Shown: positions 1-57,824 of the stretch, piece by piece
Layout: each line of letters begins with the position of its first letter
Position numbering within the stretch: position 1 is the first letter of the stretch
NCBI GenBank assembly: GCA_022511515.1
Contig: JAFLRP010000198.1
Coordinates: forward strand, 1-57,824
Direction of reading: 5' to 3'
Origin: Acutalibacter sp.
GTDB taxonomy: Bacteria; Bacillota; Clostridia; Oscillospirales; Acutalibacteraceae
DNA: 57,824 bases
Translations under genes and position numbers: made by a program
Notes under the pieces: generated by a model
The model's database searches: none
The model's input: only the letters and a program-made list of their open reading frames with translations
Told to the model about the DNA's origin: nothing

Positions 1-31
1 GAGAGCGGAACCATCCTTTCAAATTCACCAC
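1..31 (-). CDS. accD: Start of the next fab/acc operon gene, probably accD (partial)
   Basis: Only about ten codons are in the window. A Shine-Dalgarno AGAAAGGA lies at about 41-48 on the minus strand, just after the accC stop. A GTG at 29-31 (or the in-frame GTG at 26-28) then opens a frame reading V-V-N-L-K-G-W-F-R-S to the window edge. In many Clostridia accD, the carboxyltransferase beta subunit of acetyl-CoA carboxylase, follows accC. The short basic/aromatic start would suit AccD, but ten residues cannot prove it. Confidence 0.45.
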   Translation of the reverse strand, partial: MVNLKGWFRS

Positions 32-57
32 GCTGCCACTTCCTTTCTAGCAATTTC

Positions 58-1377
58 TTACTCCGCCGGCTCAAAATACCGGAGGAAATCCGTATAGTAA
101 TCGCCCTGCCGGAAGCTTTCGTCCCGGATGATGGCGATCTGGTCTTCGATATTGTTCTTCACGCCGTCCACGATCAGCTCGCACATGGCGGCCTGCATTT
201 TGCGAATGGCCTCCTCCCGGGTGGAGGAATAGACGATCATTTTCCCCAGCATGGAATCATAATAGGGGGGGATCTCATAGCCCTGATACAAAAAGGTGTC
301 GAACCGCACCCAGGGCCCGCCCGGCGTGTGGAGGAACTCCACCTTTCCCGCGCTCAGGGCATTGACCCGGCATTCGATAGCCGCGCCGGTGACCTCGATA
401 TCCTCCTGGGTGAAATCCAAGGGCACTCCCGCCGCAATGCGAATCTGCCACTTGACAATGTCCACCCCGGTGACCAGCTCGGAAACGGGGTGCTCCACCT
501 GCAGGCGGGTGTTCATCTCCATAAAGTAGAAATTTTCGTCCCTGTCCAGCAGGAATTCCACCGTACCGGCGTTGACATAGCCCGCCGCCTTTGCGGCCTT
601 TGCCGCCGTTTCAATCAGCTTTTTCCGCAGGGTATCGGACACCCCGGGGGAGGGGGATTCTTCGATGAGCTTTTGATTGTTCCGCTGGATGGAGCATTCC
701 CGCTCCCCCAGACAGACCACCTGCCCGGTTTCGTCCGCCAAAAGCTGCACTTCGATATGCTTGACTCGGTCCAGATATTTTTCCAGATAGACTCTGCCGT
801 CGCCGAAGGCCTTTTCCGCTTCACCGGAAGCAGTTTCAAACGCCTGTTCCAGTTCCTCCGAGCTATTCACCAGCCGGATGCCTTTGCCGCCGCCTCCGGC
901 GCTGGCCTTAATGAGCACGGGATAGCCGATTTCATCCGCTTTTTTCCTGGCCTCCTGCCAGTTTTTCAGCAATCCCGTTCCCGGAACGACCGGCACGCCG
1001 TTTTCTTCCATCAGCCGGCGGGCGCAGTCCTTGTCGCCCATTTGGGAAATGACCTCCGCGCTTGGTCCGATAAACACTATCCCGTGCTGTCTGCACTGGC
1101 CGGCAAATTCCGCGTTCTCCGCTAAAAAACCGTAGCCGGGATGAATGGCCTGTGCCCCGGTGAGGAGGGCGGCGCTGAGAATGCGCTCCTGATGCAGATA
1201 GCTGTCCTCTGCCTTTATATCGCCGATGCACACCGCCTGGTCCGCCAAGGCGGCGTGAAGGGAATCCCGGTCCGCTTCGGAATACACCGCCACGGTGGAG
1301 ATACCCATTTCCTTACAGGCCCGAATAACGCGGATGGCGATCTCGCCCCGGTTGGCAATCAGAATCTTCGTGAACAA
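58..1377 (-). CDS. accC: Biotin carboxylase subunit of acetyl-CoA carboxylase
   Basis: AccC carboxylates the biotin carried by AccB in an ATP- and bicarbonate-dependent step, the first half of malonyl-CoA synthesis in the cytoplasm. The 439 residues show the family order: N-terminal domain beginning MFTKILIANRGEIAIRV, ATP-grasp domain with the glycine-rich loop ASAGGGGKGIRLV near residue 160, the EMNTRLQVEHPVSE motif near 290, and a biotin carboxylase C-terminal domain. The length is close to the usual 445-450. The start is a TTG at 1377 with AAAGGA nine bases upstream; no in-frame ATG or GTG fits better. It follows fabZ in the operon and precedes a probable accD at the window edge. Confidence 0.97.
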   Translation of the reverse strand: MFTKILIANRGEIAIRVIRACKEMGISTVAVYSEADRDSLHAALADQAVCIGDIKAEDSYLHQERILSAALLTGAQAIHPGYGFLAENAEFAGQCRQHGIVFIGPSAEVISQMGDKDCARRLMEENGVPVVPGTGLLKNWQEARKKADEIGYPVLIKASAGGGGKGIRLVNSSEELEQAFETASGEAEKAFGDGRVYLEKYLDRVKHIEVQLLADETGQVVCLGERECSIQRNNQKLIEESPSPGVSDTLRKKLIETAAKAAKAAGYVNAGTVEFLLDRDENFYFMEMNTRLQVEHPVSELVTGVDIVKWQIRIAAGVPLDFTQEDIEVTGAAIECRVNALSAGKVEFLHTPGGPWVRFDTFLYQGYEIPPYYDSMLGKMIVYSSTREEAIRKMQAAMCELIVDGVKNNIEDQIAIIRDESFRQGDYYTDFLRYFEPAE

Positions 1378-1419
1378 TCCACTTCATCCTTTCAAGAGAC
1401 TAAGTGTCTTTCGGTATCT

Positions 1420-1836
1420 TTATTGGGCATCTACCAGCGCAAAGGAAAATTCGGCGCTGACGCAGAGCTTGCCGTTTACTTTGCCCACACCTTTCGCAAA
1501 ATAGAACTGTCCCCGCTGGCGGAGGATTTCACATTCCGTTTCCAGCGTGTCCCCGGGCTTGACCTGTCCCCGGAACTTCACTTTGTCCAGCCCGGTAAAG
1601 AGGGGCGTTTTTCCCGCCGCCTCGCCGATCAAGAGCACACAGGCGGACTGGGCCAGCATCTCGCATTGGATGACCCCCGGCACCACGGGATTTCCCGGGA
1701 AATGCCCCTGCAAAAAATATTCATCGCCCTTGATATGGCATTTGCCGTGGGCTTTGCCGTCGATCAGCTCCACCTCGTCTACGAGCAGCATGGGCTCCCG
1801 GTGGGGCAATATTTTTTTGATTTCGTCTCTATTCAT
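1420..1836 (-). CDS. fabZ: 3-hydroxyacyl-ACP dehydratase FabZ
   Basis: FabZ dehydrates beta-hydroxyacyl-ACP to trans-2-enoyl-ACP in each elongation cycle. The 138-residue hot-dog-fold protein starts MNRDEIKKILPHREPMLLVD and carries the catalytic His and Glu in GHFPGNPVVPGVIQCEMLAQ (His45, Glu59). The reading frame is open further upstream, but the ATG at 1836 has GGGAG eight bases before it and gives the normal family length. It lies between accB and accC, the common clostridial order. A long inverted repeat (1862-1924) sits in the accB-fabZ junction. FabZ is the only dehydratase in the window. Confidence 0.97.
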   Translation of the reverse strand: MNRDEIKKILPHREPMLLVDEVELIDGKAHGKCHIKGDEYFLQGHFPGNPVVPGVIQCEMLAQSACVLLIGEAAGKTPLFTGLDKVKFRGQVKPGDTLETECEILRQRGQFYFAKGVGKVNGKLCVSAEFSFALVDAQ

Positions 1837-1861
1837 GAAATTTCTCCCATTTGCAAGCCTG

Positions 1862-1924
1862 AGGCAATGCCGCACAAAAATCATTCGTGCAGCGCCATAA
1901 GGCAATCATTGTGCGGTATTGCCT
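1862..1924 (-). promoter_or_regulatory. Long inverted repeat at the accB-fabZ junction
   Basis: Positions 1862-1877 and 1909-1924 are complementary over 16 positions with one mismatch (core CCGCACAA / TTGTGCGG), with a 31-base loop. One arm is the 3' end of accB, the other is the untranslated gap before fabZ. There is no T-tract, so it is unlikely to be a simple terminator. It could be an RNA processing or stability element setting relative expression within the operon, which is inference. Confidence 0.6.
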
Positions 1925-2367
1925 TCCGAAAGAATACGGAATAAGGGCTGGCCGTATTCCACCACCTGGCCGTTTTCGGCGCAGATTTCCTGAATCACGC
2001 CGTCCGTTTCGGCGGGAATTTCGTTCATCAGCTTCATGGCTTCGATGATGCAGAGGATATCGCCCTGCTTCACCTGATCGCCCACCTCTACAAAGGGCTT
2101 GCTGTCCGGGGAAGCGGCGGCATAGAACACCCCCACCGTGGGGGAGGTGACCAGCGTCCCCTTCACCGGCTGGGCTGCCGGTTCTGCCCCTGCCGGGACA
2201 AAGGGAGAAGCCCCCTTTCCTGCCGGAACAGTCACAGCGGCAGAGCCATCTGCGGCGGAAGCCTTTCGCTCCAGCTTGACGGATTTTTCCCCCTCCTGCA
2301 CCTCCAGCGCAGTCAAATCGTTTTCCCGCAGAACGCGGGCAAGCTCTTCGATCCATTTGATATCCAT
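1906..2367 (-). CDS. accB: Biotin carboxyl carrier protein of acetyl-CoA carboxylase
   Basis: AccB carries biotin between the carboxylase (AccC) and carboxyltransferase (AccAD) active sites. The 153-residue protein has a charged N-terminal segment, a flexible Ala/Pro/Gly-rich linker at about residues 36-72, and the biotinyl domain with the biotinylation motif EAMKLMNEI; Lys112 is the expected attachment site. The frame is open upstream, but the ATG at 2367 has AGGAGG seven bases before it and matches the usual MDIKxIEEL start. It is in operon between fabF and fabZ. Its last codons form one arm of the 1862-1924 inverted repeat. Confidence 0.97.
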
Positions 2368-2395
2368 GGGAACGCCTCCTTTTCCCTCTAACTCT

Positions 2396-3634
2396 TTATT
2401 CTGCCTTGCGGAACGCCAGATAGGCGTTGTGTCCGCCAAAGCCCAGAGAAGCGGACAACGCCAGTTCTACAGGCGCTTTTCTCGCCTCATTGGGCACATA
2501 ATCCAGATCACAGGCCGGGTCGGGTTCCCGATAGCCGATGGTGGGCGGAACGATATCGTTCTGCACCGCCAAAGCACAGGCAATGGCTTCCACCGCCCCG
2601 GCAGCGCCCAGCATATGTCCCGTCATGGACTTGGTAGAGCTGACCATGCATTTTTTCGCCGCTTCCTCGCCCAGTCCCTTTTTGATCGCCAGCGTTTCCC
2701 CGGCGTCGTTCAAGGGCGTGCTGGTGCCGTGGGCATTCACGTAGATTTGGGCGGGGTCGATTTTATCTCCCTCCGCTTCCTCGTAGGCCATTTTCAGAGC
2801 AGCAGCGCCGCCGATGGCTTCCGGATGGGGGGCGGTGATGTGATGGGCGTCACAGGTCACGCCGTAGCCGCAGAGCTCGGCGTAGATTTTCGCGCCCCGT
2901 GCCTTCGCGTGTTCGTATTCCTCCAAGACCAGCGCTCCCGCGCCCTCGCCCATGACAAAGCCGTTTCGTCTTGCGTCAAAGGGCACACAGGCGGAAAGGG
3001 GGTCTTCGGTGGTGGAGAGGGCCTTCATATTGGCAAAGCCCGCCACGCCCACCGGCACGATGGCGGCTTCCGCTCCGCCGGTCAGAACGGCGTCCAAATA
3101 GCCGTGCTTGATGGCCCGGTAGGCCTCTCCGATGGCGTTGTTGCCCGTGGCACAGGCGGTGACCACCGGCAAAGCCGCGCCCCGGAAATCGTAACGGATG
3201 GCGATAAGCCCCGAGGCCATATTGATAATGAGCGCCGGAATGAAGAACGGCGAAACACGGTGAGGTCCTTTTTCCAGCAGGGTCTGTACCTGATCGGAGA
3301 AGGTGTTGATCCCGCCGATACCCGAGCCGAAATAGGTGCCGATGCGCTCCGGAGGGAGCGTGCCCTTGACGCCGCTTTCCTCCACGGCCTGCGCGGCAGC
3401 GGCTAAGGCATATTGGCAGAATAGATCGTACTTGCGCACGTCCGCCTTGTCCATGTACTGCAGGGGGTCGAAGTCCTTGACCTCCGCCGCCACCTTGACC
3501 TTGTAGTCCGCGGTGTCGAATTTGGTGATGGGCCCGATGCCGCATTTTCCCGCTTTCAGACTTTCCCAAAAGTCCGGGACGCTGTTTCCCACCGGGGTGA
3601 TGGCCCCCATTCCCGTGATTACCACCCGTCTCAT
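2396..3634 (-). CDS. fabF: Beta-ketoacyl-ACP synthase II (FabF)
   Basis: FabF condenses malonyl-ACP with acyl-ACP, the elongating step of type II fatty acid synthesis. The 412-residue thiolase-fold protein starts [17 protein letters not shown]. It has the nucleophile Cys161 in [10 protein letters not shown], and the two catalytic histidines in VNAHGTST (about residue 300) and [14 protein letters not shown] (about 337). This Cys-His-His set and the length identify KAS II rather than FabH. The chosen ATG at 3634 has AAAGGAG upstream; the upstream extension of the frame has no binding site. It lies between fabG and accB in the operon. Confidence 0.97.
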
Positions 3635-3688
3635 CGGTTTTTCTCCTTTGCGCCTGCTAAAATTCATGCTGCTCGTAAAGTCCGGCGG

Positions 3689-4426
3689 TTAAATGGCCAG
3701 TCCGCCGTCCACCCGAATGGTCTCTCCGGTGATGTAGTCCGATTCCGGGGAAGCTAAAAAGAGCGCCACGTTGGCAACGTCCTCCGGCGAGCCCATCTTC
3801 TTCATGGGGACCTGCTGCAGCAGAGGATTGTCCTCTTTGATGTTTTTCGTCATTTCCGTGGCGATAAAGCCCGGCGCAATGCAGTTGCAGCATACGCCCC
3901 GGCTGCCAAGCTCCTTGGCGATGGACTTGGACATGCCGATAAGCCCCGCCTTAGACGCGGCGTAGTTGACCTGTCCCACGTTGCCCACCAATCCCGCGAT
4001 GGAGCTGATATTGATGATTTTGCCGTACTTTTTCCGCATGAAATCCCGGTAACAGGCACGGGTCATGTGGAACGCGCCTTTCAGGTTGATATCCAGAACG
4101 GCGTCGTAATCCTCGTCCTTCATGGTGAGCATCAGCCCGTCCCGGGTGACGCCGGCGTTGTTCACCAAAATGTCCACCTTGCCCAGGTCGACTTTCACCG
4201 CTTCCACCGTGGCTTCCACCGCCTGCTCGTCCCGCACGTCACAGACATAGGACTTCACTCTGCGACCCAAGGCTTCGATTTCCCGGCAGGTCTCCTCGGC
4301 GGGCTCCGCCGGGCCCACATAGGCGATGGCGATATCCGCGCCGTTCTCCGCCAGCTTCAGGGCAATGGCCTTTCCCAGCCCCTGAGAGCCGCCTGTAATG
4401 AGGGCGATCTTTCCTTCCAGCTTCAT
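3689..4426 (-). CDS. fabG: 3-oxoacyl-ACP reductase FabG
   Basis: FabG reduces 3-oxoacyl-ACP to the 3-hydroxy form with NADPH. This 245-residue short-chain dehydrogenase has the Rossmann motif TGGSQGLGKA at residues 11-20, NNAG at 89-92, and the catalytic Ser141, Tyr155 and Lys159 (YAASK). The C-terminus VDGGLAI is typical of FabG. A Shine-Dalgarno AAAGGA precedes the ATG by ten bases. Its place between fabD and fabF makes it the biosynthetic FabG. The similar reductase at 7598-8323, outside the operon promoter, is a paralogue with a probably different role. Confidence 0.97.
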   Translation of the reverse strand: MKLEGKIALITGGSQGLGKAIALKLAENGADIAIAYVGPAEPAEETCREIEALGRRVKSYVCDVRDEQAVEATVEAVKVDLGKVDILVNNAGVTRDGLMLTMKDEDYDAVLDINLKGAFHMTRACYRDFMRKKYGKIINISSIAGLVGNVGQVNYAASKAGLIGMSKSIAKELGSRGVCCNCIAPGFIATEMTKNIKEDNPLLQQVPMKKMGSPEDVANVALFLASPESDYITGETIRVDGGLAI

Positions 4427-4452
4427 CTTTGCTCCATCCTTTCGGTTTTTGT

Positions 4453-5367
4453 TTATCCTTGAATGGCTTTTAATGTATCCTGTAATGTTTCAGCGTCCTC
4501 CACCCGGAGGATTTTCACGTCTTTGAGCGTCTTCTTAATCAACCCGCTCAGGGTTTTTCCCGGGCCGCATTCGATAAAGGTGTCCACGCCCTGCGCCGCC
4601 AATTTTTCAACCGTTTCCTGCCAACGCACAGGATTTTTCACCTGTTGTGTCAGCAGTTCCCGAACATCCTCTCCATAGGGCTTTGCCGTGACATTGGCGA
4701 TAACCGGCAGTTTTGGAGTCTGAACGGGAATGCTTTCCAGTACCGCTTTCAGCTCCTCCGCCGCGTCCGCCATCAGGGGAGAATGAAACCCGCCGCTGAC
4801 TGCTAAAGGTACGGCTTTTCCTCCGGCTTCCGAAACTTTGGCGCAAAAGCTTTCCAGTTCTCTCTTTTCCCCGGCCACCACCAACTGCCCGGGGCAGTTG
4901 TAGTTGACGGGCCAGACGTGGGAAAAGGACTTGCAAAGCTCCTCCACCTGCTCATTGGACAGCTTCAGCACCGCCGCCATCGCTCCGGGATTTTGCTCTG
5001 CCGCCGCTTGCATGGCTTCCGCCCGGCGGCAGACAAAGGAAAAACCGTCCTCATCGGAGAACGCCCCGGAAAAAGTCAGTGCCGCCACTTCGCCCAAAGA
5101 AAACCCGGCAGCGAAATCGGCATGAACGCCCGCTTCCTCCAGCGCACGGGCAGCGGCTAAATCCACACAGTACAGGCAGGGCTGGGTGTTTTTCGTCACG
5201 GAAAGCTCTTCGGCTGTGCCCTCAAAGCACTGCATTGACGTGCCCGGACGGATGTTATCCGCCGTGTCGAACACCTGCCGGGCGGCGGGACTGCTCTCAT
5301 ACAGGGACTTTCCCATGCCGCTGTACTGGGCCCCCTGCCCGGAAAACACAAAGGCGATCTTTTTCAT
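4453..5367 (-). CDS. fabD: Malonyl-CoA:ACP transacylase FabD
   Basis: FabD moves malonyl groups from CoA to acyl carrier protein, supplying the extender unit. The 304 residues begin MKKIAFVFSGQGAQYSGMGK and carry the nucleophile Ser90 in GFSLGE and the catalytic His in GGFHSPLM (about residue 195), as in other FabD proteins (about 305-315 aa). GAGGTGGG seven bases before the ATG supports the start. It sits between fabK and fabG. The acyl carrier protein gene, often adjacent in Clostridia, is not in this operon. Confidence 0.97.
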   Translation of the reverse strand: MKKIAFVFSGQGAQYSGMGKSLYESSPAARQVFDTADNIRPGTSMQCFEGTAEELSVTKNTQPCLYCVDLAAARALEEAGVHADFAAGFSLGEVAALTFSGAFSDEDGFSFVCRRAEAMQAAAEQNPGAMAAVLKLSNEQVEELCKSFSHVWPVNYNCPGQLVVAGEKRELESFCAKVSEAGGKAVPLAVSGGFHSPLMADAAEELKAVLESIPVQTPKLPVIANVTAKPYGEDVRELLTQQVKNPVRWQETVEKLAAQGVDTFIECGPGKTLSGLIKKTLKDVKILRVEDAETLQDTLKAIQG

Positions 5368-5457
5368 ACAATCCCACCTCTACTTTTTTGTCCATCGAGC
5401 CAAGTGCTTCCTGTCAAGTTGAGTGGTTCATTCAAGCGTTCTCTTGCCGCGCTTCCC

Positions 5458-6402
5458 TTACTTGACCCATTTATCGGCGTGCTTCAAAACTTCTTCCGCT
5501 TCCGCGAACATTTCCCGGATGATCTCGGCGGCAGGCTGTTCCCGATCGATCATGCCGGCCACCTGCCCGGCCAAAAAGTCTCCGGTCTTTTCGTCGCCTT
5601 CCACGGCGGCACGGTACAAAGCGCCCGAACCCAGCTTTTCCAATTCTTCGTCGCTGGTGTCGCTGTATTCCGCCTTGGCGTAATCCTTGGCGAACTGATT
5701 TTTAATTTGCCGCACCGGGTGACCCAGCCGCTTGCCGGTCACCATGGTGGAAATGTCGTTGGCTTTCAGCACTTTCTTCTTGTAATTGGGGTGTACGCCG
5801 CATTCCTCGGCCACCAGGAACCGGGTACCCACCTGCACGCCTACCGCGCCCAGTTGGAACGCCGCCGCGATCCCTCTGCCGTCGCCGATACCGCCCGCCG
5901 CCAAGACAGGCAGCTCGGTGGCGTCGCACACCTGAGGGACCAGCACCATGGTGGTCAAATCGCCCACATGCCCGCCGGATTCTCCGCCCTCCGCGATAAT
6001 TGCGGCAGCGCCGGCCTTTGTCACCAGCCTTGCCATGCCCACAGAGGCCACTACGGGAATGACCTTGATCCCCGCCTCCAGCCACATGGGCATATAACGG
6101 GAAGGATTCCCCGCGCCGGTGGTGATGACTGCCACTTTTTCCTCTGCCGCCAGCTTTGCCACCTCGTCGGCAAAGGGAGACATGAGCATGATATTTACGC
6201 CGAAGGGCTTATCTGTCAAGCTTCTGGCAATGTCGATTTCTTTTTTCAAATGGGCCGCGTCGGCGTTCATAGCGGAAATGATGCCAAGCCCGCCGCCGTT
6301 GGATACGGCCGCCGCCAGCTTACCGTCGGAAATCCACGCCATACCGCCCTGAAAGATGGGGTATTCGATCCCCAAAAGCTCGCAAAGAGGTGTTTTGATC
6401 AT
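5458..6402 (-). CDS. fabK: Enoyl-ACP reductase II (FabK), FMN-dependent
   Basis: FabK catalyses the last reduction of each elongation cycle, trans-2-enoyl-ACP to acyl-ACP, using FMN and NAD(P)H. The 314-residue TIM-barrel protein has the family motifs YPIFQGGMAW near the start, GGGLGIISAMNA near residue 35 and EGGESGGHVG near 140, as in nitronate monooxygenase-like FabK proteins. The ATG at 6402 (MIKTPLCELLG) has AAGGAG eight bases upstream; a GTG three codons earlier is less likely. No FabI or FabL is present in the window. FabK organisms are usually insensitive to triclosan, which targets FabI (family knowledge). Confidence 0.95.
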   Translation of the reverse strand: MIKTPLCELLGIEYPIFQGGMAWISDGKLAAAVSNGGGLGIISAMNADAAHLKKEIDIARSLTDKPFGVNIMLMSPFADEVAKLAAEEKVAVITTGAGNPSRYMPMWLEAGIKVIPVVASVGMARLVTKAGAAAIIAEGGESGGHVGDLTTMVLVPQVCDATELPVLAAGGIGDGRGIAAAFQLGAVGVQVGTRFLVAEECGVHPNYKKKVLKANDISTMVTGKRLGHPVRQIKNQFAKDYAKAEYSDTSDEELEKLGSGALYRAAVEGDEKTGDFLAGQVAGMIDREQPAAEIIREMFAEAEEVLKHADKWVK

Positions 6403-6445
6403 GAAGCACACTCCTTTTCAAAATCTATGTTTCTCTCGTCAAAAT

Positions 6446-7402
6446 CTACCATCTGATAACACAGGAAGCGCTGGAAAGCCCGCCGCCGAAAGCGGAAAGG
6501 ACCACATAGTCCCCCGGCTGCAGAAGTCCCGCCCGGTTGATCTCGTCCAGCAGCACCGGCTCGCTGGCAGAGGAGGTATTGCCGTAGCGCTCGATGTTGA
6601 TCTGGAATTTTTCCGGGGCGATTTCCGGCAGTCTGCGCCTGGCTTCGTTGATAATGCGGTAATTGGCCTGATGGGGGATCACAGCTTTGACCTGCTCCCC
6701 GGTGATGCCTGCTTTCTCCATGACGGAGCGGATGTCGTTCACCATGGAGGTCACCGCGAATTTATAGGTCTCCTGCCCCTTCATGTGGACGCAGTTTTTT
6801 TCCCGTTCCCGCTGATAAAAGGGGGAGTTGTCCCACGCCGTGGGAATGGAAATGATGTCGTCTCCGCCTTTCGTATGCAGCTCAGAGGCCAGATAATTGT
6901 CTCCCTCGCCCAGCACCGCCGCCCCCGCGCCGTCACCGAAGATACAGCAGGTGCTGCGGTCTGTCCAGTCCAAGAGGCCGCTCATGCGCTCGGCGCTGAC
7001 TACCAACACCTTTTTGACGACCTTTCTCGCAAAAAAGCCGGCCGCCACGTCCAGCCCGAATAGAAAGCCGGGACAGGCCACGTTCATGTCAAAGGTAGGG
7101 CAATGCGCGCCGATACGGTTCTGCACCATGCCGCCCAAGCCGGGGGAAATGGTATCCGCGCTGATGGTGGGGGCAATGATCAGGTCCAGTTCCTCCGGCT
7201 TCACCCCGGCGTTGTCCAGCGCCCGTAAGGCCGCCTCCACGCCCAGATCTGCTGTGGATTCCGTGGTGCACACATGGCGCTGACGCACGCCTACCCGCTG
7301 GGTGATCCACTCGTCCGAGGTCTCTACCATCCGGGAAAGGTCATTGTTGGTGACGATATGCTCCGGCACGAAACTGCCGGTACCCAAAATCCGAAAGCTC
7401 AT
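6446..7402 (-). CDS. fabH: Beta-ketoacyl-ACP synthase III (FabH)
   Basis: FabH starts fatty acid synthesis by condensing acetyl- or branched acyl-CoA with malonyl-ACP. The 318-residue protein has the catalytic triad Cys110 (NVACPGFLFG), His in IPHQANYRIIN (about 240) and Asn in ERYGNTSSAS (about 270). The ATG at 7402 has GGGGAGG seven bases upstream; the open frame upstream of it crosses the promoter and is not coding. It is the first gene of the fab/acc operon, behind the promoter at 7485-7513. Confidence 0.97.
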   Translation of the reverse strand: MSFRILGTGSFVPEHIVTNNDLSRMVETSDEWITQRVGVRQRHVCTTESTADLGVEAALRALDNAGVKPEELDLIIAPTISADTISPGLGGMVQNRIGAHCPTFDMNVACPGFLFGLDVAAGFFARKVVKKVLVVSAERMSGLLDWTDRSTCCIFGDGAGAAVLGEGDNYLASELHTKGGDDIISIPTAWDNSPFYQREREKNCVHMKGQETYKFAVTSMVNDIRSVMEKAGITGEQVKAVIPHQANYRIINEARRRLPEIAPEKFQINIERYGNTSSASEPVLLDEINRAGLLQPGDYVVLSAFGGGLSSASCVIRW

Positions 7403-7484
7403 TTTCTGCCCTCCCCGTATGCAAAATATTTCTCTGATTTTTCGGCTTTTCGGGGGGTAAAACCGGAAAAGCCCACGGATAGTT

Positions 7485-7513
7485 ATTGTACCGTAAATTG
7501 GCCGATTTGTCAA
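7485..7513 (-). promoter_or_regulatory. Sigma-A promoter of the fab/acc operon
   Basis: On the minus strand TTGACA (7508-7513) and TACAAT (7485-7490) are 17 bp apart, about 80 bp before the fabH start. A short palindrome TTTGTCAAA overlaps the -35. I see no FapR box (TTAGTACC-type) and no full FabT-type site, so the regulator is not evident. Confidence 0.85.
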
Positions 7514-7538
7514 ACCTTTCCGGGCGGTTTTTGTCACG

Positions 7539-7569
7539 AAAAACATGGCAGAGCCACGCGCCCTGCCAT
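7539..7569 (-). terminator. Intrinsic terminator after the FabG-like reductase
   Basis: A 10-bp stem (7545-7554 with 7560-7569, one G-U pair, 5-base loop) is followed on the minus strand by GTTTTT. It separates the reductase gene from the fab promoter. Confidence 0.85.
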
Positions 7570-7597
7570 ATCCAAAAAGAATAGCACTTTTTTGTTT

Positions 7598-8323
7598 TTA
7601 TAGGGAAAACCCGCCGTTTACCCCCAACACCTGCCCGGTGATAAAGGGATGCTCCGCCAGAAAAAGAACGGCGTCCGCCACTTCCTCCGGCGTGCCGATC
7701 CGCATGAGCGGCGTTTCCCCGCGCAGGGCGGAAAGGTCGTCCTCGGTCAAGTCTCCGTTCATGGGAGTGTCGATGACCCCGGGGGAGATACAGTTCACCC
7801 GCACCCCGGCAGGGCCCACTTCCTTTGCCAGCGCCTTTGTCAGTCCGATCACCGCCGCTTTGGAAGCGGAATAGGCCGCTTCGCAGGAAGCACCCACCTC
7901 TCCCCAAATGGAGGAAACAGTTACGATACTGCCGGTGTGCTCCCGCACCATGGATCGGAGCGCCCGGCGGCAGCAGAGAAATGTCCCCGTGCAGTTGACG
8001 GCAAATACTTTTTCCCATTCCTGCAGCGTCATATCGGTGAGCAGTCCTTTCCAGTCTACGCCGGCGTTGTTCACCAGGACAGAAAAAAAGCCGAATGTTT
8101 TTTCTGCTTGCCGGAACATTTCTTCCACTTCTTTTTCGCTTGTCAAATCCGCGCCGAAACTCTCTGCGGTACCGCCCATTTTTCGGATTTCTTCCGCCGT
8201 CTTTTCGGCGGATTGTTTCCCGGTATGATAATGCAGCGCCACGCCATAGCCCTGTTTTGCAAAGGCCAGCACCGCCGCTTTTCCAATGCCGCCGGACGCC
8301 CCGGTGATCAACACATTTTTCAT
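7598..8323 (-). CDS. SDR-family reductase, candidate EF-P 5-aminopentanone reductase (YmfI-like)
   Basis: A 241-residue short-chain dehydrogenase with Rossmann motif TGASGGIGKA (residues 7-16), NNAGVD, and YSASK catalytic tyrosine/lysine. The segment SSIWGEVGASCEAAYSASK followed by PGVIDTPMNGDL resembles the clostridial YmfI-type reductases. In Bacillus subtilis YmfI makes the 5-aminopentanol modification of translation factor EF-P. A second FabG is the alternative. It is not in the fab operon: a terminator and the fab promoter follow it, and rsmE precedes it. AAAGGAG lies 33 bases before the ATG, separated from it by a stem-loop (8337-8354). SDR family is certain; the substrate is inferred. 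Confidence 0.9.
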   Translation of the reverse strand: MKNVLITGASGGIGKAAVLAFAKQGYGVALHYHTGKQSAEKTAEEIRKMGGTAESFGADLTSEKEVEEMFRQAEKTFGFFSVLVNNAGVDWKGLLTDMTLQEWEKVFAVNCTGTFLCCRRALRSMVREHTGSIVTVSSIWGEVGASCEAAYSASKAAVIGLTKALAKEVGPAGVRVNCISPGVIDTPMNGDLTEDDLSALRGETPLMRIGTPEEVADAVLFLAEHPFITGQVLGVNGGFSL

Positions 8324-8336
8324 ATTTTCAATTATA

Positions 8337-8363
8337 TTTTCGCTTTAGCGAAAAACTCCTTTC
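8337..8363 (-). promoter_or_regulatory. Shine-Dalgarno / stem-loop module before the SDR gene
   Basis: Read on the minus strand: GAAAGGAG, then TTTTCGC-TAAA-GCGAAAA (stem-loop at 8337-8354), then 13 bases and the ATG at 8323. Unfolded, the Shine-Dalgarno is too far from the start; folding the stem-loop brings it near. GAAA of the Shine-Dalgarno could instead pair with TTTC of the 5' arm. Confidence 0.6.
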
Positions 8364-8470
8364 TTCGGGAATTGTGCTTTTCATTCAAAAGTTTCCCATG
8401 GGGAAACTTGCAGGAGTTTGACCGTATGTCAAACTCTTGCGAAGCAAAATGATTGCCGCAAAACCGAGAG
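8356..8470 (-). repeat. Intergenic repeat with consecutive hairpins (copy 1)
   Basis: Between rsmE and the SDR gene the minus strand holds two 9-bp perfect hairpins in a row, GAGTTTGAC-ATACG-GTCAAACTC and AAGTTTCCC-CAT-GGGAAACTT. Next comes the segment CAATTCCCGAAGAAAGGA (complement of 8357-8374). That 18-base segment recurs exactly at 41534-41551 and in diverged form near 42951. Confidence 0.65.
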
Positions 8471-8477
8471 TTAAAAT

Positions 8478-9209
8478 TTATTTTAACTCCAGCTCGCCTT
8501 TCTCGTACATGATGGCAGTCAGCGCCGCCAGAGGCGCGGTTTCCGTACGCAAAATCCGATTGCCCAGCGTCAGCAGCTTTGCGCCGTACTGCTCTGCCAG
8601 CGCCGCTTCCTCCGGGGCAAAGCCGCCCTCAGGCCCCACAAACAGGAACAGTCTGTCCCCTGCGGCGCGGAGGGCTTCTTTCAGGCTGTGAGTGCCGTTT
8701 TCGTAGCAGAACAGGATATCGCCTTGCTGAGAAGCGGCTGCCAGCGCTTCCTCCAACGTGACAGGGGGAAGCACCGCAGGGACGCGCCCTCTTCCACTTT
8801 GCTGGGCGGCTTCCAGAGCCACCTTTTGCAGCCGCTTTCCTTTTTTCGCCGCCGATTTTTCATCCGGGCGGGAAATGCACCGGGCGCTTTCCACCGGCAG
8901 AATTTCCCACGCGCCCAACTCCACCGCCTTTTGCACCACGGTCTCCAGTTTGTCCCCCTTAGGGCGGCACTGGCACACCGTCACCCGCACTTTGGGTTCG
9001 CCCCGGCTTTCCGTAACTTCATCCACCCGGACAAGAGCGCCGTCCTCCCGGCATTCCAGCACCGTGCCATGAAAATCCTTTCCCGTTCCGGCACAAAGAA
9101 TGGTTTTCTCTCCCGGACGCATCCGCAGAGATTTCACCATGTGCGCCCCGTTTTCTCCGCCCACGAAGTATTCTCCCGCAGGCTCTTCTTCTATAAAAAA
9201 TCTGGGCAT
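8478..9209 (-). CDS. rsmE: 16S rRNA (uracil1498-N3)-methyltransferase
   Basis: RsmE methylates N3 of U1498 in 16S rRNA in the assembled 30S subunit. The 243-residue protein has an N-terminal PUA-like beta domain (about 1-70) and a C-terminal SPOUT trefoil-knot domain. The knot motifs are FVGPEGGFAPEE (near residue 195) and LGNRILRTETAPLAAL (near 218), which bind S-adenosylmethionine. The frame is open upstream, but MPRFFIEEEPAG at 9209 is the family start and is preceded by a weak GAGAG. It is followed on the same strand by the SDR gene after a hairpin-rich gap. Confidence 0.95.
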   Translation of the reverse strand: MPRFFIEEEPAGEYFVGGENGAHMVKSLRMRPGEKTILCAGTGKDFHGTVLECREDGALVRVDEVTESRGEPKVRVTVCQCRPKGDKLETVVQKAVELGAWEILPVESARCISRPDEKSAAKKGKRLQKVALEAAQQSGRGRVPAVLPPVTLEEALAAASQQGDILFCYENGTHSLKEALRAAGDRLFLFVGPEGGFAPEEAALAEQYGAKLLTLGNRILRTETAPLAALTAIMYEKGELELK

Positions 9210-9298
9210 TTTTCTCTCACTTCCCCACCGGCTTTTTCTCTCAAAATTGTACCTGTTTTCCCGACGTTTTGTCAATGCTTTCCGCTCTTAGATAAAGC

Positions 9299-9327
9299 AT
9301 GACAAATTCATTTTTTTGTGATATGAT
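9299..9327 (+). promoter_or_regulatory. Promoter of the lipoprotein/two-component operon
   Basis: ATGACA (9299-9304) and TATGAT (9322-9327) are 17 bp apart, 37 bp before the ATG of the lipoprotein gene. Confidence 0.65.
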
Positions 9328-9364
9328 ATAAGTAATTATTGAAAAACGGAAAGGAGCAAGGCTG

Positions 9365-10744
9365 ATGAAAAGAAAAACAGCGGCAGCCATTCTGTCTTTT
9401 TGCCTGCTTTTGAGCCTTTCCGGCTGCTCCTTTGCTTCCTTTGACACGAAAAACCTCATGGCGCCGCCCAAGGTCAACGAGGATCAGCAGGCCATTCAGG
9501 AGCTGCTGCAAGGCGACCGCCCCGACATAGCTTTTGTGTATCCCCAGTCCGGGGAGTACCGCTCCGCCGTCACCATGGTGGATTTCACGGGGGACGGGAT
9601 AAAGGACGCTGTCGGCTTCTATTCCTCCGAGGCAGGCAATTCCGGTGGCGTGGAGGTACAGTTTTTGATCAAAACCGAAAACGGGTGGGAATCCGCCGCC
9701 ACCTTTCAGAATTCCGCACTGCAGGTGGACAGGGTCTGTTTCGGCACGCTGTCCCAAACAGGACATAACCTGATTTTGATCGGCTGGGGCAGCACAGCCG
9801 GCACCACGGGCCGCACTGCCGGAGCCAACGCCTATGTGTACAGCCCGGGCGGAGAAATCACGGAATATTCTCTCGGCACCTATGCGGAGCTGGCAGTGAC
9901 TGACTTTGACGAAGACGGCATTCACGAGGTCTTTACCGTGGACAAATTTCTCCCCGCCGAGGAGGAGGGAGACGAGCCCACTCCCGCACGGGCGAAGCTC
10001 TTTGCCTGGGTCGGCGGCAGTATGAAAGAAATTTCCTGCGCGGACGCGGACAATTCCATGGCCGGATATTCCTCCGCCGCTTTCGGCGGGCTCACCGCAT
10101 CCCTGTCCGGCGTGGTGCTGGACGGGGTCAAGGCAGACGGCAGCCTCAGCACCCAAATTTTTACCTTGGAGGACGGCAAACTGAAAAATTTCCCGGAGGA
10201 TGTAAACACCGAGGAATACAGCAATCCCTTCCTGCGGCCAAGCACGGCGTCCATTCTTTCCAGAGATATCAACGGCGATGGGCTGTTGGAAATTCCCCAG
10301 GTGTCCCTGCTGCCCGGTCTGCCGGAGGAAACTATGCCGGACGCCACCTGCTATCAGGTGGACTGGTGCCGTCTCCAGTCGAGCTCTCAATACCGCGTTG
10401 TGACCCGCACCATGATGAATCCCACCGAAAACTACTGGTTTCGGCTTCCCTATTCTTTGACCGGAGGGATCACATCCTATAATGATACTTCCCGCCGGAT
10501 GGTGACCTACACGGAAATTATCGAGGCCCCTGATCAGGATGGCAGTTATTTGCTGAGCGAGCCGCTGTTCGCCATTCGGGTATTCACGCGTTCGGCGTGG
10601 GAGAGCCGGGGGCCTACCAGCGGTTACGAACTGCTGGCCACCCAAAACGACTCTGTCTACGGAATACAGGTCTTCACCAAAAACAAATTCAGACTGCAGA
10701 GCATTTCCCAAATCAAACGGGATTTTAAATTGTTGAGTGAGTAA
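9365..10744 (+). CDS. Lipoprotein with VCBS/FG-GAP-like repeats, linked to a two-component system
   Basis: A 459-residue protein with a lipoprotein signal peptide ending in the lipobox LSGC (Cys about 21), so it is expected to be anchored on the outer face of the membrane. The body has three Asp-rich loops resembling calcium-binding FG-GAP/VCBS repeats: DFTGDGIKDAV (about residue 74), DFDEDGIHEVF (about 180) and DINGDGLLEIP (about 300). No enzyme motif is visible. AAAGGAG precedes the ATG. Its stop is 43 bp before a response regulator and histidine kinase. It may therefore be an accessory or sensor-modulating protein, which is inference from position. I do not recognise a named family. Confidence 0.85.
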   Translation: MKRKTAAAILSFCLLLSLSGCSFASFDTKNLMAPPKVNEDQQAIQELLQGDRPDIAFVYPQSGEYRSAVTMVDFTGDGIKDAVGFYSSEAGNSGGVEVQFLIKTENGWESAATFQNSALQVDRVCFGTLSQTGHNLILIGWGSTAGTTGRTAGANAYVYSPGGEITEYSLGTYAELAVTDFDEDGIHEVFTVDKFLPAEEEGDEPTPARAKLFAWVGGSMKEISCADADNSMAGYSSAAFGGLTASLSGVVLDGVKADGSLSTQIFTLEDGKLKNFPEDVNTEEYSNPFLRPSTASILSRDINGDGLLEIPQVSLLPGLPEETMPDATCYQVDWCRLQSSSQYRVVTRTMMNPTENYWFRLPYSLTGGITSYNDTSRRMVTYTEIIEAPDQDGSYLLSEPLFAIRVFTRSAWESRGPTSGYELLATQNDSVYGIQVFTKNKFRLQSISQIKRDFKLLSE

Positions 10745-10787
10745 TCATATGATCGGACTTATTCTTAACGAAAAGGAGCGATTATCC

Positions 10788-11492
10788 ATGAAAAAAATCC
10801 TGGTGGCGGAAGACGAACAAAATATCCGCGAGTTCGTGGTCATCAATTTGGAACGGGCGGGCTATGAAACATTGGAGGCCGAAAACGGCGAGCAGGCGTT
10901 GGAGCTCTACGAAAAGGCAAAGGGCGATATCGACGTGGCGGTGTTGGACATCATGATGCCCGGTTCTCTCGACGGTCTTGCCGTGTGTAAGGAATTGCGA
11001 AAACAAAACAGCTCCATCGGCATTATCATGCTCAGCGCCCGCACCCAGGAAATGGACAAGGTCAGCGGCCTGATGATGGGGGCGGACGATTACGTCACCA
11101 AGCCCTTCTCCCCCTCGGAGCTGGTAGCCCGGGTGGACGCGGTGTACCGCCGGGTGGCGTTGGCAGCCAAGCATCAGGAGGGCAGCCTCCGGGACGAGCT
11201 GCAATCCGGGGAATTTACCCTGAATCTCCGCAACCGCTCTCTGAAAAAGGGAGACAAGCCCATTGAGCTGACTCAAGTGGAATTTCAAATCATGGAATAT
11301 TTCTTTTCCAATCCCGGCGTTGCCCTGCCCCGAGGGGACATTCTGAAGCATGTCTGGGGCGGCGGCTATGTGGGCGAGGAAAAAATCGTGGACGTGAACA
11401 TCCGTCGCCTGCGCATGAAGGTGGAGGAGCAGCCCTCCGCCCCTGCCCACATTGTGACCGTCTGGGGCTTGGGCTATCGCTGGGACGTGTAA
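10788..11492 (+). CDS. OmpR/PhoB-family response regulator
   Basis: A 234-residue DNA-binding response regulator. The receiver domain (about 1-120) has the acidic pair in AEDEQN, the phosphoacceptor Asp54 (AVLDIMMPG) and the conserved lysine in YVTKPFSP. A winged-helix domain follows (about 140-232), with ELTQVEFQIMEYFFSNPG and the recognition region VDVNIRRLRMKVE. The ATG at 10788 has AAGGAG nine bases upstream; the open frame upstream overlaps the lipoprotein gene. Its partner kinase follows after 79 bp. The signal and target genes are unknown. Confidence 0.95.
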   Translation: MKKILVAEDEQNIREFVVINLERAGYETLEAENGEQALELYEKAKGDIDVAVLDIMMPGSLDGLAVCKELRKQNSSIGIIMLSARTQEMDKVSGLMMGADDYVTKPFSPSELVARVDAVYRRVALAAKHQEGSLRDELQSGEFTLNLRNRSLKKGDKPIELTQVEFQIMEYFFSNPGVALPRGDILKHVWGGGYVGEEKIVDVNIRRLRMKVEEQPSAPAHIVTVWGLGYRWDV

Positions 11493-11498
11493 AGGCGC

Positions 11499-11522
11499 TT
11501 CCGCACGATCTTTGTGCGGCGC
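11499..11522 (+). promoter_or_regulatory. CCGCAC/GTGCGG stem-loop between regulator and kinase genes
   Basis: The gap between the response regulator and kinase genes holds CCGCAC, a short loop, and GTGCGG, with extra GCGC pairing outside. There is no T-tract. The same core occurs at the accB-fabZ junction and before the M28 peptidase gene. Confidence 0.5.
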
Positions 11523-11571
11523 TGCTTTGAGTCCCGCTTATGAAGTTCCCTGATAGAAAGGAGGTTTCCCC

Positions 11572-13053
11572 GTGACAAAAACGAAAAAAAGCATTTCCCG
11601 CCGGTGGTTCGTGAACACCGTGGGCATTGCCCTTGTCATTCTTTCCATCTCCATTTTCGCATTGTCCATCACGGTGCAGACCTCCACTTATACCGGCATT
11701 CAGCAGTCCTTAACCGGCCGTGTGGACGAGCTTTTAAACTGGCTGGGCGGCACGAGAAGCGCTTCGGAATTCAACGCTATCGCTCGGGACTACATCGAGC
11801 ATTTCCCCGACAAAAACGACATGGAGATCATGGCCTTAAACCGCACCGGCAGCGTGTTTGCCACCTCCACCGGCTTTGAGCCGGACCACCAGCAGGACAT
11901 GCCGGATTACGAAACCGCCCTCAAAAGCGACGACAATTCCGGCCAATGGGTGGGCGAGTTAGATTCCGGTGAGCGCGTTATGGCCATCACCAGAGTGATC
12001 CGGGACAGCGGCGGCGGACTGACCGGCTCTGTCCGGTATCTTGTTTCTCTGGAAAAGGCCGACCAGCAAATCAGCCGCATCACCTTAGCGCTCATTGCCG
12101 GGGGCGTGTTCATCATGCTGCTGATTACCTTTTCCGGCATTTACTTTATCCGCTCCATTCTGGTCCCCGTCCGGCAGGTCAGCGCCGGCGCGAAGCAGAT
12201 CGCCGAGGGCAATTTCGCCGTGCGGATCGGCAAGCAGCGGGACGACGAGTTAGGTGAGCTCTGCGATTCCATCAACGACATGGCGGGAGAGCTGGCCGCC
12301 ACCGAACAGATGAAAAACGATTTCATTTCCTCCGTCTCCCACGAATTGCGCACCCCTTTGACCGCCATCAAAGGCTGGGCGGAAACGCTGCACTCCGGTA
12401 CAGACCCCCAGACCACCGACAAGGGCGTGAACGTCATCATCCGGGAATCGGAACGGCTTTCGGGACTGGTGGAGGAGCTGTTGGACTTCTCCCGGCTGCA
12501 AAGCGGGCGAATGCGCCTGCGGGTCACCCGGCTGGACATTCTGGCGGAGCTGGACGAGGCGGTGTACCTGTTTACCGAGCGGGCCCGCACAGAGAACAAG
12601 CGGCTGGACTACGAGGAGGACAAGGTGCTTTCTCCTGTCTACGGTGACGTGGACAGACTGCGGCAGGTGTTCGTCAACATTTTGGACAACGCTTTGAAAT
12701 ACACGGAAAGCGGCGGGGAGATCACGGTGACCTCCATGGAAGAAACCGGCTGGGTCAAGGTCGTCACAAAAGACACCGGCTGCGGCATTCCGGCGGAGCA
12801 CCTGCCCAATATCAAGAAGAAATTCTACAAGGCAAATCAGTTGGTGCGGGGCTCCGGCATCGGTCTTGCCATGGCGGATGAAATCGTCACCATGCACGGC
12901 GGAAAGCTGGACGTGACAAGTCAGGAGGGTGTGGGCACGACTGTCACCATTTCCCTGCCCGCCTGCCAAACCCTAGAGGCCCGCCCGGGGCTTACGGACA
13001 CCCCGGAAATTCAGAAATTACTGCAAGAAAGGAAACGGAAAGAGCATGAGTAA
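11572..13053 (+). CDS. Membrane sensor histidine kinase
   Basis: A 493-residue sensor kinase paired with the preceding response regulator. Two membrane segments (about 14-36 and 169-193) flank an extracellular sensor region of about 130 residues. A HAMP linker follows (about 190-245), then the HisKA domain with phosphoacceptor His257 (SSVSHELRTPLTAIKG). The ATPase domain has the N box NILDNALKYTESGG, DTGCGIP and GSGIGLAM. The start is GTG with AAAGGAGG seven bases upstream. The last 8 bp overlap the start of the YqhQ gene, so the two are translationally coupled. Confidence 0.95.
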   Translation: MTKTKKSISRRWFVNTVGIALVILSISIFALSITVQTSTYTGIQQSLTGRVDELLNWLGGTRSASEFNAIARDYIEHFPDKNDMEIMALNRTGSVFATSTGFEPDHQQDMPDYETALKSDDNSGQWVGELDSGERVMAITRVIRDSGGGLTGSVRYLVSLEKADQQISRITLALIAGGVFIMLLITFSGIYFIRSILVPVRQVSAGAKQIAEGNFAVRIGKQRDDELGELCDSINDMAGELAATEQMKNDFISSVSHELRTPLTAIKGWAETLHSGTDPQTTDKGVNVIIRESERLSGLVEELLDFSRLQSGRMRLRVTRLDILAELDEAVYLFTERARTENKRLDYEEDKVLSPVYGDVDRLRQVFVNILDNALKYTESGGEITVTSMEETGWVKVVTKDTGCGIPAEHLPNIKKKFYKANQLVRGSGIGLAMADEIVTMHGGKLDVTSQEGVGTTVTISLPACQTLEARPGLTDTPEIQKLLQERKRKEHE

Positions 13054-13984
13054 AAAAATCACATCCATCGGCGGTCAGGCCCTGATGGAGGGCATAATGA
13101 TGGTGGGTCCCCACAAGACCGTGGCGGCCTTTTGCAGCGAGAAAGGGGAGATCTCCACGGAGGAGATCACTTCTCCCCGGCTGACCCAAAAATATCCCAT
13201 TCTGGGGAAACCCTTTATCCGGGGCATTTTCGCCATGATTGATTCCCTGCGGCTGGGCTACAAGGCCCTGTCCCTCTCCGCCGATAAGATCACCGAGGAC
13301 GTGGGGGAGGAGGAACTCACCGGCCTTGACAAATGGCTGGACGAGCACTTGGGCGAGAAGATGACCGGGGTCATTATGGGCGTCGCCTCCGTGCTGGGCG
13401 TGGCGCTGGCGATCCTCTTATTTTTCCTGCTGCCCACTTGGCTGTTCAATCTGCTCCAAAGCGCTGTTCCCGCCGAGATTTCCGGCTGGCGCTCCATCTT
13501 CGAGGGCGTGTTGCGCATTGGGATTTTTGTGGGCTACATTCTGCTGATTTCCAGATTGCCGGATATCAAGCGCACCTTTCAGTATCACGGCGCGGAGCAC
13601 AAGACCATTTTCTGCTACGAAAACGACCTGCCCCTGACCGTGGAAAACGTGAAAAAGCAAGGGCGGTTTCACCCCCGCTGCGGCACCAGCTTTATGATTC
13701 TCATGCTGCTTTTGAGTATTATCGTGGGCTTTTTTATTCCCTTTTCCAACCCCTTCCTGCGGACGGCGGTGAAGCTCCTCTGTATCCCCGTCATTGTGAA
13801 TATCGGCTATGAAATTCAGAAGTTTTCCGCCCGCCATCCGGGCAACTGTATCCGCTTTTTCGTGAAGCCGGGACTGTGGATGCAGCGCATCACCGTGAAA
13901 GAGCCGGACGACAAGATGATCGAGGCCGCCATCGCCGCCATGAATGCCGTCATTCCCGAAAATGGCGAGGACCTGATCTCATGA
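13046..13984 (+). CDS. YqhQ/DUF1385 membrane protein
   Basis: A 312-residue member of the DUF1385 (YqhQ) family, whose biochemical role is not established. The family signature YHGAEHKTIFCYE is near residue 175 and RFHPRCGTSF follows near 210. Membrane segments lie at about 108-130, 152-170 and 218-240. The N-terminus begins with the conserved SIGGQALMEGIMMVGP. It overlaps the kinase gene by 8 bp and prmC by 4 bp (ATGA). The yqhQ-prmC adjacency is common in Firmicutes, so linkage to the two-component genes may be incidental. Confidence 0.93.
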   Translation: MSKKITSIGGQALMEGIMMVGPHKTVAAFCSEKGEISTEEITSPRLTQKYPILGKPFIRGIFAMIDSLRLGYKALSLSADKITEDVGEEELTGLDKWLDEHLGEKMTGVIMGVASVLGVALAILLFFLLPTWLFNLLQSAVPAEISGWRSIFEGVLRIGIFVGYILLISRLPDIKRTFQYHGAEHKTIFCYENDLPLTVENVKKQGRFHPRCGTSFMILMLLLSIIVGFFIPFSNPFLRTAVKLLCIPVIVNIGYEIQKFSARHPGNCIRFFVKPGLWMQRITVKEPDDKMIEAAIAAMNAVIPENGEDLIS

Positions 13985-14838
13985 CCTGCCGGGAATTGTA
14001 CCTGGCTGCCCGAAAACTGTTGGCCGACAGCGGAATAGACGACGCCGGTACGGACAGCCTTTTGCTGGCAGAATTTTTTCTTGAGAAAGATCGTACTGCG
14101 CTGACTTTGCATGGCGAAGAAGCGCCCTCCCCGGAGCAGGAAAAAACCTTTTGGAATGCCGTCAAGGAGCGGGCCGCTCATCGCCCTTTGCAGTACATTT
14201 TGGGCAAATGGGAATTCATGGGGCTTTCCCTGCAAGTGGGGGAGGGGGTGCTTGTTCCCCGGGAAGATACCGCTGTGCCGGTGGAAGCTCTGGCAAAACG
14301 GCTCACGGGCGTGGTCGATCCCGTAGGGCTGGACTTGTGCGCCGGAACGGGCGCAGCGGCGCTGGGGCTTTGCTCCCTGCTGCCGGGGGCGTCCGTGACC
14401 TGTCTGGAATATTCCCGGCAGGCTTTTTCCTTTTTGGAGCGAAATCTTGCCGCTTATCCCGAATATCAGGTACAGGCATTTTTCGGTGACGTGCTTTCGC
14501 CGAAAACACCGAGTAAAATCAATCAAAAAAATCTTGATTTTATCTTTTCCAACCCGCCCTATATCCCCACTTCCCAGCTCAGCTCTCTGCAGCCGGAAGT
14601 GCAGAAAGAACCTGCCATGGCGCTGGACGGCGGTGAAGATGGGCTTCTTTTCTATCGCGCCATCTGCTCCCTGTGGCTGCCCTTATTAAAAAGGTCCGGC
14701 GGCGTTCTGGCCGTGGAGATCGGCGAGGAGCAGGGAGAGGCGGTTTCCGATCTATTCGCCCAGCACGGGCTGAAAGAAATTGAAGTAAAAAAGGATTGGG
14801 CGAATTTAGACCGCTGTGTGATTGGCACATTACAGTAA
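13981..14838 (+). CDS. prmC: Peptide chain release factor N5-glutamine methyltransferase
   Basis: PrmC (HemK) methylates the glutamine of the GGQ motif in release factors RF1 and RF2, raising termination efficiency. The 285 residues include an N-terminal helical domain (about 1-75) and a Rossmann methyltransferase domain. The latter has VLVPREDT (near residue 86), the SAM loop LDLCAGTGAAAL (near 117) and the catalytic NPPYIP motif near 190. The start ATG overlaps the YqhQ stop (ATGA), and no other start fits. The release factor gene prfA, often adjacent, is not here. Confidence 0.95.
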   Translation: MTCRELYLAARKLLADSGIDDAGTDSLLLAEFFLEKDRTALTLHGEEAPSPEQEKTFWNAVKERAAHRPLQYILGKWEFMGLSLQVGEGVLVPREDTAVPVEALAKRLTGVVDPVGLDLCAGTGAAALGLCSLLPGASVTCLEYSRQAFSFLERNLAAYPEYQVQAFFGDVLSPKTPSKINQKNLDFIFSNPPYIPTSQLSSLQPEVQKEPAMALDGGEDGLLFYRAICSLWLPLLKRSGGVLAVEIGEEQGEAVSDLFAQHGLKEIEVKKDWANLDRCVIGTLQ

Positions 14839-14854
14839 GACGGGAGAAACACCT

Positions 14855-15355
14855 ATGGCGGATAAAGCTATCTATATCCTGGCAGGATACGACAGCGATA
14901 CGGAACAGTATCTGAGCTCCCTGCAAAACGCGCTGTATGAAGCGGGCTTTTCGGGACAGCAGACAAAGAATATCCCTCAACATATCACGCTGGATTCCTT
15001 TTCTGTAGAGATGGAACAGAAGCTGATCGCCCGTCTCCAAACACTGGCTGAGGAAGTATGCGAAATCCCCGTGACCTTCCATCATATCGGGATTTTCAGC
15101 GGCTCAAAGGTGTTGTTTGTCGCCCCGGACACTAACAGGGAACTGCTGGAACTGAAAGAACTATTCGGACCGCTCGAAAACTGGACGCCCCACACCACCA
15201 TGCTCATCGACGAGCCGGAAATCATCCTGCAGGCCGCGTCCATTCTTTTGGAAAGATTTTCTCCCTTTTCGGGAAAAGTGACCGCTCTGCATTTATACGA
15301 ATTTTGGCCCACAAGGCACATCTTGTCGGTAGATTTGAAAATGGCAGCAAACTAA
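14855..15355 (+). CDS. 2H phosphoesterase / 2'-5' RNA ligase family protein
   Basis: A 166-residue protein with the two histidine motifs of the 2H superfamily, PQHITLDSF (about residue 45) and WTPHTTML (about 112), which together form the active site on cyclic phosphates or 2'-5' links. The exact substrate is unknown. The start at 14855 (MADKAIYIL) has GGGAG upstream; the earlier in-frame ATG lies inside prmC and lacks a site. It is 16 bp after prmC and ends just before a strong terminator, so it is probably the last gene of the operon that starts at 9365. Confidence 0.85.
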   Translation: MADKAIYILAGYDSDTEQYLSSLQNALYEAGFSGQQTKNIPQHITLDSFSVEMEQKLIARLQTLAEEVCEIPVTFHHIGIFSGSKVLFVAPDTNRELLELKELFGPLENWTPHTTMLIDEPEIILQAASILLERFSPFSGKVTALHLYEFWPTRHILSVDLKMAAN

Positions 15356-15366
15356 TTTTGAATTCC

Positions 15367-15397
15367 AAACCACTCCGCAGTGAGCGGAGTGGTTTTT
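15367..15397 (+). terminator. Intrinsic terminator after the 2H phosphoesterase gene
   Basis: A 12-bp perfect stem (15367-15378 with 15384-15395, loop AGTGA) runs into a T-tract. Confidence 0.92.
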
Positions 15398-15406
15398 CAT
15401 TTCCTC

Positions 15407-15434
15407 TTGACTTTTCGTGCCGGCTTGGTATAAT
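15407..15434 (+). promoter_or_regulatory. Promoter of the AbrB/ABC operon
   Basis: TTGACT (15407-15412) and TATAAT (15429-15434) with a 16-bp spacer, 39 bp before the AbrB-like gene and just after the upstream terminator. Confidence 0.8.
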
Positions 15435-15472
15435 AAGTATAATTTTTCATACTAATCATACCGAGGTGTACT

Positions 15473-15709
15473 ATGTCACAGCCGAAAAAGCCAAAAGGAA
15501 AAACTCTTGCCACCGCCAAGGTGGGCGAAAAGGGACAAATTGTTATCCCAAAGGAAATGCGGGATATGTTTAATATTTCGCCGGGAGATACCCTGCTCCT
15601 GCTGGGGGACAGGGACCAGGGCATCGCCATTGTCAAAGCGGAAAACGCCCTTGACTTTGCTTCTTCCGTGTTAAGCGCCCTGCAAAATCCCGGAAAAGAG
15701 GAAACCTGA
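15473..15709 (+). CDS. AbrB/SpoVT-type DNA-binding protein
   Basis: A 78-residue protein with a swapped-hairpin AbrB fold. The core is AKVGEKGQIVIPKEMRDMF, followed by ISPGDTLLLLGD, at about residues 14-45. Such proteins bind DNA as dimers or tetramers and act as transition-state regulators or antitoxin-like repressors. GAGGTG precedes the ATG. It is the first gene behind its own promoter and is 1 bp from the ABC ATPase gene. It therefore probably regulates its own operon; no toxin gene is adjacent. Confidence 0.9.
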   Translation: MSQPKKPKGKTLATAKVGEKGQIVIPKEMRDMFNISPGDTLLLLGDRDQGIAIVKAENALDFASSVLSALQNPGKEET

Positions 15710-15710
15710 T

Positions 15711-16550
15711 ATGAATATTTTAACCGTGGAAAAACTGCGCAAAAAGTACCCCGGCTTTTTACTGGACGGCATTTCCTTTGCCGTTCCTGAAGGGGAAATC
15801 ATGGGGCTCATCGGGCGAAACGGCGCGGGAAAAACCACCACCCTGCGCTGTCTTTTGAACCTCGTTCACCCCGATTCCGGTGAAATTTCCTTTTTCGGCT
15901 TGCCCTTCGGGGAAAATGAGTGGGAGATCAAGCAGAAAATCGGCTTTGTCTCCGGCGGCGTGGACTACTACCCCCGCAAGAAGCTGGGGCTCATCACCCG
16001 GGTGACAAAATCCTTTTACCGGGACTGGGACGATTCCGCCTACCGCCGGTATCTTTCGCTCTTTAAGCTGTCGGAGGACAAAAATCCCTCGGAGCTTTCC
16101 GACGGCATGAAGGTGAAATATTCTCTGGCGCTGGCCCTGTCCCACAAGGCCAAATTCCTGATTTTAGACGAGCCCACCAGCGGGCTGGACCCCGTTTCCC
16201 GGGAAGAACTTCTGGACATTTTTTTGACGCTGACCCGGGATGAGGGCGTGTCCATTCTCTTTTCCACCCACATCACTTCCGACCTGGAAAAATGCGCCGA
16301 TTCCATCACCTATCTCCGGGAGGGGAAGATTCCCTTTACCGGCAATATCAAGAAGTTCCAAAACGGCTACCGGCTGGTTACATTTCCTGGGGAAACGCCC
16401 CCGGAAAGCACTGCGGAACTGATCGGGCTCAAGCGGGAAAAAGAAGGGTTTTCCGCTCTGATTCCGGCCGATGCGCCGGTTCCAAGCGGGGCAATGATGG
16501 AACCCGCCGACTTGGATTCCATCATGGTGCATATGGAGAAAGTTTGCTAA
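15711..16550 (+). CDS. ABC transporter ATP-binding protein
   Basis: A 279-residue ATPase with Walker A GRNGAGKTTT (about residue 37), a degenerate signature SELSDGMKVK (about 130), Walker B FLILDEPTSGLDP (about 150) and the H-loop STHITS. The signature LSDGM replaces the usual LSGGQ, as in several BcrA/YtrB-like export ATPases that pair with ABC-2 permeases. It follows the AbrB-like gene by 1 bp and precedes a small permease gene, so the three form one unit. The substrate is unknown; export of a peptide, antimicrobial or lipid is plausible. Confidence 0.93.
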   Translation: MNILTVEKLRKKYPGFLLDGISFAVPEGEIMGLIGRNGAGKTTTLRCLLNLVHPDSGEISFFGLPFGENEWEIKQKIGFVSGGVDYYPRKKLGLITRVTKSFYRDWDDSAYRRYLSLFKLSEDKNPSELSDGMKVKYSLALALSHKAKFLILDEPTSGLDPVSREELLDIFLTLTRDEGVSILFSTHITSDLEKCADSITYLREGKIPFTGNIKKFQNGYRLVTFPGETPPESTAELIGLKREKEGFSALIPADAPVPSGAMMEPADLDSIMVHMEKVC

Positions 16551-16569
16551 GTATTTCCCAAACTTCCGG

Positions 16570-16595
16570 AAAGGAGGCTTTCGCTTCAGCGAAAG
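16570..16595 (+). promoter_or_regulatory. Shine-Dalgarno / stem-loop module before the ABC permease gene
   Basis: AAAGGAGG (16570-16577) is followed at once by CTTTCGC-TTCA-GCGAAAG (16578-16595), then 12 bases and the ATG. GAAAG ahead of the stem-loop (16569-16573) repeats its 3' arm and could pair with CTTTC instead. Confidence 0.65.
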
Positions 16596-16607
16596 CAAGT
16601 TAAAAAA

Positions 16608-17258
16608 ATGAAACGACTACTGAAAAAAGAATTTCTTCTGGCCGCGCACCCCACGGGCTACCTGTTTTTAGGGCTGGCAGCCATGATGCTGATCCCGTCC
16701 TATCCTTTGACCGTCACCTTTTTCTACCCCTGTCTGGGCATTTTTTTCGTCTGCATGACCGCCCGGGAAAATCGGGATATCTTTTACACCGTGCTGCTGC
16801 CGGTGAAAAAGCGGGACGCGGTAAAGGCCCGGTTTTTGCTGTGCGGGTTCTTTCAGGCGGGGCAAATCGTGCTCTGTATTCCCTTTCTTTTTCTCCGGGC
16901 GCTGTACCCGCCGGAGGGGAACATCGTGGGGCTGGACGCAAATCTCGCTTTGCTGGGCTTCGGTCTCGCGCTGATGGGGCTTTTCAACCTGATTTTCTTC
17001 CCCCTGCATTACAAAAACCCCGTTAAAATCGGCGTGCCCTTCCTGCTGGGATCGGCGGCGTTGTTTTTTGGCATCGGCATTTCCGAAGCCCTGCCCCATT
17101 TCGTCCCCTTTGTCCGGGACAACTTGGACACCGCCCTCTTTCTCCACCTGCCGGAAAAGTTTCTTTGCTTTTTCTTGGGCGCGGCCATTTACGCCCTGCT
17201 GACTGCCCTCGCCTGCCGCAAAAGTATGCGCCTTTTGGAAGCGCTGGACCTCGCCTGA
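16608..17258 (+). CDS. ABC-2 type transporter permease
   Basis: A 216-residue integral membrane protein with about six hydrophobic segments (for example about 14-55 in two blocks, 80-98, 108-130, 140-160 and 182-204). It fits the small ABC-2 permeases that pair with the preceding ATPase. The charged N-terminus MKRLLKKEF and the loop ENRDIFYTVLLPVKKRD resemble ABC-2 proteins that start with a coupling helix. Its Shine-Dalgarno is separated from the ATG by an 18-base stem-loop, unlike its neighbours. The substrate is unknown. Confidence 0.85.
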   Translation: MKRLLKKEFLLAAHPTGYLFLGLAAMMLIPSYPLTVTFFYPCLGIFFVCMTARENRDIFYTVLLPVKKRDAVKARFLLCGFFQAGQIVLCIPFLFLRALYPPEGNIVGLDANLALLGFGLALMGLFNLIFFPLHYKNPVKIGVPFLLGSAALFFGIGISEALPHFVPFVRDNLDTALFLHLPEKFLCFFLGAAIYALLTALACRKSMRLLEALDLA

Positions 17259-17335
17259 AATTTGATTTTTCTTGCAGGGCATGGTAGGATAGCAGGTAAG
17301 AAAAATCGGGATTTGATGGAGTTGAGAGATGAAAT

Positions 17336-17875
17336 ATGGCAACGTTTGAAGATATCATGGAGCTGGATATTCAGACTTTTTTCAGCTATATTGAGACCAT
17401 TCGCTATGGTTATCAAGATAAATCCGGGCAACTGCATTTTACTGATGAAGAAGATTTTACCGTTCGGGATTATGCTTTTTCCTCGCCGGAGGATGTGGTA
17501 AAGAATCATTGCGGTTGGTGCTGGGACTTGGCGGAACTCATCAAAGTCTATTGTGCAAGACATGATGTTCCTTGTCGCTCCTGGTTCATGGAATATCTGT
17601 CTGACGATCTGCACCAGACGCATACCCAAGTGTTTTTACGCTTTCGGGGAAAATGGTGTCCCGCTCCGGACAACTGCTTGGGTCTTCAACTTGGAACGCC
17701 CAGTTTTGATGAATTGGCCTCGTGTGTCAGTTGGTTTACGGGCTTCTTTACAGATTACTTAAAGTCAGTCCTAAAGGACAAGTTCCATGAAGCGAATCTG
17801 CTCGTTAAAGAATATACCTGTACATTTTCTCCAGGTATCACAGATGAAACATATCTTTCGCAGATACGACAATGA
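17336..17875 (+). CDS. Transglutaminase-like cysteine protein of unknown function
   Basis: A 179-residue cytoplasmic protein without signal peptide. The motif NHCGWCWDLAELIK (about residue 57) and a later HTQVFLRFRGKW (about 95) look like the Cys and His positions of a compact transglutaminase/papain-like fold, with an acidic third residue not obvious. GGAG lies 12 bases before the ATG, which is weak spacing. It is followed by a bidirectional terminator. Base composition is lower in GC than its neighbours. Family assignment is tentative. Confidence 0.6.
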   Translation: MATFEDIMELDIQTFFSYIETIRYGYQDKSGQLHFTDEEDFTVRDYAFSSPEDVVKNHCGWCWDLAELIKVYCARHDVPCRSWFMEYLSDDLHQTHTQVFLRFRGKWCPAPDNCLGLQLGTPSFDELASCVSWFTGFFTDYLKSVLKDKFHEANLLVKEYTCTFSPGITDETYLSQIRQ

Positions 17876-17916
17876 TACGTTCAGTTCTAGCTTATCTTAT
17901 ACAACTTTTTTCCATC

Positions 17917-17950
17917 AAAAAAGCGTTTTTCTTTCCAGAAAAACGCTTTT
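17917..17950. terminator. Bidirectional terminator between the transglutaminase-like gene and recX
   Basis: A 13-bp stem AAAAAGCGTTTTT / AAAAACGCTTTTT with an 8-base loop. It has T-tracts on both strands and lies between convergent genes. Confidence 0.9.
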
Positions 17951-17978
17951 TATGCAACACTATTCAAAAACTCCGGCC

Positions 17979-18608
17979 TCAAAACTCGTCGTCCTCTGGG
18001 CTCATGGCCCTGCGCATGGCCTGTCGGATCAAATCGTAGGAGTAGCCCAAACGCTGCAAGGCGGCAAAAGCTCTGCGGCGGATTTTTTCGTCTTCCTCCC
18101 AGCGGTCATACTTTTTGCTGAGCACAGCGCGGATATTTTCCAGCGCCATATTTTCATCGCTGTATTCCTCCAGAAGCTCATCGATCAGCACACTGTCGAT
18201 GCCCTTTAATCGCAATTCCTGCCGGACGCGGGCTTTGCCGAACCGCCGGCGGGTAAAGAGCTCTCTTGCCAAGTCTCTTGCGTAGGCTTCATCGTTTAAA
18301 AGCCCCAGCTCCTCCATGCGGTCGGCGGCGGCCTGAGCCGCTTCCCGGGAGGCGGCGGTGCGGGCGATTTTGTCCGTCAGTTCCTTTTTGGAATGGCTGC
18401 GGTGCTCCAGCAGATACAATGCTTTTTCCTTGGCCCTGCGGGCGTCGGAGGCCCGTATCAGCTCATGGAGCTCCTCGTCCGTCAGCTCATCCCCGGGCTT
18501 CAAGCCGGAGCGGACAAATATTTCCGTGTCGATTTTCACGGCGGCTTCGCCGTCCAGATAGAGCTGGGTCAGGCTTTTCCGCCTTGGCTCTGCGGCAGTC
18601 AGCAGCAT
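17979..18608 (-). CDS. recX: Regulatory protein RecX
   Basis: RecX binds RecA filaments and limits or modulates recombinase activity. The 209-residue protein is rich in charged helices arranged as three-helix RecX repeats. Motifs include KALYLLEHRSHSKKEL (about 62), LNDEAYARDLARE (about 103) and the C-terminal ALQRLGYSYDLIRQAM. The length fits Firmicutes RecX (about 200-260). Its ATG overlaps the recA stop by one base (TGATG), so it is translationally coupled and shares the recA promoter. Confidence 0.93.
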   Translation of the reverse strand: MLLTAAEPRRKSLTQLYLDGEAAVKIDTEIFVRSGLKPGDELTDEELHELIRASDARRAKEKALYLLEHRSHSKKELTDKIARTAASREAAQAAADRMEELGLLNDEAYARDLARELFTRRRFGKARVRQELRLKGIDSVLIDELLEEYSDENMALENIRAVLSKKYDRWEEDEKIRRRAFAALQRLGYSYDLIRQAMRRAMSPEDDEF

Positions 18609-19786
18609 CAGTCGTCATCCACCGTGATGTCGATGCTCTGCTTGGCCGCCGCCTTGTTGGTGGGAACGGGCGCTTCTTCCGGGACGGGAGCCGCAGGGGC
18701 TTCCACCGGGGTAGCCACTGCCCGGGCCGCGCCGGATTTTCCGGGCTTTTCGTAGAGCTTGTCCACATTCTCACGGACCAATTTTTCCACTTCCTGGGCG
18801 ATTTCGGGATTGTTCGCCAAAAATTCCTTGGAATTGTCTCTGCCCTGCCCGATGCGCTCGCCGTTGTAAGAGAACCAGGAGCCGCTCTTTTGAATGATAT
18901 CCAGATTTACGGCGATATCCAGCAGCTCGCCGGTGCGGGAAATGCCCGTGCCGTACATCACGTCGAACTCCGCCGTGCGGAACGGGGGAGCGATTTTATT
19001 TTTCACGACCTTGACTTTCGTCCGCGCGCCGATATTTTCCGTGCCGTTCTTGATGACCTCGCCCTTGCGCACTTCCATGCGGACGGAGGAATAGAATTTC
19101 AAGGCCCGGCCGCCGGGGGTGACCTCCGGGTTGCCGTATACCACACCCACCTTTTCGCGGAGCTGATTGATAAAGATCGCCACGCAGTTGGATTTGGAAA
19201 TGGCGCCGGCCAGCTTGCGGAGAGCCTGACTCATCAGCCTTGCCTGCAGGCCCACGTGGGTGTCGCCCATATCGCCTTCGATTTCGGCACGGGGCACAAG
19301 GGCCGCCACAGAGTCCACCACGATGACATCGATGGCATTGGAGCGCACCAGCGCTTCCGTGATTTCCAGCGCCTGCTCGCCGGTATCCGGCTGAGAGACC
19401 AAGAGACTTTCCACGTCCACGCCCAGATTTCCGGCATAGACGGGATCTAGAGCGTGCTCCACGTCAATGAACGCGGCGTTGCCGCCCATTTTCTGCCCTT
19501 CGGCAATGCAGTGGAGGGCCAAGGTGGTCTTACCGGAGGATTCCGGGCCGTACACCTCGATGATACGCCCTCTGGGCAGGCCGCCGATCCCCAGAGCCAT
19601 ATCCAGAGACAAAGAGCCGGTGGGAATGCTTTCCACGTTCAATGCGGAATCCTGTCCCAGCCGCATGACCGCTCCCTCGCCGAACTGCTTTTTGATTTGC
19701 GCCAGCGCGGTTTCCAGTGCCTTTGCCTTATCTTCCGGCTTGCCGTCCGCCTTCATGCTGACCGGCGCTTTATTTTTTTCTGCCAT
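18608..19786 (-). CDS. recA: Recombinase RecA
   Basis: RecA forms ATP-dependent filaments on single-stranded DNA, drives strand exchange and promotes LexA self-cleavage. The 392 residues include the N-terminal helix, Walker [10 protein letters not shown] (about 77), Walker [11 protein letters not shown] (about 150), loop L2 with [10 protein letters not shown] (about 205), and an acidic tail ending DITVDDD. The ATG at 19786 has AGGAGG ten bases upstream; an open frame continues upstream but crosses the promoter. The C-terminal Ala/Pro-rich linker (about 345-380) is longer than in Escherichia coli. Regulation: LexA-type box at 19947-19961 and promoter at 19899-19927. Confidence 0.98.
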
Positions 19787-19898
19787 ATTTTTTGCCCTCC
19801 TATTTTTTGCCTGTCTCAACCGTAACTTTGTTTTCGCAAGCAGTTTTCTGCTGCTTTCCGCATTTCTGCTTGTCTCAACCCTTCTGTTTCTCAACCAT

Positions 19899-19927
19899 AT
19901 TATACTGGAAAACTTCGGGAAAATCAA
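19899..19927 (-). promoter_or_regulatory. recA promoter
   Basis: On the minus strand TTGATT (19922-19927) and TATAAT (19899-19904) with a 17-bp spacer. The leader to the recA ATG is about 110 bases. It contains three copies of GGTTGAGA(A/C)A, one starting right after the -10. Confidence 0.8.
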
Positions 19928-19946
19928 TGGGTTTCAAGAATTTTTA

Positions 19947-19961
19947 CGAACAAATGTTTTG
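19947..19961 (-). promoter_or_regulatory. LexA (DinR) SOS box upstream of recA
   Basis: CGAACAAATGTTTTG (plus strand) fits the Firmicutes SOS consensus CGAACnnnnGTTYG. It lies 20 bp upstream of the recA -35 and 6 bp after the ABC-F stop codon, so recA is the sensible target. Confidence 0.75.
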
Positions 19962-19966
19962 ATTTT

Positions 19967-21505
19967 TTACGGCGTTTCTTTGGGAAAAAGTCCCTCCGGG
20001 GTCAGCTCATACAGCGTCTCACAAACTTCGGAAAGATACTTCCTGTCGTGGGACACGCTGAGAATGCACCCGCCGAATTCCTTTAAGATTTTCCGAATCA
20101 CCGGCCCGGACAGGGGACTGAAATTCCGAGTGGGCTCGTCGAGGATCAGCACATTGCTGCCGTCTAAAATCATTTTGAGGAAAAACAGCTTGGCCTTTTG
20201 CCCGCCGGAGAGCTCCGCGATGCTGTGCTCGCATTCCTCCGCCGTGTACTTCATGCTGCCAAGGTAGGTTTTTACCCGGGTGAGCTCCGCTTTTTCCGAG
20301 GATTTTGCCAAGAATTCCACCGGCGTTTCTCTTTCGTCCACCGTCTCCCCGTAATCTTGCGGCATGTAGACGGCGTTCAGGTCGGGTCTGGCAAGCAGCT
20401 CCTGTGCCAGTTTCCTCAAAAAAGTGGTCTTTCCCGCACCGTTTTTGCCGATGATGCAGATGTGCTCCGGCCCCCGGACAAAAAGTTTTATTTTTTCAGC
20501 CAAGACCTTTTCCCCCACGGCCAGTTCGGGAAGGTCAAATTCAATCACCGTTTTGCCGGCGGGCAGGGTGACGGCAGGGTCGAAGCCCACTAAAATAGCG
20601 TCCTCGCTTTCCGGCATTTGGGTCATGTCCTCCCGTTCCCGGTCCATGCGGTGCTCCAGCGCCTTCACAGATTTCATCTTCTTTTTCAGCAGCCGCCCAC
20701 CGCTGGGATTTCCCCGGCTGATGGCGTTTTGTTCGTGCTCTACCCGCTGATAAATTTGCCGGAATTTTTCCAGTTTTTTCCGTTCTTCCTCCCGCTCTTT
20801 CCTTGCCATCTGCTCCTGAGACGCAAATTTGCTGAGCCGCTCATCCACGTACTGCCGATAGCCGATTTTTTGCACCGTCCACCGGGGCAGCGTCTTTTTC
20901 CTGAGCTGCTCCAAGTGAAGAATGGCCGTGGCGGTGTTTTCCAGCAGCGTTTCGTCGTGGGAGATGTACAGCACCGGCTGGGGACAATTTTGAATAAATC
21001 GTTCCAGCCATTCCAGCGTTTCGATGTCCAAGTCGTTGGAGGGTTCGTCCAGCAGGTAGCAGTCCGGGCGGCGAAGGGTCAAGAGCGCCGCTTGTAATTT
21101 TACCTTTTCCCCGCCGGACAGGGTACCCACCGGGCGGTCGGAATACAACAGCTCCTGGGAAAATCCCAGCTCTGATGCGATATCCGCGATTTCCTTCGGC
21201 GTGCTTTCCAAAAAAGCCGGTTCCTGACAGCAGAATTCGTATGCGGTTTTCTCCCTGTCCGCCGGGGGCAATTCCTGCGGCAAATACCCTAAAATCATCC
21301 CGGATTTCCGAATGGTTCCGCTCCAATCGGCGTAGCCCTCCACCAGAGCTTCATCATAGATCAGCTTTAAGAGGGTGGATTTTCCGTTTCCTTCCTCGCC
21401 GATGACGGCCATCCTGTCTCCGGGGTTCAGGGAAAGGGTCAAATCTCTGACCAGTTCCCGCAGGTCCTTTCGCATGGAGATATTCAAATGCTCAATTTGC
21501 AGCAT
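19967..21505 (-). CDS. ABC-F family ATPase, candidate antibiotic-resistance (ribosome protection) type
   Basis: A 512-residue soluble protein with two ATPase domains and no membrane segment, as in ABC-F factors that act on the ribosome E site. Domain 1 has Walker A GEEGNGKST, signature LSGGEK and YLLDEPSNDLD. A charged helical linker follows (about 235-320, rich in Lys/Arg/Glu). Domain 2 has Walker A GKNGAGKTT, signature LSGGQKAK and Walker B LILDEPTRNFSPLS, an unusual replacement of the common DEPTNHLD. I chose MLQIEHLNI at 21505; MKGDFRSG at 21562 is in frame but lacks a site. The attenuator-like leader suggests drug-induced expression. The protected drug class is unknown. Confidence 0.9.
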   Translation of the reverse strand: MLQIEHLNISMRKDLRELVRDLTLSLNPGDRMAVIGEEGNGKSTLLKLIYDEALVEGYADWSGTIRKSGMILGYLPQELPPADREKTAYEFCCQEPAFLESTPKEIADIASELGFSQELLYSDRPVGTLSGGEKVKLQAALLTLRRPDCYLLDEPSNDLDIETLEWLERFIQNCPQPVLYISHDETLLENTATAILHLEQLRKKTLPRWTVQKIGYRQYVDERLSKFASQEQMARKEREEERKKLEKFRQIYQRVEHEQNAISRGNPSGGRLLKKKMKSVKALEHRMDREREDMTQMPESEDAILVGFDPAVTLPAGKTVIEFDLPELAVGEKVLAEKIKLFVRGPEHICIIGKNGAGKTTFLRKLAQELLARPDLNAVYMPQDYGETVDERETPVEFLAKSSEKAELTRVKTYLGSMKYTAEECEHSIAELSGGQKAKLFFLKMILDGSNVLILDEPTRNFSPLSGPVIRKILKEFGGCILSVSHDRKYLSEVCETLYELTPEGLFPKETP

Positions 21506-21519
21506 ATCTTTTTCTTTGC

Positions 21520-21559
21520 TTTCGCCGCGGCGAAATTTGCCGCTGCGAAAATCTCCTTT
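21520..21559 (-). promoter_or_regulatory. Shine-Dalgarno / long stem-loop module before the ABC-F gene
   Basis: Minus strand: AAAGGAG (complement of 21553-21559), then a 31-base stem-loop (21520-21550). Its outer pairs are TTTCGC/GCGAAA and its inner pairs GCGGC/GCCGC. Then 14 bases and the ATG at 21505. Confidence 0.65.
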
Positions 21560-21585
21560 CATAAAGGGTAGGAGCTTTTTCCGCA

Positions 21586-21624
21586 GAAAAAGGTCTGCTT
21601 CCGACAACTGTCGAAAACAGACCT
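21586..21624 (-). terminator. Attenuator terminator in the ABC-F leader
   Basis: Minus strand: a 15-bp stem with two G-U pairs (AGGTCTG... / ...CAGACCT), loop AGTT, then TTTTTC. It lies 80 bases before the ABC-F start and inside its transcript. A competing partner for the 3' arm lies at 21700-21709 (AGGTCTTTCC on the minus strand; 6 bp plus 4 bp around a 2-base bulge), a possible antiterminator. Confidence 0.85.
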
Positions 21625-21758
21625 ACTCTCACATTAGGGCGCATTCCCCCCGCCGCAGCGGGGCGAAACCAAGAGAAAAAGCCATGAATCAGACAGCAGG
21701 GAAAGACCTCGGGATCTTTTTTCTCCCGACGCTCCTTTCGATTCTGTTTTTTCTTGGC

Positions 21759-21770
21759 TTACTTCCTCAT
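21759..21770 (-). CDS. Three-codon leader ORF (Met-Arg-Lys) before the ABC-F gene
   Basis: ATG AGG AAG TAA on the minus strand, preceded by AAAAGAGG (complement of 21777-21784) with 6-base spacing. It lies about 30 bases after the predicted transcript start and 135 bases before the terminator. Very short leader ORFs with good ribosome binding sites are typical of ribosome-mediated attenuation. Whether it is translated is not shown by sequence. Confidence 0.5.
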   Translation of the reverse strand: MRK

Positions 21771-21808
21771 GCTTTACCTCTTTTCTATTTGTTCATCAGT
21801 TACTATAG

Positions 21809-21837
21809 AGTATATTCGCCAAATGGGGAAAAGTCAA
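21809..21837 (-). promoter_or_regulatory. Promoter of the ABC-F leader
   Basis: TTGACT (complement of 21832-21837) and TATACT (complement of 21809-21814), spacer 17 bp, directly after the M28 peptidase stop. The predicted leader is about 295 bases. Confidence 0.85.
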
Positions 21838-21840
21838 TCC

Positions 21841-23136
21841 TTACTTGGCTTCTTCCGCCTTTTTCTCTTCCTCCGCTTCGGCAAGCTCCTTCTTATACAG
21901 GTACTTGTCCACATCGTCGATGATGTTCTGAGGCAGTTTTCTCTCAATGGGAAACACTTTCGCGTTGATGACGGATTTGCCCAGTTCCAGCACGCCTACA
22001 GAGGTTTTGGCCAGCATGTCGGCGGACAGGAAGGACATGGTGTCAAAGCGGTTGTGGATGTACGCCGCACCGTAGGTTCCGTTCCGGGAGAAATTCACTG
22101 CGGGAATGCCGTTGTCGGCATAGGGAATGGAATCGCTGGAATAAATGGACTGCTTGACCTCCACGGGATGGCCGATGATTTTCATCAGATATTCCGCGTA
22201 GTTTTTCAAGCTTTCCTCGCCGGTGACCGCCAGCGTCTCGTAGCCCAGCACAGGGCCGCCCACGTCCACGTTGATCATGAACAGGTGCTTGCTGAGCTCG
22301 TCCTTGTGGTCCCGGACATAGGCCTTGCTGCCTTCCAGTCCGATCTCTTCCGCGCCGTACCACATGAATTTCACCGTGCGGAGCGGGGGATTCTCCTTGA
22401 AATACCGAAGCATTTCCATAATGATGACCGAGCCCGCGCCGTTGTCGTACACGCCCTTGGAGAAGGGAACGGAATCGTAATGGGCGCCAAAAGACACGAT
22501 CTCCTCAGGCTTTTCCGTGCCGGGCACGGTGCAGACCACGTTGTGAGAGATGCGCTCCACCACGGTGTTTTTCAGGGTGAGCTTAGCCTTTGTTGCTCCC
22601 TTGCGCACCATTTCAATGGCGTCCAGAACCCGCATATTTACCATAGGAACACTGCCGAAGGCCCGCAGGGTGGACCGGAGGGTGCGGGTGGACAGGTCGG
22701 TTTCACTCAGTTTGTCCCGGAGCTGGCCCTCCATGGTGATGATAGCGGCCACGCCGGCCTTCATCAACTTGCGATACGCCGGCAGGCGCAGGAAGCCGTT
22801 GACCAGCACGATTTTCCCGGCGGCGTCGGTGAGGTTGGCCTCCTCCGCGTTTTCCACATACAGGAAGTCCGCTGTCAACCCCTCATCGAGCGTGTTTTGC
22901 GCACATTTGAAACCCGTCACGGGAATTTCCTGATGGAAGGGCTCCACGATCTCCAGCGTGGCGGTCTCGATCTCCGCGTCCTCGATTTTGAAATCCTCGA
23001 TGACGGCGGGGAAGCCGATCTTCCCGCATTCTTCCTTCAAAATTTCCGCCGCTTTCAATTCCTCGGCGGAACCGGCCACACGGGTAAAGCCGATTTTTTC
23101 CAGGAGTTCATATTCTCTCTGTCCAGAAATTTGCAT
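21841..23136 (-). CDS. M28-family zinc peptidase
   Basis: A 431-residue M28 aminopeptidase-like protein. The di-zinc ligands are visible: His and Asp in GAHYDSVPFSKGVYDNGAGS, the Glu pair in WYGAEEIGLEGSKAY, Asp in INVDVGGP, and His in YIHNRFDTM. A PA-like insert (about 90-190) precedes the catalytic domain. No signal peptide is visible, so it is probably cytoplasmic. The start MQISGQREYELL at 23136 has AGGAGG; the frame upstream crosses the promoter. The C-terminal tail is Glu/Lys-rich. It is transcribed alone from 23207-23235, with a stem-loop in its leader. Substrate unknown. Confidence 0.92.
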   Translation of the reverse strand: MQISGQREYELLEKIGFTRVAGSAEELKAAEILKEECGKIGFPAVIEDFKIEDAEIETATLEIVEPFHQEIPVTGFKCAQNTLDEGLTADFLYVENAEEANLTDAAGKIVLVNGFLRLPAYRKLMKAGVAAIITMEGQLRDKLSETDLSTRTLRSTLRAFGSVPMVNMRVLDAIEMVRKGATKAKLTLKNTVVERISHNVVCTVPGTEKPEEIVSFGAHYDSVPFSKGVYDNGAGSVIIMEMLRYFKENPPLRTVKFMWYGAEEIGLEGSKAYVRDHKDELSKHLFMINVDVGGPVLGYETLAVTGEESLKNYAEYLMKIIGHPVEVKQSIYSSDSIPYADNGIPAVNFSRNGTYGAAYIHNRFDTMSFLSADMLAKTSVGVLELGKSVINAKVFPIERKLPQNIIDDVDKYLYKKELAEAEEEKKAEEAK

Positions 23137-23165
23137 TCTTTTTTCCTCCTCTTCTCCAAGGCGAT

Positions 23166-23186
23166 GCCGCACGGAAAATGTGCGGC
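23166..23186 (-). promoter_or_regulatory. Stem-loop in the M28 peptidase leader
   Basis: GCCGCAC (23166-23172) and GTGCGGC (23180-23186) pair perfectly over a 7-base loop between promoter and Shine-Dalgarno. It has the same CCGCAC/GTGCGG core as at 1862-1924 and 11499-11522. Confidence 0.55.
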
Positions 23187-23206
23187 GTTCCCTTCCTTTT
23201 TCTTTC

Positions 23207-23235
23207 ATTCTATCGTCTTTTTTAGGGGTTGTCAA
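23207..23235 (-). promoter_or_regulatory. Promoter of the M28 peptidase gene
   Basis: TTGACA (complement of 23230-23235) and TAGAAT (complement of 23207-23212) with a 17-bp spacer, about 70 bp before the start codon. Confidence 0.85.
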
Positions 23236-23277
23236 CGAGGACTCCGCAGAGCCTTTGTGAAATTTTCCGCCGTTCCG

Positions 23278-24696
23278 TCACTTGGAAATGTGCCACTCCA
23301 CGCCGTTTGGGGTGTCCTTCATCACCACATGGCGGGCGGCAAGTTCATCCCGCAGCGCGTCCGCTTGGGCCCAGTCCTTGTTTTTCCTTGCTTCCGCGCG
23401 CTTTGCAATCAATGTTTCGATTTCCGCCTTTTCTTCGGGGGAAAGGTCGTCCCCTGCAGCCGTTCCTGCTTTTTCCGCCGCTTCCAGCAGGCTTAAAGAT
23501 AACACGGTATCGAAATCCGCGACCAAAAAACGCTTGGTGGCGTCGGACAGGTCGGCTTTCAGCACGTCGTACAGCACGGTGAGTCCTAAGGAAGTGTTCA
23601 GATCGCTGCCCAGCGCCTGAGAGAATTTCTCCTGATAGGCCTTGGCTGCTTCCTTGTCCGGCTCGCCCTCTTTGGAAAGCCCCGCGATGCGGGAAACCAG
23701 CTTCTGATAGGCCTGGGCCGCGTTATCCAGACTGTCGTAGGAAAAAACCAGAGGCTTTCTGTAGTGGGACTGCAGGCAGAACAGCCGGTAACTGAGCGGG
23801 TCGTATCCCTTTTCCTCCAGCAGGGAGACGGTGAGGAATTCCCCCTTGGACTTGCTCATTTTCCCCTGAGAATCGATGAGGTGCAGCACATGGAACCAAT
23901 AGCCGCACCAGGGATGGCCCAGATAGGCCTCGCTCTGGGCAATTTCGTTGGTGTGGTGGGGGAAAGCGTTGTCGATGCCGCCGCAGTGGATGTCCAGATA
24001 TTCCCCCAGTTCTCTCACGCTGATGGCGGAGCATTCGATATGCCAGCCGGGGTAGCCGTAGCCCCAGGGGCTTTCCCATTTCAGCTCCTGATCTTCAAAT
24101 TTTGACTTGGTAAACCACAGCACGAAATCCGTCTTGTTCCGCTTGTTTTCGTCGGCGTCCACACTTTCCCGGACGCCCACCGCCAAGTCCTCGCCGCTCT
24201 GATTGCCGAAAACGTAGTAATCGTCAAGCTTGGAGGTGTCAAAATACACATTCCCTCCGGCCTGATAGGCATACCCCTTTTCCAGCAGGACAGAAATGAA
24301 GTGGATGAAATCGTCCACCCGGGAGGTGGCGGGCACGATGGTGTCCGGCTTGCGGATGTTCAGTTTTTTGCAGTCCGCAAAGAAAGCGTCGGTGTAGAAC
24401 CCCGCGATCTCCATGACGGTTTTGTGCTCCCGCTTTGCGCCCTTGAGCATTTTGTCCTCGCCGGTGTCCCCGTCGGAAGACAGGTGCCCCACGTCGGTGA
24501 TATTCATCACCCGGTTTACTTCAAACCCCTCATACCGCAGGAATTTCTCCAGCACGTCCTCCATAATGTAGGAGCGCAGATTGCCGATATGGGCAAAGTG
24601 GTACACCGTCGGGCCGCAGGTGTACATCCGCACCTTGCCCGGCTCATGGGGCACAAATGGTTCTTTTTTCATAGTCAATGTGTTGGTCAGTTCCAT
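23278..24696 (-). CDS. cysS: Cysteinyl-tRNA synthetase
   Basis: CysRS charges tRNA-Cys. The 472-residue class I synthetase has the zinc-binding Cys in YTCGPTVYHFAHIGNLRS, which also holds the HIGH-like motif HIGN. It also has GWHIECSAIS and HHTNEIAQSEA (zinc ligands Cys/His), the KMSKSKG loop near residue 275, and a DALR-type C-terminal domain. AAAAGGAGG precedes the ATG. It lies 15 bp after cysE on the same strand, so cysteine synthesis and charging are expressed together behind the T-box at about 25466-25670. Confidence 0.97.
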   Translation of the reverse strand: MELTNTLTMKKEPFVPHEPGKVRMYTCGPTVYHFAHIGNLRSYIMEDVLEKFLRYEGFEVNRVMNITDVGHLSSDGDTGEDKMLKGAKREHKTVMEIAGFYTDAFFADCKKLNIRKPDTIVPATSRVDDFIHFISVLLEKGYAYQAGGNVYFDTSKLDDYYVFGNQSGEDLAVGVRESVDADENKRNKTDFVLWFTKSKFEDQELKWESPWGYGYPGWHIECSAISVRELGEYLDIHCGGIDNAFPHHTNEIAQSEAYLGHPWCGYWFHVLHLIDSQGKMSKSKGEFLTVSLLEEKGYDPLSYRLFCLQSHYRKPLVFSYDSLDNAAQAYQKLVSRIAGLSKEGEPDKEAAKAYQEKFSQALGSDLNTSLGLTVLYDVLKADLSDATKRFLVADFDTVLSLSLLEAAEKAGTAAGDDLSPEEKAEIETLIAKRAEARKNKDWAQADALRDELAARHVVMKDTPNGVEWHISK

Positions 24697-24711
24697 TTTG
24701 ATCCTCCTTTT

Positions 24712-25362
24712 TTATTCGTCCGTCGAATTTTCCTTTTGCCGCGCCTCCAGTTTATCCAACCGGGCCCGTAAGCGGCAGAGCTCCATGGAAACCGGGTCTG
24801 CCACGTGTATTTGATCCAGTTGAACGCTGGGATTTTCCACTTTCCTTCCGGCAATTTTTACCACTCTGGCCGGAACGCCTACGGCGGTGGCGTCCTTTGG
24901 CACGGCGTCCAGCACCACTGCCCCTGCGGCCACACGGGCGTTGTCTCCCACGGTGAAGGGACCCAGCACTTTCGCCCCCGCGCCCACCAGCACATTGTTC
25001 CCCAGGGTGGGGTGGCGTTTGCCCTGGTCTTTGCCCGTACCGCCCAATGTCACATTTTGGTACAGGGTGCAGTTATCGCCGATTTCCGCCGTTTCGCCGA
25101 TGACCACTCCCATGCCGTGGTCAATAAACAGCCCTCTGCCGATTTTTGCGGCGGGGTGTATCTCTATGCCGGTCTTTTTTCGGCAGCGCTGGGCAATGAG
25201 ACCGGCCAAAAACTTCATATGATGCCGATAGCACCAGTTTGACCGGCGGTGGGCCCGCACCGCTTTGAATCCGGGGTAGAGGAAAAACACCTCCAACCGG
25301 GAACGGGCGGCGGGGTCCCGCTCCATAACGGCGTTCAAGTCCTCTTTGAGCTTCTGAAACAT
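24712..25362 (-). CDS. cysE: Serine O-acetyltransferase
   Basis: CysE makes O-acetylserine from serine and acetyl-CoA, committing serine to cysteine. The 216-residue protein has the N-terminal helical SAT domain (about 1-60). A left-handed beta helix of hexapeptide repeats follows, with the catalytic His/Asp in FIDHGMGVVIGETAEIGD and the substrate loop GGTGKDQGKRHPTLG. A charged C-terminal tail extends past the helix. AAGGAGG precedes the ATG. The T-box upstream predicts induction when tRNA-Cys is uncharged. Confidence 0.96.
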   Translation of the reverse strand: MFQKLKEDLNAVMERDPAARSRLEVFFLYPGFKAVRAHRRSNWCYRHHMKFLAGLIAQRCRKKTGIEIHPAAKIGRGLFIDHGMGVVIGETAEIGDNCTLYQNVTLGGTGKDQGKRHPTLGNNVLVGAGAKVLGPFTVGDNARVAAGAVVLDAVPKDATAVGVPARVVKIAGRKVENPSVQLDQIHVADPVSMELCRLRARLDKLEARQKENSTDE

Positions 25363-25465
25363 ACTGTTGCCTCCTTGCGCGAGGCTTGCCGCGATTTGCG
25401 ATTTTTGCTGATTGGCAAAAGCCGTCCGGTTGTTTTCTCAAAGGGCAAAGTCCTTTGAAAAAGCT

Positions 25466-25502
25466 AAAAAATGCCCCCGCAAACAGAGAACCTCTGTTTG
25501 CG
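25466..25502 (-). terminator. T-box terminator before cysE
   Basis: An 11-bp perfect stem (25478-25488 with 25492-25502, 3-base loop) is followed on the minus strand by GGGGGCATTTTTT. It is mutually exclusive with the T-box antiterminator, which uses CTTCGC at its base. Confidence 0.9.
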
Positions 25503-25670
25503 AAGGCGATTTTCACCGCGGTCCCACTTCGCTTTGTGCTCTTGGGCAACGGGAGCCGAGCCCCTAACCGGTTTTTACGGGCAGATTTCCGCCGATATTG
25601 CGTTAAACGCCTTGACAATACGGTAGTATTCTCTGCAGCGTTTGCCTTATCTCGGCAAAAATCTGCTCCG
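25466..25670 (-). promoter_or_regulatory. T-box leader of cysE-cysS
   Basis: The T-box sequence AAGTGGGACCGCGG (complement of 25516-25529) matches the AGGGTGGNACCGCG consensus. It lies in an antiterminator closed by GCGAAG/CTTCGC, followed by the terminator. Upstream, a 15-bp stem (25581-25595 with 25652-25666) encloses an irregular hairpin that is probably Stem I. I could not settle the specifier codon; UGC (Cys) is expected from the downstream genes. Uncharged tRNA should stabilise the antiterminator. Confidence 0.9.
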
Positions 25671-25763
25671 CAAAAACTGCCACGCACCTCACAGCGAGGA
25701 ATTTTGAGGTGATTTTTGTTCTCTCTGATGCCGGTGGGCTGACGCCCACCAAAGAGGAGAGAG

Positions 25764-25895
25764 CAAAAAGCGACCAAAAGGGCCGCTGTGAGGCGGTTCG
25801 GGTTCAGCTTCCGCTGCCCTTGCAGAAGGTAACGGCTCTCGCCGGGCAGGGATTTCCCCCTGCCAGCTCCGGAACGCATTTCTCCTCCGCCCCGC
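25764..25895 (-). ncRNA. Candidate structured small RNA with its own terminator
   Basis: On the minus strand a closing stem (25790-25796 with 25887-25893) encloses a second stem (25802-25809 with 25865-25875, 3-base bulge). That stem leads to three hairpins at 25845-25864, 25833-25844 and 25810-25828. Right after the closing stem is an intrinsic terminator, AGCGGCC-CTTTT-GGTCGCT-TTTT (25764-25787). No plausible ORF is present. It matches no riboswitch or RNA family motif I can recall, and it lies between the PRPP synthetase stop and the T-box. No clear promoter is seen, so it may be cut from the 3' end of the upstream transcript. Confidence 0.5.
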
Positions 25896-26032
25896 AAAAA
25901 AGGGTTTCAGCCGGCAGATTTTTTCTACGCGCCCTTTTCTCTCTGATACGAGGCCCTGTGAGGATACTTCTTTCCCTCATCGCTTTTCTTTTATCATATG
26001 TTTCAGATGGCAAATTGAGACTTTGCCGAAAA

Positions 26033-27214
26033 TTATTTCTCAAAACTGAGCTGGTGTCCCTGGTACTTGCTGCGCTCCTCCCGGCGGCGCTCCAAAAGCG
26101 CGTCGATCTTCTGATGGGGGTCGATCATGGAGCTGACGGACACGTCGTGATTCAGGGCGGAGATAAAGTAGGCAATGTACTTGGACACGTCCACCTCAAA
26201 GAACCAGGGGCGGTTTTTCAGCTCTTCCGTGCGGTAGGTCAGATTGGAGCCGAACACGCCGTCGATCACGCCCTCCCGGTAGGCTTTGTCAAAGGTGGCA
26301 AGTCCGTTTGTAAAGATGGCATAGGTGGCGTAGGCGAAAATCCGCTTGGCCTTTCTCTGTTTCAGGTTGTAGGCGATATCCAGCATGGACTCGCCGGAGG
26401 AAATGATATCGTCGGCGATGAACACGTCTTTCCCCTCTACGTCAGAGCCCAAATATTCGTGGGCGACGATGGGATTTCTCCCGTCCACCACCCGGGAATA
26501 GTCCCGGCGCTTGTAGAACATGCCCATTTCCACGCCGAGAACGGAGGCGTAGTACATATTCCTGCTCAGCGCGCCTTCGTCAGGGCTGACCACCATAAAA
26601 TCGTTTCTGTCTGTGGAAAGATCCGGGAAGCTTCTAAACATGGTCTTCAGCACCTGATAACTGGGCATCAGATTGTCAAAGCCCATCAGGGGGATGGCGT
26701 TCTGCACTCTGGGGTCGTGGGCGTCGAAGGTCACCACGTTTTCCACGCCCATGGCCTGCAGTTCCTGCATGGCCACAGCACAGTCCAGAGATTCCCGGTA
26801 GGTTCTGCGGTGCTGTCTGCCGCCGTACAGCAGGGGCATGACAACATTGATGCGGTGCGCTTTACCGCTGGTGGCCTGAATGAGCCGCTTCAGGTCCTGA
26901 AAGTGGTCGTCAGGGGACATGTGATTTTCCTTGCCGAAATAGTTGTACACACAACTGTAATTTCCCACGTCCACAATGAAAAACAGATCGTACCCCCGAA
27001 CCGTATCGGAGATGATCCCCTTGCCGTCTCCGGAAGAAAACCGGGGACAACTGGACTCGATGCGGAAGGTATCGACCTCCAGCCCGGCCTCTCTGGCCCA
27101 TCGGAGCAAATGGGCTTCGATCTTGTCAGAAAGTTCTCCTGCACCCTCTAAGGAAACGATCCCCAGAGGGGCAATGCGATTGGTCGGGCTGAAAGAAAAC
27201 TGCGCCTTTTCCAT
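26033..27214 (-). CDS. prs: Ribose-phosphate pyrophosphokinase (PRPP synthetase), long clostridial form
   Basis: PRPP synthetase transfers pyrophosphate from ATP to ribose 5-phosphate, feeding nucleotide, histidine and tryptophan synthesis. The 393-residue protein has two phosphoribosyltransferase-like domains: VVMPLLYGGRQHRRTYRESL and VTFDAHDPRVQNA in the first half, then VVSPDEGALSRN and the PRPP loop FIADDIISSGESM (about residue 285). It is longer than the usual 310-320 residues and belongs to the divergent clostridial form with a C-terminal extension. I chose MEKAQFSF at 27214 (AAAGGA 11 bases upstream); MAKNMEK at 27226 is possible. Confidence 0.88.
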   Translation of the reverse strand: MEKAQFSFSPTNRIAPLGIVSLEGAGELSDKIEAHLLRWAREAGLEVDTFRIESSCPRFSSGDGKGIISDTVRGYDLFFIVDVGNYSCVYNYFGKENHMSPDDHFQDLKRLIQATSGKAHRINVVMPLLYGGRQHRRTYRESLDCAVAMQELQAMGVENVVTFDAHDPRVQNAIPLMGFDNLMPSYQVLKTMFRSFPDLSTDRNDFMVVSPDEGALSRNMYYASVLGVEMGMFYKRRDYSRVVDGRNPIVAHEYLGSDVEGKDVFIADDIISSGESMLDIAYNLKQRKAKRIFAYATYAIFTNGLATFDKAYREGVIDGVFGSNLTYRTEELKNRPWFFEVDVSKYIAYFISALNHDVSVSSMIDPHQKIDALLERRREERSKYQGHQLSFEK

Positions 27215-27439
27215 GTTTTTGGCCATCCTTTCTCCATCCACAGAACACTATTCTTTTTTTCCCAGAGCAAGCCCGCATCGTACCGTTCTTGCTCTATATA
27301 AAGAAATTCTAACACAAAGTGGGAAACAATGCTACAAAAACAAAAGAAAATTTCCGGGAAATTTTTCATGAAAATACTGTTTGGAACACCTGCCCCCTTG
27401 TTCATTCATACGAAATCGGGGAATTCTCCCCTGTTTTTT

Positions 27440-27790
27440 CAGTGACCGGCGCCTCTGCGAAAAAAGGCGGTCGGGCCGCCGGTGTTTATCCTGTAATAAG
27501 CTCTCTCCACGGTAAAAAAATTCTCTTTCTTCGGCACATTTCGCAGAGATTTTCCCCTATACTGTGGGAACAGGCCAAAAGGATTGTAAACCCTGAAAAA
27601 ATATGATAGAATAATGATTTAGTATACGGTATATGCGGTCGGGCAAGTGGATTTCCTCCGCAAGAACCGTCATCACGGTAGAAAAATACCGTCGGGCCGG
27701 TAATTATTGTTCTGTGTCCACTGTCTTCATGGTGGAAAAATACGGTCGGGTCGCTGACTTTCGTTCTGCAGAAACTATCTTCACGCCAAA
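27440..27790 (+). repeat. Tandem leader repeat with CGGTCGGG(C/T)CG core, upstream of the YihY gene
   Basis: A run of imperfect copies spaced by roughly 50-60 bases. Each has an A-rich stretch, CGGTCGGG(C/T)C, then 25-30 variable bases and a segment like CTATCTTCACGG. Cores are near 27469, 27639, 27693 and 27747. Two adjacent copies from about 27668 share GTC(A/T)TCA(C/T)GGT then GGAAAAATAC-type sequence. The array ends at the Shine-Dalgarno of the next gene. A -10-like TATGATAGAAT at about 27606 precedes the last three copies. Related arrays occur at 52625-52740 and 56530-56783. Nothing else is visible in this gap except a short inverted repeat near 27267-27296. Confidence 0.7.
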
Positions 27791-27807
27791 AAGAAAGGAG
27801 GAGAAAC

Positions 27808-28698
27808 GTGAAATTGCTGAAAAAGCACTTTTTGTGGTTTGCCGGGCGCATTACCCGGGACAGGCTGGATTCCACCGCCGCCCACAGCGCGTTCTTTCTC
27901 ATTATCTCCTTTCTGCCCTTCCTTGCTTTGGTGCTGACGCTGATGCAGCGTATTCACTTCTCCTCCGGCGTGCCGATTTTAGAGGCCGCACTGCAGTGGT
28001 TTCCGGAAAGTCTTTCCGATTTTGTGGCGGGATTATTCCCCAGTCCGCTGGAATCCGGCAGCGTTCTGCCGGTTGCCATTGTCACGGCGCTGTGGTCGTC
28101 CTCCATGGGTATGGTGGCCATCATCAAGGGGCTGAATCAAATCTATGAGGGAAAAGAGACCAGAAACTATTTTGTGCTGCGGGCGCTGGCCGTTTTCTAT
28201 GTGCTGGGCTTGGCGGTCATCATTCTCATCACCGCCGCTCTTCTGGTGTTCGGCTCTACCATCTACAATTATCTGCTCCAGCATTCGCCGCCGTTTTTCG
28301 CCACGCTGCTGATAAATTTCAAATCCCTGGTGGGCTTTCTACTGCTGTTTGTATTTTTCACCCTGATGTACTGCTTCCTGCCCAGAAGAAAGGTGAAATT
28401 CCGCCACAATCTGGCCGGCGCTGCCTTCGGCGCGGCAGGCTGGGTGCTGTTTTCCTTTTTCTTCTCTCTGTTTGTGGAAAACTTCTCCAATTTCTCGATT
28501 TACGGCAGTTTAGCCACGCTGGTCATTCTCATGTACTGGCTGTTTTTCTGTATGTATATCCTGTTTTTGGGGGCGGAGGTCAGCATGTGGCTGGAATGCA
28601 GCGGCATTCAAAACGACCTGAAAAACGTTGCGAAAAAGCGCAAAAAGCGGCAGGAACGCAAAAAGCGGGAGAAAAGCGAAGAACCTGTTGGAAATTAA
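27808..28698 (+). CDS. YihY/BrkB-family inner membrane protein
   Basis: A 296-residue integral membrane protein of the YihY (UPF0761, formerly RNase BN-labelled) family. The family is not an RNase, and its function is unproven. Six membrane segments are visible (about 32-52, 90-110, 130-155, 170-195, 205-230 and 238-260). Family motifs include TAAHSAFFLIISFLPFLAL near residue 22, GSVLPVAIVTALWSSSMGM near 90 and YGSLATLVILMYWLFF near 230. The C-terminus is very basic. GTG start with AAGGAGGA seven bases upstream. It is preceded by the CGGTCGGG repeat array and followed by the DUF3842 gene after 21 bp. Confidence 0.93.
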   Translation: MKLLKKHFLWFAGRITRDRLDSTAAHSAFFLIISFLPFLALVLTLMQRIHFSSGVPILEAALQWFPESLSDFVAGLFPSPLESGSVLPVAIVTALWSSSMGMVAIIKGLNQIYEGKETRNYFVLRALAVFYVLGLAVIILITAALLVFGSTIYNYLLQHSPPFFATLLINFKSLVGFLLLFVFFTLMYCFLPRRKVKFRHNLAGAAFGAAGWVLFSFFFSLFVENFSNFSIYGSLATLVILMYWLFFCMYILFLGAEVSMWLECSGIQNDLKNVAKKRKKRQERKKREKSEEPVGN

Positions 28699-28719
28699 CG
28701 TGTAAGAAGGGTAAAAACC

Positions 28720-29142
28720 ATGCGAAAGATCGTTGTGATAGACGGACAGGGCGGAAAGATGGGTGCGGCTCTCACCTCGCAGTTGAAGGCGACAGGGCTT
28801 GACGCTGAAATCATTGCCATCGGCACTAATTCCGCCGCCACCGCCGCCATGCTGAAGGCCGGGGCGGACGCTGGGGCAACCGGGGAGAATCCGGTGGTGG
28901 TCAACTGTGCGGACGCGGACATCATCACGGGCCCCATGGGCATCATCACCGCCAACGCCCTGTACGGGGAGATCACCCCCAAGATGGCGGCGGCCGTTTC
29001 GGCAAGTCCGGCGCAAAAGCTGCTGATCCCCGTGAACCGCTGTTCCGTCACGGTGGTGGGTGTGGAAGACCTGCCCTTAGGCGACTATGTGAAATTAGCG
29101 ACGCAAAGAGCAAGAGAATTTTTTGAGGACAAACAAAACTAA
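28720..29142 (+). CDS. DUF3842 family protein
   Basis: A 140-residue protein of the clostridial DUF3842 family, function unknown. It begins IVVIDGQGGKMGAALTSQL, a Rossmann-like nucleotide-binding start. It continues with AIGTNSAATAAMLKAGAD and a conserved centre NCADADIITGPMGIITANAL, then LIPVNRCSVTVVGVEDLPLG. No signal peptide or membrane segment. It is 21 bp after the YihY gene and 21 bp before rimO, and so is probably in one transcript with rimO and pgsA. I infer a small ligand-binding role only. Confidence 0.88.
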   Translation: MRKIVVIDGQGGKMGAALTSQLKATGLDAEIIAIGTNSAATAAMLKAGADAGATGENPVVVNCADADIITGPMGIITANALYGEITPKMAAAVSASPAQKLLIPVNRCSVTVVGVEDLPLGDYVKLATQRAREFFEDKQN

Positions 29143-29163
29143 CGATTGAAATGGGAGAAAAAA

Positions 29164-30489
29164 ATGGCAATCAAAGTGGGAATGGTAAGTCTTGGGTGCG
29201 CAAAAAATCAGGTGGACGGCGAAATGCTGATGGCAAGCCTGAAACAAAACGGCTTTGAGCTGTCGGACGACGCGGCTCTGGCCGATATCGCCATCGTGAA
29301 CACCTGCGGCTTCATCGAAAGCGCGAAAAAGGAATCCATCGAGGAAATTTTGGAGCTTGCCCAGTTGAAAAAAGAGGGCAGGATCAAAAAACTGGTGGTC
29401 ACCGGCTGTCTGGCCGAGCGGTACCAGCAGGAGATCCACAAGGAGCTTCCCGAAGTGGACGCGGTACTGGGTATCGGGGCAAACGGCAATATCGCCGACG
29501 CTCTGAAAACCATGATGGCCGGCGAATTTGTGGAGCGTTTCCCGGACAAGAAAAATATGCCCCTGTGCGGGGACAGAGAGCTTTCCACCCCCAGTTGGTC
29601 GGCGTATCTGAAAATCGCCGAGGGCTGCGACAACCGCTGCACTTACTGCGCCATTCCCATGATTCGCGGCGGCTACCGCAGCCGCACCATGGAAAGCATT
29701 GAGGGAGAGGCCAGATTCCTTGCGGCCAATGGAGCGAAAGAGTTAATCCTCATTGCCCAGGACACCACCCGCTACGGCATTGACCTGTACGGGGAATATT
29801 CCCTCGCAAAACTTTTGCAGAAACTGTGCCGAATCGACGGAATCAAATGGATTCGCATTTTGTACTGCTATCCCGACGCCATCACCGATGAACTCTTAGA
29901 CGTAATGGCAAAGGAAGAGAAAGTTCTGCCCTACATAGACCTGCCCCTGCAGCACGCTTCGGGGAAGGTATTGCGCGCCATGAACCGCCGGGGGGACAGA
30001 GAGAGTCTCACTGCCCTGCTGAAAAAAATCAGAGATAAAATCCCCGGCGTGATTCTCCGCACCACCATGATCACCGGATTCCCCGGCGAAACGGAGGAGG
30101 ATTTCACAGAGCTTGCGGAATTTGTGAAGGAGATCCGCTTTGACCGGCTGGGCTGTTTTGCCTACTCTCAGGAGGAGGGCACTCCTGCGGCGGAATTGCC
30201 CGACCAAATCGATGAGGAAGTAAAAGAGCACCGGGCTGAAGTCATCATGGAATTGCAGACAAGGATCATGGAGGAAAAGGGAGAAAAATACGTGGGCAAG
30301 GCCGTGGAAGTCCTGACCGAGGGCTTTGACCGCTACGCCGAGTGCTGGTTCGGCCGGTCCATGATGGACGCGCCGGATATCGACGGCAAGGTGTTCTTCA
30401 CCGCAGAAAAGAAACCCGTGCTGGGCTCTTTCGTGGAAGTGCTGGTGGAGGACTGCATCGACTGCGATCTGTTTGGAAAAAGGATGTGA
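29164..30489 (+). CDS. rimO: Ribosomal protein S12 methylthiotransferase RimO
   Basis: RimO adds a methylthio group to the conserved aspartate of ribosomal protein S12 using two iron-sulfur clusters. The 441-residue protein has the N-terminal cluster ligands Cys12, Cys48 and Cys82 (SLGCAKNQVD, NTCGF, TGCLAERY) and the radical-SAM motif Cys155-x3-Cys159-x2-Cys162 (GCDNRCTYC). A C-terminal TRAM domain ends it (about 370-441). MAIKVGMVSLGC at 29164 has GGGAG upstream. RimO rather than MiaB is indicated by the SLGCAKNQVDGE start and the overall length. Confidence 0.96.
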   Translation: MAIKVGMVSLGCAKNQVDGEMLMASLKQNGFELSDDAALADIAIVNTCGFIESAKKESIEEILELAQLKKEGRIKKLVVTGCLAERYQQEIHKELPEVDAVLGIGANGNIADALKTMMAGEFVERFPDKKNMPLCGDRELSTPSWSAYLKIAEGCDNRCTYCAIPMIRGGYRSRTMESIEGEARFLAANGAKELILIAQDTTRYGIDLYGEYSLAKLLQKLCRIDGIKWIRILYCYPDAITDELLDVMAKEEKVLPYIDLPLQHASGKVLRAMNRRGDRESLTALLKKIRDKIPGVILRTTMITGFPGETEEDFTELAEFVKEIRFDRLGCFAYSQEEGTPAAELPDQIDEEVKEHRAEVIMELQTRIMEEKGEKYVGKAVEVLTEGFDRYAECWFGRSMMDAPDIDGKVFFTAEKKPVLGSFVEVLVEDCIDCDLFGKRM

Positions 30490-30493
30490 TTCC

Positions 30494-31075
30494 GTGAACA
30501 TGAATCTGCCCAACAAGCTGACGATTTTGCGGGTGCTGCTCGTGCCGGTGTTTATGGTGTTTGCCGCCCTGTCCCATTTCGGGAGAAGCGATTTTTCTCC
30601 CCTTTTGAGTCTGCTGGCCGCCGTTGTTTTTTCCGTTGCCAGCATTACCGATTATCTGGACGGACATCTGGCGCGAAAGCATCATCTGATCACGGATTTC
30701 GGAAAATTCATGGACCCCCTGGCGGACAAAATGCTCACCACCGCCGCCCTGATCTTCATGACGGTGGACGGCGTGTGCAGCCCCATCGTGCTGGCGGTAG
30801 TACTGTTTCGGGAATTCGCCGTGGCAGGCATGCGCATGCTCGCCGCCTCCGGGCAAAGGGTGATCGCCGCCAATATGTGGGGCAAGGTAAAAACCGTACT
30901 GCAGATGGTCACCGTGCTGTTGTACTATTTCAGTTGCGGCATGTTCCCGCCGGACGGGGCATTTCTCATTTCTCTCGTGACCCAAATTCTCTGCTGGCTC
31001 GTTGCGGCGGTGACGCTGCTGTCCGGCGGCAAATATCTTTGGGATAACCGGGATGTGTTATCCGGCGATAAATAG
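30494..31075 (+). CDS. pgsA: CDP-diacylglycerol--glycerol-3-phosphate 3-phosphatidyltransferase
   Basis: PgsA makes phosphatidylglycerol phosphate, the first step to phosphatidylglycerol, in the membrane. The 193-residue protein has the CDP-alcohol phosphotransferase signature DG-x2-AR-x8-G-x3-D-x3-D (DGHLARKHHLITDFGKFMDP, then LADK; about residues 58-82). It has about four hydrophobic segments. I chose the GTG at 30494 (AAAGGA nine bases upstream); the ATG two codons later is possible. It starts 4 bp after the rimO stop and follows it in the same operon. Confidence 0.95.
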   Translation: MNMNLPNKLTILRVLLVPVFMVFAALSHFGRSDFSPLLSLLAAVVFSVASITDYLDGHLARKHHLITDFGKFMDPLADKMLTTAALIFMTVDGVCSPIVLAVVLFREFAVAGMRMLAASGQRVIAANMWGKVKTVLQMVTVLLYYFSCGMFPPDGAFLISLVTQILCWLVAAVTLLSGGKYLWDNRDVLSGDK

Positions 31076-31128
31076 TTTTCCCGCTGCAATAAAAAAGTCA
31101 CTCTCTCCCTGTCCCGCGCATAGGATAA

Positions 31129-31149
31129 AGCGGGGGTTCGACCCCCGCT
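31129..31149 (+). other. GC-rich perfect hairpin after pgsA
   Basis: AGCGGGGGT, loop TCG, ACCCCCGCT: a 9-bp perfect stem between pgsA and the next gene, without a T-tract. It superficially resembles a tRNA T-arm, but no cloverleaf surrounds it. Confidence 0.7.
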
Positions 31150-31178
31150 GCCTGAAAACGGACAAGGGGAGTTTTTTT

Positions 31179-31634
31179 ATGCCTTTCAAACAGACAGGGA
31201 ATTGCCAGCCTGTTTCTGAGGAGCTGGCGGAATCACTGCGGCTTCTGGACAACAGTCAGGAGCTGCTCCGCACCCTGTTTTTGGGACTAGCCCTGGAATA
31301 TCATTCGCTGGATGTCCAGCGCTGCCTGTTGCTGCAGCAGCAAGACCCGGATCTCACCTGCGGGGAGCTGCCGCCCCTTGCCTTGCAGAACGCCGCTTCC
31401 CTCATCATTCTCTGCGTTCTGTTCGGTTTTCAAAAGCAGACAGAGGCACTGGCACAGCAAAGCGCCCAGGCCGGAAATTGCCCGGACTTTACGGACGTAA
31501 AATTGGGCGCGACCTCCATTCTCGTCGCCCTGATCCGGCTGATCAGAATGAATCGCGGCGGAGAGGCGGGAACATCCTCTTCCGGCACAGATACCGTCCA
31601 CGCACCCCCTTCCAAAACCAGCTCACTTTTTTGA
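31179..31634 (+). CDS. Protein of unknown function between pgsA and the spore genes
   Basis: A 151-residue protein that I do not recognise. It starts MPFKQTGNCQPVSEELAESL with GGGGAG about eight bases upstream; the open frame before it overlaps pgsA. There is a helical region, one hydrophobic stretch ASLIILCVLFGF (about 80-91), a possible amphipathic helix GATSILVALIRLIRM (about 115-130), and a Ser/Thr/Pro-rich tail. It has several cysteines but no recognised motif. It converges on gerQ-cwlJ across a hairpin. Expression or a spore role is not shown. Confidence 0.6.
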   Translation: MPFKQTGNCQPVSEELAESLRLLDNSQELLRTLFLGLALEYHSLDVQRCLLLQQQDPDLTCGELPPLALQNAASLIILCVLFGFQKQTEALAQQSAQAGNCPDFTDVKLGATSILVALIRLIRMNRGGEAGTSSSGTDTVHAPPSKTSSLF

Positions 31635-31654
31635 ATAACCCGGCAGATATATAG

Positions 31655-31687
31655 GGAAAGGGCAAAGCGTTTTGCTTTGCCCTTTCC
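31655..31687. other. Perfect 14-bp hairpin between convergent genes
   Basis: GGAAAGGGCAAAGC, a 5-base loop and its complement lie between the unknown gene and gerQ. T-tracts are lacking on both sides, so termination may rely on the stem alone. Confidence 0.6.
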
Positions 31688-31715
31688 TGCTGCTGTAGAG
31701 CTGTTCCATAAATTC

Positions 31716-32138
31716 CTACCGCCGCCGGTTCCCGGTACCCGGTTCTCCGTTGGGGCCGGGGAGGAGATTGTAGTTGAATCTGGGACGGTCACCGGGGAAA
31801 TAGAAGTACACAAATTTGATGGAGAACACGTCGCAGATAATGAAATTGTTGGCAGACTCATCATACAGGGTGATAAAGCTTCTCCCCACATAGTAGAGCA
31901 TTCCCTGCTTCCGCATGATGCCGTCCGTGCCGATGAGGAATTCCACCACCACGTACTGTCCGATGTTCTTCGCCAAAATGTACTGCATGGAGCCCCGCAT
32001 TTCCTCCGTGTCAAAGGTGGGCTGCTCCGGGCGGACGAAATTATCCAGATAGTAGTTGCCGTCCAGCTCCTGATAATCCGTCCGGTTCCTCAGCCGCCGC
32101 ATGCCGGGCATGTTGTTTTGCCGTTCGATATCGCTCAT
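31716..32138 (-). CDS. gerQ: GerQ-like spore coat protein
   Basis: A 140-residue protein whose central part (about 45-115, MQYILAKNIGQYVVVEFLIG, then GMLYYVGRSFITLYDESANN and FSIKFVYFYFP) resembles the GerQ domain. In Bacillus, GerQ is a coat protein needed to localise the cortex hydrolase CwlJ. Here it directly follows the CwlJ-like gene (14 bp gap, GAGGAG in between), as in the Bacillus cwlJ-gerQ operon. The N-terminus is hydrophilic and the C-terminus Pro/Gly/Arg-rich. Identification rests on this similarity plus the neighbour. Confidence 0.8.
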   Translation of the reverse strand: MSDIERQNNMPGMRRLRNRTDYQELDGNYYLDNFVRPEQPTFDTEEMRGSMQYILAKNIGQYVVVEFLIGTDGIMRKQGMLYYVGRSFITLYDESANNFIICDVFSIKFVYFYFPGDRPRFNYNLLPGPNGEPGTGNRRR

Positions 32139-32151
32139 AAGTCAGCTCCTC

Positions 32152-32586
32152 TCATGTGTTCTCGTAGGCCTGTGTCGGATTGTAGAAGCAATGGTCGCCG
32201 ATGCGGATGACGAATTGCCCCACATTTGAGGGGAAATTGTCCCGGCAGGTGACGGAAAACGGGTTGAAAAACCACAGGGCAAAGCCCAGGTTCGTCAGCC
32301 GGTTGCCGGCAATGGCCCAATCGGCAATATTGTATTCCACTTCGGTAGGCCGCATATTGTACACGTTTTGGATATTGTACTGCCCGCCCACCAGTTCCTG
32401 TACGCAGGTAAACTGCCGGGGCTGGTAGATCACCTCGTTTACGGTGTACAGTCTCCCGTATTCGCCGTAATCCACCTGCACCCGATTCATCACCACGCAC
32501 GCCACCGCCTTCATACCGGTTTCGCCCTCGCCGCCCGCCTCACATTCCACAAGCCGCGCCAAAAGCTCCCGATCGGAAAACGCCAT
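32152..32586 (-). CDS. cwlJ: CwlJ/SleB-family spore cortex hydrolase
   Basis: A 144-residue cell wall hydrolase of the SleB catalytic family (Hydrolase_2). It begins with the conserved ARLVECEAGGEGETGMKAVA, holding the presumed catalytic Glu. It continues with VVMNRV, VIYQPRQFTCVQ and ALWFFNPFS. It lacks the N-terminal signal and peptidoglycan-binding domain of SleB, so it matches CwlJ (about 142 residues in Bacillus), which degrades spore cortex during germination. GGGGGG precedes the ATG at 32586; the upstream frame is not coding. A sigma-E-like promoter is at 32609-32638. Confidence 0.88.
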   Translation of the reverse strand: MAFSDRELLARLVECEAGGEGETGMKAVACVVMNRVQVDYGEYGRLYTVNEVIYQPRQFTCVQELVGGQYNIQNVYNMRPTEVEYNIADWAIAGNRLTNLGFALWFFNPFSVTCRDNFPSNVGQFVIRIGDHCFYNPTQAYENT

Positions 32587-32608
32587 ACCATCCCCCCTTT
32601 TGTCTTTC

Positions 32609-32638
32609 ATGTTTATGCGCAGCAGAAGCGACCTATGC
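32609..32638 (-). promoter_or_regulatory. Possible sigma-E-type sporulation promoter of cwlJ-gerQ
   Basis: Minus strand: GCATAGG (complement of 32632-32638), a 14-bp spacer, CATAAACAT (complement of 32609-32617). This resembles the sigma-E pattern KMATATT-14-CATACAnT, and no sigma-A promoter is visible. Bacillus cwlJ-gerQ is transcribed by sigma-E. Confidence 0.4.
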
Positions 32639-32859
32639 GGTCCCCTCCGCCTAAAGATGCCTATTCGGTATCTTTTATTTCGGGGAAATAAACCGCCATG
32701 CTGCCACTTGATTTTGGGTGCTGTGCGTGGCAGGATAGAGAGGAGCAACATCGAAACCTGATCGGACTTCCACCGATTCCGCTGTTTTTCGCCGTTTACC
32801 CTTCGTTCAGAGCTTCCCGTAACCGCTCTGTAAAATCTCTTTTTCGCGCTGTCAGGCCG

Positions 32860-32888
32860 TTGACTTTCAGTCAGCGGCCTACTATAAT
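32860..32888 (+). promoter_or_regulatory. Promoter of the MoxR-DUF58-transglutaminase operon
   Basis: TTGACT (32860-32865) and TATAAT (32883-32888), spacer 17 bp, 30 bp before the MoxR start. The rest of the 32587-32918 gap holds only a weak hairpin near 32657-32678. Confidence 0.88.
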
Positions 32889-32918
32889 TTTGACAGAATG
32901 AATGCCAAGGAGAAGAAA

Positions 32919-33854
32919 ATGAATCCGGATAATATCAAAGCGCTGAAAGAAAATATCGCCCTGCGGATCGTGGGCAAGGACGATCTCATCGAGAATGTGA
33001 TCACCGCCCTGCTGGCGGGAGGACATATCCTTTTGGAGGACGTTCCCGGCGTGGGCAAGACTACGCTGGCAAAAGCGCTGGCAGCTTCCCTGAATTGCTC
33101 CTTTGCCCGTATCCAATTCACGCCGGATACCCTGCCCGGCGACGTGGTGGGCATGAGCATTTACAACGCGAAAACCGGCGAGTTTGAAATCGTCAAGGGT
33201 GCGGTGGCCCATCAGATCATTTTGGCGGACGAGATCAACCGCAGCTCTCCGAAAACCCAGTCCAGCCTGCTGGAGGCCATGGAGGAGCATCAGATCACCA
33301 TCGACAACCATACCTTTCCCCTGCCGGAGCCCTTTATGGTCATCGCCACGGAAAACCCCATCGATTCCATCGGCACCTACGCCTTGCCGGAATCTGAGCT
33401 GGACCGTTTCATGATGAAGCTCTCCGTGGGCTATCCCTCGGAAAAGGGAACGCTGGAAATGGCCGACCGGTTCCTTTCGGGACAGCTACAGGAGGAGATC
33501 CACCCCGTACTGACCGCCGAAGAAGTCATCGAAATGCAAAAGGAAGCGGCGGCGGTATCTGTCCACGAGGAGCTGATCAAGTATATCGCCGAGATCATCA
33601 GCGAGACACGCCGGGGCGATGAGGTGCGTTACGGAGCAAGCCCCCGGGCCACGCTGGTGCTGATCCGGGCTTCCCAGGCGCGGGCCTACGTGCGGGGGAG
33701 AGATTACGTGATCCCGGAGGATATCCGGGATATGGCACAGGCAGTTCTCTCCCATCGTCTCGTGCTGACAGCCGAAGCAAAAATGGCACGGCAGACCGGG
33801 TCAGACGTGGTCCGGCACATTCTGAACCGCGTGAAAGTCCCGGGAATCCGGTAA
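32919..33854 (+). CDS. MoxR-family AAA+ ATPase
   Basis: A 311-residue MoxR ATPase, a chaperone-like AAA+ protein often encoded with DUF58 and transglutaminase membrane proteins. Visible motifs are Walker A DVPGVGKTTLAKAL (about residue 42), Walker B IILADEINRSSPKTQ (about 104), sensor 1 IATENPID (about 145) and the C-terminal lid with SPRATLVLIRASQARA. The start MNPDNIKAL at 32919 has AAGGAG six bases upstream; the ATG seven codons earlier has no site and sits on the promoter. It probably acts on the products of the two following genes. Confidence 0.94.
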   Translation: MNPDNIKALKENIALRIVGKDDLIENVITALLAGGHILLEDVPGVGKTTLAKALAASLNCSFARIQFTPDTLPGDVVGMSIYNAKTGEFEIVKGAVAHQIILADEINRSSPKTQSSLLEAMEEHQITIDNHTFPLPEPFMVIATENPIDSIGTYALPESELDRFMMKLSVGYPSEKGTLEMADRFLSGQLQEEIHPVLTAEEVIEMQKEAAAVSVHEELIKYIAEIISETRRGDEVRYGASPRATLVLIRASQARAYVRGRDYVIPEDIRDMAQAVLSHRLVLTAEAKMARQTGSDVVRHILNRVKVPGIR

Positions 33855-33860
33855 GAAAAG

Positions 33861-33886
33861 AAAGGTGGCTTTTGCCAACGCGAAAG
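33861..33886 (+). promoter_or_regulatory. Shine-Dalgarno / stem-loop module before the DUF58 gene
   Basis: AAAGGTGG (33861-33868), then CTTTTGC-CAAC-GCGAAAG (33869-33886, one G-U pair), then 14 bases and the ATG at 33901. An in-frame GTG at 33892 is an alternative start. Confidence 0.6.
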
Positions 33887-33900
33887 CAATCGTGATATCC

Positions 33901-34953
33901 ATGAAAATCAAACCCTATCGGGGATCTCTCTGCCTCTACGGAATGCTGTTTCTGGCATCCGTCATTTGGATCAGTCTCAGCGGCGGCTCGCTCCCCTACA
34001 TGACATTTTACACCGTACTGTGCGTCCCCTTTGTATCGGTGGTCTATGTGGGGATCGTCAATCTCACCATCCGTTTTCATCAGGAGATGCCCTCTCACAA
34101 GGTCACAAAAGGAGAGCTTTCCACCTACCGGGTACGAGTGGAAAATGTGGGGTTTTTGCCTTTTGTAAAAATCAATCTGCTGTTTGAGACAAGGCTCGCA
34201 AGTCTTTCCGGACTGTCCGCAGAGCAGGAGATTTCCCTCCGCCCCGATGACCGGTGGGAGCAAAGCACGGCGCTCATCTGCCGGTATGCGGGGACTTACA
34301 ACATCGGCGTCACTGCCTATCAAATCGAGGATTGTTTCCATCTTTTCCGAGTAGAGCGGCCGATCCCCACGCCTTTTCGGGCCATTGTGCGTCCCCGGCT
34401 TCCCGAGGAGGCCGGTCCGCTGCCGGAGTTAGACGCGATCCGGAATCTTCTGGAAATGCAGACAAGTTTAACGGAATCCACCCTTGGGAGCGATCTCCGG
34501 GAATACCGGCAGGGCGACAGTCCCCGGCGGATCCATTGGAAAAATTCCGCACGGACCCAAAAGCTTCTGACCCGTCTGCCGGAGCCCAAGGAAATGCAGC
34601 TCATCCAGGTAGTCATGATCCCCCTGCCTCAGACCCAGGAATTCAGCGACGTGATCCGCCGGGACCGTTTTCTGGAAACGGCTGTCTCTGTGGCATACGA
34701 TTTCTGCCGGCAGAAGAAGCCGGCGGTGTTCTATGATCCGAAAGGCCGAATCCTCAGAAAAACGGTGGATTCTTATGAGAGCTTTTGGGAGTTCTATGAA
34801 AACCTGCCCGATGAAATCCGGGGCGTTGAAGAGATGGACGACAAGGCTTGGCAGCTCTGGATTGAGGAAAATTGTGTCAAGGAGGGCGGCGTGATCCTCC
34901 TGAAAGAATCCGATGACAGCGAAGCGCTTCTCAGCGTCTACACGGTGTATTGA
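33901..34953 (+). CDS. DUF58 domain membrane protein
   Basis: A 350-residue protein with two membrane segments near the N-terminus (about 10-30 and 36-58) and a cytoplasmic C-terminal DUF58 region. The family signature DLREYRQGDSPRRIHWKNSA lies near residue 200, followed by KLLTRLPEPK. DUF58 proteins resemble von Willebrand-type modules and pair with MoxR ATPases. It lies 46 bp after MoxR and 9 bp before the transglutaminase gene. Its Shine-Dalgarno is separated from the ATG by a stem-loop. Confidence 0.92.
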   Translation: MKIKPYRGSLCLYGMLFLASVIWISLSGGSLPYMTFYTVLCVPFVSVVYVGIVNLTIRFHQEMPSHKVTKGELSTYRVRVENVGFLPFVKINLLFETRLASLSGLSAEQEISLRPDDRWEQSTALICRYAGTYNIGVTAYQIEDCFHLFRVERPIPTPFRAIVRPRLPEEAGPLPELDAIRNLLEMQTSLTESTLGSDLREYRQGDSPRRIHWKNSARTQKLLTRLPEPKEMQLIQVVMIPLPQTQEFSDVIRRDRFLETAVSVAYDFCRQKKPAVFYDPKGRILRKTVDSYESFWEFYENLPDEIRGVEEMDDKAWQLWIEENCVKEGGVILLKESDDSEALLSVYTVY

Positions 34954-34962
34954 GGGAACTGA

Positions 34963-37224
34963 ATGGAACAAAAAACGAAGTTGCAGGCAGCGGAAAAAGG
35001 ACTGGAACTCACGACCGTCCTCGTGATGCTGTATGCCGTACTGGGCAATATCAGAATGTTTTTCGGCGCGGAGATGAATATCCCGTTGATCCTGATCCTC
35101 TGTGCCATTTACGGGGGCATCATGATTGCAGGCACACTCCTGGGACAGCGCCGCATTTCTTTTGCGGTTCTGGCAGGGGCGGTGCTTTTGATTTTTGCCG
35201 CCCTTTCCCGGCTTGGTTACGCTGCGGAATCCATTGCCGCGCCTGCCGGATATCTGCTTTTATTGTTCATTCACAGCTTTGACTGGCCAAGGCGGATTTT
35301 CTCGCTGGCAGTTGCGGTTTGTGCCGTATTGGGCTTTGTTTGGGGCTATGAATTGCCCAAGCTGCTGGTGGCTGCTGCCTCGCTGCTGCTGCTGAAAGAA
35401 CTGACTGCCATCTACGGCAGGCGCTTTTCCGTACAGCTTCTGCCCCTCTTGCTCAGCGCGGTCCTTGTTATCGGGGTTCTCCCCGTTTCCGACGCTCCCT
35501 TTGATTGGAGCTTTGTGGTCCGTGCAGGAGAATCCGTGGCTTCTCTCGTCAATACCGTGGTGCGGAACGTGCGCTACTATTTCTCCGCGCCCGAGGGGGC
35601 TTCCGGCTGGATAGCGGGCTACGGCGGCCGGGGAAATCTGAACGGCGCGCTTTTTAACAGCGATCTGGAGGAGCTGTATCTTTCCCGGAAAAGCAGCCGG
35701 GGCAACCTCTATTTGAAAGGCCAGGAATTCGGCGCGCTGGAGGGAGAAACATGGAAGGACGCCGCCGCTTCTGAGCAGCCCTACGGCCTTTGGTACACGG
35801 ATTTTCTAAACGCGCTGATCGCAGGCGATATCTCCAAAGAGAGGGCAAACACTTTCGCGGAAGTGCGGGGAGTAGATCTCACATACGGGTATCTGAAAAC
35901 CCGAGACGTGATCCGTCCCGCGAATTTACTAACTTTGGACACCGATGCGGAGCTCATGGAAAACCTGAATGAATTTGATTATCGGAATGTGCAGAAACGC
36001 GACTATCGGTACAGTGTGAAATTTCTGGATCTCGACTACGCAAATCCTTACCTCATTGAACTGCTGGAAGGGCTTTCAGAAAGGCCCACAGAACCCGTGC
36101 CTTATGAGGAGCTTTCGGAGTATTCCCGGGCCTGTTTTTTGGTGGATCTGGAGAAGGTCTGTACACGGGAGGAATATGAAGCCTATTTGACGCAGAAGGC
36201 GGAAGGCTCAGCAGATTTGATCCCGGCCGATACCCTTGCCGTCAGCGGGGCGACAGACCGGGTGCGGGAGCTGGCCGCCGCGATCATCGAAGGATGTGAA
36301 AGCGATTTTGAGAAAGGAAAGGCCATTGAGACTTTCCTCCGAAGCTACGCCTACTCCACAGACACAGATCTGAGGGGGAACGAAAGCTTCATCGATAAAT
36401 TTCTTTTTGAAACACAGGAGGGCTACTGCGTTCACTATGCCTCCGCCATGGTGATGCTGCTCAGGCTCAATAACATTCCCGCCCGGTTGGTGGAGGGGTA
36501 CTGTTATGATTACGCCAATCAGAACTACAATCGCAGTTACACCGTTTTCGGCAGCAGCGCCCATGTCTGGCCGGAAGCATACCTTGACGGCTTCGGCTGG
36601 GTTCGGTTTGAACCCACCGCCGCGATGCCGGCAGCGGAAAGCATGGGCTGGGGCTTGCGGGTATCCTCACCCGCCGATACGCCCGATTCTTCAGGACAAA
36701 ACGCTCCCAGCGAGCCGGAACGTCCCACGCCGCCAAAACCGGAAAAACCGGTGAGCGAGTTTGCTCCGGAAGAGCCGGAATCGGAAGAAGGAAATACTTT
36801 GCCCGGGCTGGTCCGTTCCCTGTTATTGATCCTGACGCTGGCACTCCTCGCGCTGTTTGTCCTGTATCTCGCGGGCAAAAAATTTCCCTATCGCTTCCGG
36901 GGAGAGACCGCCCGGTTGGAGGCAAATTTGGAGGATCTCCGCTGGCTCATCCGCAAACTGTACCCGGGGCGTTGGACGAACCGGCCCTTGCTGGATTATG
37001 CGGCAGCGCTGGAAAATCCGGACCTGCGGAATGATGTGAGCGACGCTTTTCTGCTCCACTACCGTCTGCGGTATAAAAATCTTCCACCGTCAAATGACGA
37101 ATGGGAAGCGCTCATCACGGTACGAAACAGGATGTATGAGCTCTATCTCAAGGCGGCAGGGCAAAAACGCCGCAGGGCGGAGTTCCTGGCATTTTTGAAC
37201 TGCCATACGGGGTTTTCCAGATAG
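34963..37224 (+). CDS. Membrane transglutaminase-like protein (TgpA type)
   Basis: A 753-residue protein with a polytopic N-terminus (about six segments within residues 15-200). A large extracellular region carries a transglutaminase-like core: Cys489 in EGYCVHYASAMVMLLR, His534 in SSAHVWPEAYL and an acidic residue in WVRFEPT (Glu where some relatives have Asp). A Pro/Glu-rich linker (about 575-615), one membrane segment (about 622-645) and a cytoplasmic C-terminal domain follow. GAGGG precedes the ATG. It is the third gene of the MoxR-DUF58 set, a common arrangement whose role in cell envelope processing is not settled. Confidence 0.93.
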   Translation: MEQKTKLQAAEKGLELTTVLVMLYAVLGNIRMFFGAEMNIPLILILCAIYGGIMIAGTLLGQRRISFAVLAGAVLLIFAALSRLGYAAESIAAPAGYLLLLFIHSFDWPRRIFSLAVAVCAVLGFVWGYELPKLLVAAASLLLLKELTAIYGRRFSVQLLPLLLSAVLVIGVLPVSDAPFDWSFVVRAGESVASLVNTVVRNVRYYFSAPEGASGWIAGYGGRGNLNGALFNSDLEELYLSRKSSRGNLYLKGQEFGALEGETWKDAAASEQPYGLWYTDFLNALIAGDISKERANTFAEVRGVDLTYGYLKTRDVIRPANLLTLDTDAELMENLNEFDYRNVQKRDYRYSVKFLDLDYANPYLIELLEGLSERPTEPVPYEELSEYSRACFLVDLEKVCTREEYEAYLTQKAEGSADLIPADTLAVSGATDRVRELAAAIIEGCESDFEKGKAIETFLRSYAYSTDTDLRGNESFIDKFLFETQEGYCVHYASAMVMLLRLNNIPARLVEGYCYDYANQNYNRSYTVFGSSAHVWPEAYLDGFGWVRFEPTAAMPAAESMGWGLRVSSPADTPDSSGQNAPSEPERPTPPKPEKPVSEFAPEEPESEEGNTLPGLVRSLLLILTLALLALFVLYLAGKKFPYRFRGETARLEANLEDLRWLIRKLYPGRWTNRPLLDYAAALENPDLRNDVSDAFLLHYRLRYKNLPPSNDEWEALITVRNRMYELYLKAAGQKRRRAEFLAFLNCHTGFSR

Positions 37225-37309
37225 TTTTCCTTTTCAAACGGAAAGATCTTTTCAAAAGGCTCAATTTCCGTTATACTAAACTAAAGTCCATTTTTAGGAG
37301 GAGCTTATC

Positions 37310-37702
37310 ATGCAGGAAGTTCAGGAATTTTTGAAGAAATGCGGCACGTATTATCTGGCCACCGTCGAGGGCGATCAGCCCCGTGTGCGGCCCTTCGGGA
37401 CCGCAGAGATCTTTGAGGGAAAGCTCTACATTCAGACCGGCAAGGTCAAGGAGGTCTCCAAGCAGATTCAGAAGAACCCCAAGGTGGAGATTTGCGGCTT
37501 TCACAATGGTACATGGGTGCGCATCGCCGGCACGCTGGTGCGGGATGACCGGATCGAAGCCAAGGAGGACATGCTGGAGAAAAACCCGGGACTGAAGCGC
37601 ATGTACTCCGCCACCGATGACAACACCGAAGTGCTCTACTTTGAAAACGCCACCGCCACCTTCTACAGTTTTGGCGGCGAGCCCCGGACCGTCACCTTCT
37701 GA
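37310..37702 (+). CDS. Pyridoxamine 5'-phosphate oxidase-like flavin/heme-binding protein
   Basis: A 130-residue split-barrel protein of the PNPOx-like superfamily. It starts with helix MQEVQEFLKKCGTYYLATV, then DQPRVRPFGTAEIFEGKLYI, TGKVKEVSKQIQKNPKVEIC and a C-terminal FENATATFYSFGGEP. This is the small clostridial form that binds FMN or F420-like cofactors; the reaction is unknown. AGGAGG precedes the ATG. It appears monocistronic, with a TATACT -10-like hexamer near 37272 and a strong terminator after it. Confidence 0.9.
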   Translation: MQEVQEFLKKCGTYYLATVEGDQPRVRPFGTAEIFEGKLYIQTGKVKEVSKQIQKNPKVEICGFHNGTWVRIAGTLVRDDRIEAKEDMLEKNPGLKRMYSATDDNTEVLYFENATATFYSFGGEPRTVTF

Positions 37703-37712
37703 TTTTCAAAAG

Positions 37713-37750
37713 AAAAGCCCGCAGACTTGTTTCAGTCTGCGGGCTTTTTT
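37713..37750. terminator. Bidirectional terminator between the PNPOx-like gene and trxB
   Basis: A stem of 14-15 bp (AAAGCCCGCAGACT and its complement, short loop) has T-rich flanks on both strands and separates convergent genes. Confidence 0.92.
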
Positions 37751-37780
37751 ATTCCTCTTTCCTCGCCGATTTTCTGATCC

Positions 37781-38719
37781 TTAGCTCTTTTTACTTAGGA
37801 ACTCCTCGGCAAAATAGGCCGCGACAGCGCCGTCTGCGGCGGCAGTCACCACTTGGCGCAGGGGCTTTTTCCGCAAATCCCCTACGGCGAATACGCCGGG
37901 AAGCTCTGTGCGGGTGGTCTCATCCGCCGGGATATAGCCGGCCTCATCCAAGGCGAGCTGCCCTTGAAACAGAGCTGTTTCCGGTACGTGACCTACCGCA
38001 ATGAAAAGGCCGTCGCAGGAGATCTCCTGCTCGTTTCCGGTGTTTTTTTCCGAGACGATCAACCCGGTCAAAGAGGCTTCGTGTTTCAAAGCCGTAACTT
38101 GGCTATTCCACACAAATTCGATATTCCCCGCTTGCTCCAAGGGCCCGTGGTAGGATTTGGACGCCCGCAGGGCGTCCCGCCGGTGAATGAGATACACCTT
38201 TTCGCACAGCCGGGAAAGATACAGCGCATCGGCGGCGGCAGTGTTTCCTCCGCCCACCACGGCCACGGTCTTGCCGCGATAGAACATACCGTCACAGGTG
38301 GCGCAATAAGACACGCCCTTGCCCCGCAGCTCTTTCTCCCCGGGCACGCCCAGCTCTCTGGGGACTGCCCCTGCGGCAAGCACCACGGTTTTGGCAAGAA
38401 AAGTCTCTTTTTTCGTCTGCAATTCCTTGATTTCCCCGGCAAGGGAACAGGAGATCACCTCGGCCAGCTTCGATTTCGCGCCGAATTTCTCCGCGCCCTG
38501 CTTCATTTTCATGGCCAGCTCAAAACCGTTGATCCCTTCCGAAAAGCCGGGGTAATTTTCTATCACGTCGGTGGTGGCCAACTGCCCGCCGGGAGACAGT
38601 TTTTCCAAAAGCAGCACGGAAAGCCCCGCCCGAGCTCCATACAGCGCCGCTGTGTACCCGGCAGGTCCGCCGCCCAGCACGACCATATCAAAGATTTCCT
38701 GTTCCATGGTCTTTTCCAT
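37781..38719 (-). CDS. trxB: Thioredoxin reductase
   Basis: TrxB reduces thioredoxin with NADPH via FAD and a redox disulfide. The 312-residue protein has the FAD motif GGGPAGYTAALYGARAG (about 16-32), the active-site CATC (Cys139, Cys142), the second nucleotide motif VGGGNTAAADA, and HRRDALRAS, which favours NADPH. The C-terminal FAD motif is GVFAVGDLR. The gene lies 3 bp after trxA. Two in-frame ATGs four codons apart (38719 and 38707) both lack a strong Shine-Dalgarno, so translation may depend on coupling to trxA. Confidence 0.96.
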   Translation of the reverse strand: MEKTMEQEIFDMVVLGGGPAGYTAALYGARAGLSVLLLEKLSPGGQLATTDVIENYPGFSEGINGFELAMKMKQGAEKFGAKSKLAEVISCSLAGEIKELQTKKETFLAKTVVLAAGAVPRELGVPGEKELRGKGVSYCATCDGMFYRGKTVAVVGGGNTAAADALYLSRLCEKVYLIHRRDALRASKSYHGPLEQAGNIEFVWNSQVTALKHEASLTGLIVSEKNTGNEQEISCDGLFIAVGHVPETALFQGQLALDEAGYIPADETTRTELPGVFAVGDLRKKPLRQVVTAAADGAVAAYFAEEFLSKKS

Positions 38720-38722
38720 ACA

Positions 38723-39031
38723 TTACAGAAGTTCTTCCAAAGCTTCCTTGGGCTGCACACCCACCAATGTGGCGGCCGCTTCGCCGTTCTGGAACAAAAT
38801 GGCAGTAGGAATGCTCATCACCCCGTAGCGGGCGGCAAGCTCCTGCTCCTCGTCCACGTTGATTTTGCCCACCTTGACCTTGCCCTCGTTTTCCTCGGCA
38901 AATTCATCTACGATGGGAGAAAACATCCGGCAGGGGCCGCACCAGCCGGCCCAGAAATCCACCAGTACCGGCAGATCCGAACCCAAAACCTCTTGCTCAA
39001 AATTGTCCTTCGTCACCGTCAAAATTTCCAT
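38723..39031 (-). CDS. trxA: Thioredoxin
   Basis: A 102-residue thioredoxin with the active site WCGPC (Cys31, Cys34) in FWAGWCGPCR and the cis-proline loop SIPTAILF (about 73). AGAAAGGA precedes the ATG. It is encoded with its reductase trxB 3 bp downstream, so the two form a self-contained disulfide-reducing pair in the cytoplasm. The 220-bp gap upstream holds no gene, only inverted repeats near 39135-39160 and a possible -10 TATAGT near 39101. Confidence 0.97.
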   Translation of the reverse strand: MEILTVTKDNFEQEVLGSDLPVLVDFWAGWCGPCRMFSPIVDEFAEENEGKVKVGKINVDEEQELAARYGVMSIPTAILFQNGEAAATLVGVQPKEALEELL

Positions 39032-39253
39032 TTCTTTTTGTCCTTTCTCTATTTTAGCTTTAAAAAAACTTTTCCCTTAGTTTGTGTTTTGCGCACGGTA
39101 GCACTATAAAAGGGGCGGAAATTCGCCTGCGCGAAGAAGTTTCCCGCAGAAAACTTCCGCAGAATGTTGGGGGAAGCTATTTTGTTTCTCCCTTTTTTAT
39201 ATGTCTTTTTTAGAATGCCCAAATCATCTGGCTTTTTTCACATCTTTATGAAA

Positions 39254-40342
39254 TTACGGAAAAACCAAGTCGCAGGCTTCCCGAATCTTCATGCCCTCGA
39301 AATAGGTGTTTTCCTTGGGGATCCACTCCTCCAAAAACCTCCGGAGCATGAATCCGCCGTTGCGTTCCAAAATCCGATTGCTCTGCTCTGCCGGAGAAAC
39401 GGACAGAAACACCTTGACATCATAATATTCCTGAAGGTCCGGATGCATACTATAGGACCCCTCAAAGATGTTGATCTGCTTCGGCTCTACTTTGATTTCT
39501 TCGCCCAGTTGCATAACAGAACAGTCAAAGGGGCGGTAGGCAAAAGGTTTTTTCTCGCGGACAGGCTCGCAAATCTCCTCCCGGAAACGCTCTCTGTCCA
39601 TGTTGCCGCCCACCTCCTGCAGCCGCTCCGGGGTGCGTTTTTCCAAAGGCAGGAAGAAGTCGTCTGCGTGGAACACATTGCAGTCAAAGAGAGTTGTCAG
39701 CAGATTCGCGAGAGCGGTCTTCCCCGCACCGCTGTTTCCGTCGATGGCCACATTCACGCTGCCTTTTTCTCTTAAACAGTTTTCAATGGCGGCATACAGC
39801 GGCAGGTAATCCTGATATTCCCTCCGGATCACCCGGTAGGCCGGCTCGTAAGCCTGGCGGTATTCCTCGCTGTGATGCACCGGCTGATAGCCCCGCTCTT
39901 TGTACTCTTTGAGATACGCTTCTATCTCCTCCGCCGTGAAAGGGAACAGGCTAGGGTCTTCTCTGCTCAGCTCCAAAAACAGCTTCAGTTTTTCCTCCAA
40001 AGCAAACCATGCCGCCTTCTGCACATACCGGGAGGACACCACGAACAGGCGGTTTATCATTTCCGGAGAAATCACCTTGCTGGAGGAGAGATTTATCCTG
40101 CAAAAGTGCCCGCACAGCGGAAAGAAATAGGGCTTTTTCTTCTGCCTTTCCGTCAGGTGTTCAATTTCTTCCTTGAGATAGGCAAGAGATGACTCCCCAT
40201 CGGAAATCAAATGCTCCCCGCCGAATTCGGACTGGTACAGGTGCTTCACGTAATCCCTGACCTGCGCCCGAGGGAACTGTTCCGCACAGTCCAGCAGGAA
40301 TTGCCGTGTTTCCCAGATATCCTGTTTGTCTACGTTTCTCAT
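39254..40342 (-). CDS. Uridine kinase-like P-loop protein with an N-terminal domain of unknown function
   Basis: A 362-residue two-part protein. The C-terminal half (about 175-362) is a nucleoside/uridine kinase-like P-loop domain with Walker A IDGNSGAGKTALANLL (about residue 198), HADDFFLPLEKR (about 227) and IFEGSYSMHPDL (about 290). The N-terminal 170 residues are a helical domain with the motif DYVKHLYQSEFGGEHLISDG, which I cannot name. The kinase substrate is unknown; the HADDFF segment resembles substrate-binding motifs of uridine kinases. The start has AAGGAAG eight bases upstream and also a stem-loop/AAAAGGAGG module further up. Confidence 0.8.
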   Translation of the reverse strand: MRNVDKQDIWETRQFLLDCAEQFPRAQVRDYVKHLYQSEFGGEHLISDGESSLAYLKEEIEHLTERQKKKPYFFPLCGHFCRINLSSSKVISPEMINRLFVVSSRYVQKAAWFALEEKLKLFLELSREDPSLFPFTAEEIEAYLKEYKERGYQPVHHSEEYRQAYEPAYRVIRREYQDYLPLYAAIENCLREKGSVNVAIDGNSGAGKTALANLLTTLFDCNVFHADDFFLPLEKRTPERLQEVGGNMDRERFREEICEPVREKKPFAYRPFDCSVMQLGEEIKVEPKQINIFEGSYSMHPDLQEYYDVKVFLSVSPAEQSNRILERNGGFMLRRFLEEWIPKENTYFEGMKIREACDLVFP

Positions 40343-40359
40343 GGCTTTTTCTTCCTTGT

Positions 40360-40385
40360 TTTCGCTTTCGCGAAAGCCTCCTTTT
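40360..40385 (-). promoter_or_regulatory. Shine-Dalgarno / stem-loop module before the P-loop kinase gene
   Basis: Minus strand: AAAAGGAGG, then TTTCGC-GAAA-GCGAAA (complement of 40360-40375), then 17 bases and the ATG at 40342. Unlike the other copies, a second Shine-Dalgarno (AAGGAAG) lies between stem-loop and ATG. Confidence 0.5.
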
Positions 40386-40426
40386 CCAAAGTCAAAATGA
40401 ATTTCCGCTCTTCCTTCCCTGTATGG

Positions 40427-41146
40427 TCACGAAAGTCCCAAAAAGTGTATGAGCTCCTCAAAATTTCCTTTGGGCGTGCCGGAAATATCCTTGTTTTTTT
40501 CATTGATGAGGCAGTCTGTCACAAGAAACACGGGCATTCCCAACTCTTCCGCCGCCAGATCTTCCTCCGCGTCGTTTCCCACCATCAGGCATTCCTCCGG
40601 GCGCTTCCCGGTCCTGCTCAAGATCTCCCGGAAATAGTCCGGGTTGGGCTTACAATAGGAGTAATCCTCATAGCTGGTGACCTCCAGAAAATCCGCTAAG
40701 GTCAGCTCCAGCCAGGAAAGCCGGGTCTCCACCGCAACTTTTGGAAACAGCGGATTGGTGGCAAGGATCACGTCAATTCCCCGCGATTTTAAGCCATGTA
40801 TCACCTGCTTTGCCAGAGGATTTGTCCCCACCACGTCTTTGACCCGGTGGAATTCCTCGGCATAGAAGCGGTCAAATACCGGGCGAAGTCTGTTTTCCTC
40901 TTCGTTCATTTCCTGTGTGAACACCTGCCAGAAGCGGGCGTCGTTTTTCACCCTGCCATCGTTTTTTACCATGGCGGCAGTGCCCTTCCACACGGCGGAT
41001 ACCAGCTTTTTGCTGTCCGTGCAGCCGTGTTCCGCGCCCTTTTTCGCCAATTCTCCGAAATAGGTCTTGACGAACACATTCTCGTCCATGGGCAGCAGCG
41101 TGCCGTCCAAGTCAAACAGCACGGCGGTGATTTTTTTATCCGGCAT
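40427..41146 (-). CDS. HAD-superfamily phosphatase
   Basis: A 239-residue haloacid dehalogenase-like hydrolase. Motif I is LFDLDGTLLP (nucleophile and acid Asp, about residues 11-20), motif II is ILATNPLF, the motif III lysine is in SYCKPNPDYF, and motif IV is MVGNDAEEDL. The helical cap between motifs I and II (about 25-105) is that of subfamily I. Substrate unknown; a sugar or nucleotide phosphate is likely. It starts 5 bp after the DUF1667 gene, so it is in the same transcript as the oxidoreductase genes. Confidence 0.92.
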   Translation of the reverse strand: MPDKKITAVLFDLDGTLLPMDENVFVKTYFGELAKKGAEHGCTDSKKLVSAVWKGTAAMVKNDGRVKNDARFWQVFTQEMNEEENRLRPVFDRFYAEEFHRVKDVVGTNPLAKQVIHGLKSRGIDVILATNPLFPKVAVETRLSWLELTLADFLEVTSYEDYSYCKPNPDYFREILSRTGKRPEECLMVGNDAEEDLAAEELGMPVFLVTDCLINEKNKDISGTPKGNFEELIHFLGLS

Positions 41147-41151
41147 TTTTT

Positions 41152-41523
41152 CTATTCCTCCCTGCCCACCGCCTTGGAAGCGATGAGATTCACTCCCGTG
41201 CCGGCAACATTCTCAATGACGATATCGCCGATTTTTACCGGGGCAGCGATCGCCGCCTTCCGGATCTCCTCCATACAGTCAAAGATTTTTTCCTTGGGAA
41301 TGTCTGTGGCAGTGCGCACGGGGATCACCGGGGCTTTCCCGCCCAGCACCCGCACGGTAGAGGTGACTGTCCGCGTGGGGGCAGTGACCTCCCGCTTGCC
41401 GTATTCTTCTCCCCGCTTGCAGGTGTTTCCCGAAACGGAAAGCACTTCAAGGGCGTCATTTACTTCCACCCGCAGAGGGCAGCCCAAGGGGCAGCCGATA
41501 CAAATCAGTTCACGAGTTTCCAT
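41152..41523 (-). CDS. DUF1667 protein, partner of GlpA/GlpB-like oxidoreductases
   Basis: A 123-residue DUF1667 protein. The N-terminal cysteines CIGCPLGCPL and a further NTCKRGEEYG (about residue 35) suggest an iron-sulfur cluster. The central VRVLGGKAPVIPVRT and a C-terminal VIENVAGTGVNLIAS are typical. The family is regularly encoded after GlpA- and GlpB-like flavoproteins, as here, and probably completes an electron-transfer complex in place of GlpC. METRELICIGC at 41523 has AAAGGA nine bases upstream. Confidence 0.92.
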   Translation of the reverse strand: METRELICIGCPLGCPLRVEVNDALEVLSVSGNTCKRGEEYGKREVTAPTRTVTSTVRVLGGKAPVIPVRTATDIPKEKIFDCMEEIRKAAIAAPVKIGDIVIENVAGTGVNLIASKAVGREE

Positions 41524-41533
41524 ATTTACCAAT

Positions 41534-41605
41534 CCTTTCTTCGGGAATTGCGCAATTCATTCAAAAAATTTCCTACAGGAAAACTTTTGCGAATCAAAAC
41601 CGTGA
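41534..41605 (-). repeat. Intergenic repeat (copy 2)
   Basis: The segment shares 18 identical bases (41534-41551) with 8357-8374 and continues with a similar TTCATTCAAAA and a TTTCC/GGAAA hairpin. It carries the Shine-Dalgarno of the DUF1667 gene. A palindrome GAATTGCGCAATTC lies inside it. A shorter, more diverged copy is before the 42916 start. Confidence 0.65.
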
Positions 41606-41641
41606 AGTAAAAACTATTTTTTCTAAAAGAAACAATGGTTT

Positions 41642-42916
41642 TTACTCTTGCCCGGCCCAAACGGTGATCTCTTTTTCATTTCCGGTGAACCATTCCTTCC
41701 GAAGGATCACCTGCTCCATTTCTCCGGGAGCCATGACCGGGCGTTTCCGGCGCAGAAGCTCCTTGCCGTCCGCCTGTACCCGCACAGTGGCGTTCCGCAG
41801 ATTTTGCCCCACTCGGAAGCGCACCACCAACTGGTCTTCCATTCGATCCCTGTTCAGCGTTACGGGCACGGTGTAACGCACAGCGCCTTGGGGAAGCAAG
41901 GGGATTTTTCCCTCCGCTGTCTGTTCCGTTCCCTGCGCCTTCCTTTGGACATAGGCGGCGCAGTTTTTCCCCGCCTGCTCCGCTTCTTCGGACACATAAT
42001 CCACCAGATCGTGAACGTGCAGCACATTGCCGCAAGCGAACACCCCGGGAATGCTGGTCTCCAGACTTTCGTTGACGGTAGGTCCGCCGGTGACAGGGGA
42101 CAGGTCCACGCCGATTTCTTTTGACAGCTCGTTCTCGGGAAGCAAACCCACCGACAGCAGCAGCGTGTCACAGGGAATTTCTTCCTCCGTGCCGGGGATG
42201 GGCTTCATCTTTTCATCCACTTCGGCAATCGTCACGCCGGTGACCCGTTTCTTTCCGTGAATATCCACCACGGTGTGGCTCAGTTTCAAGGGGATGCCGT
42301 AATCGTTCAGGCACTGGACGATGTTCCGCTTCAGTCCGCCGGAGTAGGGCTGGATCTCCGCCACGCATTTGACCTTCGCACCTTCCAGCGTCATGCGGCG
42401 GGCCATGATGAGCCCAATATCGCCGCTGCCGAGAATCACTACTTCCTTGCCGGGGAGATATCCTTCCCGGTTTACCAACCTTTGGGCTGTGCCCGCAGAG
42501 AAAATTCCCGCCGGGCGGAAACCGGGGGTATTCAGTGCCCCTCTGGGGCGTTCCCGGCAGCCCATGGCCAAAACCGCGGCCTTGGCTTCGATTTGCAAGA
42601 GGCCATCCTGTCGGCTGACAGAGGTGATCAAAATACCGTCCCCCTGCCGCTCCAGCGACACTACCGTCGTTCCCAGCAGAGCCGGGATGTTTCTTTCCTC
42701 CGCCTGCTCAATATACCGGGCAGCGTACTCCGGGCCGGTCAGCTCCTCCTTGAAGGTGTGGAGGCCAAAGCCGTTGTGGATACACTGGTTCAAAATACCG
42801 CCCAGCTCCTGTTCGCGCTCTAAAATCAGCACATCTTCCACGCCGCTGTCCCGTGCGGCAATGGCCGCCGCCAATCCGGCAGGACCGCCGCCAATCACAA
42901 CAATATCGTGTTTCAT
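41642..42916 (-). CDS. FAD-dependent oxidoreductase (GlpB-like)
   Basis: A 424-residue flavoprotein with the FAD motif VVIGGGPAGLAAAIAARDSG (about 5-24), the NAD(P) motif VVILGSGDIGLIMARR (about 155) and a C-terminal FAD motif GVFACGNVLHVHDLVDYVS. A C-terminal beta domain (about 330-424) follows. Relatives sit between GlpA-like and DUF1667 genes in Firmicutes and are taken as the second subunit of an anaerobic glycerol-3-phosphate dehydrogenase-like complex. Its Shine-Dalgarno is separated from the ATG by a CTTTCGC/GCGAAAG stem-loop. Confidence 0.9.
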   Translation of the reverse strand: MKHDIVVIGGGPAGLAAAIAARDSGVEDVLILEREQELGGILNQCIHNGFGLHTFKEELTGPEYAARYIEQAEERNIPALLGTTVVSLERQGDGILITSVSRQDGLLQIEAKAAVLAMGCRERPRGALNTPGFRPAGIFSAGTAQRLVNREGYLPGKEVVILGSGDIGLIMARRMTLEGAKVKCVAEIQPYSGGLKRNIVQCLNDYGIPLKLSHTVVDIHGKKRVTGVTIAEVDEKMKPIPGTEEEIPCDTLLLSVGLLPENELSKEIGVDLSPVTGGPTVNESLETSIPGVFACGNVLHVHDLVDYVSEEAEQAGKNCAAYVQRKAQGTEQTAEGKIPLLPQGAVRYTVPVTLNRDRMEDQLVVRFRVGQNLRNATVRVQADGKELLRRKRPVMAPGEMEQVILRKEWFTGNEKEITVWAGQE

Positions 42917-42929
42917 ATTTTTCCCAACG

Positions 42930-42956
42930 CTTTCGCTTTAGCGAAAGTTTTCCTTT
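42930..42956 (-). promoter_or_regulatory. Shine-Dalgarno / stem-loop module before the GlpB-like gene
   Basis: Minus strand: GAAAGGAAAA, then CTTTCGC-TAAA-GCGAAAG (complement of 42930-42947), then 13 bases and the ATG at 42916. Confidence 0.65.
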
Positions 42957-43021
42957 CTTCAGGAATCATATCTGGTTTTGCAAAGCAAAACCGCAATCGG
43001 AATTGGCTTCTCGATCAGCCC

Positions 43022-44449
43022 TCAACGAATTTTTTCAAAGACAATTTCCGAGCCTTTGCCGTTCTTGCGGATTTCTCTCATATCGGCAGGCAGCTCCCTT
43101 GCCAGCAACTCCATCACCCTGGGGGAGCAGAACCCGCTCTGGCAACGGCCCATGCCCGCTCTGGTGCGGCGCTTCACGCCGTCCAGGGTTTTCGCGCCCA
43201 AGGTGCTGTGAATGGCGTCCAGGATCTCGCCCTCGGAAATCTCCTCGCACCGGCAGACGATAGCGCCGTAGGCCGGGTTCTCCTCTATTTTTTTCTGTCT
43301 TTCTTCCACCGGCAAAGCGGCAATTTTCACGACGCCCTTCCGAATGGGGTCGAAATCAGGTTTCTCCGGCAGATTCAGCTTTTCGGCGATTTTTTCCGCC
43401 AAATACACGCCGACGGCCGGAGCGCTGCTTAATCCGGGAGATTCTATCCCGGCAGCGTCAAAGAAGCCTTCTGCAGATTCTCCCAGCACGAAGTCGTCCC
43501 CGCGTTCGTGGGCTCTCAACCCGGTGAAAGAAGTGATGACCTGCCGCAGGGGTATATTTTTCACCGCAAGCGCGGATTTCTCGCCAACTTCGGCAAGCCC
43601 CTCCGCCGTGGTGGAATTGTTCTCCTTTTCGTCGGAATCCGCCGCCGTGGGGCCCACCAACAGATTTCCGTGGACCGTGGGGGAGACCAGCACGCCCTTG
43701 CCGTATGCGCCGGGCAACTGGAACACCGTCCTGCTCACATGAGCGCCGGCGCTCTTGTCCAGCAGCATGTATTCTCCCCGGCGGGGGGTGATTTCCAGTT
43801 TTTCCTCGCAGACCTGATTGTGCAGCTCGTCGGCATGGACTCCCGCCGCGTTGACCACGACTTTTGTCTCCACGTCCCCGGCGTCGGTGTGCAGCACCCA
43901 GTTTTTTTCTTTTTTCTCAATGGAAGTTACCGCTGTGTTGAAACAGAACTCCACCCCGTTTTGGGCGGCGTTTTCCGCAAAGCCCAATGTCATTTCAAAG
44001 GGGCACACAATGCCGGAAGTCTCCGCCAGCAGCGCTCCGCAAACGGTTTCCTGCAAATTCGGTTCGATTTCCCGGGCCTCCTCGCCGTTCAAAAGCCGTA
44101 TTCCCGGCACGCCGTTGGCTTCGCCCCGGCGATACAGCTCCTCTAAGTGGGGCAGGTCGGCCTCATCGAGGCAGGTCACCAGCGCACCCACCCTTTTGAA
44201 CGGAATGTCCAGCTCCCGGGAAATCCGGTCCATCATGGCGTTGCCCTGCACGTTCATTTTCGCCTTTATAGTACCGGGTTCGGCGTCGAATCCAGCATGG
44301 ATAATGGCGGAATTCGCCTTGCTGGTACCCTCGCACACGTCGGATTCCTTTTCCAGCACCAGGAAATTTCCCTTCCGCCGGGAAAGCTCCCTGGCCACCG
44401 CGCTGCCGGTCACTCCGGCGCCGATGATCACCGCATCATATTGTTTCAT
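43022..44449 (-). CDS. Glycerol-3-phosphate dehydrogenase-like FAD protein (GlpA-like) with [2Fe-2S] domain
   Basis: A 475-residue flavoprotein. The N-terminal FAD motif is AVIIGAGVTGSAVARELSRR (about 5-24), followed by TSKANSAIIHAGFDAEPGT, a DAO-type substrate domain and SPGLSSAPAVGVYLAE. The C-terminal 70 residues hold four cysteines in VCRCEE and GRCQSGFCSP, a BFD-like [2Fe-2S] domain as in GlpA. GGGGGAG precedes the ATG at 44449. First gene of the three-gene oxidoreductase set, divergent from xylulokinase. Substrate is probably glycerol 3-phosphate or a related 2-hydroxy acid. Confidence 0.9.
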   Translation of the reverse strand: MKQYDAVIIGAGVTGSAVARELSRRKGNFLVLEKESDVCEGTSKANSAIIHAGFDAEPGTIKAKMNVQGNAMMDRISRELDIPFKRVGALVTCLDEADLPHLEELYRRGEANGVPGIRLLNGEEAREIEPNLQETVCGALLAETSGIVCPFEMTLGFAENAAQNGVEFCFNTAVTSIEKKEKNWVLHTDAGDVETKVVVNAAGVHADELHNQVCEEKLEITPRRGEYMLLDKSAGAHVSRTVFQLPGAYGKGVLVSPTVHGNLLVGPTAADSDEKENNSTTAEGLAEVGEKSALAVKNIPLRQVITSFTGLRAHERGDDFVLGESAEGFFDAAGIESPGLSSAPAVGVYLAEKIAEKLNLPEKPDFDPIRKGVVKIAALPVEERQKKIEENPAYGAIVCRCEEISEGEILDAIHSTLGAKTLDGVKRRTRAGMGRCQSGFCSPRVMELLARELPADMREIRKNGKGSEIVFEKIR

Positions 44450-44483
44450 CAAACTCCCCCTCACTTCTCAAAACCTAAAACTT

Positions 44484-44512
44484 ATAATAGCAAAAAACTC
44501 TCTGCTTCGCAA
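44484..44512 (-). promoter_or_regulatory. Promoter of the GlpA-like operon
   Basis: TTGCGA (complement of 44507-44512) and TATTAT (complement of 44484-44489), spacer 17 bp. Confidence 0.65.
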
Positions 44513-44536
44513 GTGGGCTTTGCCGAAATTCACACC

Positions 44537-44565
44537 TTGACAGATTTCGGGAAATCAGGGAAAAT
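44537..44565 (+). promoter_or_regulatory. Possible promoter of the xylulokinase gene
   Basis: TTGACA (44537-44542), 17 bp, GAAAAT (44560-44565), divergent from the GlpA-like promoter. The -10 is poor. Confidence 0.4.
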
Positions 44566-44600
44566 AGTCTATATCCATTCTTTTGGGAAGGAGAAAAAAT

Positions 44601-46127
44601 ATGGAATATCTGATCGGCATTGACTTGGGGACAAGCGGCACGAAAACGGTTCTTTTTGACAAAACCGGCAGCGTTGTCGCTTCTGCCTTAGTGGAGTACC
44701 CCATGTATCAAGAAAGAAACGGCTGGGCGGAACAGGACCCGGCGGATTGGTGGCACGCCGCAGCGGAGACTATTCACTCCGTGCTCACGATGAGCAAAAT
44801 CGATCCCGCAGATGTAAAGGGCATCGGCATTTCCGGGCAGATGCACGGGCTTGTCATGCTGGACAAAGACGGCAGGGTGCTTCGCCGCTCCATCATTTGG
44901 TGCGACCAGCGGACTGCGGCGGAATGTGAGGAGATCACCGAGAAGGTTGGTGCCAAGCGCCTCATTGAGATCACCGCAAATCCGGCTTTGCCGGGCTTTA
45001 CTGCCTCGAAGATCCTGTGGGTGAGAAAGCATGAGCCGGAAATTTACGGGAAATGCGCCCACATTTTGCTGCCGAAAGATTATGTGCGCTACATGCTCAC
45101 CGGTGATTTTGCCACGGAGGTTTCCGACGCCTCCGGCATGCAGCTTTTGGATGTACCTCACCGCTGCTGGAGCGCGGAAGTTCTGGAAAAGTTGGACATC
45201 GATCCTGCTATGCTTGCAAAGGTGTACGAATCCCCGGAGATCACGGGAGTGGTTCACACTGAAGCAGCTAAAATTACCGGGCTGAAAGCCGGGACGCCTG
45301 TGGTGGGCGGAGCGGGAGACAATGCCGCCGCCGCCGTGGGGACCGGCGTGGTCGTGAACGGCAAAGCCTTTACCACCATTGGTACTTCCGGTGTGGTGTA
45401 TGCCCACACCGACGAGATCACCATCGACCCTCAGGGCCGAGTGCACACCTTCTGCTGCTCTGTTCCCGGCGCGTGGCATGTGATGGGCGTGACCCAAGGA
45501 GCCGGGCTTTCCCTGAAATGGTTCCGGGACAATTTCTGTATGGCGGAAAAAGAAACTGCCGCTTCCATGGGCGTTGACCCCTACTACTTGATGGACAAGG
45601 AAGCGGAATTGTCACCCATTGGGTGCAATCGACTTTTGTACCTGCCTTATCTGATGGGCGAACGTACGCCCCACCTCGATCCGGATTGCCGGGGCGTGTT
45701 CTTCGGCCTTTCTGCCATTCATACCCGGCGTGATCTACTGCGGGCCGTGATGGAAGGCGTGACCTACTCCCAGCGGGACAGCGTGGAAATTTTGCGTGGT
45801 ATGGGTGTGGATATCGGCGAAATGATGGCTTGCGGCGGCGGGGGAAGTTCTCCCCTGTGGCGGCAAATGCTGGCTGATACCTACAACTGTCCGGTAAGGA
45901 CAGTTGTTTCCAAGGAGGGTCCTGCTTTGGGCGTGGCGATTTTGGCAGGCGTAGGCGCAGGATTGTATCCCTCGGTGCAGGAGGCCTGTGAGAGAATGAT
46001 TCAAACCAACCCGCCGCAAGAGCCTGTCGCGGAGAATGTGCCCAAATATGAGAAATTCTATCAGATGTACCGCTCTTTGTACCCCGTGATGAGGAATAGC
46101 TTTAAGGAATTATCAACGCTGGACTGA
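44601..46127 (+). CDS. xylB: Xylulokinase
   Basis: XylB phosphorylates D-xylulose to xylulose 5-phosphate for the pentose phosphate pathway. The 508-residue FGGY kinase has the N-terminal phosphate loop GIDLGTSGTKTVLFD, the xylulokinase-type GISGQMHGLVMLD (about residue 75), SIIWCDQRT, the adenosine-binding GTSGVVYAH (about 260) and GGGGSSPLWRQMLADT (about 413). GQMHGLV favours xylulokinase over glycerol kinase. AAGGAG is seven bases before the ATG. Monocistronic, divergent from the GlpA-like operon; no xylA or xylose transporter is adjacent. Confidence 0.93.
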   Translation: MEYLIGIDLGTSGTKTVLFDKTGSVVASALVEYPMYQERNGWAEQDPADWWHAAAETIHSVLTMSKIDPADVKGIGISGQMHGLVMLDKDGRVLRRSIIWCDQRTAAECEEITEKVGAKRLIEITANPALPGFTASKILWVRKHEPEIYGKCAHILLPKDYVRYMLTGDFATEVSDASGMQLLDVPHRCWSAEVLEKLDIDPAMLAKVYESPEITGVVHTEAAKITGLKAGTPVVGGAGDNAAAAVGTGVVVNGKAFTTIGTSGVVYAHTDEITIDPQGRVHTFCCSVPGAWHVMGVTQGAGLSLKWFRDNFCMAEKETAASMGVDPYYLMDKEAELSPIGCNRLLYLPYLMGERTPHLDPDCRGVFFGLSAIHTRRDLLRAVMEGVTYSQRDSVEILRGMGVDIGEMMACGGGGSSPLWRQMLADTYNCPVRTVVSKEGPALGVAILAGVGAGLYPSVQEACERMIQTNPPQEPVAENVPKYEKFYQMYRSLYPVMRNSFKELSTLD

Positions 46128-46142
46128 CGATTTTAAAATAGA

Positions 46143-46177
46143 GAAAGCCCCGGTTACGTTGTAACCGGGGCTTTCTT
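46143..46177 (+). terminator. Terminator after xylB
   Basis: A 15-bp perfect stem GAAAGCCCCGGTTAC with loop GTT, followed by a short T-rich tail. Confidence 0.88.
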
Positions 46178-46259
46178 CTGCCTATAACAAGGCGGCAGCC
46201 TTTTTCCGAAATAAACAGAAAGGACGGCGCAGATGAAAAGCTAACGCTTTCTTCTGAAT

Positions 46260-46302
46260 ATAACGAGGCGGGAGCGAATTTCTTCGCTCCCGCCGTCGTT
46301 AT
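46260..46302 (-). terminator. Terminator after the SLH protein gene
   Basis: A stem of about 19 bp with one mismatch (ATAACGA, GGCGGGAGCGAA and their complements, loop TTTC) lies 32 bp after the stop. The flank and left arm repeat, imperfectly, the sequence 46169-46200 beside the xylB terminator. Confidence 0.75.
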
Positions 46303-46334
46303 GGGATATCTTAAAATTAAGTAGAGTTGAAACC

Positions 46335-49300
46335 TTACTTATTCAAAGACAGGACCATGATGATGGCTGCGTCGCAGCGCTTGATGTTCTCGGTGGGAGC
46401 AAAGGTCCCATCGGTGCGGCCGTTGATGATACCGGCCTTGGCGCAAGCAGCTACAGAAGACTTAGCCCAGCTGGAGATCTTCGCATCATCCTTGAAGGAG
46501 GTGGTGGAAGTGGAGCGGGTCAGCTTCAGGGCGCGAGCCACGATGGAAGCAGCTTCCTGACGAGTGATGTTAGCGTTGGGATCGAAGATACCATTGCCAC
46601 GACCGGAGATGATGTTGTTCTCTGCGCAGAAGGCGATCTTATCCAGAGCGTAGTCATTAGCAGCAACATCGGTGAAGGAAGTGGTGGTGTAGCCAGTGGT
46701 ATCGACACCCAGCATCTTAACGACCATCACAGCAAAGTCTCTGCGGGTGATAGCGTTGTCGGGTCTGAAGGTGCCATCCGGATAACCGTTGACGATACCG
46801 GCAGCGGCTGCCTGGTACACGCGGTCATAGTAGTAAGCGCCGGCGGGCACATCGGTGAACTGGGTGCGAGCAGTAACGGTCACGGTGTAAACCAAAGTGG
46901 TGGAACGATCTTCAGAGGTAACCTTGATGGTAAAGGGATCGGTCACATCATAGAGGGTAACAGTGGGATCGTCGGGATCGGCAACACCCTTGCCCTCGAG
47001 GCTGCAAGTGTGAGTAGCCATCTTGGAAACTTCGTACTCAACGGTAACAGCAGTCAGATCGCTGTTGAAGGGCAGGGTCACGGAAATGTCTCTGCCATTG
47101 ATGACACCGGCATAGCCGTCGACCTTCAGAGAGGTGACCTTTGCACCGGACTCAGCAGCAGCGGACTTCACGGTAACGGTGTAGTTGGTACGGCCGTTTC
47201 CAGCCTCGCTGATAACAGTGATGGTATCGAAAGAAACAAAGGAAGAACCGTTGCTGACCTGGATCTCCAGTTCGCCGCCATTGGAAACGACCTTCATCCA
47301 GCTATGCTCAGAACCCTCAACAGGGGCCTGCTTCAGTTCAACAGAACCAGCCTCAACCACAGCATACTTGGAAGCACTGTACACGGCAAAGAAGGGAGCA
47401 CCGTCCACATAGGAAGCGGGAACAGTGATTTCTACGCTCTTGCCGGAGACGGAAGAGGTAACCAGACCGTCCTTGGTAGCCAGACCGTTCAGGGTGTGGC
47501 CGGTGGCGGCGGTTTCAAACTTCACATCGACCTCGTAGATGGTCACATGGTTCTTGTAATCATCGCCAGCCAGATCTTCCACAGTCTCAGCGGGCTCGTC
47601 GCCCAGAGCAACTGCAGCGGTCTCGTCGGCAACAACGATCACCAGATTTTCGTCAGCCAGATCGGAAACTGCAGGGCCTTCCGGCTCGACAGGAGCCTTG
47701 GTCTCCTCGTCATAGCCGCTGGCGAAGGGCACCAGAGTACCGTTAACGCCATAGTAGAAGGCAGCGCCTTCGGGGATCTCGTAGCAGGTAACCAGATCGG
47801 GATCGGAGGTCTCATAGGAATAGGGGAAGGTGACAGTGACCTTCTTGTCGGAAACGGAAGCCTTAAAGCTGTTGTCCTCAGTCACAGCGTCGCTGGTAGC
47901 AGCGGTGCTGAAGGTCAGGCTGTCCAGAGTCTTGCCGGTCTTGGCAGCTTCCTTCGTGAACTTCAGAGACCATGTGAGAGAAATGTCACCATCGGAAGTC
48001 ACACGAATGGTGTTGGTGCCGGTGAAGGGATCTGCAGCAAAGTTGACATAGTCAACCATGGTTGCAGAGGTCTTTTCCCAAGTGTAGCTGGCAGGATCGG
48101 TCACCTGCTCAACAGTGGTAGCATAGGGAACGGTGAAGCTGACGGAGTAGCCGGAAACAACGCCCTTGAACTCGTTTTCGCCGATCTTCAGCACAGCGCC
48201 GGTGATGGCGGGGCTGTCATTGTACTTGTCAGCAGTGGTAGCAGTCAGACGATAGTAGGCATAGTCGCCGTTCTCAGCCTCAACCTCAACCAGGAGTTCC
48301 TTGCCGTTGCTCAGGTCAACGGTAGCAGTGTAGACGCCGTCGGCCTCAGTGGGAACAACGCTGCCGATCTTCCGAACCACAGCCTTAGCAGCGGGAGTAA
48401 CCGCAACAACGGTCTGGGTCAGGTCGGAATTATGGGGCAACTGGACAGTCAGCTTCTGGCCGCTGACGGTGCCGTCCTCGGTGAAGGTCTGATCCTTATC
48501 GTTGGTAGCAGTAGCGGTGAAGGAGGTGACGGAATTATCAGCGCTCTGCGCAACTTCGATATTTACCTGAATGGTCTTGGAAGTGCCCTTGTTGGAGGTC
48601 AAAACCAGCGTGTTGGAGGCATTGACCACGGGCTTCTGGCCGCTGAGCACTTCAGTGCCATTCCACTCAGCCTTCTGCAGAGACACACCGTTGGTGGTGG
48701 GTACGCGGAAGCGGAGAGCCATTTCTTTGCCGAGCTCAGTGCCCTCGGGCATGGAAACGGTATAAACGGAATCGTCCTCAGAATCCACAACAGCGTCAAC
48801 GCCGCCGACGGTCAGTGTGGTCAGGGGGAGTGCCATTTCAGAAGAGGTGATGGTGTAGAAATCCTCGTCACCGTTCTGAGCGGTCAGGGTCACTTCATCG
48901 GCCTCGCCGATGGTGATGGTCTTGGTGATGGGAGCATCAGACACGGGCTTCTCCAGAACGATTTCCAGAGTTGCAGTAGCGTGTTCATCGGTATAGCCCC
49001 ACGGTACCACCAGAGTGATGGTCTTCTTGCTGTTGTCCACGGTGGCCTCAATGCCGTCGGTGGTCTTGGCGCTGGCGATCGCCACGCTGCCGCTGGGAGC
49101 GGGCTTGGTGAAGGTCACGGTGTAAGTAGAGCTCTTCGTCTTGCCATCTTCAGTGGCAGCATAGAAGGTAACCTTCTTTGCATCTGCATCTACTTCCAGA
49201 GCGTGTGCGCCGGAAACAACTTTCGCTACTTCTTCGCTGCCGGCCTTGCCGTTGGAACCGGTGACAGTGTAGTTGACAACATCGTACTTGGAGTTGTCAT

Positions 49301-49526
49301 ACAGAGTAACTGTCAGGGTAACGGGGCTGGTAGCATCGTAGGCCAGGGTGTTGGTCCAGGACGGGCTGCTGCCCTCCAGGGTGCCCTGATCAGCCGCTAA
49401 GGACTTGATGGTGCCGTCGGTAACGAGCAACTCGTTAGCAGAAGCACCGAGCGGAATCATTGCGACAACCAGCATGACTGCCAGAATCATCGCAAGTGAT
49501 TTCTTCAGGAACTTGCTCTTGTTCAT
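46335..49526 (-). CDS. Secreted SLH-domain protein with cadherin-like beta-sandwich repeats
   Basis: A 1063-residue exported protein. The signal peptide (MNKSKFLKKSLAMILAVM, then LVVAMIPLGASA) has a cleavage site near residue 30. A long Thr/Val/Ser-rich region of about seven beta-sandwich modules follows, with recurring YTVTV or YRLTA ends as in cadherin-like PF12733 repeats. Three C-terminal SLH domains (about 875-1063: FTDVPAGAYYYDRVYQAAAA, ALDKIAFCAENNIISG, AKSSVAACAKAGIINGRTDG) should bind secondary cell wall polymer. The codon choice is narrow (mostly AAG, few rare codons), suggesting high expression; a major surface layer or fibre component is likely. AGAGGG precedes the ATG at 49526. 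Confidence 0.93.
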   Translation of the reverse strand: MNKSKFLKKSLAMILAVMLVVAMIPLGASANELLVTDGTIKSLAADQGTLEGSSPSWTNTLAYDATSPVTLTVTLYDNSKYDVVNYTVTGSNGKAGSEEVAKVVSGAHALEVDADAKKVTFYAATEDGKTKSSTYTVTFTKPAPSGSVAIASAKTTDGIEATVDNSKKTITLVVPWGYTDEHATATLEIVLEKPVSDAPITKTITIGEADEVTLTAQNGDEDFYTITSSEMALPLTTLTVGGVDAVVDSEDDSVYTVSMPEGTELGKEMALRFRVPTTNGVSLQKAEWNGTEVLSGQKPVVNASNTLVLTSNKGTSKTIQVNIEVAQSADNSVTSFTATATNDKDQTFTEDGTVSGQKLTVQLPHNSDLTQTVVAVTPAAKAVVRKIGSVVPTEADGVYTATVDLSNGKELLVEVEAENGDYAYYRLTATTADKYNDSPAITGAVLKIGENEFKGVVSGYSVSFTVPYATTVEQVTDPASYTWEKTSATMVDYVNFAADPFTGTNTIRVTSDGDISLTWSLKFTKEAAKTGKTLDSLTFSTAATSDAVTEDNSFKASVSDKKVTVTFPYSYETSDPDLVTCYEIPEGAAFYYGVNGTLVPFASGYDEETKAPVEPEGPAVSDLADENLVIVVADETAAVALGDEPAETVEDLAGDDYKNHVTIYEVDVKFETAATGHTLNGLATKDGLVTSSVSGKSVEITVPASYVDGAPFFAVYSASKYAVVEAGSVELKQAPVEGSEHSWMKVVSNGGELEIQVSNGSSFVSFDTITVISEAGNGRTNYTVTVKSAAAESGAKVTSLKVDGYAGVINGRDISVTLPFNSDLTAVTVEYEVSKMATHTCSLEGKGVADPDDPTVTLYDVTDPFTIKVTSEDRSTTLVYTVTVTARTQFTDVPAGAYYYDRVYQAAAAGIVNGYPDGTFRPDNAITRRDFAVMVVKMLGVDTTGYTTTSFTDVAANDYALDKIAFCAENNIISGRGNGIFDPNANITRQEAASIVARALKLTRSTSTTSFKDDAKISSWAKSSVAACAKAGIINGRTDGTFAPTENIKRCDAAIIMVLSLNK

Positions 49527-49593
49527 GATTTCAACCCTCTTAAATTTTAGATTCTCACAGGGCATAATTCCCCCATGAGTGGAAGTTGCTTAT

Positions 49594-49622
49594 ATCATAA
49601 CCCTTTCTCCCGAAAAAAGCAA
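49594..49622 (-). promoter_or_regulatory. Promoter of the SLH protein gene
   Basis: TTGCTT (complement of 49617-49622) and TATGAT (complement of 49594-49599), spacer 17 bp, about 70 bp before the ATG. Confidence 0.65.
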
Positions 49623-49639
49623 GACTTTTTTTCAACCTT

Positions 49640-49988
49640 TTCAGAAATTTACATAATTTTTTTATTTTCGCCAAAAACCCAAAAAAATGGCTTTCCTATG
49701 CGGTTTCTTGCGGTTTTCTCTCTTTCTTTGCTCTGCTTTTTTAGGGAATCTTCCATCTTTTGCCTTAACAAGCACACCCATTTTTAGCAAATTTGACCGT
49801 GCTTTTCAGGCTTTTCAGCGCTTTTCCGCAGCAGACAGTGCGCATTTTCCGAGATTTTTCAAGAAATGTCCTCGAGAAATGCAAAAAGGTGACTTTGATG
49901 GATGCCATTCGTATACTATATATTATATGGATTATATTGAGCGGCTGCAAAATTCATGAAAGGCTCGCGGTCTTTATCCTGTATTTCT
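49640..49988. other. AT-rich intergenic stretch without a recognisable gene
   Basis: Short frames exist on both strands, but they are Phe/Lys-rich and lack Shine-Dalgarno sequences or motifs. A run of overlapping -10-like sequences (TATACTATATATTATATGG) lies near 49912-49930. I see no repeat or RNA structure. Confidence 0.6.
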
Positions 49989-50026
49989 CAAAAAAAGCCT
50001 TTGACTGAAAAAGTCAAAGGCTTTTT
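49989..50026 (-). terminator. Terminator after the MecA-like gene
   Basis: A 15-bp perfect stem (49992-50006 with 50012-50026), loop GAAAA, with T-rich sequence on the minus strand after it. It abuts the stop codon at 50028. Confidence 0.92.
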
Positions 50027-50027
50027 G

Positions 50028-50360
50028 TCATGAACCGTCGCTCCGATCAAGCGCTGTGCCGAGCTCCGATATGGCGTTCCTGCTCAGCTCTCTGCCGTGC
50101 TCCGCATAGTAGGCGTACAGCACCGGGGCCGCGCCCAAATATGTGCCGAATTCCCCTGCTGCCGGAAAAATCCGCCGCCTTTCCCGCAATCCGACGGAAA
50201 CAGCCAGGTAATATCTGCCCTGATACAGGCAAAGCAGCGCCGGGGCACTGGGGAGCGCGCCGTAGATCCGCGCGACTGCGCCGCACAGGGCGGAAACTCC
50301 CGAAAAGCAAAACACAAGAGGCTGTGCGGGATGTTTCAACCTCAGTCGTTTCAACCGCAA
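50028..50360 (-). CDS. Stand-alone MecA C-terminal-domain-like protein
   Basis: A frame of 110 residues that resembles only the C-terminal (ClpC-binding) half of the adaptor MecA. It has a hydrophobic start LVFCFSGVSALCGAVARIYG, then ALLCLYQGRYYLAVSVG, EFGTYLGAAPVLYAYYAEHG and NAISELG, in the MecA order. The N-terminal substrate-binding domain is absent: only about 100 bp separate it from rpe, and the frame is closed by a stop near 50396. No ATG exists; TTG at 50360 has AGAGGTGG just upstream. Either a short functional adaptor fragment or a decayed remnant; the intact frame and terminator favour a gene. Confidence 0.55.
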   Translation of the reverse strand: MRLKRLRLKHPAQPLVFCFSGVSALCGAVARIYGALPSAPALLCLYQGRYYLAVSVGLRERRRIFPAAGEFGTYLGAAPVLYAYYAEHGRELSRNAISELGTALDRSDGS

Positions 50361-50464
50361 AGGCAGCCACCTCTTTTCCCGGTCACTGCCATTCTATGTT
50401 TTTCTTTGCCTTTCGGTGCTTTCTTTTCGCGCTGCAAACACGGACCGGATTTTTCTTTTTCTCC

Positions 50465-51094
50465 TCAGTTTGCCCGCAGCGATTGAATGGCCGCGGCGGG
50501 GTCGGGCGCACGAAAAACCGCCGTGCCCGCCACCAGAATGTCCGCTCCCTTTTCAAGGCAGAGCGGGGCGGTTTCCAAATTGACGCCGCCGTCGATCTCC
50601 AGCAGCGCATGGGGAAACATTTTTCGCAGCGCGGGAAGTTTATCCAGACAGGATTCGATGAGCTTCTGCCCGCCGAAGCCGGGCTCGACGGTCATCACGG
50701 TGATGAGGTAGAGGTCCCGGTCAATATGTTCCAGTGATTCCGGCGGTGTGGCGGGAGAAAGGGCAATGCCGGGCTTCATGCCCAGCTCCCGGATCCGGGA
50801 AATCACAGCGGCAGGGTCATCCTTGCTTTCGATATGGAAAGAAACGCTGTCCGCACCGGCAGCGCAAAAGGCCTCGATGTAGGGGAGGGGGTGCTCCAGC
50901 ATCAGGTGCACGTCAAAATGCAGGGGCGTCTTGTCCCGAATGGCGCTGACCACCGGTGGACCGATGGAGATATTGGGGACGAAGCAGCCGTCCATCACAT
51001 CGATATGGAGCATGTCCGCTTGGGGGATGCGCTGCAGTTCCTGACCCAGCGCGGAGAAATCCGCCGCCAGCAGCGAGGGAGCAATTTTTACCAT
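50465..51094 (-). CDS. rpe: Ribulose-phosphate 3-epimerase
   Basis: Rpe interconverts ribulose 5-phosphate and xylulose 5-phosphate in the pentose phosphate pathway. The 209-residue TIM barrel has MVKIAPSLLAADFSALG, metal ligands in LHIDVMDGCFVPN (about residues 29-41) and HFDVHLM, VEPGFGGQKLIESCL (about 136) and LEIDGGVNLETAPLC. AAGGAG precedes the ATG. It has its own promoter at 51124-51152 and is followed by the MecA-like gene after about 100 bp. Confidence 0.97.
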   Translation of the reverse strand: MVKIAPSLLAADFSALGQELQRIPQADMLHIDVMDGCFVPNISIGPPVVSAIRDKTPLHFDVHLMLEHPLPYIEAFCAAGADSVSFHIESKDDPAAVISRIRELGMKPGIALSPATPPESLEHIDRDLYLITVMTVEPGFGGQKLIESCLDKLPALRKMFPHALLEIDGGVNLETAPLCLEKGADILVAGTAVFRAPDPAAAIQSLRAN

Positions 51095-51123
51095 GGGAGA
51101 CTCCTTTTTGGTTTGCTGTACTT

Positions 51124-51152
51124 ATTATATAGTATACTGTGGAATTTATCAA
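51124..51152 (-). promoter_or_regulatory. rpe promoter
   Basis: TTGATA (complement of 51147-51152) and TATAAT (complement of 51124-51129), spacer 17 bp, 30 bp before the start codon. Confidence 0.8.
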
Positions 51153-51204
51153 CATTTGCCGCGAAGTTGTTAAGCTTGCAGAAGTAAAACCCTCGCAAGT
51201 TTCC

Positions 51205-51240
51205 AAAAAACAACCGCCCGGCTCAAAAAAGAGTCGGGCG
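51205..51240 (-). terminator. Terminator after the AEC transporter gene
   Basis: A 10-bp stem with one mismatch (51215-51224 with 51231-51240) is followed on the minus strand by GGTTGTTTTTT. Confidence 0.8.
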
Positions 51241-51315
51241 AAATCTATGAGAAAGCAGTTTTTCGATCTCTGAACTGCTTCTTTATTCTATGCTGACGAA
51301 AATATATGTGTGTTT

Positions 51316-52236
51316 TCAGGAACAGACCAATTGGGCTAATATGGTGAAAAGCGGGATCGTGATAATCGAAAGGATCGTGGACGCCGCCACGGTTTTGGAG
51401 GCGAGGGCGGAATCCTGATGATATTCCACGGCAAAGAGAACGGCATTGGCCGCCACAGGGGCACTGGCCTGGATCACGCTGCTGATGAAAAGGTCGGGCT
51501 CAGGACGGATCAGCAGCAATACCCCAAAGTACAAGGCGGGGCAAAGGATCAGCCGCAGGAAGGACATTTTGTAGATGTCCCAGTCGGTCAGGAATTCCCG
51601 GAAACTCACTCTGGCCACATAGCTGCCGATGATCAGCATAGCCAGAGGCGTGTTTAGATTGGCGAGAAAGCCGATGGGCTCGGTGATGACCGCAGGGAGA
51701 GTCACGCCGGAAAAATAGATGGGCAAGCCCACCACAAGCCCGATGATGCCGGGATTCAGGAGGGCGGTTTTCAGGTTCAGACTGCCGCCGCTCATCATGC
51801 CGTAGCCGTAGGTCCAGCAGATCAGATTGAAGACTACCACAAAGAACGAACCGTACACCACACCCTTGTCGCCCACGATGCCCTGGATCAGCGGCAGGCC
51901 CATGAAGCCGGCGTTGCTGAAGATCATGGAAAAACGAAGGACCTTTTTCCGCGGGGTCGGTTCTTTTCGGAACACGGCGTAGCTCAGCAGGATGCTGATC
52001 CCCATGGACAGGGCGGACACCGCCGCAGAAAGCAGCAGATCGCCAATGGCGATGTCTTTTCCCGCGCCGATCAGGGAATTGATGATGAGGCAGGGGGTGA
52101 CGATGCGGAGCAGCAGGGTGGTGATTTCTCCCGCGCCTTTTTCCGTCAGCATCCCGATTCTGGTGATGAGGTAGCCCACAATGATCAGGACAAACATGAC
52201 CCCGACCTTGCTGACCACTGTTGCCATCGCTTCCAT
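51316..52236 (-). CDS. AEC-family (auxin efflux carrier-like) transporter
   Basis: A 306-residue integral membrane protein with about ten hydrophobic segments. The AEC pattern shows in MFVLIIVGYLITRIGMLTEK at the N-terminus, RIVTPCLIINSL, SMIFSNAGFMGLPLIQGIVG (about 100) and PLAMLIIGSYVARV (about 195). Bacterial members carry malate or other organic acids, and the substrate here is unknown. GGGAGG precedes the ATG. It follows the small membrane protein gene by 48 bp and shares its leader with the CGGTCGGG repeats. Confidence 0.93.
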   Translation of the reverse strand: MEAMATVVSKVGVMFVLIIVGYLITRIGMLTEKGAGEITTLLLRIVTPCLIINSLIGAGKDIAIGDLLLSAAVSALSMGISILLSYAVFRKEPTPRKKVLRFSMIFSNAGFMGLPLIQGIVGDKGVVYGSFFVVVFNLICWTYGYGMMSGGSLNLKTALLNPGIIGLVVGLPIYFSGVTLPAVITEPIGFLANLNTPLAMLIIGSYVARVSFREFLTDWDIYKMSFLRLILCPALYFGVLLLIRPEPDLFISSVIQASAPVAANAVLFAVEYHQDSALASKTVAASTILSIITIPLFTILAQLVCS

Positions 52237-52284
52237 GCCGCATTTCCTCCCTTTTCATTTCCTTATCGTACACACAGCCGCTCG

Positions 52285-52599
52285 TTACGGCCTGTCGGAT
52301 GATTTGTTCTTTTCTTCGGTCTTCTTTTCTTTTGCCTTTGCAGCATCCCGATTTTTGCGGTATTCCCGGACAAAGAAAACCGTCAGCACAATAAGGGCCG
52401 CACCGGCAATGCACCGCAAGGCAATGCCCCAGCCGCCGGAGAACAGATCCTGCTCCGGCAGGAATGCGTCTGCCAGCCACCATGCGCCCATCAGCAGAAA
52501 AAATGCTCCCGCGCCGTAAAAAACTTTATTCTCTTTGGACAGCGAAAAAATCAGGATGAGCCCTACGGCAAACCACATGATCGCATAAAAATATCCCAT
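52285..52599 (-). CDS. Small membrane protein of unknown function
   Basis: A 104-residue protein with three hydrophobic segments (about 3-20, 27-46 and 58-80) and a very charged C-terminal tail (KAKEKKTEEKNKSSDRP). No family is recognised. GGGAGAG lies four bases before the ATG. The leader carries two or more copies of the CGGTCGGGCCG-type repeat, with CTATCTTCACGG ending 23 bases before the start. The AEC transporter gene follows by 48 bp, so the two may work together. Confidence 0.75.
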   Translation of the reverse strand: MGYFYAIMWFAVGLILIFSLSKENKVFYGAGAFFLLMGAWWLADAFLPEQDLFSGGWGIALRCIAGAALIVLTVFFVREYRKNRDAAKAKEKKTEEKNKSSDRP

Positions 52600-52624
52600 T
52601 TTTCTCTCCCGTTTTTTCTCCCGT

Positions 52625-52740
52625 GAAGATAGTTTTGTCGAAATAACAACTCATCGGCCCGACCGTTTTTTAGCATGGAGATAGTTTTTGCAGGACGAAA
52701 CCGATTGGCCCTACCACAGCTTCTATTTGGAAAAACCGTG
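52625..52740 (-). repeat. Tandem leader repeat with CGGTCGGGCCG core, upstream of the small membrane protein
   Basis: Minus strand: a diverged copy (GGTAGGGCC, then AAAAACTATCTCCATG), followed by a clear copy (AAAAAACGGTCGGGCCG, 18 bases, AAAACTATCTTCACGG). The unit is about 52-56 bases. It matches the arrays at 27440-27790 and, more distantly, 56530-56783. Confidence 0.65.
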
Positions 52741-52797
52741 GCCAGCGGTTTTTCGGGAAGATCGCAAAGCGATCTTCCCCGCAGCTTTCTACAGCTT

Positions 52798-52825
52798 ATT
52801 ATAATCTTTTTGAGAAAAAATACAA
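52798..52825 (-). promoter_or_regulatory. Promoter of the small membrane protein / AEC operon
   Basis: TTGTAT (complement of 52820-52825) and TATAAT (complement of 52798-52803), spacer 16 bp. The leader of about 200 bases holds a perfect hairpin (GGGAAGATCGC and complement, about 52754-52779) and the CGGTCGGG repeats. Confidence 0.7.
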
Positions 52826-52840
52826 GGCTTGGTAACGCAC

Positions 52841-52871
52841 AAAAAAACAGACCCCAATTTTGAGGTCTGTT
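52841..52871 (-). terminator. Terminator after the YabE-like gene
   Basis: A 10-bp stem (52846-52855 with 52862-52871, one G-U pair) is followed on the minus strand by a run of seven T. Confidence 0.9.
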
Positions 52872-52887
52872 TTCTTTCACAATCTCA

Positions 52888-54294
52888 TTACGGCAAAATG
52901 TAAATCACCATAGTTCTGCGCCCGATGATGCTGCATTCAGCCTCGGTGTCGTAGCACAGGTCGGCGATGATGTCGCCTGCCATGCAAGCGCCGCCGGTGT
53001 CGCAGGCCACGCCGTAGCCATACACGATGCTTCCGTCAGGAGAGCAGATGTACATCCGCGTGCCGTAGGGAATGATATTGGGGTCCACGGCAATGCAGCC
53101 GTACCCGGCTTTTGCTCCGGTAGAGGTCGTGGGATTGATGGGATAGTAGGCCGTGCACACGCCCTCCAGTCTCTGGGCGTAAGAAATCGTATTGCCGGCA
53201 GAGTCCACAAATGTTCCGGCAGAACCGGTAACGCCGTAGTTGGGCGAGGAAACGGTCTCCCGCTCCTTCGTGCCGCGGACGGTCACTTCCGGCACGGGCT
53301 CCTTGATGATTTTCTCGGAAACCATTTCTTTCCCGTCCAGCTCGCCGCCGATATAAAACAGCTTATAGGTGATTTCCTTTTCTCCCTTTTCACCGGGCGT
53401 GCGAACTTCTTCCTCGTCCTCGTACATGGAATCGGAAGTGATATATTGTACGGGATAATCGATCTCCTCCCGCTCGATCATTTCCTCCGTCTGTACGCGG
53501 GTAACAACAATGTGCATACCCTCTGTGAGGTGGGCCTGACGTTCCACGTTCAGCCGATCATCTTCGGAGAGGGCGATACCGCATTTCTTCAGCGCCATCA
53601 GAACGCTGGAAGCGGCCAGCTCGTACTCTGCCGTCTCGCCGTCTGCGGTGATCGTAATCTTCACCGGGTGGGTCACCCGGATGTTCATTTTGTCAAACAG
53701 CGGTTCATTGGGCTCATAGTTGGCCGTGTCGCCATCCCCCAAAGTGACCCCGGCTCTCTCCAAAGCCGTTGCCACCGTACCGCCCAGAATGGAGAAAACC
53801 TTTCTCTCCCCGTCGGCGGTCACCGTTACCTGGCACAGCCGGCGGATCTCTACGGAAAGTCCGGCGGTTACCACAGTATCCCGGGCGGGAGTGACTTCAT
53901 CGGTGTCCTTCAAAATAATATTGTGATCTTCCAGTGTGTCCTGAACGGTGTCTCCCTGATAGGCGATCAGGTTCATCCGTTTGCCGTTTTCCAGCACGGT
54001 TATGGAAACGCCCCGGCGAATGTTCACCGTGGTGGTGTTTCCCACCTGCTCATACACATCCAGCGGACCCAGCGGGGCAAGCCCCAGCTTTTCGGCCCTC
54101 TTGAGGATCTCCGACATGTTCGTGCTGGTCATACTGAATGTATAGGATTGATCCCCGTCGATCACGTTGGCGGGAACCGTGTTTGCCATAACAGTCGCAA
54201 ACGAGGACACACTGAATACAAGTGCCAAAATCAGCACCATGACCCCCCGCATAATCAAAAGCCGGGGTGCTTTTTTACAGTGTCTTCCGTGCAT
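52888..54294 (-). CDS. YabE-like cell wall protein with DUF348, G5 and 3D domains
   Basis: A 468-residue exported protein. After a basic start (MHGRHCKKAPRLLIMRG) is a signal/anchor segment VMVLILALVFSVSSFATVMA. Three DUF348 modules (about 80-290) follow, each of the type ITVLENGKRMNLIAYQGDTV. Next is a G5 domain (about 295-370, with PGEKGEKEITYKLFYIGGEL) and a C-terminal 3D domain with the Asp residues in GCIAVDPNIIPYGTRMYI and ACDTGGACMAGDIIADL. 3D domains are the catalytic core of MltA-like lytic transglycosylases, so peptidoglycan remodelling is expected. AAAGGAG is 11 bases before the ATG at 54294. Confidence 0.95.
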   Translation of the reverse strand: MHGRHCKKAPRLLIMRGVMVLILALVFSVSSFATVMANTVPANVIDGDQSYTFSMTSTNMSEILKRAEKLGLAPLGPLDVYEQVGNTTTVNIRRGVSITVLENGKRMNLIAYQGDTVQDTLEDHNIILKDTDEVTPARDTVVTAGLSVEIRRLCQVTVTADGERKVFSILGGTVATALERAGVTLGDGDTANYEPNEPLFDKMNIRVTHPVKITITADGETAEYELAASSVLMALKKCGIALSEDDRLNVERQAHLTEGMHIVVTRVQTEEMIEREEIDYPVQYITSDSMYEDEEEVRTPGEKGEKEITYKLFYIGGELDGKEMVSEKIIKEPVPEVTVRGTKERETVSSPNYGVTGSAGTFVDSAGNTISYAQRLEGVCTAYYPINPTTSTGAKAGYGCIAVDPNIIPYGTRMYICSPDGSIVYGYGVACDTGGACMAGDIIADLCYDTEAECSIIGRRTMVIYILP

Positions 54295-54342
54295 ACAAAT
54301 ACTAGCTCCTTTCACCACCCAAAAGGGCAGCTTACAGGGGCT

Positions 54343-54371
54343 AGTATAGTAAAAGAATGCCGAGATGTCAA
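54343..54371 (-). promoter_or_regulatory. Promoter of the YabE-like gene
   Basis: TTGACA (complement of 54366-54371) and TATACT (complement of 54343-54348), spacer 17 bp. TACTAGC at the -10 is repeated in inverse as GCTAGTA over the Shine-Dalgarno. Confidence 0.88.
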
Positions 54372-54432
54372 GAATTTTCGACGGTTTGTTTTGTATAATT
54401 TGCACAAATCTGAATGGGACATTCCTTAACAT

Positions 54433-54746
54433 AACACCCGTTTTCGCGGTTTTCTGTCGCCTTTTGCGCCGTTCTTTCTAAATTATGGAAACTCCTCCCT
54501 GTGCAATTTGTAAAAAAATGAAAGGTTACAAAAAAGTTTCAAAGTATAAAAATTGACTTTTTCTGCATTTTTATGCACGAATCTGTGAAGTTATCCTGCT
54601 TTATGCCCTCTTTTTTTCGGGAAAACTGTATAAAATTCTAAGTCTTATACACAAGATATGCTAAAAAGCGACCCTTTTCTCCTCTTTTTTGGTTACATTT
54701 TGTAGTTGTTCCTTTTCTTACCGCGGCTGTAAAGCGATACTGCTTT
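54433..54746. other. AT-rich intergenic stretch without a recognisable gene
   Basis: Upstream of the YabE-like promoter and after the 54747 stop codon. No frame with a ribosome binding site, no strong hairpin and no repeat seen. Confidence 0.6.
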
Positions 54747-55187
54747 TCATACATCTGCTATCCGTTTGCAGTATAAGCCCTGCAGAACCAGCGCGCCCAA
54801 CAGGAGCAGACCGATGAGAACGGTCACGATCAGAATGGGATTTGAAAAGAAGATGCAGAGAAGGGCACAGAGGAGATCCAGCCCTCCCAAAAGCAGCAGA
54901 AACCCGGGGAGCCCGGTTTTCTTTCCCTTCCTGCCGTTCACGGCACGGACAACCCCGTAAACGGCGGACGCAATGAGCCAGATCACGGTAAACACGGTGG
55001 TAAACAGCGGCGCCCACATCCCGTAGCCGATAATCAAAAAATTGAAGTAGGAAGTCGTCATGACCGGAAAGTGATCGGGCCCTGCGGCGAAGGTCATACC
55101 GTAACTAAAGGGCAGCGTCATTAAAATGAGGGACAGTCCCTGCGCGGCGACAGAGAAGAAAAAGAGCCGTCCTTTTGCGTTTATCAT
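54747..55187 (-). CDS. Four-segment membrane protein of unknown function
   Basis: A 146-residue membrane protein with four hydrophobic segments (about 8-30, 45-80 as a long or double segment, 92-112 and 115-138) and a short basic loop RAVNGRKGKKTGLP between the second and third. No recognised domain. GAGGTG precedes the ATG. It has its own promoter (55221-55249) immediately after the rpsI terminator. Confidence 0.8.
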   Translation of the reverse strand: MINAKGRLFFFSVAAQGLSLILMTLPFSYGMTFAAGPDHFPVMTTSYFNFLIIGYGMWAPLFTTVFTVIWLIASAVYGVVRAVNGRKGKKTGLPGFLLLLGGLDLLCALLCIFFSNPILIVTVLIGLLLLGALVLQGLYCKRIADV

Positions 55188-55220
55188 GGCGCACCTCTCC
55201 CTTTGCAGATTTGCATATTC

Positions 55221-55249
55221 ATAGTATCACAAAAGGGGTACCGTGTAAA
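55221..55249 (-). promoter_or_regulatory. Promoter of the membrane protein gene
   Basis: TTTACA (complement of 55244-55249) and TACTAT (complement of 55221-55226), spacer 17 bp, starting 5 bp after the rpsI terminator stem. Confidence 0.6.
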
Positions 55250-55253
55250 GAAA

Positions 55254-55277
55254 ACCCCGAACCGTGTGGTTCGGGGT
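55254..55277 (-). terminator. Terminator of the rplM-rpsI operon
   Basis: A 10-bp perfect stem ACCCCGAACC with a 4-base loop is followed on the minus strand by TTTTCTTT. Confidence 0.92.
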
Positions 55278-55290
55278 ACTTGACTGTTGG

Positions 55291-55692
55291 TTATCTCTTG
55301 CTGAACTGGGGAGCGCGGCGTGCGGCCTTCAGACCGTACTTCTTTCTCTCCTTCATTCTGGGGTCACGGGTCAGGAAACCTGCTTTCTTCAGTTGCGGGC
55401 GAAGATTCTCGCTGTCATACTGAAGTAACGCGCGGGCCACGCCGTGACGGATCGCGCCGGCCTGTCCGGTAACGCCGCCGCCGGAAACACGGCAGACGAT
55501 GTCGAACTTCCCGTCGGTATCGGTGAGCATCAGAGGCTGACGCACGATGTACTTCAGGGTGTCCAGACCGAAATAGTCGTCGATATCTCTATCGTTGATG
55601 GTCACTTTGCCGGTCCCTTGATAAAGGCGGACTCTGGCAACGGAGCTCTTGCGCCGTCCGGTACCGTAAAAATAAGGTGCAGTTTCGTACAT
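55291..55692 (-). CDS. rpsI: 30S ribosomal protein S9
   Basis: A 133-residue S9 protein. It has the N-terminal [20 protein letters not shown], the central [21 protein letters not shown] and the invariant basic tail [20 protein letters not shown], whose last residues reach the P-site tRNA in the 30S head. AAGGAGG precedes the ATG. It follows rplM by 14 bp, the usual L13-S9 pair. Confidence 0.98.
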
Positions 55693-55706
55693 GATTCAAG
55701 TCCTCC

Positions 55707-56138
55707 TTACTTAAGATTCCACTCTGCGGGTTTCTGAGCGGCATGCTTGTGCTCTGCTCCTGCGTATACGCGCAGACGGCCCAGAGCGTCGCGGCCGATG
55801 GAGCTGGAGGGGATCATTCCCTTGACGGCCAGATGCATGGCCAGCTCCGGCTTGGTACGCATCAGCGTGTCGTACCGCACGGCCTTCAAGTGGCCGATGT
55901 ACCCGGTGTGGTGGTAGTAATACTTCTTTTCCAATTTTCTGCCGGTGAGGACAGCGTCCTTGCAGTTGATGATGATCACATGATCGCCGCAGTCCACGTG
56001 GGGCGCAAAGGTGGGCTTATGCTTTCCTCTGAGCAGCACGGCTGCCTGGGCTGCCACACGGCCCAAGGGCTTGCCGGCAGCGTCGATCACATACCAATTC
56101 CGCTCAACCTGTCCGGCCTTAGGCATGGTAGTTGACAT
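55707..56138 (-). CDS. rplM: 50S ribosomal protein L13
   Basis: A 143-residue L13, an early assembly protein of the 50S subunit. It starts MSTTMPKAGQVERNWYVIDA and carries GRVAAQAAVLLRGKHKPTFA, KYYYHHTGYIGHLK and AVKGMIPSSSIGRDALGRLR. GGAGG precedes the ATG. First gene of the L13-S9 operon, with a leader of about 220 bases from the promoter at 56366-56394. In other Firmicutes L13 controls its operon through a leader RNA; I cannot assign that structure here. Confidence 0.98.
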   Translation of the reverse strand: MSTTMPKAGQVERNWYVIDAAGKPLGRVAAQAAVLLRGKHKPTFAPHVDCGDHVIIINCKDAVLTGRKLEKKYYYHHTGYIGHLKAVRYDTLMRTKPELAMHLAVKGMIPSSSIGRDALGRLRVYAGAEHKHAAQKPAEWNLK

Positions 56139-56365
56139 AGCTTTTTACCTCCAATTTCTTTCTATCTCACCGAAAAGGGAGACGCCGAAACAGCCGCAAG
56201 TACCGTTTTTTCATCTGCCCCCGGAGGGATTTTTTCTCTTTTCTCTGTGGAAATAACTTCTTCACGAAACCGCGCGGCGCAAAAGATCTTCCAAAAAAGA
56301 CACAATTTCGGGCGCTTCTTTCGCAAGTCCCTTCAGAGAACTGCCCCGATTTGGGGAGCTTCCAC

Positions 56366-56394
56366 ATCATAGCACAGGCGGAATGCGGTGTCAA
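56366..56394 (-). promoter_or_regulatory. Promoter of the rplM-rpsI operon
   Basis: TTGACA (complement of 56389-56394) and TATGAT (complement of 56366-56371), spacer 17 bp. The leader (about 56139-56358) contains CCCC/GGGG hairpins near its 5' end and CCCTCCGGGGG near 56215. Confidence 0.9.
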
Positions 56395-56529
56395 CACATT
56401 TTTCCGTATTTTTTAATTTGCTTTTTACTACCTCTTGTTTTCGCTTGTTTTCATAGAATTTCCTCTTGTTTTCTCGCTTGTCATTTTCGTTTTTTGCGGC
56501 GGGAAAAGTGGAAAAAACTCCTTTCTTAT

Positions 56530-56783
56530 GATAGAATGACCGCAGAATGCTGCGGTCGGGTCGCCGATTTTTTTACTTGTGAAGACTATCCTCGCGGATT
56601 GCCCACCGCAGGTGTGATAGAATGACCGCAGAATGCTGCGGTCGGGTCGCCGTTTTTTACTTGTGAAGACTATCTTCGCAGATTGCCCACCGCAGATGTG
56701 ATAGAATGACCGCAGAATGCTGCGGTCGGGTCGCCGTTTTTTACTTGTGAAGACTATCTTCGCGGATTGCCCACCGCAGGTGT
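56530..56783 (+). repeat. Three tandem 84-86-bp leader repeats upstream of the ttcA-like gene
   Basis: Copies begin at 56530, 56616 and 56700 with GATAGAATGACCGCAG and are nearly identical. Each has a hairpin GACCGCAG-AATG-CTGCGGTC, then GGGTCGCCG, a T6-8 run, ACTTGTGAAGACTATC and CGG-ATTGCCCACCGCAG. A truncated fourth start (GGCAGAATGATCGCAAC) adjoins the gene. The CGGTCGGGTCG core and GACTATCTTCGCGG relate it to the arrays at 27440-27790 and 52625-52740. Confidence 0.92.
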
Positions 56784-56815
56784 GGCAGAATGATCGCAAC
56801 TGGGGGAAAGAAACG

Positions 56816-57526
56816 ATGCAAAAACTGATCGGAAAAATTCGTGCGGCAGTGGAAAAATATGCGCTCATTGACGAGGGAGACAGGGTGGCGGTGGGCGTTT
56901 CCGGCGGGAAGGATTCCCTCTTGCTGCTGTGCGCCCTGGCGGAGCTGTCCCGGTACTATCCCAAGAAATTCACCGTCACAGCCATTACCGCCGATCCCTG
57001 TTTCGGCGGGCAGGAAACGGATTTTTCCCGGGTGGAAGCCCTCTGCGGGGAACTGGGCGTGCCCTATTTGATCCAGCGAACGAATTTGGGTCAGGTGGTG
57101 TTTGAGGACAGGCAGGAGAAAAATCCCTGCTCCCTCTGCGCCAAGATGCGCAGGGGGATCCTCCACAATATCTGCGTGGAGCAGGGACTCAATAAAATCG
57201 CTCTGGGGCATCACTACGACGACGCGGTGCAGACCTTTTTAATGAATCTCTTTTACGGCGGCAAGCTGGGCTGCTTTTCACCGAAGAGCTATCTTTCCCG
57301 GAAAAATATCACGCTCATCCGCCCTCTGATTTTCTGCGAGGAACGAGAAATCCGCAACGCCGCCGCCAGAATGGAACTGCCCGTCGTCAAAAGCGCCTGC
57401 CCGGCGGACGGCGTCACCGCCCGAAAGGACACGGAAGTTCTGATTTCCAAATTGGAGCAAGATTTCCCCGATCTCAAGGCAAAGCTGCTGGGCGCCATGC
57501 AGCGGGCCGGTCTGGACGGCTGGTAA
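56816..57526 (+). CDS. TtcA-family PP-loop tRNA thiolation protein
   Basis: A 236-residue N-type ATP pyrophosphatase with the PP-loop VGVSGGKDSLLLLCAL (about residues 24-39), the CxxC motif NPCSLCAKMRRG (about 103-114) and LGHHYDDAVQTFLMN (about 128). TtcA proteins add sulfur to cytidine 32 of tRNA using an iron-sulfur cluster. Clostridia have several TtcA-like paralogues of unproven target, so I give no gene symbol. The ATG at 56816 has GGGGGAAAG upstream; the open frame before it runs through the repeat array and is not coding. Confidence 0.9.
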   Translation: MQKLIGKIRAAVEKYALIDEGDRVAVGVSGGKDSLLLLCALAELSRYYPKKFTVTAITADPCFGGQETDFSRVEALCGELGVPYLIQRTNLGQVVFEDRQEKNPCSLCAKMRRGILHNICVEQGLNKIALGHHYDDAVQTFLMNLFYGGKLGCFSPKSYLSRKNITLIRPLIFCEEREIRNAAARMELPVVKSACPADGVTARKDTEVLISKLEQDFPDLKAKLLGAMQRAGLDGW

Positions 57527-57674
57527 TTTTTTTTGCTTGTCTCACTTCCGGCGATGCAAAGCAGGTTGGTCTCTGCGGCTTTAGGTAGTTTGGTTTCTCA
57601 TATAGTGGTATCGAGCAAAACATCCACTACAAGTTGAGTTTTTGAGGAAAAGACGAAGAATTTCAAAAAAAGAC

Positions 57675-57703
57675 TTGCCATTCCGGTGCGTTTATGTTAC
57701 TAT
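57675..57703 (+). promoter_or_regulatory. Promoter of the 5S rRNA gene
   Basis: TTGCCA (57675-57680) and TACTAT (57698-57703), spacer 17 bp; TATAAT at 57701-57706 overlaps. A palindrome GAAAGGC-GATA-GCCTTTC (57713-57730) lies between promoter and 5S. Confidence 0.65.
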
Positions 57704-57737
57704 AATTGGGCAGAAAGGCGATAGCCTTTCGTAAATA

Positions 57738-57824
<87 letters not shown>

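Follow-up and report, generated by a model that had tools for sequence, protein, structure and literature searches.

REP and BIME-type elements are small, non-coding, palindromic and dispersed sequences that are very unevenly distributed among related genomes, and the same holds for the element described here. Unlike these elements, it was found in a genome without PF01797, and its placement was bound to start codons in one orientation. In phage T4 genes 38 and 25, as described in PMC3014915, folding reduces the distance between the Shine-Dalgarno (SD) sequence and AUG from 22 to 5 nt and from 27 to 11 nt, respectively, and the split-site structure is kept in close T-even phages. The present element resembles these sites (PMC3014915) in that its SD lies beyond the normal linear distance from the AUG, a stable hairpin stands between the two and brings the SD near, and the structure was conserved in relatives. 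The T4 cases in that account are two single genes, whereas the hairpin leader was found at 65 places in one genome; unlike the T4 sites described there, the full form also includes a 5' hairpin and a junction, and many copies have another half-site 3' of the spacer hairpin. By analogy, the element may best be read as a multi-copy counterpart of the split site in T4 gene 25. The TAACTGA heptamer repeats of Beggiatoaceae, as outlined in PMC4679880, are also short dispersed repeats directly 5' of starts, with no common gene function and a patchy occurrence among lineages, and are suspected of a translational role. Those heptamers have little SD character (PMC4679880), whereas the element here has an extended SD and forms a structured leader.

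The initial annotation had described six modules of SD, stem-loop and ATG in the window, i.e., the whole 57,824-nt stretch of DNA analysed, and all six were found there, built as described. The spacer hairpin (hpB) of these modules is the 3' end of a larger structured leader. The full form consists of a 5' hairpin (hpA), a three-way junction, AGAAAGGA, hpB, 2–3 nt, a GGTnAT-like half-site, about 4 nt and the ATG. The leader of the SDR gene carried the upstream half-site AAAGGAG at 8356–8362(-) and hpB at 8337–8355(-), 13 nt from the ATG at 8321–8323. Its upstream part at 8390–8489(-) comprised hpA (GAGTTAAAATAAATTTTAACTC, 8468–8489) followed by hairpins at 8437–8449, 8414–8436 and 8390–8408. 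At 16570–16596(+), AAAGGAG and an hpB of GCTTTCGC-TTCA-GCGAAAGC were followed after 11 nt by ATG 16608 of an ABC-2 type membrane protein (PF13346). The copy at 21520–21559(-) had AAAGGAG and a longer hpB, 14 nt from the ATG at 21503–21505 of an ABC-F-like protein with two ABC_tran stretches. The G-U pair noted in one stem was located in the copy at 33861–33887(+), where the SD AAAGGTGG and an hpB of GCTTTTGC-CAAC-GCGAAAGC preceded ATG 33901 of a DUF58 gene by 13 nt. At 40359–40385(-), the SD AAAAGGAGG and hpB were followed by a GG half-site, AAGGAAG at 40351–40357, and by the ATG at 40340–40342; in line with the nearer SD recorded earlier, this copy has another GGA at a shorter distance from the ATG, and the gene had no Pfam hit. 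The copy at 42930–42956(-) combined AAAGGAA and hpB with the downstream half-site TTGGGA at 42922–42927, the ATG at 42914–42916 of a gene of the pyridine nucleotide-disulphide oxidoreductase family, and an upstream-leader remnant, GGTTTTGC-TTT-GCAAAACC, at 42974–42992(-). The gap between stem and ATG was 11–16 nt across the six copies, and the junction and hpA were missing from four of them. A hairpin-less relative was located at 41528–41584(-) before a DUF1667 gene, with an upstream hairpin at 41566–41584 and then AGAAAGGA-TT-GGTAAAT-ATG (ATG at 41521–41523). This relative, the upstream leader and the GG half-site 3' of the hairpin had been overlooked in the initial annotation.

In the genome from which the window derives (own genome), the strict pattern AAAGGNNNNTTTCGCNNNNGCGAAA gave 41 exact matches, and none when read backwards; it gave no match in each of 28 congeners. 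The covariance model, for which 34 own and 3 foreign copies were used (these match it by construction), recovered 66 hairpin-bearing places in the own genome, corresponding to 65 distinct copies, since two are one element on overlapping contig ends. A plausible start codon lay downstream of 61 of the 65 copies. An ATG with an ORF (60 codons or more, or 30 or more if open to the locus end) was found 4–21 nt downstream in 57 of 61 copies; among 20,000 positions drawn at random from the same stretches, the share was 9.3%. The 61 leave out four copies whose stem is imperfect, and these precede an ORF too. The dispersed module was indeed enriched at the starts of unrelated genes, as had been proposed. 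No functional coherence was found among the downstream genes (scan of 7 proteins from the window and of 30 out of 55 from elsewhere). Best hits among those 30 proteins, some of them under the curated cut-off and several from proteins cut by the stretch end, included eno, purA, der, accA, pyrB, uvrB, ispD/F, cca, rlmH and whiA. An ATG that immediately follows the stem, and is often in frame where the spacing is 13 nt, was considered as the start and rejected because it was absent or out of frame in other copies. In foreign copies, the GG after the stem was better kept than this ATG.

The element recurred patchily in other genomes, three of which are named Clostridia MAGs, so that several bacterial genomes hold copies, at most dozens each. 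There was no match in 24 of the 28 congeners, and copy numbers differed widely between congeners. A match in Muribaculaceae was rejected as a long palindrome, the two matches of its genome being one site on both strands. Among the 4227 models of Rfam 15, the element matched no family. Scanning the window at the gathering cut-off returned only 5S rRNA, and a scan of 16 loci at E<=1 yielded only RNase P and tRNAs, plus a single weak match that overlapped a tRNA. Among the papers listed in literature searches, titles and abstract openings described no such element; the tables of PMC8040213 may hold it. Patchy spread and uneven copy number are typical of selfish repeats, and the element might be an inert palindrome merely tolerated before genes. 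We regard this as very improbable. The initial annotation had held that such a repeat should occur equally away from starts or in either orientation, whereas the copies stood in a single orientation before start codons; the compensatory changes and relict SD described below are likewise unexpected under inertness.

Compensatory changes supported the spacer hairpin in two alignments and the junction together with this hairpin in a third. In A5, the unpicked own set of 67 distinct rows in an alignment fitted to the covariance model, 98.1% of cells were paired and 4 of 7 pairs showed double changes (0/500 shuffles). In A6, with 40 copies (25 of 28 foreign member loci and 15 own copies chosen for diversity, compensated stems included), 98.7% of cells were paired and 7 of 8 pairs showed double changes (0/500). 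In A8, comprising 28 full copies out of 35, the other seven being without a clear hpA or full junction, 19 of 27 pairs in the junction and spacer hairpin showed double changes (0/500); the structure was drawn from the single copy L108 and pairs were counted afterwards, so that slid controls favour the tested structure. RNAalifold on A8 did not return the junction and spacer hairpin as the best fold. In ensemble calculations, the probability of the spacer hairpin exceeded 0.8 in 58 of 63 own and 44 of 52 foreign leaders. hpA was recognised in 37 of the 66 own places. In the congener G015, the hairpin was often longer, AGAAAGGA and TATGGTCAT were unchanged, and GGT followed the hairpin in 22 of 22 hairpin copies.

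A structure held by compensatory change across genomes would also suit a regulon, in which the leader binds a protein or ligand controlling the translation of many genes, useful control spreads the copies, and the SD hairpin acts as the expression platform. An alternative in the RNAalifold consensus, in which the 3' arm of the spacer hairpin is engaged by an upstream GGCUUUCG, points in the same direction. However, the scattered functions of the downstream genes, the four window copies without junction and hpA, and the 24 congeners without a match make a regulon unlikely.

The initial annotation had also proposed two competing folds as a switch: the GAAAG of the SD would pair with the 5' arm CUUUC, hide the SD and compete with the spacer hairpin. 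The sequence permits this helix in most copies (94.0% of cells paired in the 40 copies of A6), and this small helix could form transiently and co-transcriptionally. However, covariation was not clear, with one double-changed pair in A6 compared with 0.9 in shuffles (reached by 348/500) and a covariation score reached by 9/500. The helix was broken at one pair in 8 of the 40 copies, in which the main stem was kept by compensation. It was also rarely populated: none of the 63 own leaders, and 4 of the 52 foreign ones, gave it a probability above 0.5. Masking of the SD would be likelier through pairing of an upstream UUCC with GGAG. We therefore give the switch hardly any credence; GAAAGG is more simply explained as a match to CCTTTC in the 16S tail.

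Taken as a whole, the element is probably a hairpin-split SD leader that entered the SD-AUG spacer as an insertion and brought its own site. The spacer hairpin would fold on the mRNA and be looped out, and the 16S tail would pair with both half-sites, AGAAAGGA 5' of the hairpin and GGUnAU 3' of it, which jointly come near the full complement AGAAAGGAGGUGAU. The second half-site would thus stand at an ordinary distance from the AUG, and translation would depend on the fold. The hairpin does shorten the distance from SD to start, as had been claimed; the end of the upstream SD lies about 13 nt from the ATG even after folding, which is longer than usual. In hairpin-less copies the SD was found at ordinary spacing.

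In 40 of 51 foreign copies, the GG ended 8 nt before the ATG. The segment after the hairpin paired better with the 16S tail than its own letter shuffles (0/200 in both the own and the foreign set); the tail pattern had 18 of 20 letters fixed and matched in 7 of 29 genomes, the own genome not among them. Upstream and downstream pairing energies were anticorrelated (rho -0.39, p 0.002, n=59 own; -0.29, p 0.04, n=51 foreign), and the downstream GG was kept in 8 of 41 own copies with intact AAAGGAG compared with 13 of 17 weakened ones (Fisher p 7e-5), tests that overstate independence because copies descend from one another. Against this trade-off, foreign copies with intact AAAGGAGG (e.g., L097, L098, L099 and L114) retain the downstream GG as well. 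The GG was missing downstream of the hairpin from 35 of the 59 own copies, for which a second half-site can therefore not be essential. No general habit of split SDs was found in own stretches outside the element, where AGAAAGG-nn-GGT was not in excess of other second halves (GGT 3, others 1–4).

SD-like words adjoined hpA more often than in the control, with 29/37 against 11/37 for the own copies and 18/26 against 3/26 for the foreign ones. These words lay mostly 1–5 nt 5' of hpA, and the flanking words paired more strongly with the 16S tail than the control (p 7e-4 own, 3e-4 foreign). Since the element lies between this relict SD and the start codon, insertion into the SD-AUG spacer is the most likely origin suggested by these flanks. 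The element would have entered between the old SD of the gene and the AUG, disabling that SD, and a replacement ribosome-binding site would have come with it. Part of the relict SD could instead be an end of the element, GAGG(G)CA being common to 7 of 37 own flanks. Nested copies were found at C197 and in G108. As in non-autonomous mobile elements (MITE/REP-like), similar copies occurred at unrelated loci and none at the orthologous site of relatives, as checked at der alone in 27 congeners; the hairpin was present in 0 of these leaders, and an SD-like word stood 4–13 nt before the start in 24. The mobile ribosome-binding element envisaged initially is plausible. Mobilisation of the RAYT/IS200 kind was rejected: the Y1 transposase PF01797, the sole transposase family examined, had no match in the own genome (93.7% complete), and 9 of the 29 genomes of the genus carry it. 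Phage carriage was rejected as well, a strict pattern having 0 matches in viral contigs.

We tentatively raise the possibility that the element represents a class of mobile elements that target the SD-AUG spacer, split the ribosome-binding site of the gene and survive by a hairpin-split replacement (AGAAAGGA and GGUGAU). The SD-AUG spacer would then be an insertion niche that is not known to us from other repeats. Earlier examples of split ribosome-binding sites come from single phage genes, and here one seems to be spread through a bacterial genome. Its copies provide dozens of natural replicates varying in hairpin length, half-site strength and spacing, which make the limits of SD-to-AUG stretching, and the structures permitting it, directly testable. 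Programs that call genes on the assumption of a linear SD spacing may score these starts wrongly. If the reading as a mobile class is true, dozens of genes in one genome, some of them housekeeping genes, would be translated via a looped-out, hairpin-split SD.

All six modules of Shine-Dalgarno (SD) sequence, stem-loop and start codon that the initial annotation had described in the window were found, with a gap of 11-16 nt between hairpin and ATG. The strict pattern AAAGGNNNNTTTCGCNNNNGCGAAA had 41 exact matches in the genome of the window (19 forward, 22 reverse), and its reversed reading had none there. None of 28 congeners or of 8 other genomes in the family contained the pattern, which was found once among 23 further genomes of the order (G045:C1:216773-216797, AAAGGAAATTTTCGCTTTCGCGAAA). 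The covariance model R1, built from 37 copies of which 34 were own copies, identified 66 hairpin-bearing places in this genome; two of these sit on overlapping contig ends, leaving 65 distinct copies. Site C12:550 (E 0.03 with R1) resembles one further copy and is outside this count. At positions 56483-56820 of the window, near the contig end, an 84-nt unit occurs in four tandem copies whose similarity to the reference copy is 65-96%, and a 5S rRNA at 57738-57824 is cut off at the contig end.

An ATG with an ORF (at least 60 codons, or at least 30 codons and open) was located 4-21 nt downstream of the hairpin in 57 of 61 own copies, most commonly at 13 nt, whereas 9.3% of 20,000 random positions satisfied the same rule. 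The count of 61 omits four of the 65 copies, which had no perfect stem detectable by script; ORFs follow these as well, including L091, whose gene has RlmH as its best NCBIfam match. Four copies were exceptions. C162:9009 has no qualifying ORF, and at C197:4271 a second, nested copy sits between the first hairpin and the gene. C66:24908 (L060 1209-1271) is a decayed copy in which ATG has become ATA; a new ATG, preceded by an SD-like GGGAGG of the ordinary kind, lies downstream of the lost start, and the gene best matches glycogen phosphorylase. The fourth is C153:8946. As had been claimed, the downstream genes are unrelated (7 window proteins, and 30 of 55 other own proteins scanned, of which some had no match at 1e-20, others matched below the curated cut-off or were cut by the stretch end).

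Relatives of the element were identified with a strict pattern and with searches using the models R1 and R2. Among genome contigs, this kind of pattern matched four records, from a Christensenellaceae MAG, a Clostridia MAG, an Oscillospiraceae MAG and a Muribaculaceae MAG, and a strict pattern had no match in viral contigs. The genomes of the first three records contained 17, 7 and 14 matches (E<=0.01). The Muribaculaceae record was rejected as a long palindrome (L035 5126-5159, AAAAAGGAGGCTTTCGC..GCGAAAGCCTCCTTTTT) matched on both strands. In the genus (E<=0.01), 65 matches were found in the own genome, hairpin-less ones included, 23 in the congener G015, and 3, 2 and 1 in G028, G008 and G013, respectively, with none in 24 other genomes. 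G108 and its relative G071 contained 26 and 5 matches (E<=0.001), and 38 other relatives none. In the class sample, 4 of 391 genomes, the own genome included, were positive at E<=1e-4, although these counts and absences are rough because 14 candidates were scored per genome.

Full foreign copies share one order, namely a 5' hairpin (hpA), a three-way junction, AGAAAGGA, the spacer hairpin, nATGGTnAT and ATG; the remaining foreign copies are shorter. Many own copies carry further hairpins upstream of the SD. In L001-L032 and L037-L096 these form chains of modules (AAGTTTCCCnnnGGGAAACTT, GAGTTTGACC..GGTCAAACTC, AAGTTCGTC..GACGAACTT) that stand inside the junction or in its place, and in some G015 copies TTTCCC/GGGAAA occupies the site of the junction's third helix. 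In alignment A8 (28 of 35 listed copies, with the structure drawn from one copy, L108), 90.0% of cells in the junction and spacer hairpin were paired, compared with 82.3% after shuffling, and double changes occurred in 19 of 27 pairs, compared with 9.1, a value reached by 0 of 500 shuffles. The RNAalifold consensus differs from the L108 structure. The junction contains GGCUUUCG, which resembles the spacer hairpin's 5' arm, and RNAalifold pairs it with the 3' arm of that hairpin (A8 columns 43-48 and 145-150), a possible second conformation.

Covariation of the stem, suggested as a check across orthologues, was also observed among copies. Within the own set, double changes affected 4 of the 7 spacer-stem pairs, compared with 0.5 after shuffling; in alignment A6, for which some copies had been chosen for their diversity, they affected 7 of the 8 pairs. 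Own L068 and G015 L189 both precede genes resembling V-ATPase subunit E (proteins 78% identical), and their stems read GCTTTCGC/GCGAAAGC and GCTTTTGC/GCAAAAGC, which by sequence is a compensated change at one locus. L212/L042 (58% identity) may be a second orthologous pair. Both pairs come from a comparison of 20 G015 proteins with the own genes that bear the element, in which two further matches had 22% identity.

The initial annotation had proposed a dispersed translational switch or mobile ribosome-binding element, with two competing folds in which GAAAG of the SD could pair with the 5' arm of the hairpin and hide the SD. The dispersal stood, but the switch reading was not supported. The alternative pairing exceeded an ensemble probability of 0.5 in 0 of 63 own and 4 of 52 foreign leaders, and the spacer hairpin exceeded 0.8 in 58 of 63 and 44 of 52, respectively (own L088 and L091, lacking an SD match, were omitted, and 52 of 58 foreign leaders entered). 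In the minimum-energy folds of the copies at 8337, 16570 and 42930 of the window, a nearby upstream UUCC can pair with the GGAG/GGAA of the SD, and this predicted helix is likelier to mask the SD than the pairing first proposed. Hairpin-less copies have the SD at ordinary spacing, as at window position 41528 (9 nt) and C44:13141 (8 nt) and, judged by eye, at C146:10349, C147:4572 and C151:4440.

A search pattern for the 16S end, with 18 of its 20 letters fixed, gave 10 matches spread over 7 of the 29 genus genomes, every one reading GGCTGGATCACCTCCTTTCT, and none in the own genome and 21 others. The complement of this end is AGAAAGGAGGTGATC, and the element has AGAAAGGA, hairpin, 2-3 nt and GGTnAT in that order. 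The downstream GG was present in 46 of 51 foreign copies, ending 8 nt before ATG in 40, and the preceding base varied (ATGGT, ACGGT, GAGGT). Among the 58 of 65 own copies parsed, GG was present in 8 of 41 with intact AAAGGAG and in 13 of 17 with a weakened SD (Fisher p 7e-5); L083 is a 14th weakened copy, whose GGT was missed by the script's spacing rule. The energies of the two half-sites were anticorrelated in own and foreign sets alike. Against two half-sites count the 35 of 59 own copies without downstream GG and the foreign copies that retain GG together with AAAGGAGG; in addition, shared descent of the copies makes the tests look more significant than they are. Seven of the 27 der leaders from congeners have a hairpin-less AGAAAGG-like SD with GGT 1-3 nt later, but these leaders are orthologues; a general excess of this arrangement was not found in the own stretches (3 cases with GGT, 1 to 4 with other second halves).

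Of the 66 own places, 37 had a recognisable hpA (29 without hpA, none lost as repeats), as did foreign copies in 26 of the 52 leaders scanned out of 58. Pairing with the 16S tail was stronger for the 22 nt reaching hpA than for the stretch lying 40 nt further upstream, both in own (-9.07 vs -6.38, p 7e-4) and foreign copies (-8.60 vs -4.77, p 3e-4), and 0 of 200 letter shuffles did as well in either set. SD-like words adjoined hpA in 29 of 37 own (control 11 of 37) and 18 of 26 foreign flanks (control 3 of 26). They ended 0-5 nt before hpA in 26 of the 29 own cases, and at 1-5 nt in 12 of the 17 foreign cases under a 20-nt rule. GAGG(G)CA is common to 7 of 37 own flanks, yet the final 12 nt are different in every one of the 37 own and 26 foreign flanks, so this putative relict SD is not simply the end of the element. 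In the nested copies of C197 and G108 (L154), the second copy separates the hairpin of the first from the gene. The der leaders of 27 of 28 congeners (one had no der match) contained no spacer hairpin, and in 24 of the 27 a loose rule detected an SD-like word at a distance of 4-13 nt from the start; the own der copy is without hpA, so the relict-SD and empty-site comparisons concern different loci. Together, we read these observations as insertion of the element between a gene's SD and its AUG, whereby the element's own SD would take over from the old one.

In the literature searched, no description of the element was found, and an Rfam search returned no family match for it. Mechanistically, T4 genes 38 and 25 are closest (PMC3014915); the dispersed pre-start repeats of Beggiatoaceae have little SD character (PMC4679880). 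The element is real, conserved and dispersed, and the proposed reading as a split ribosome-binding site is supported by sequence.
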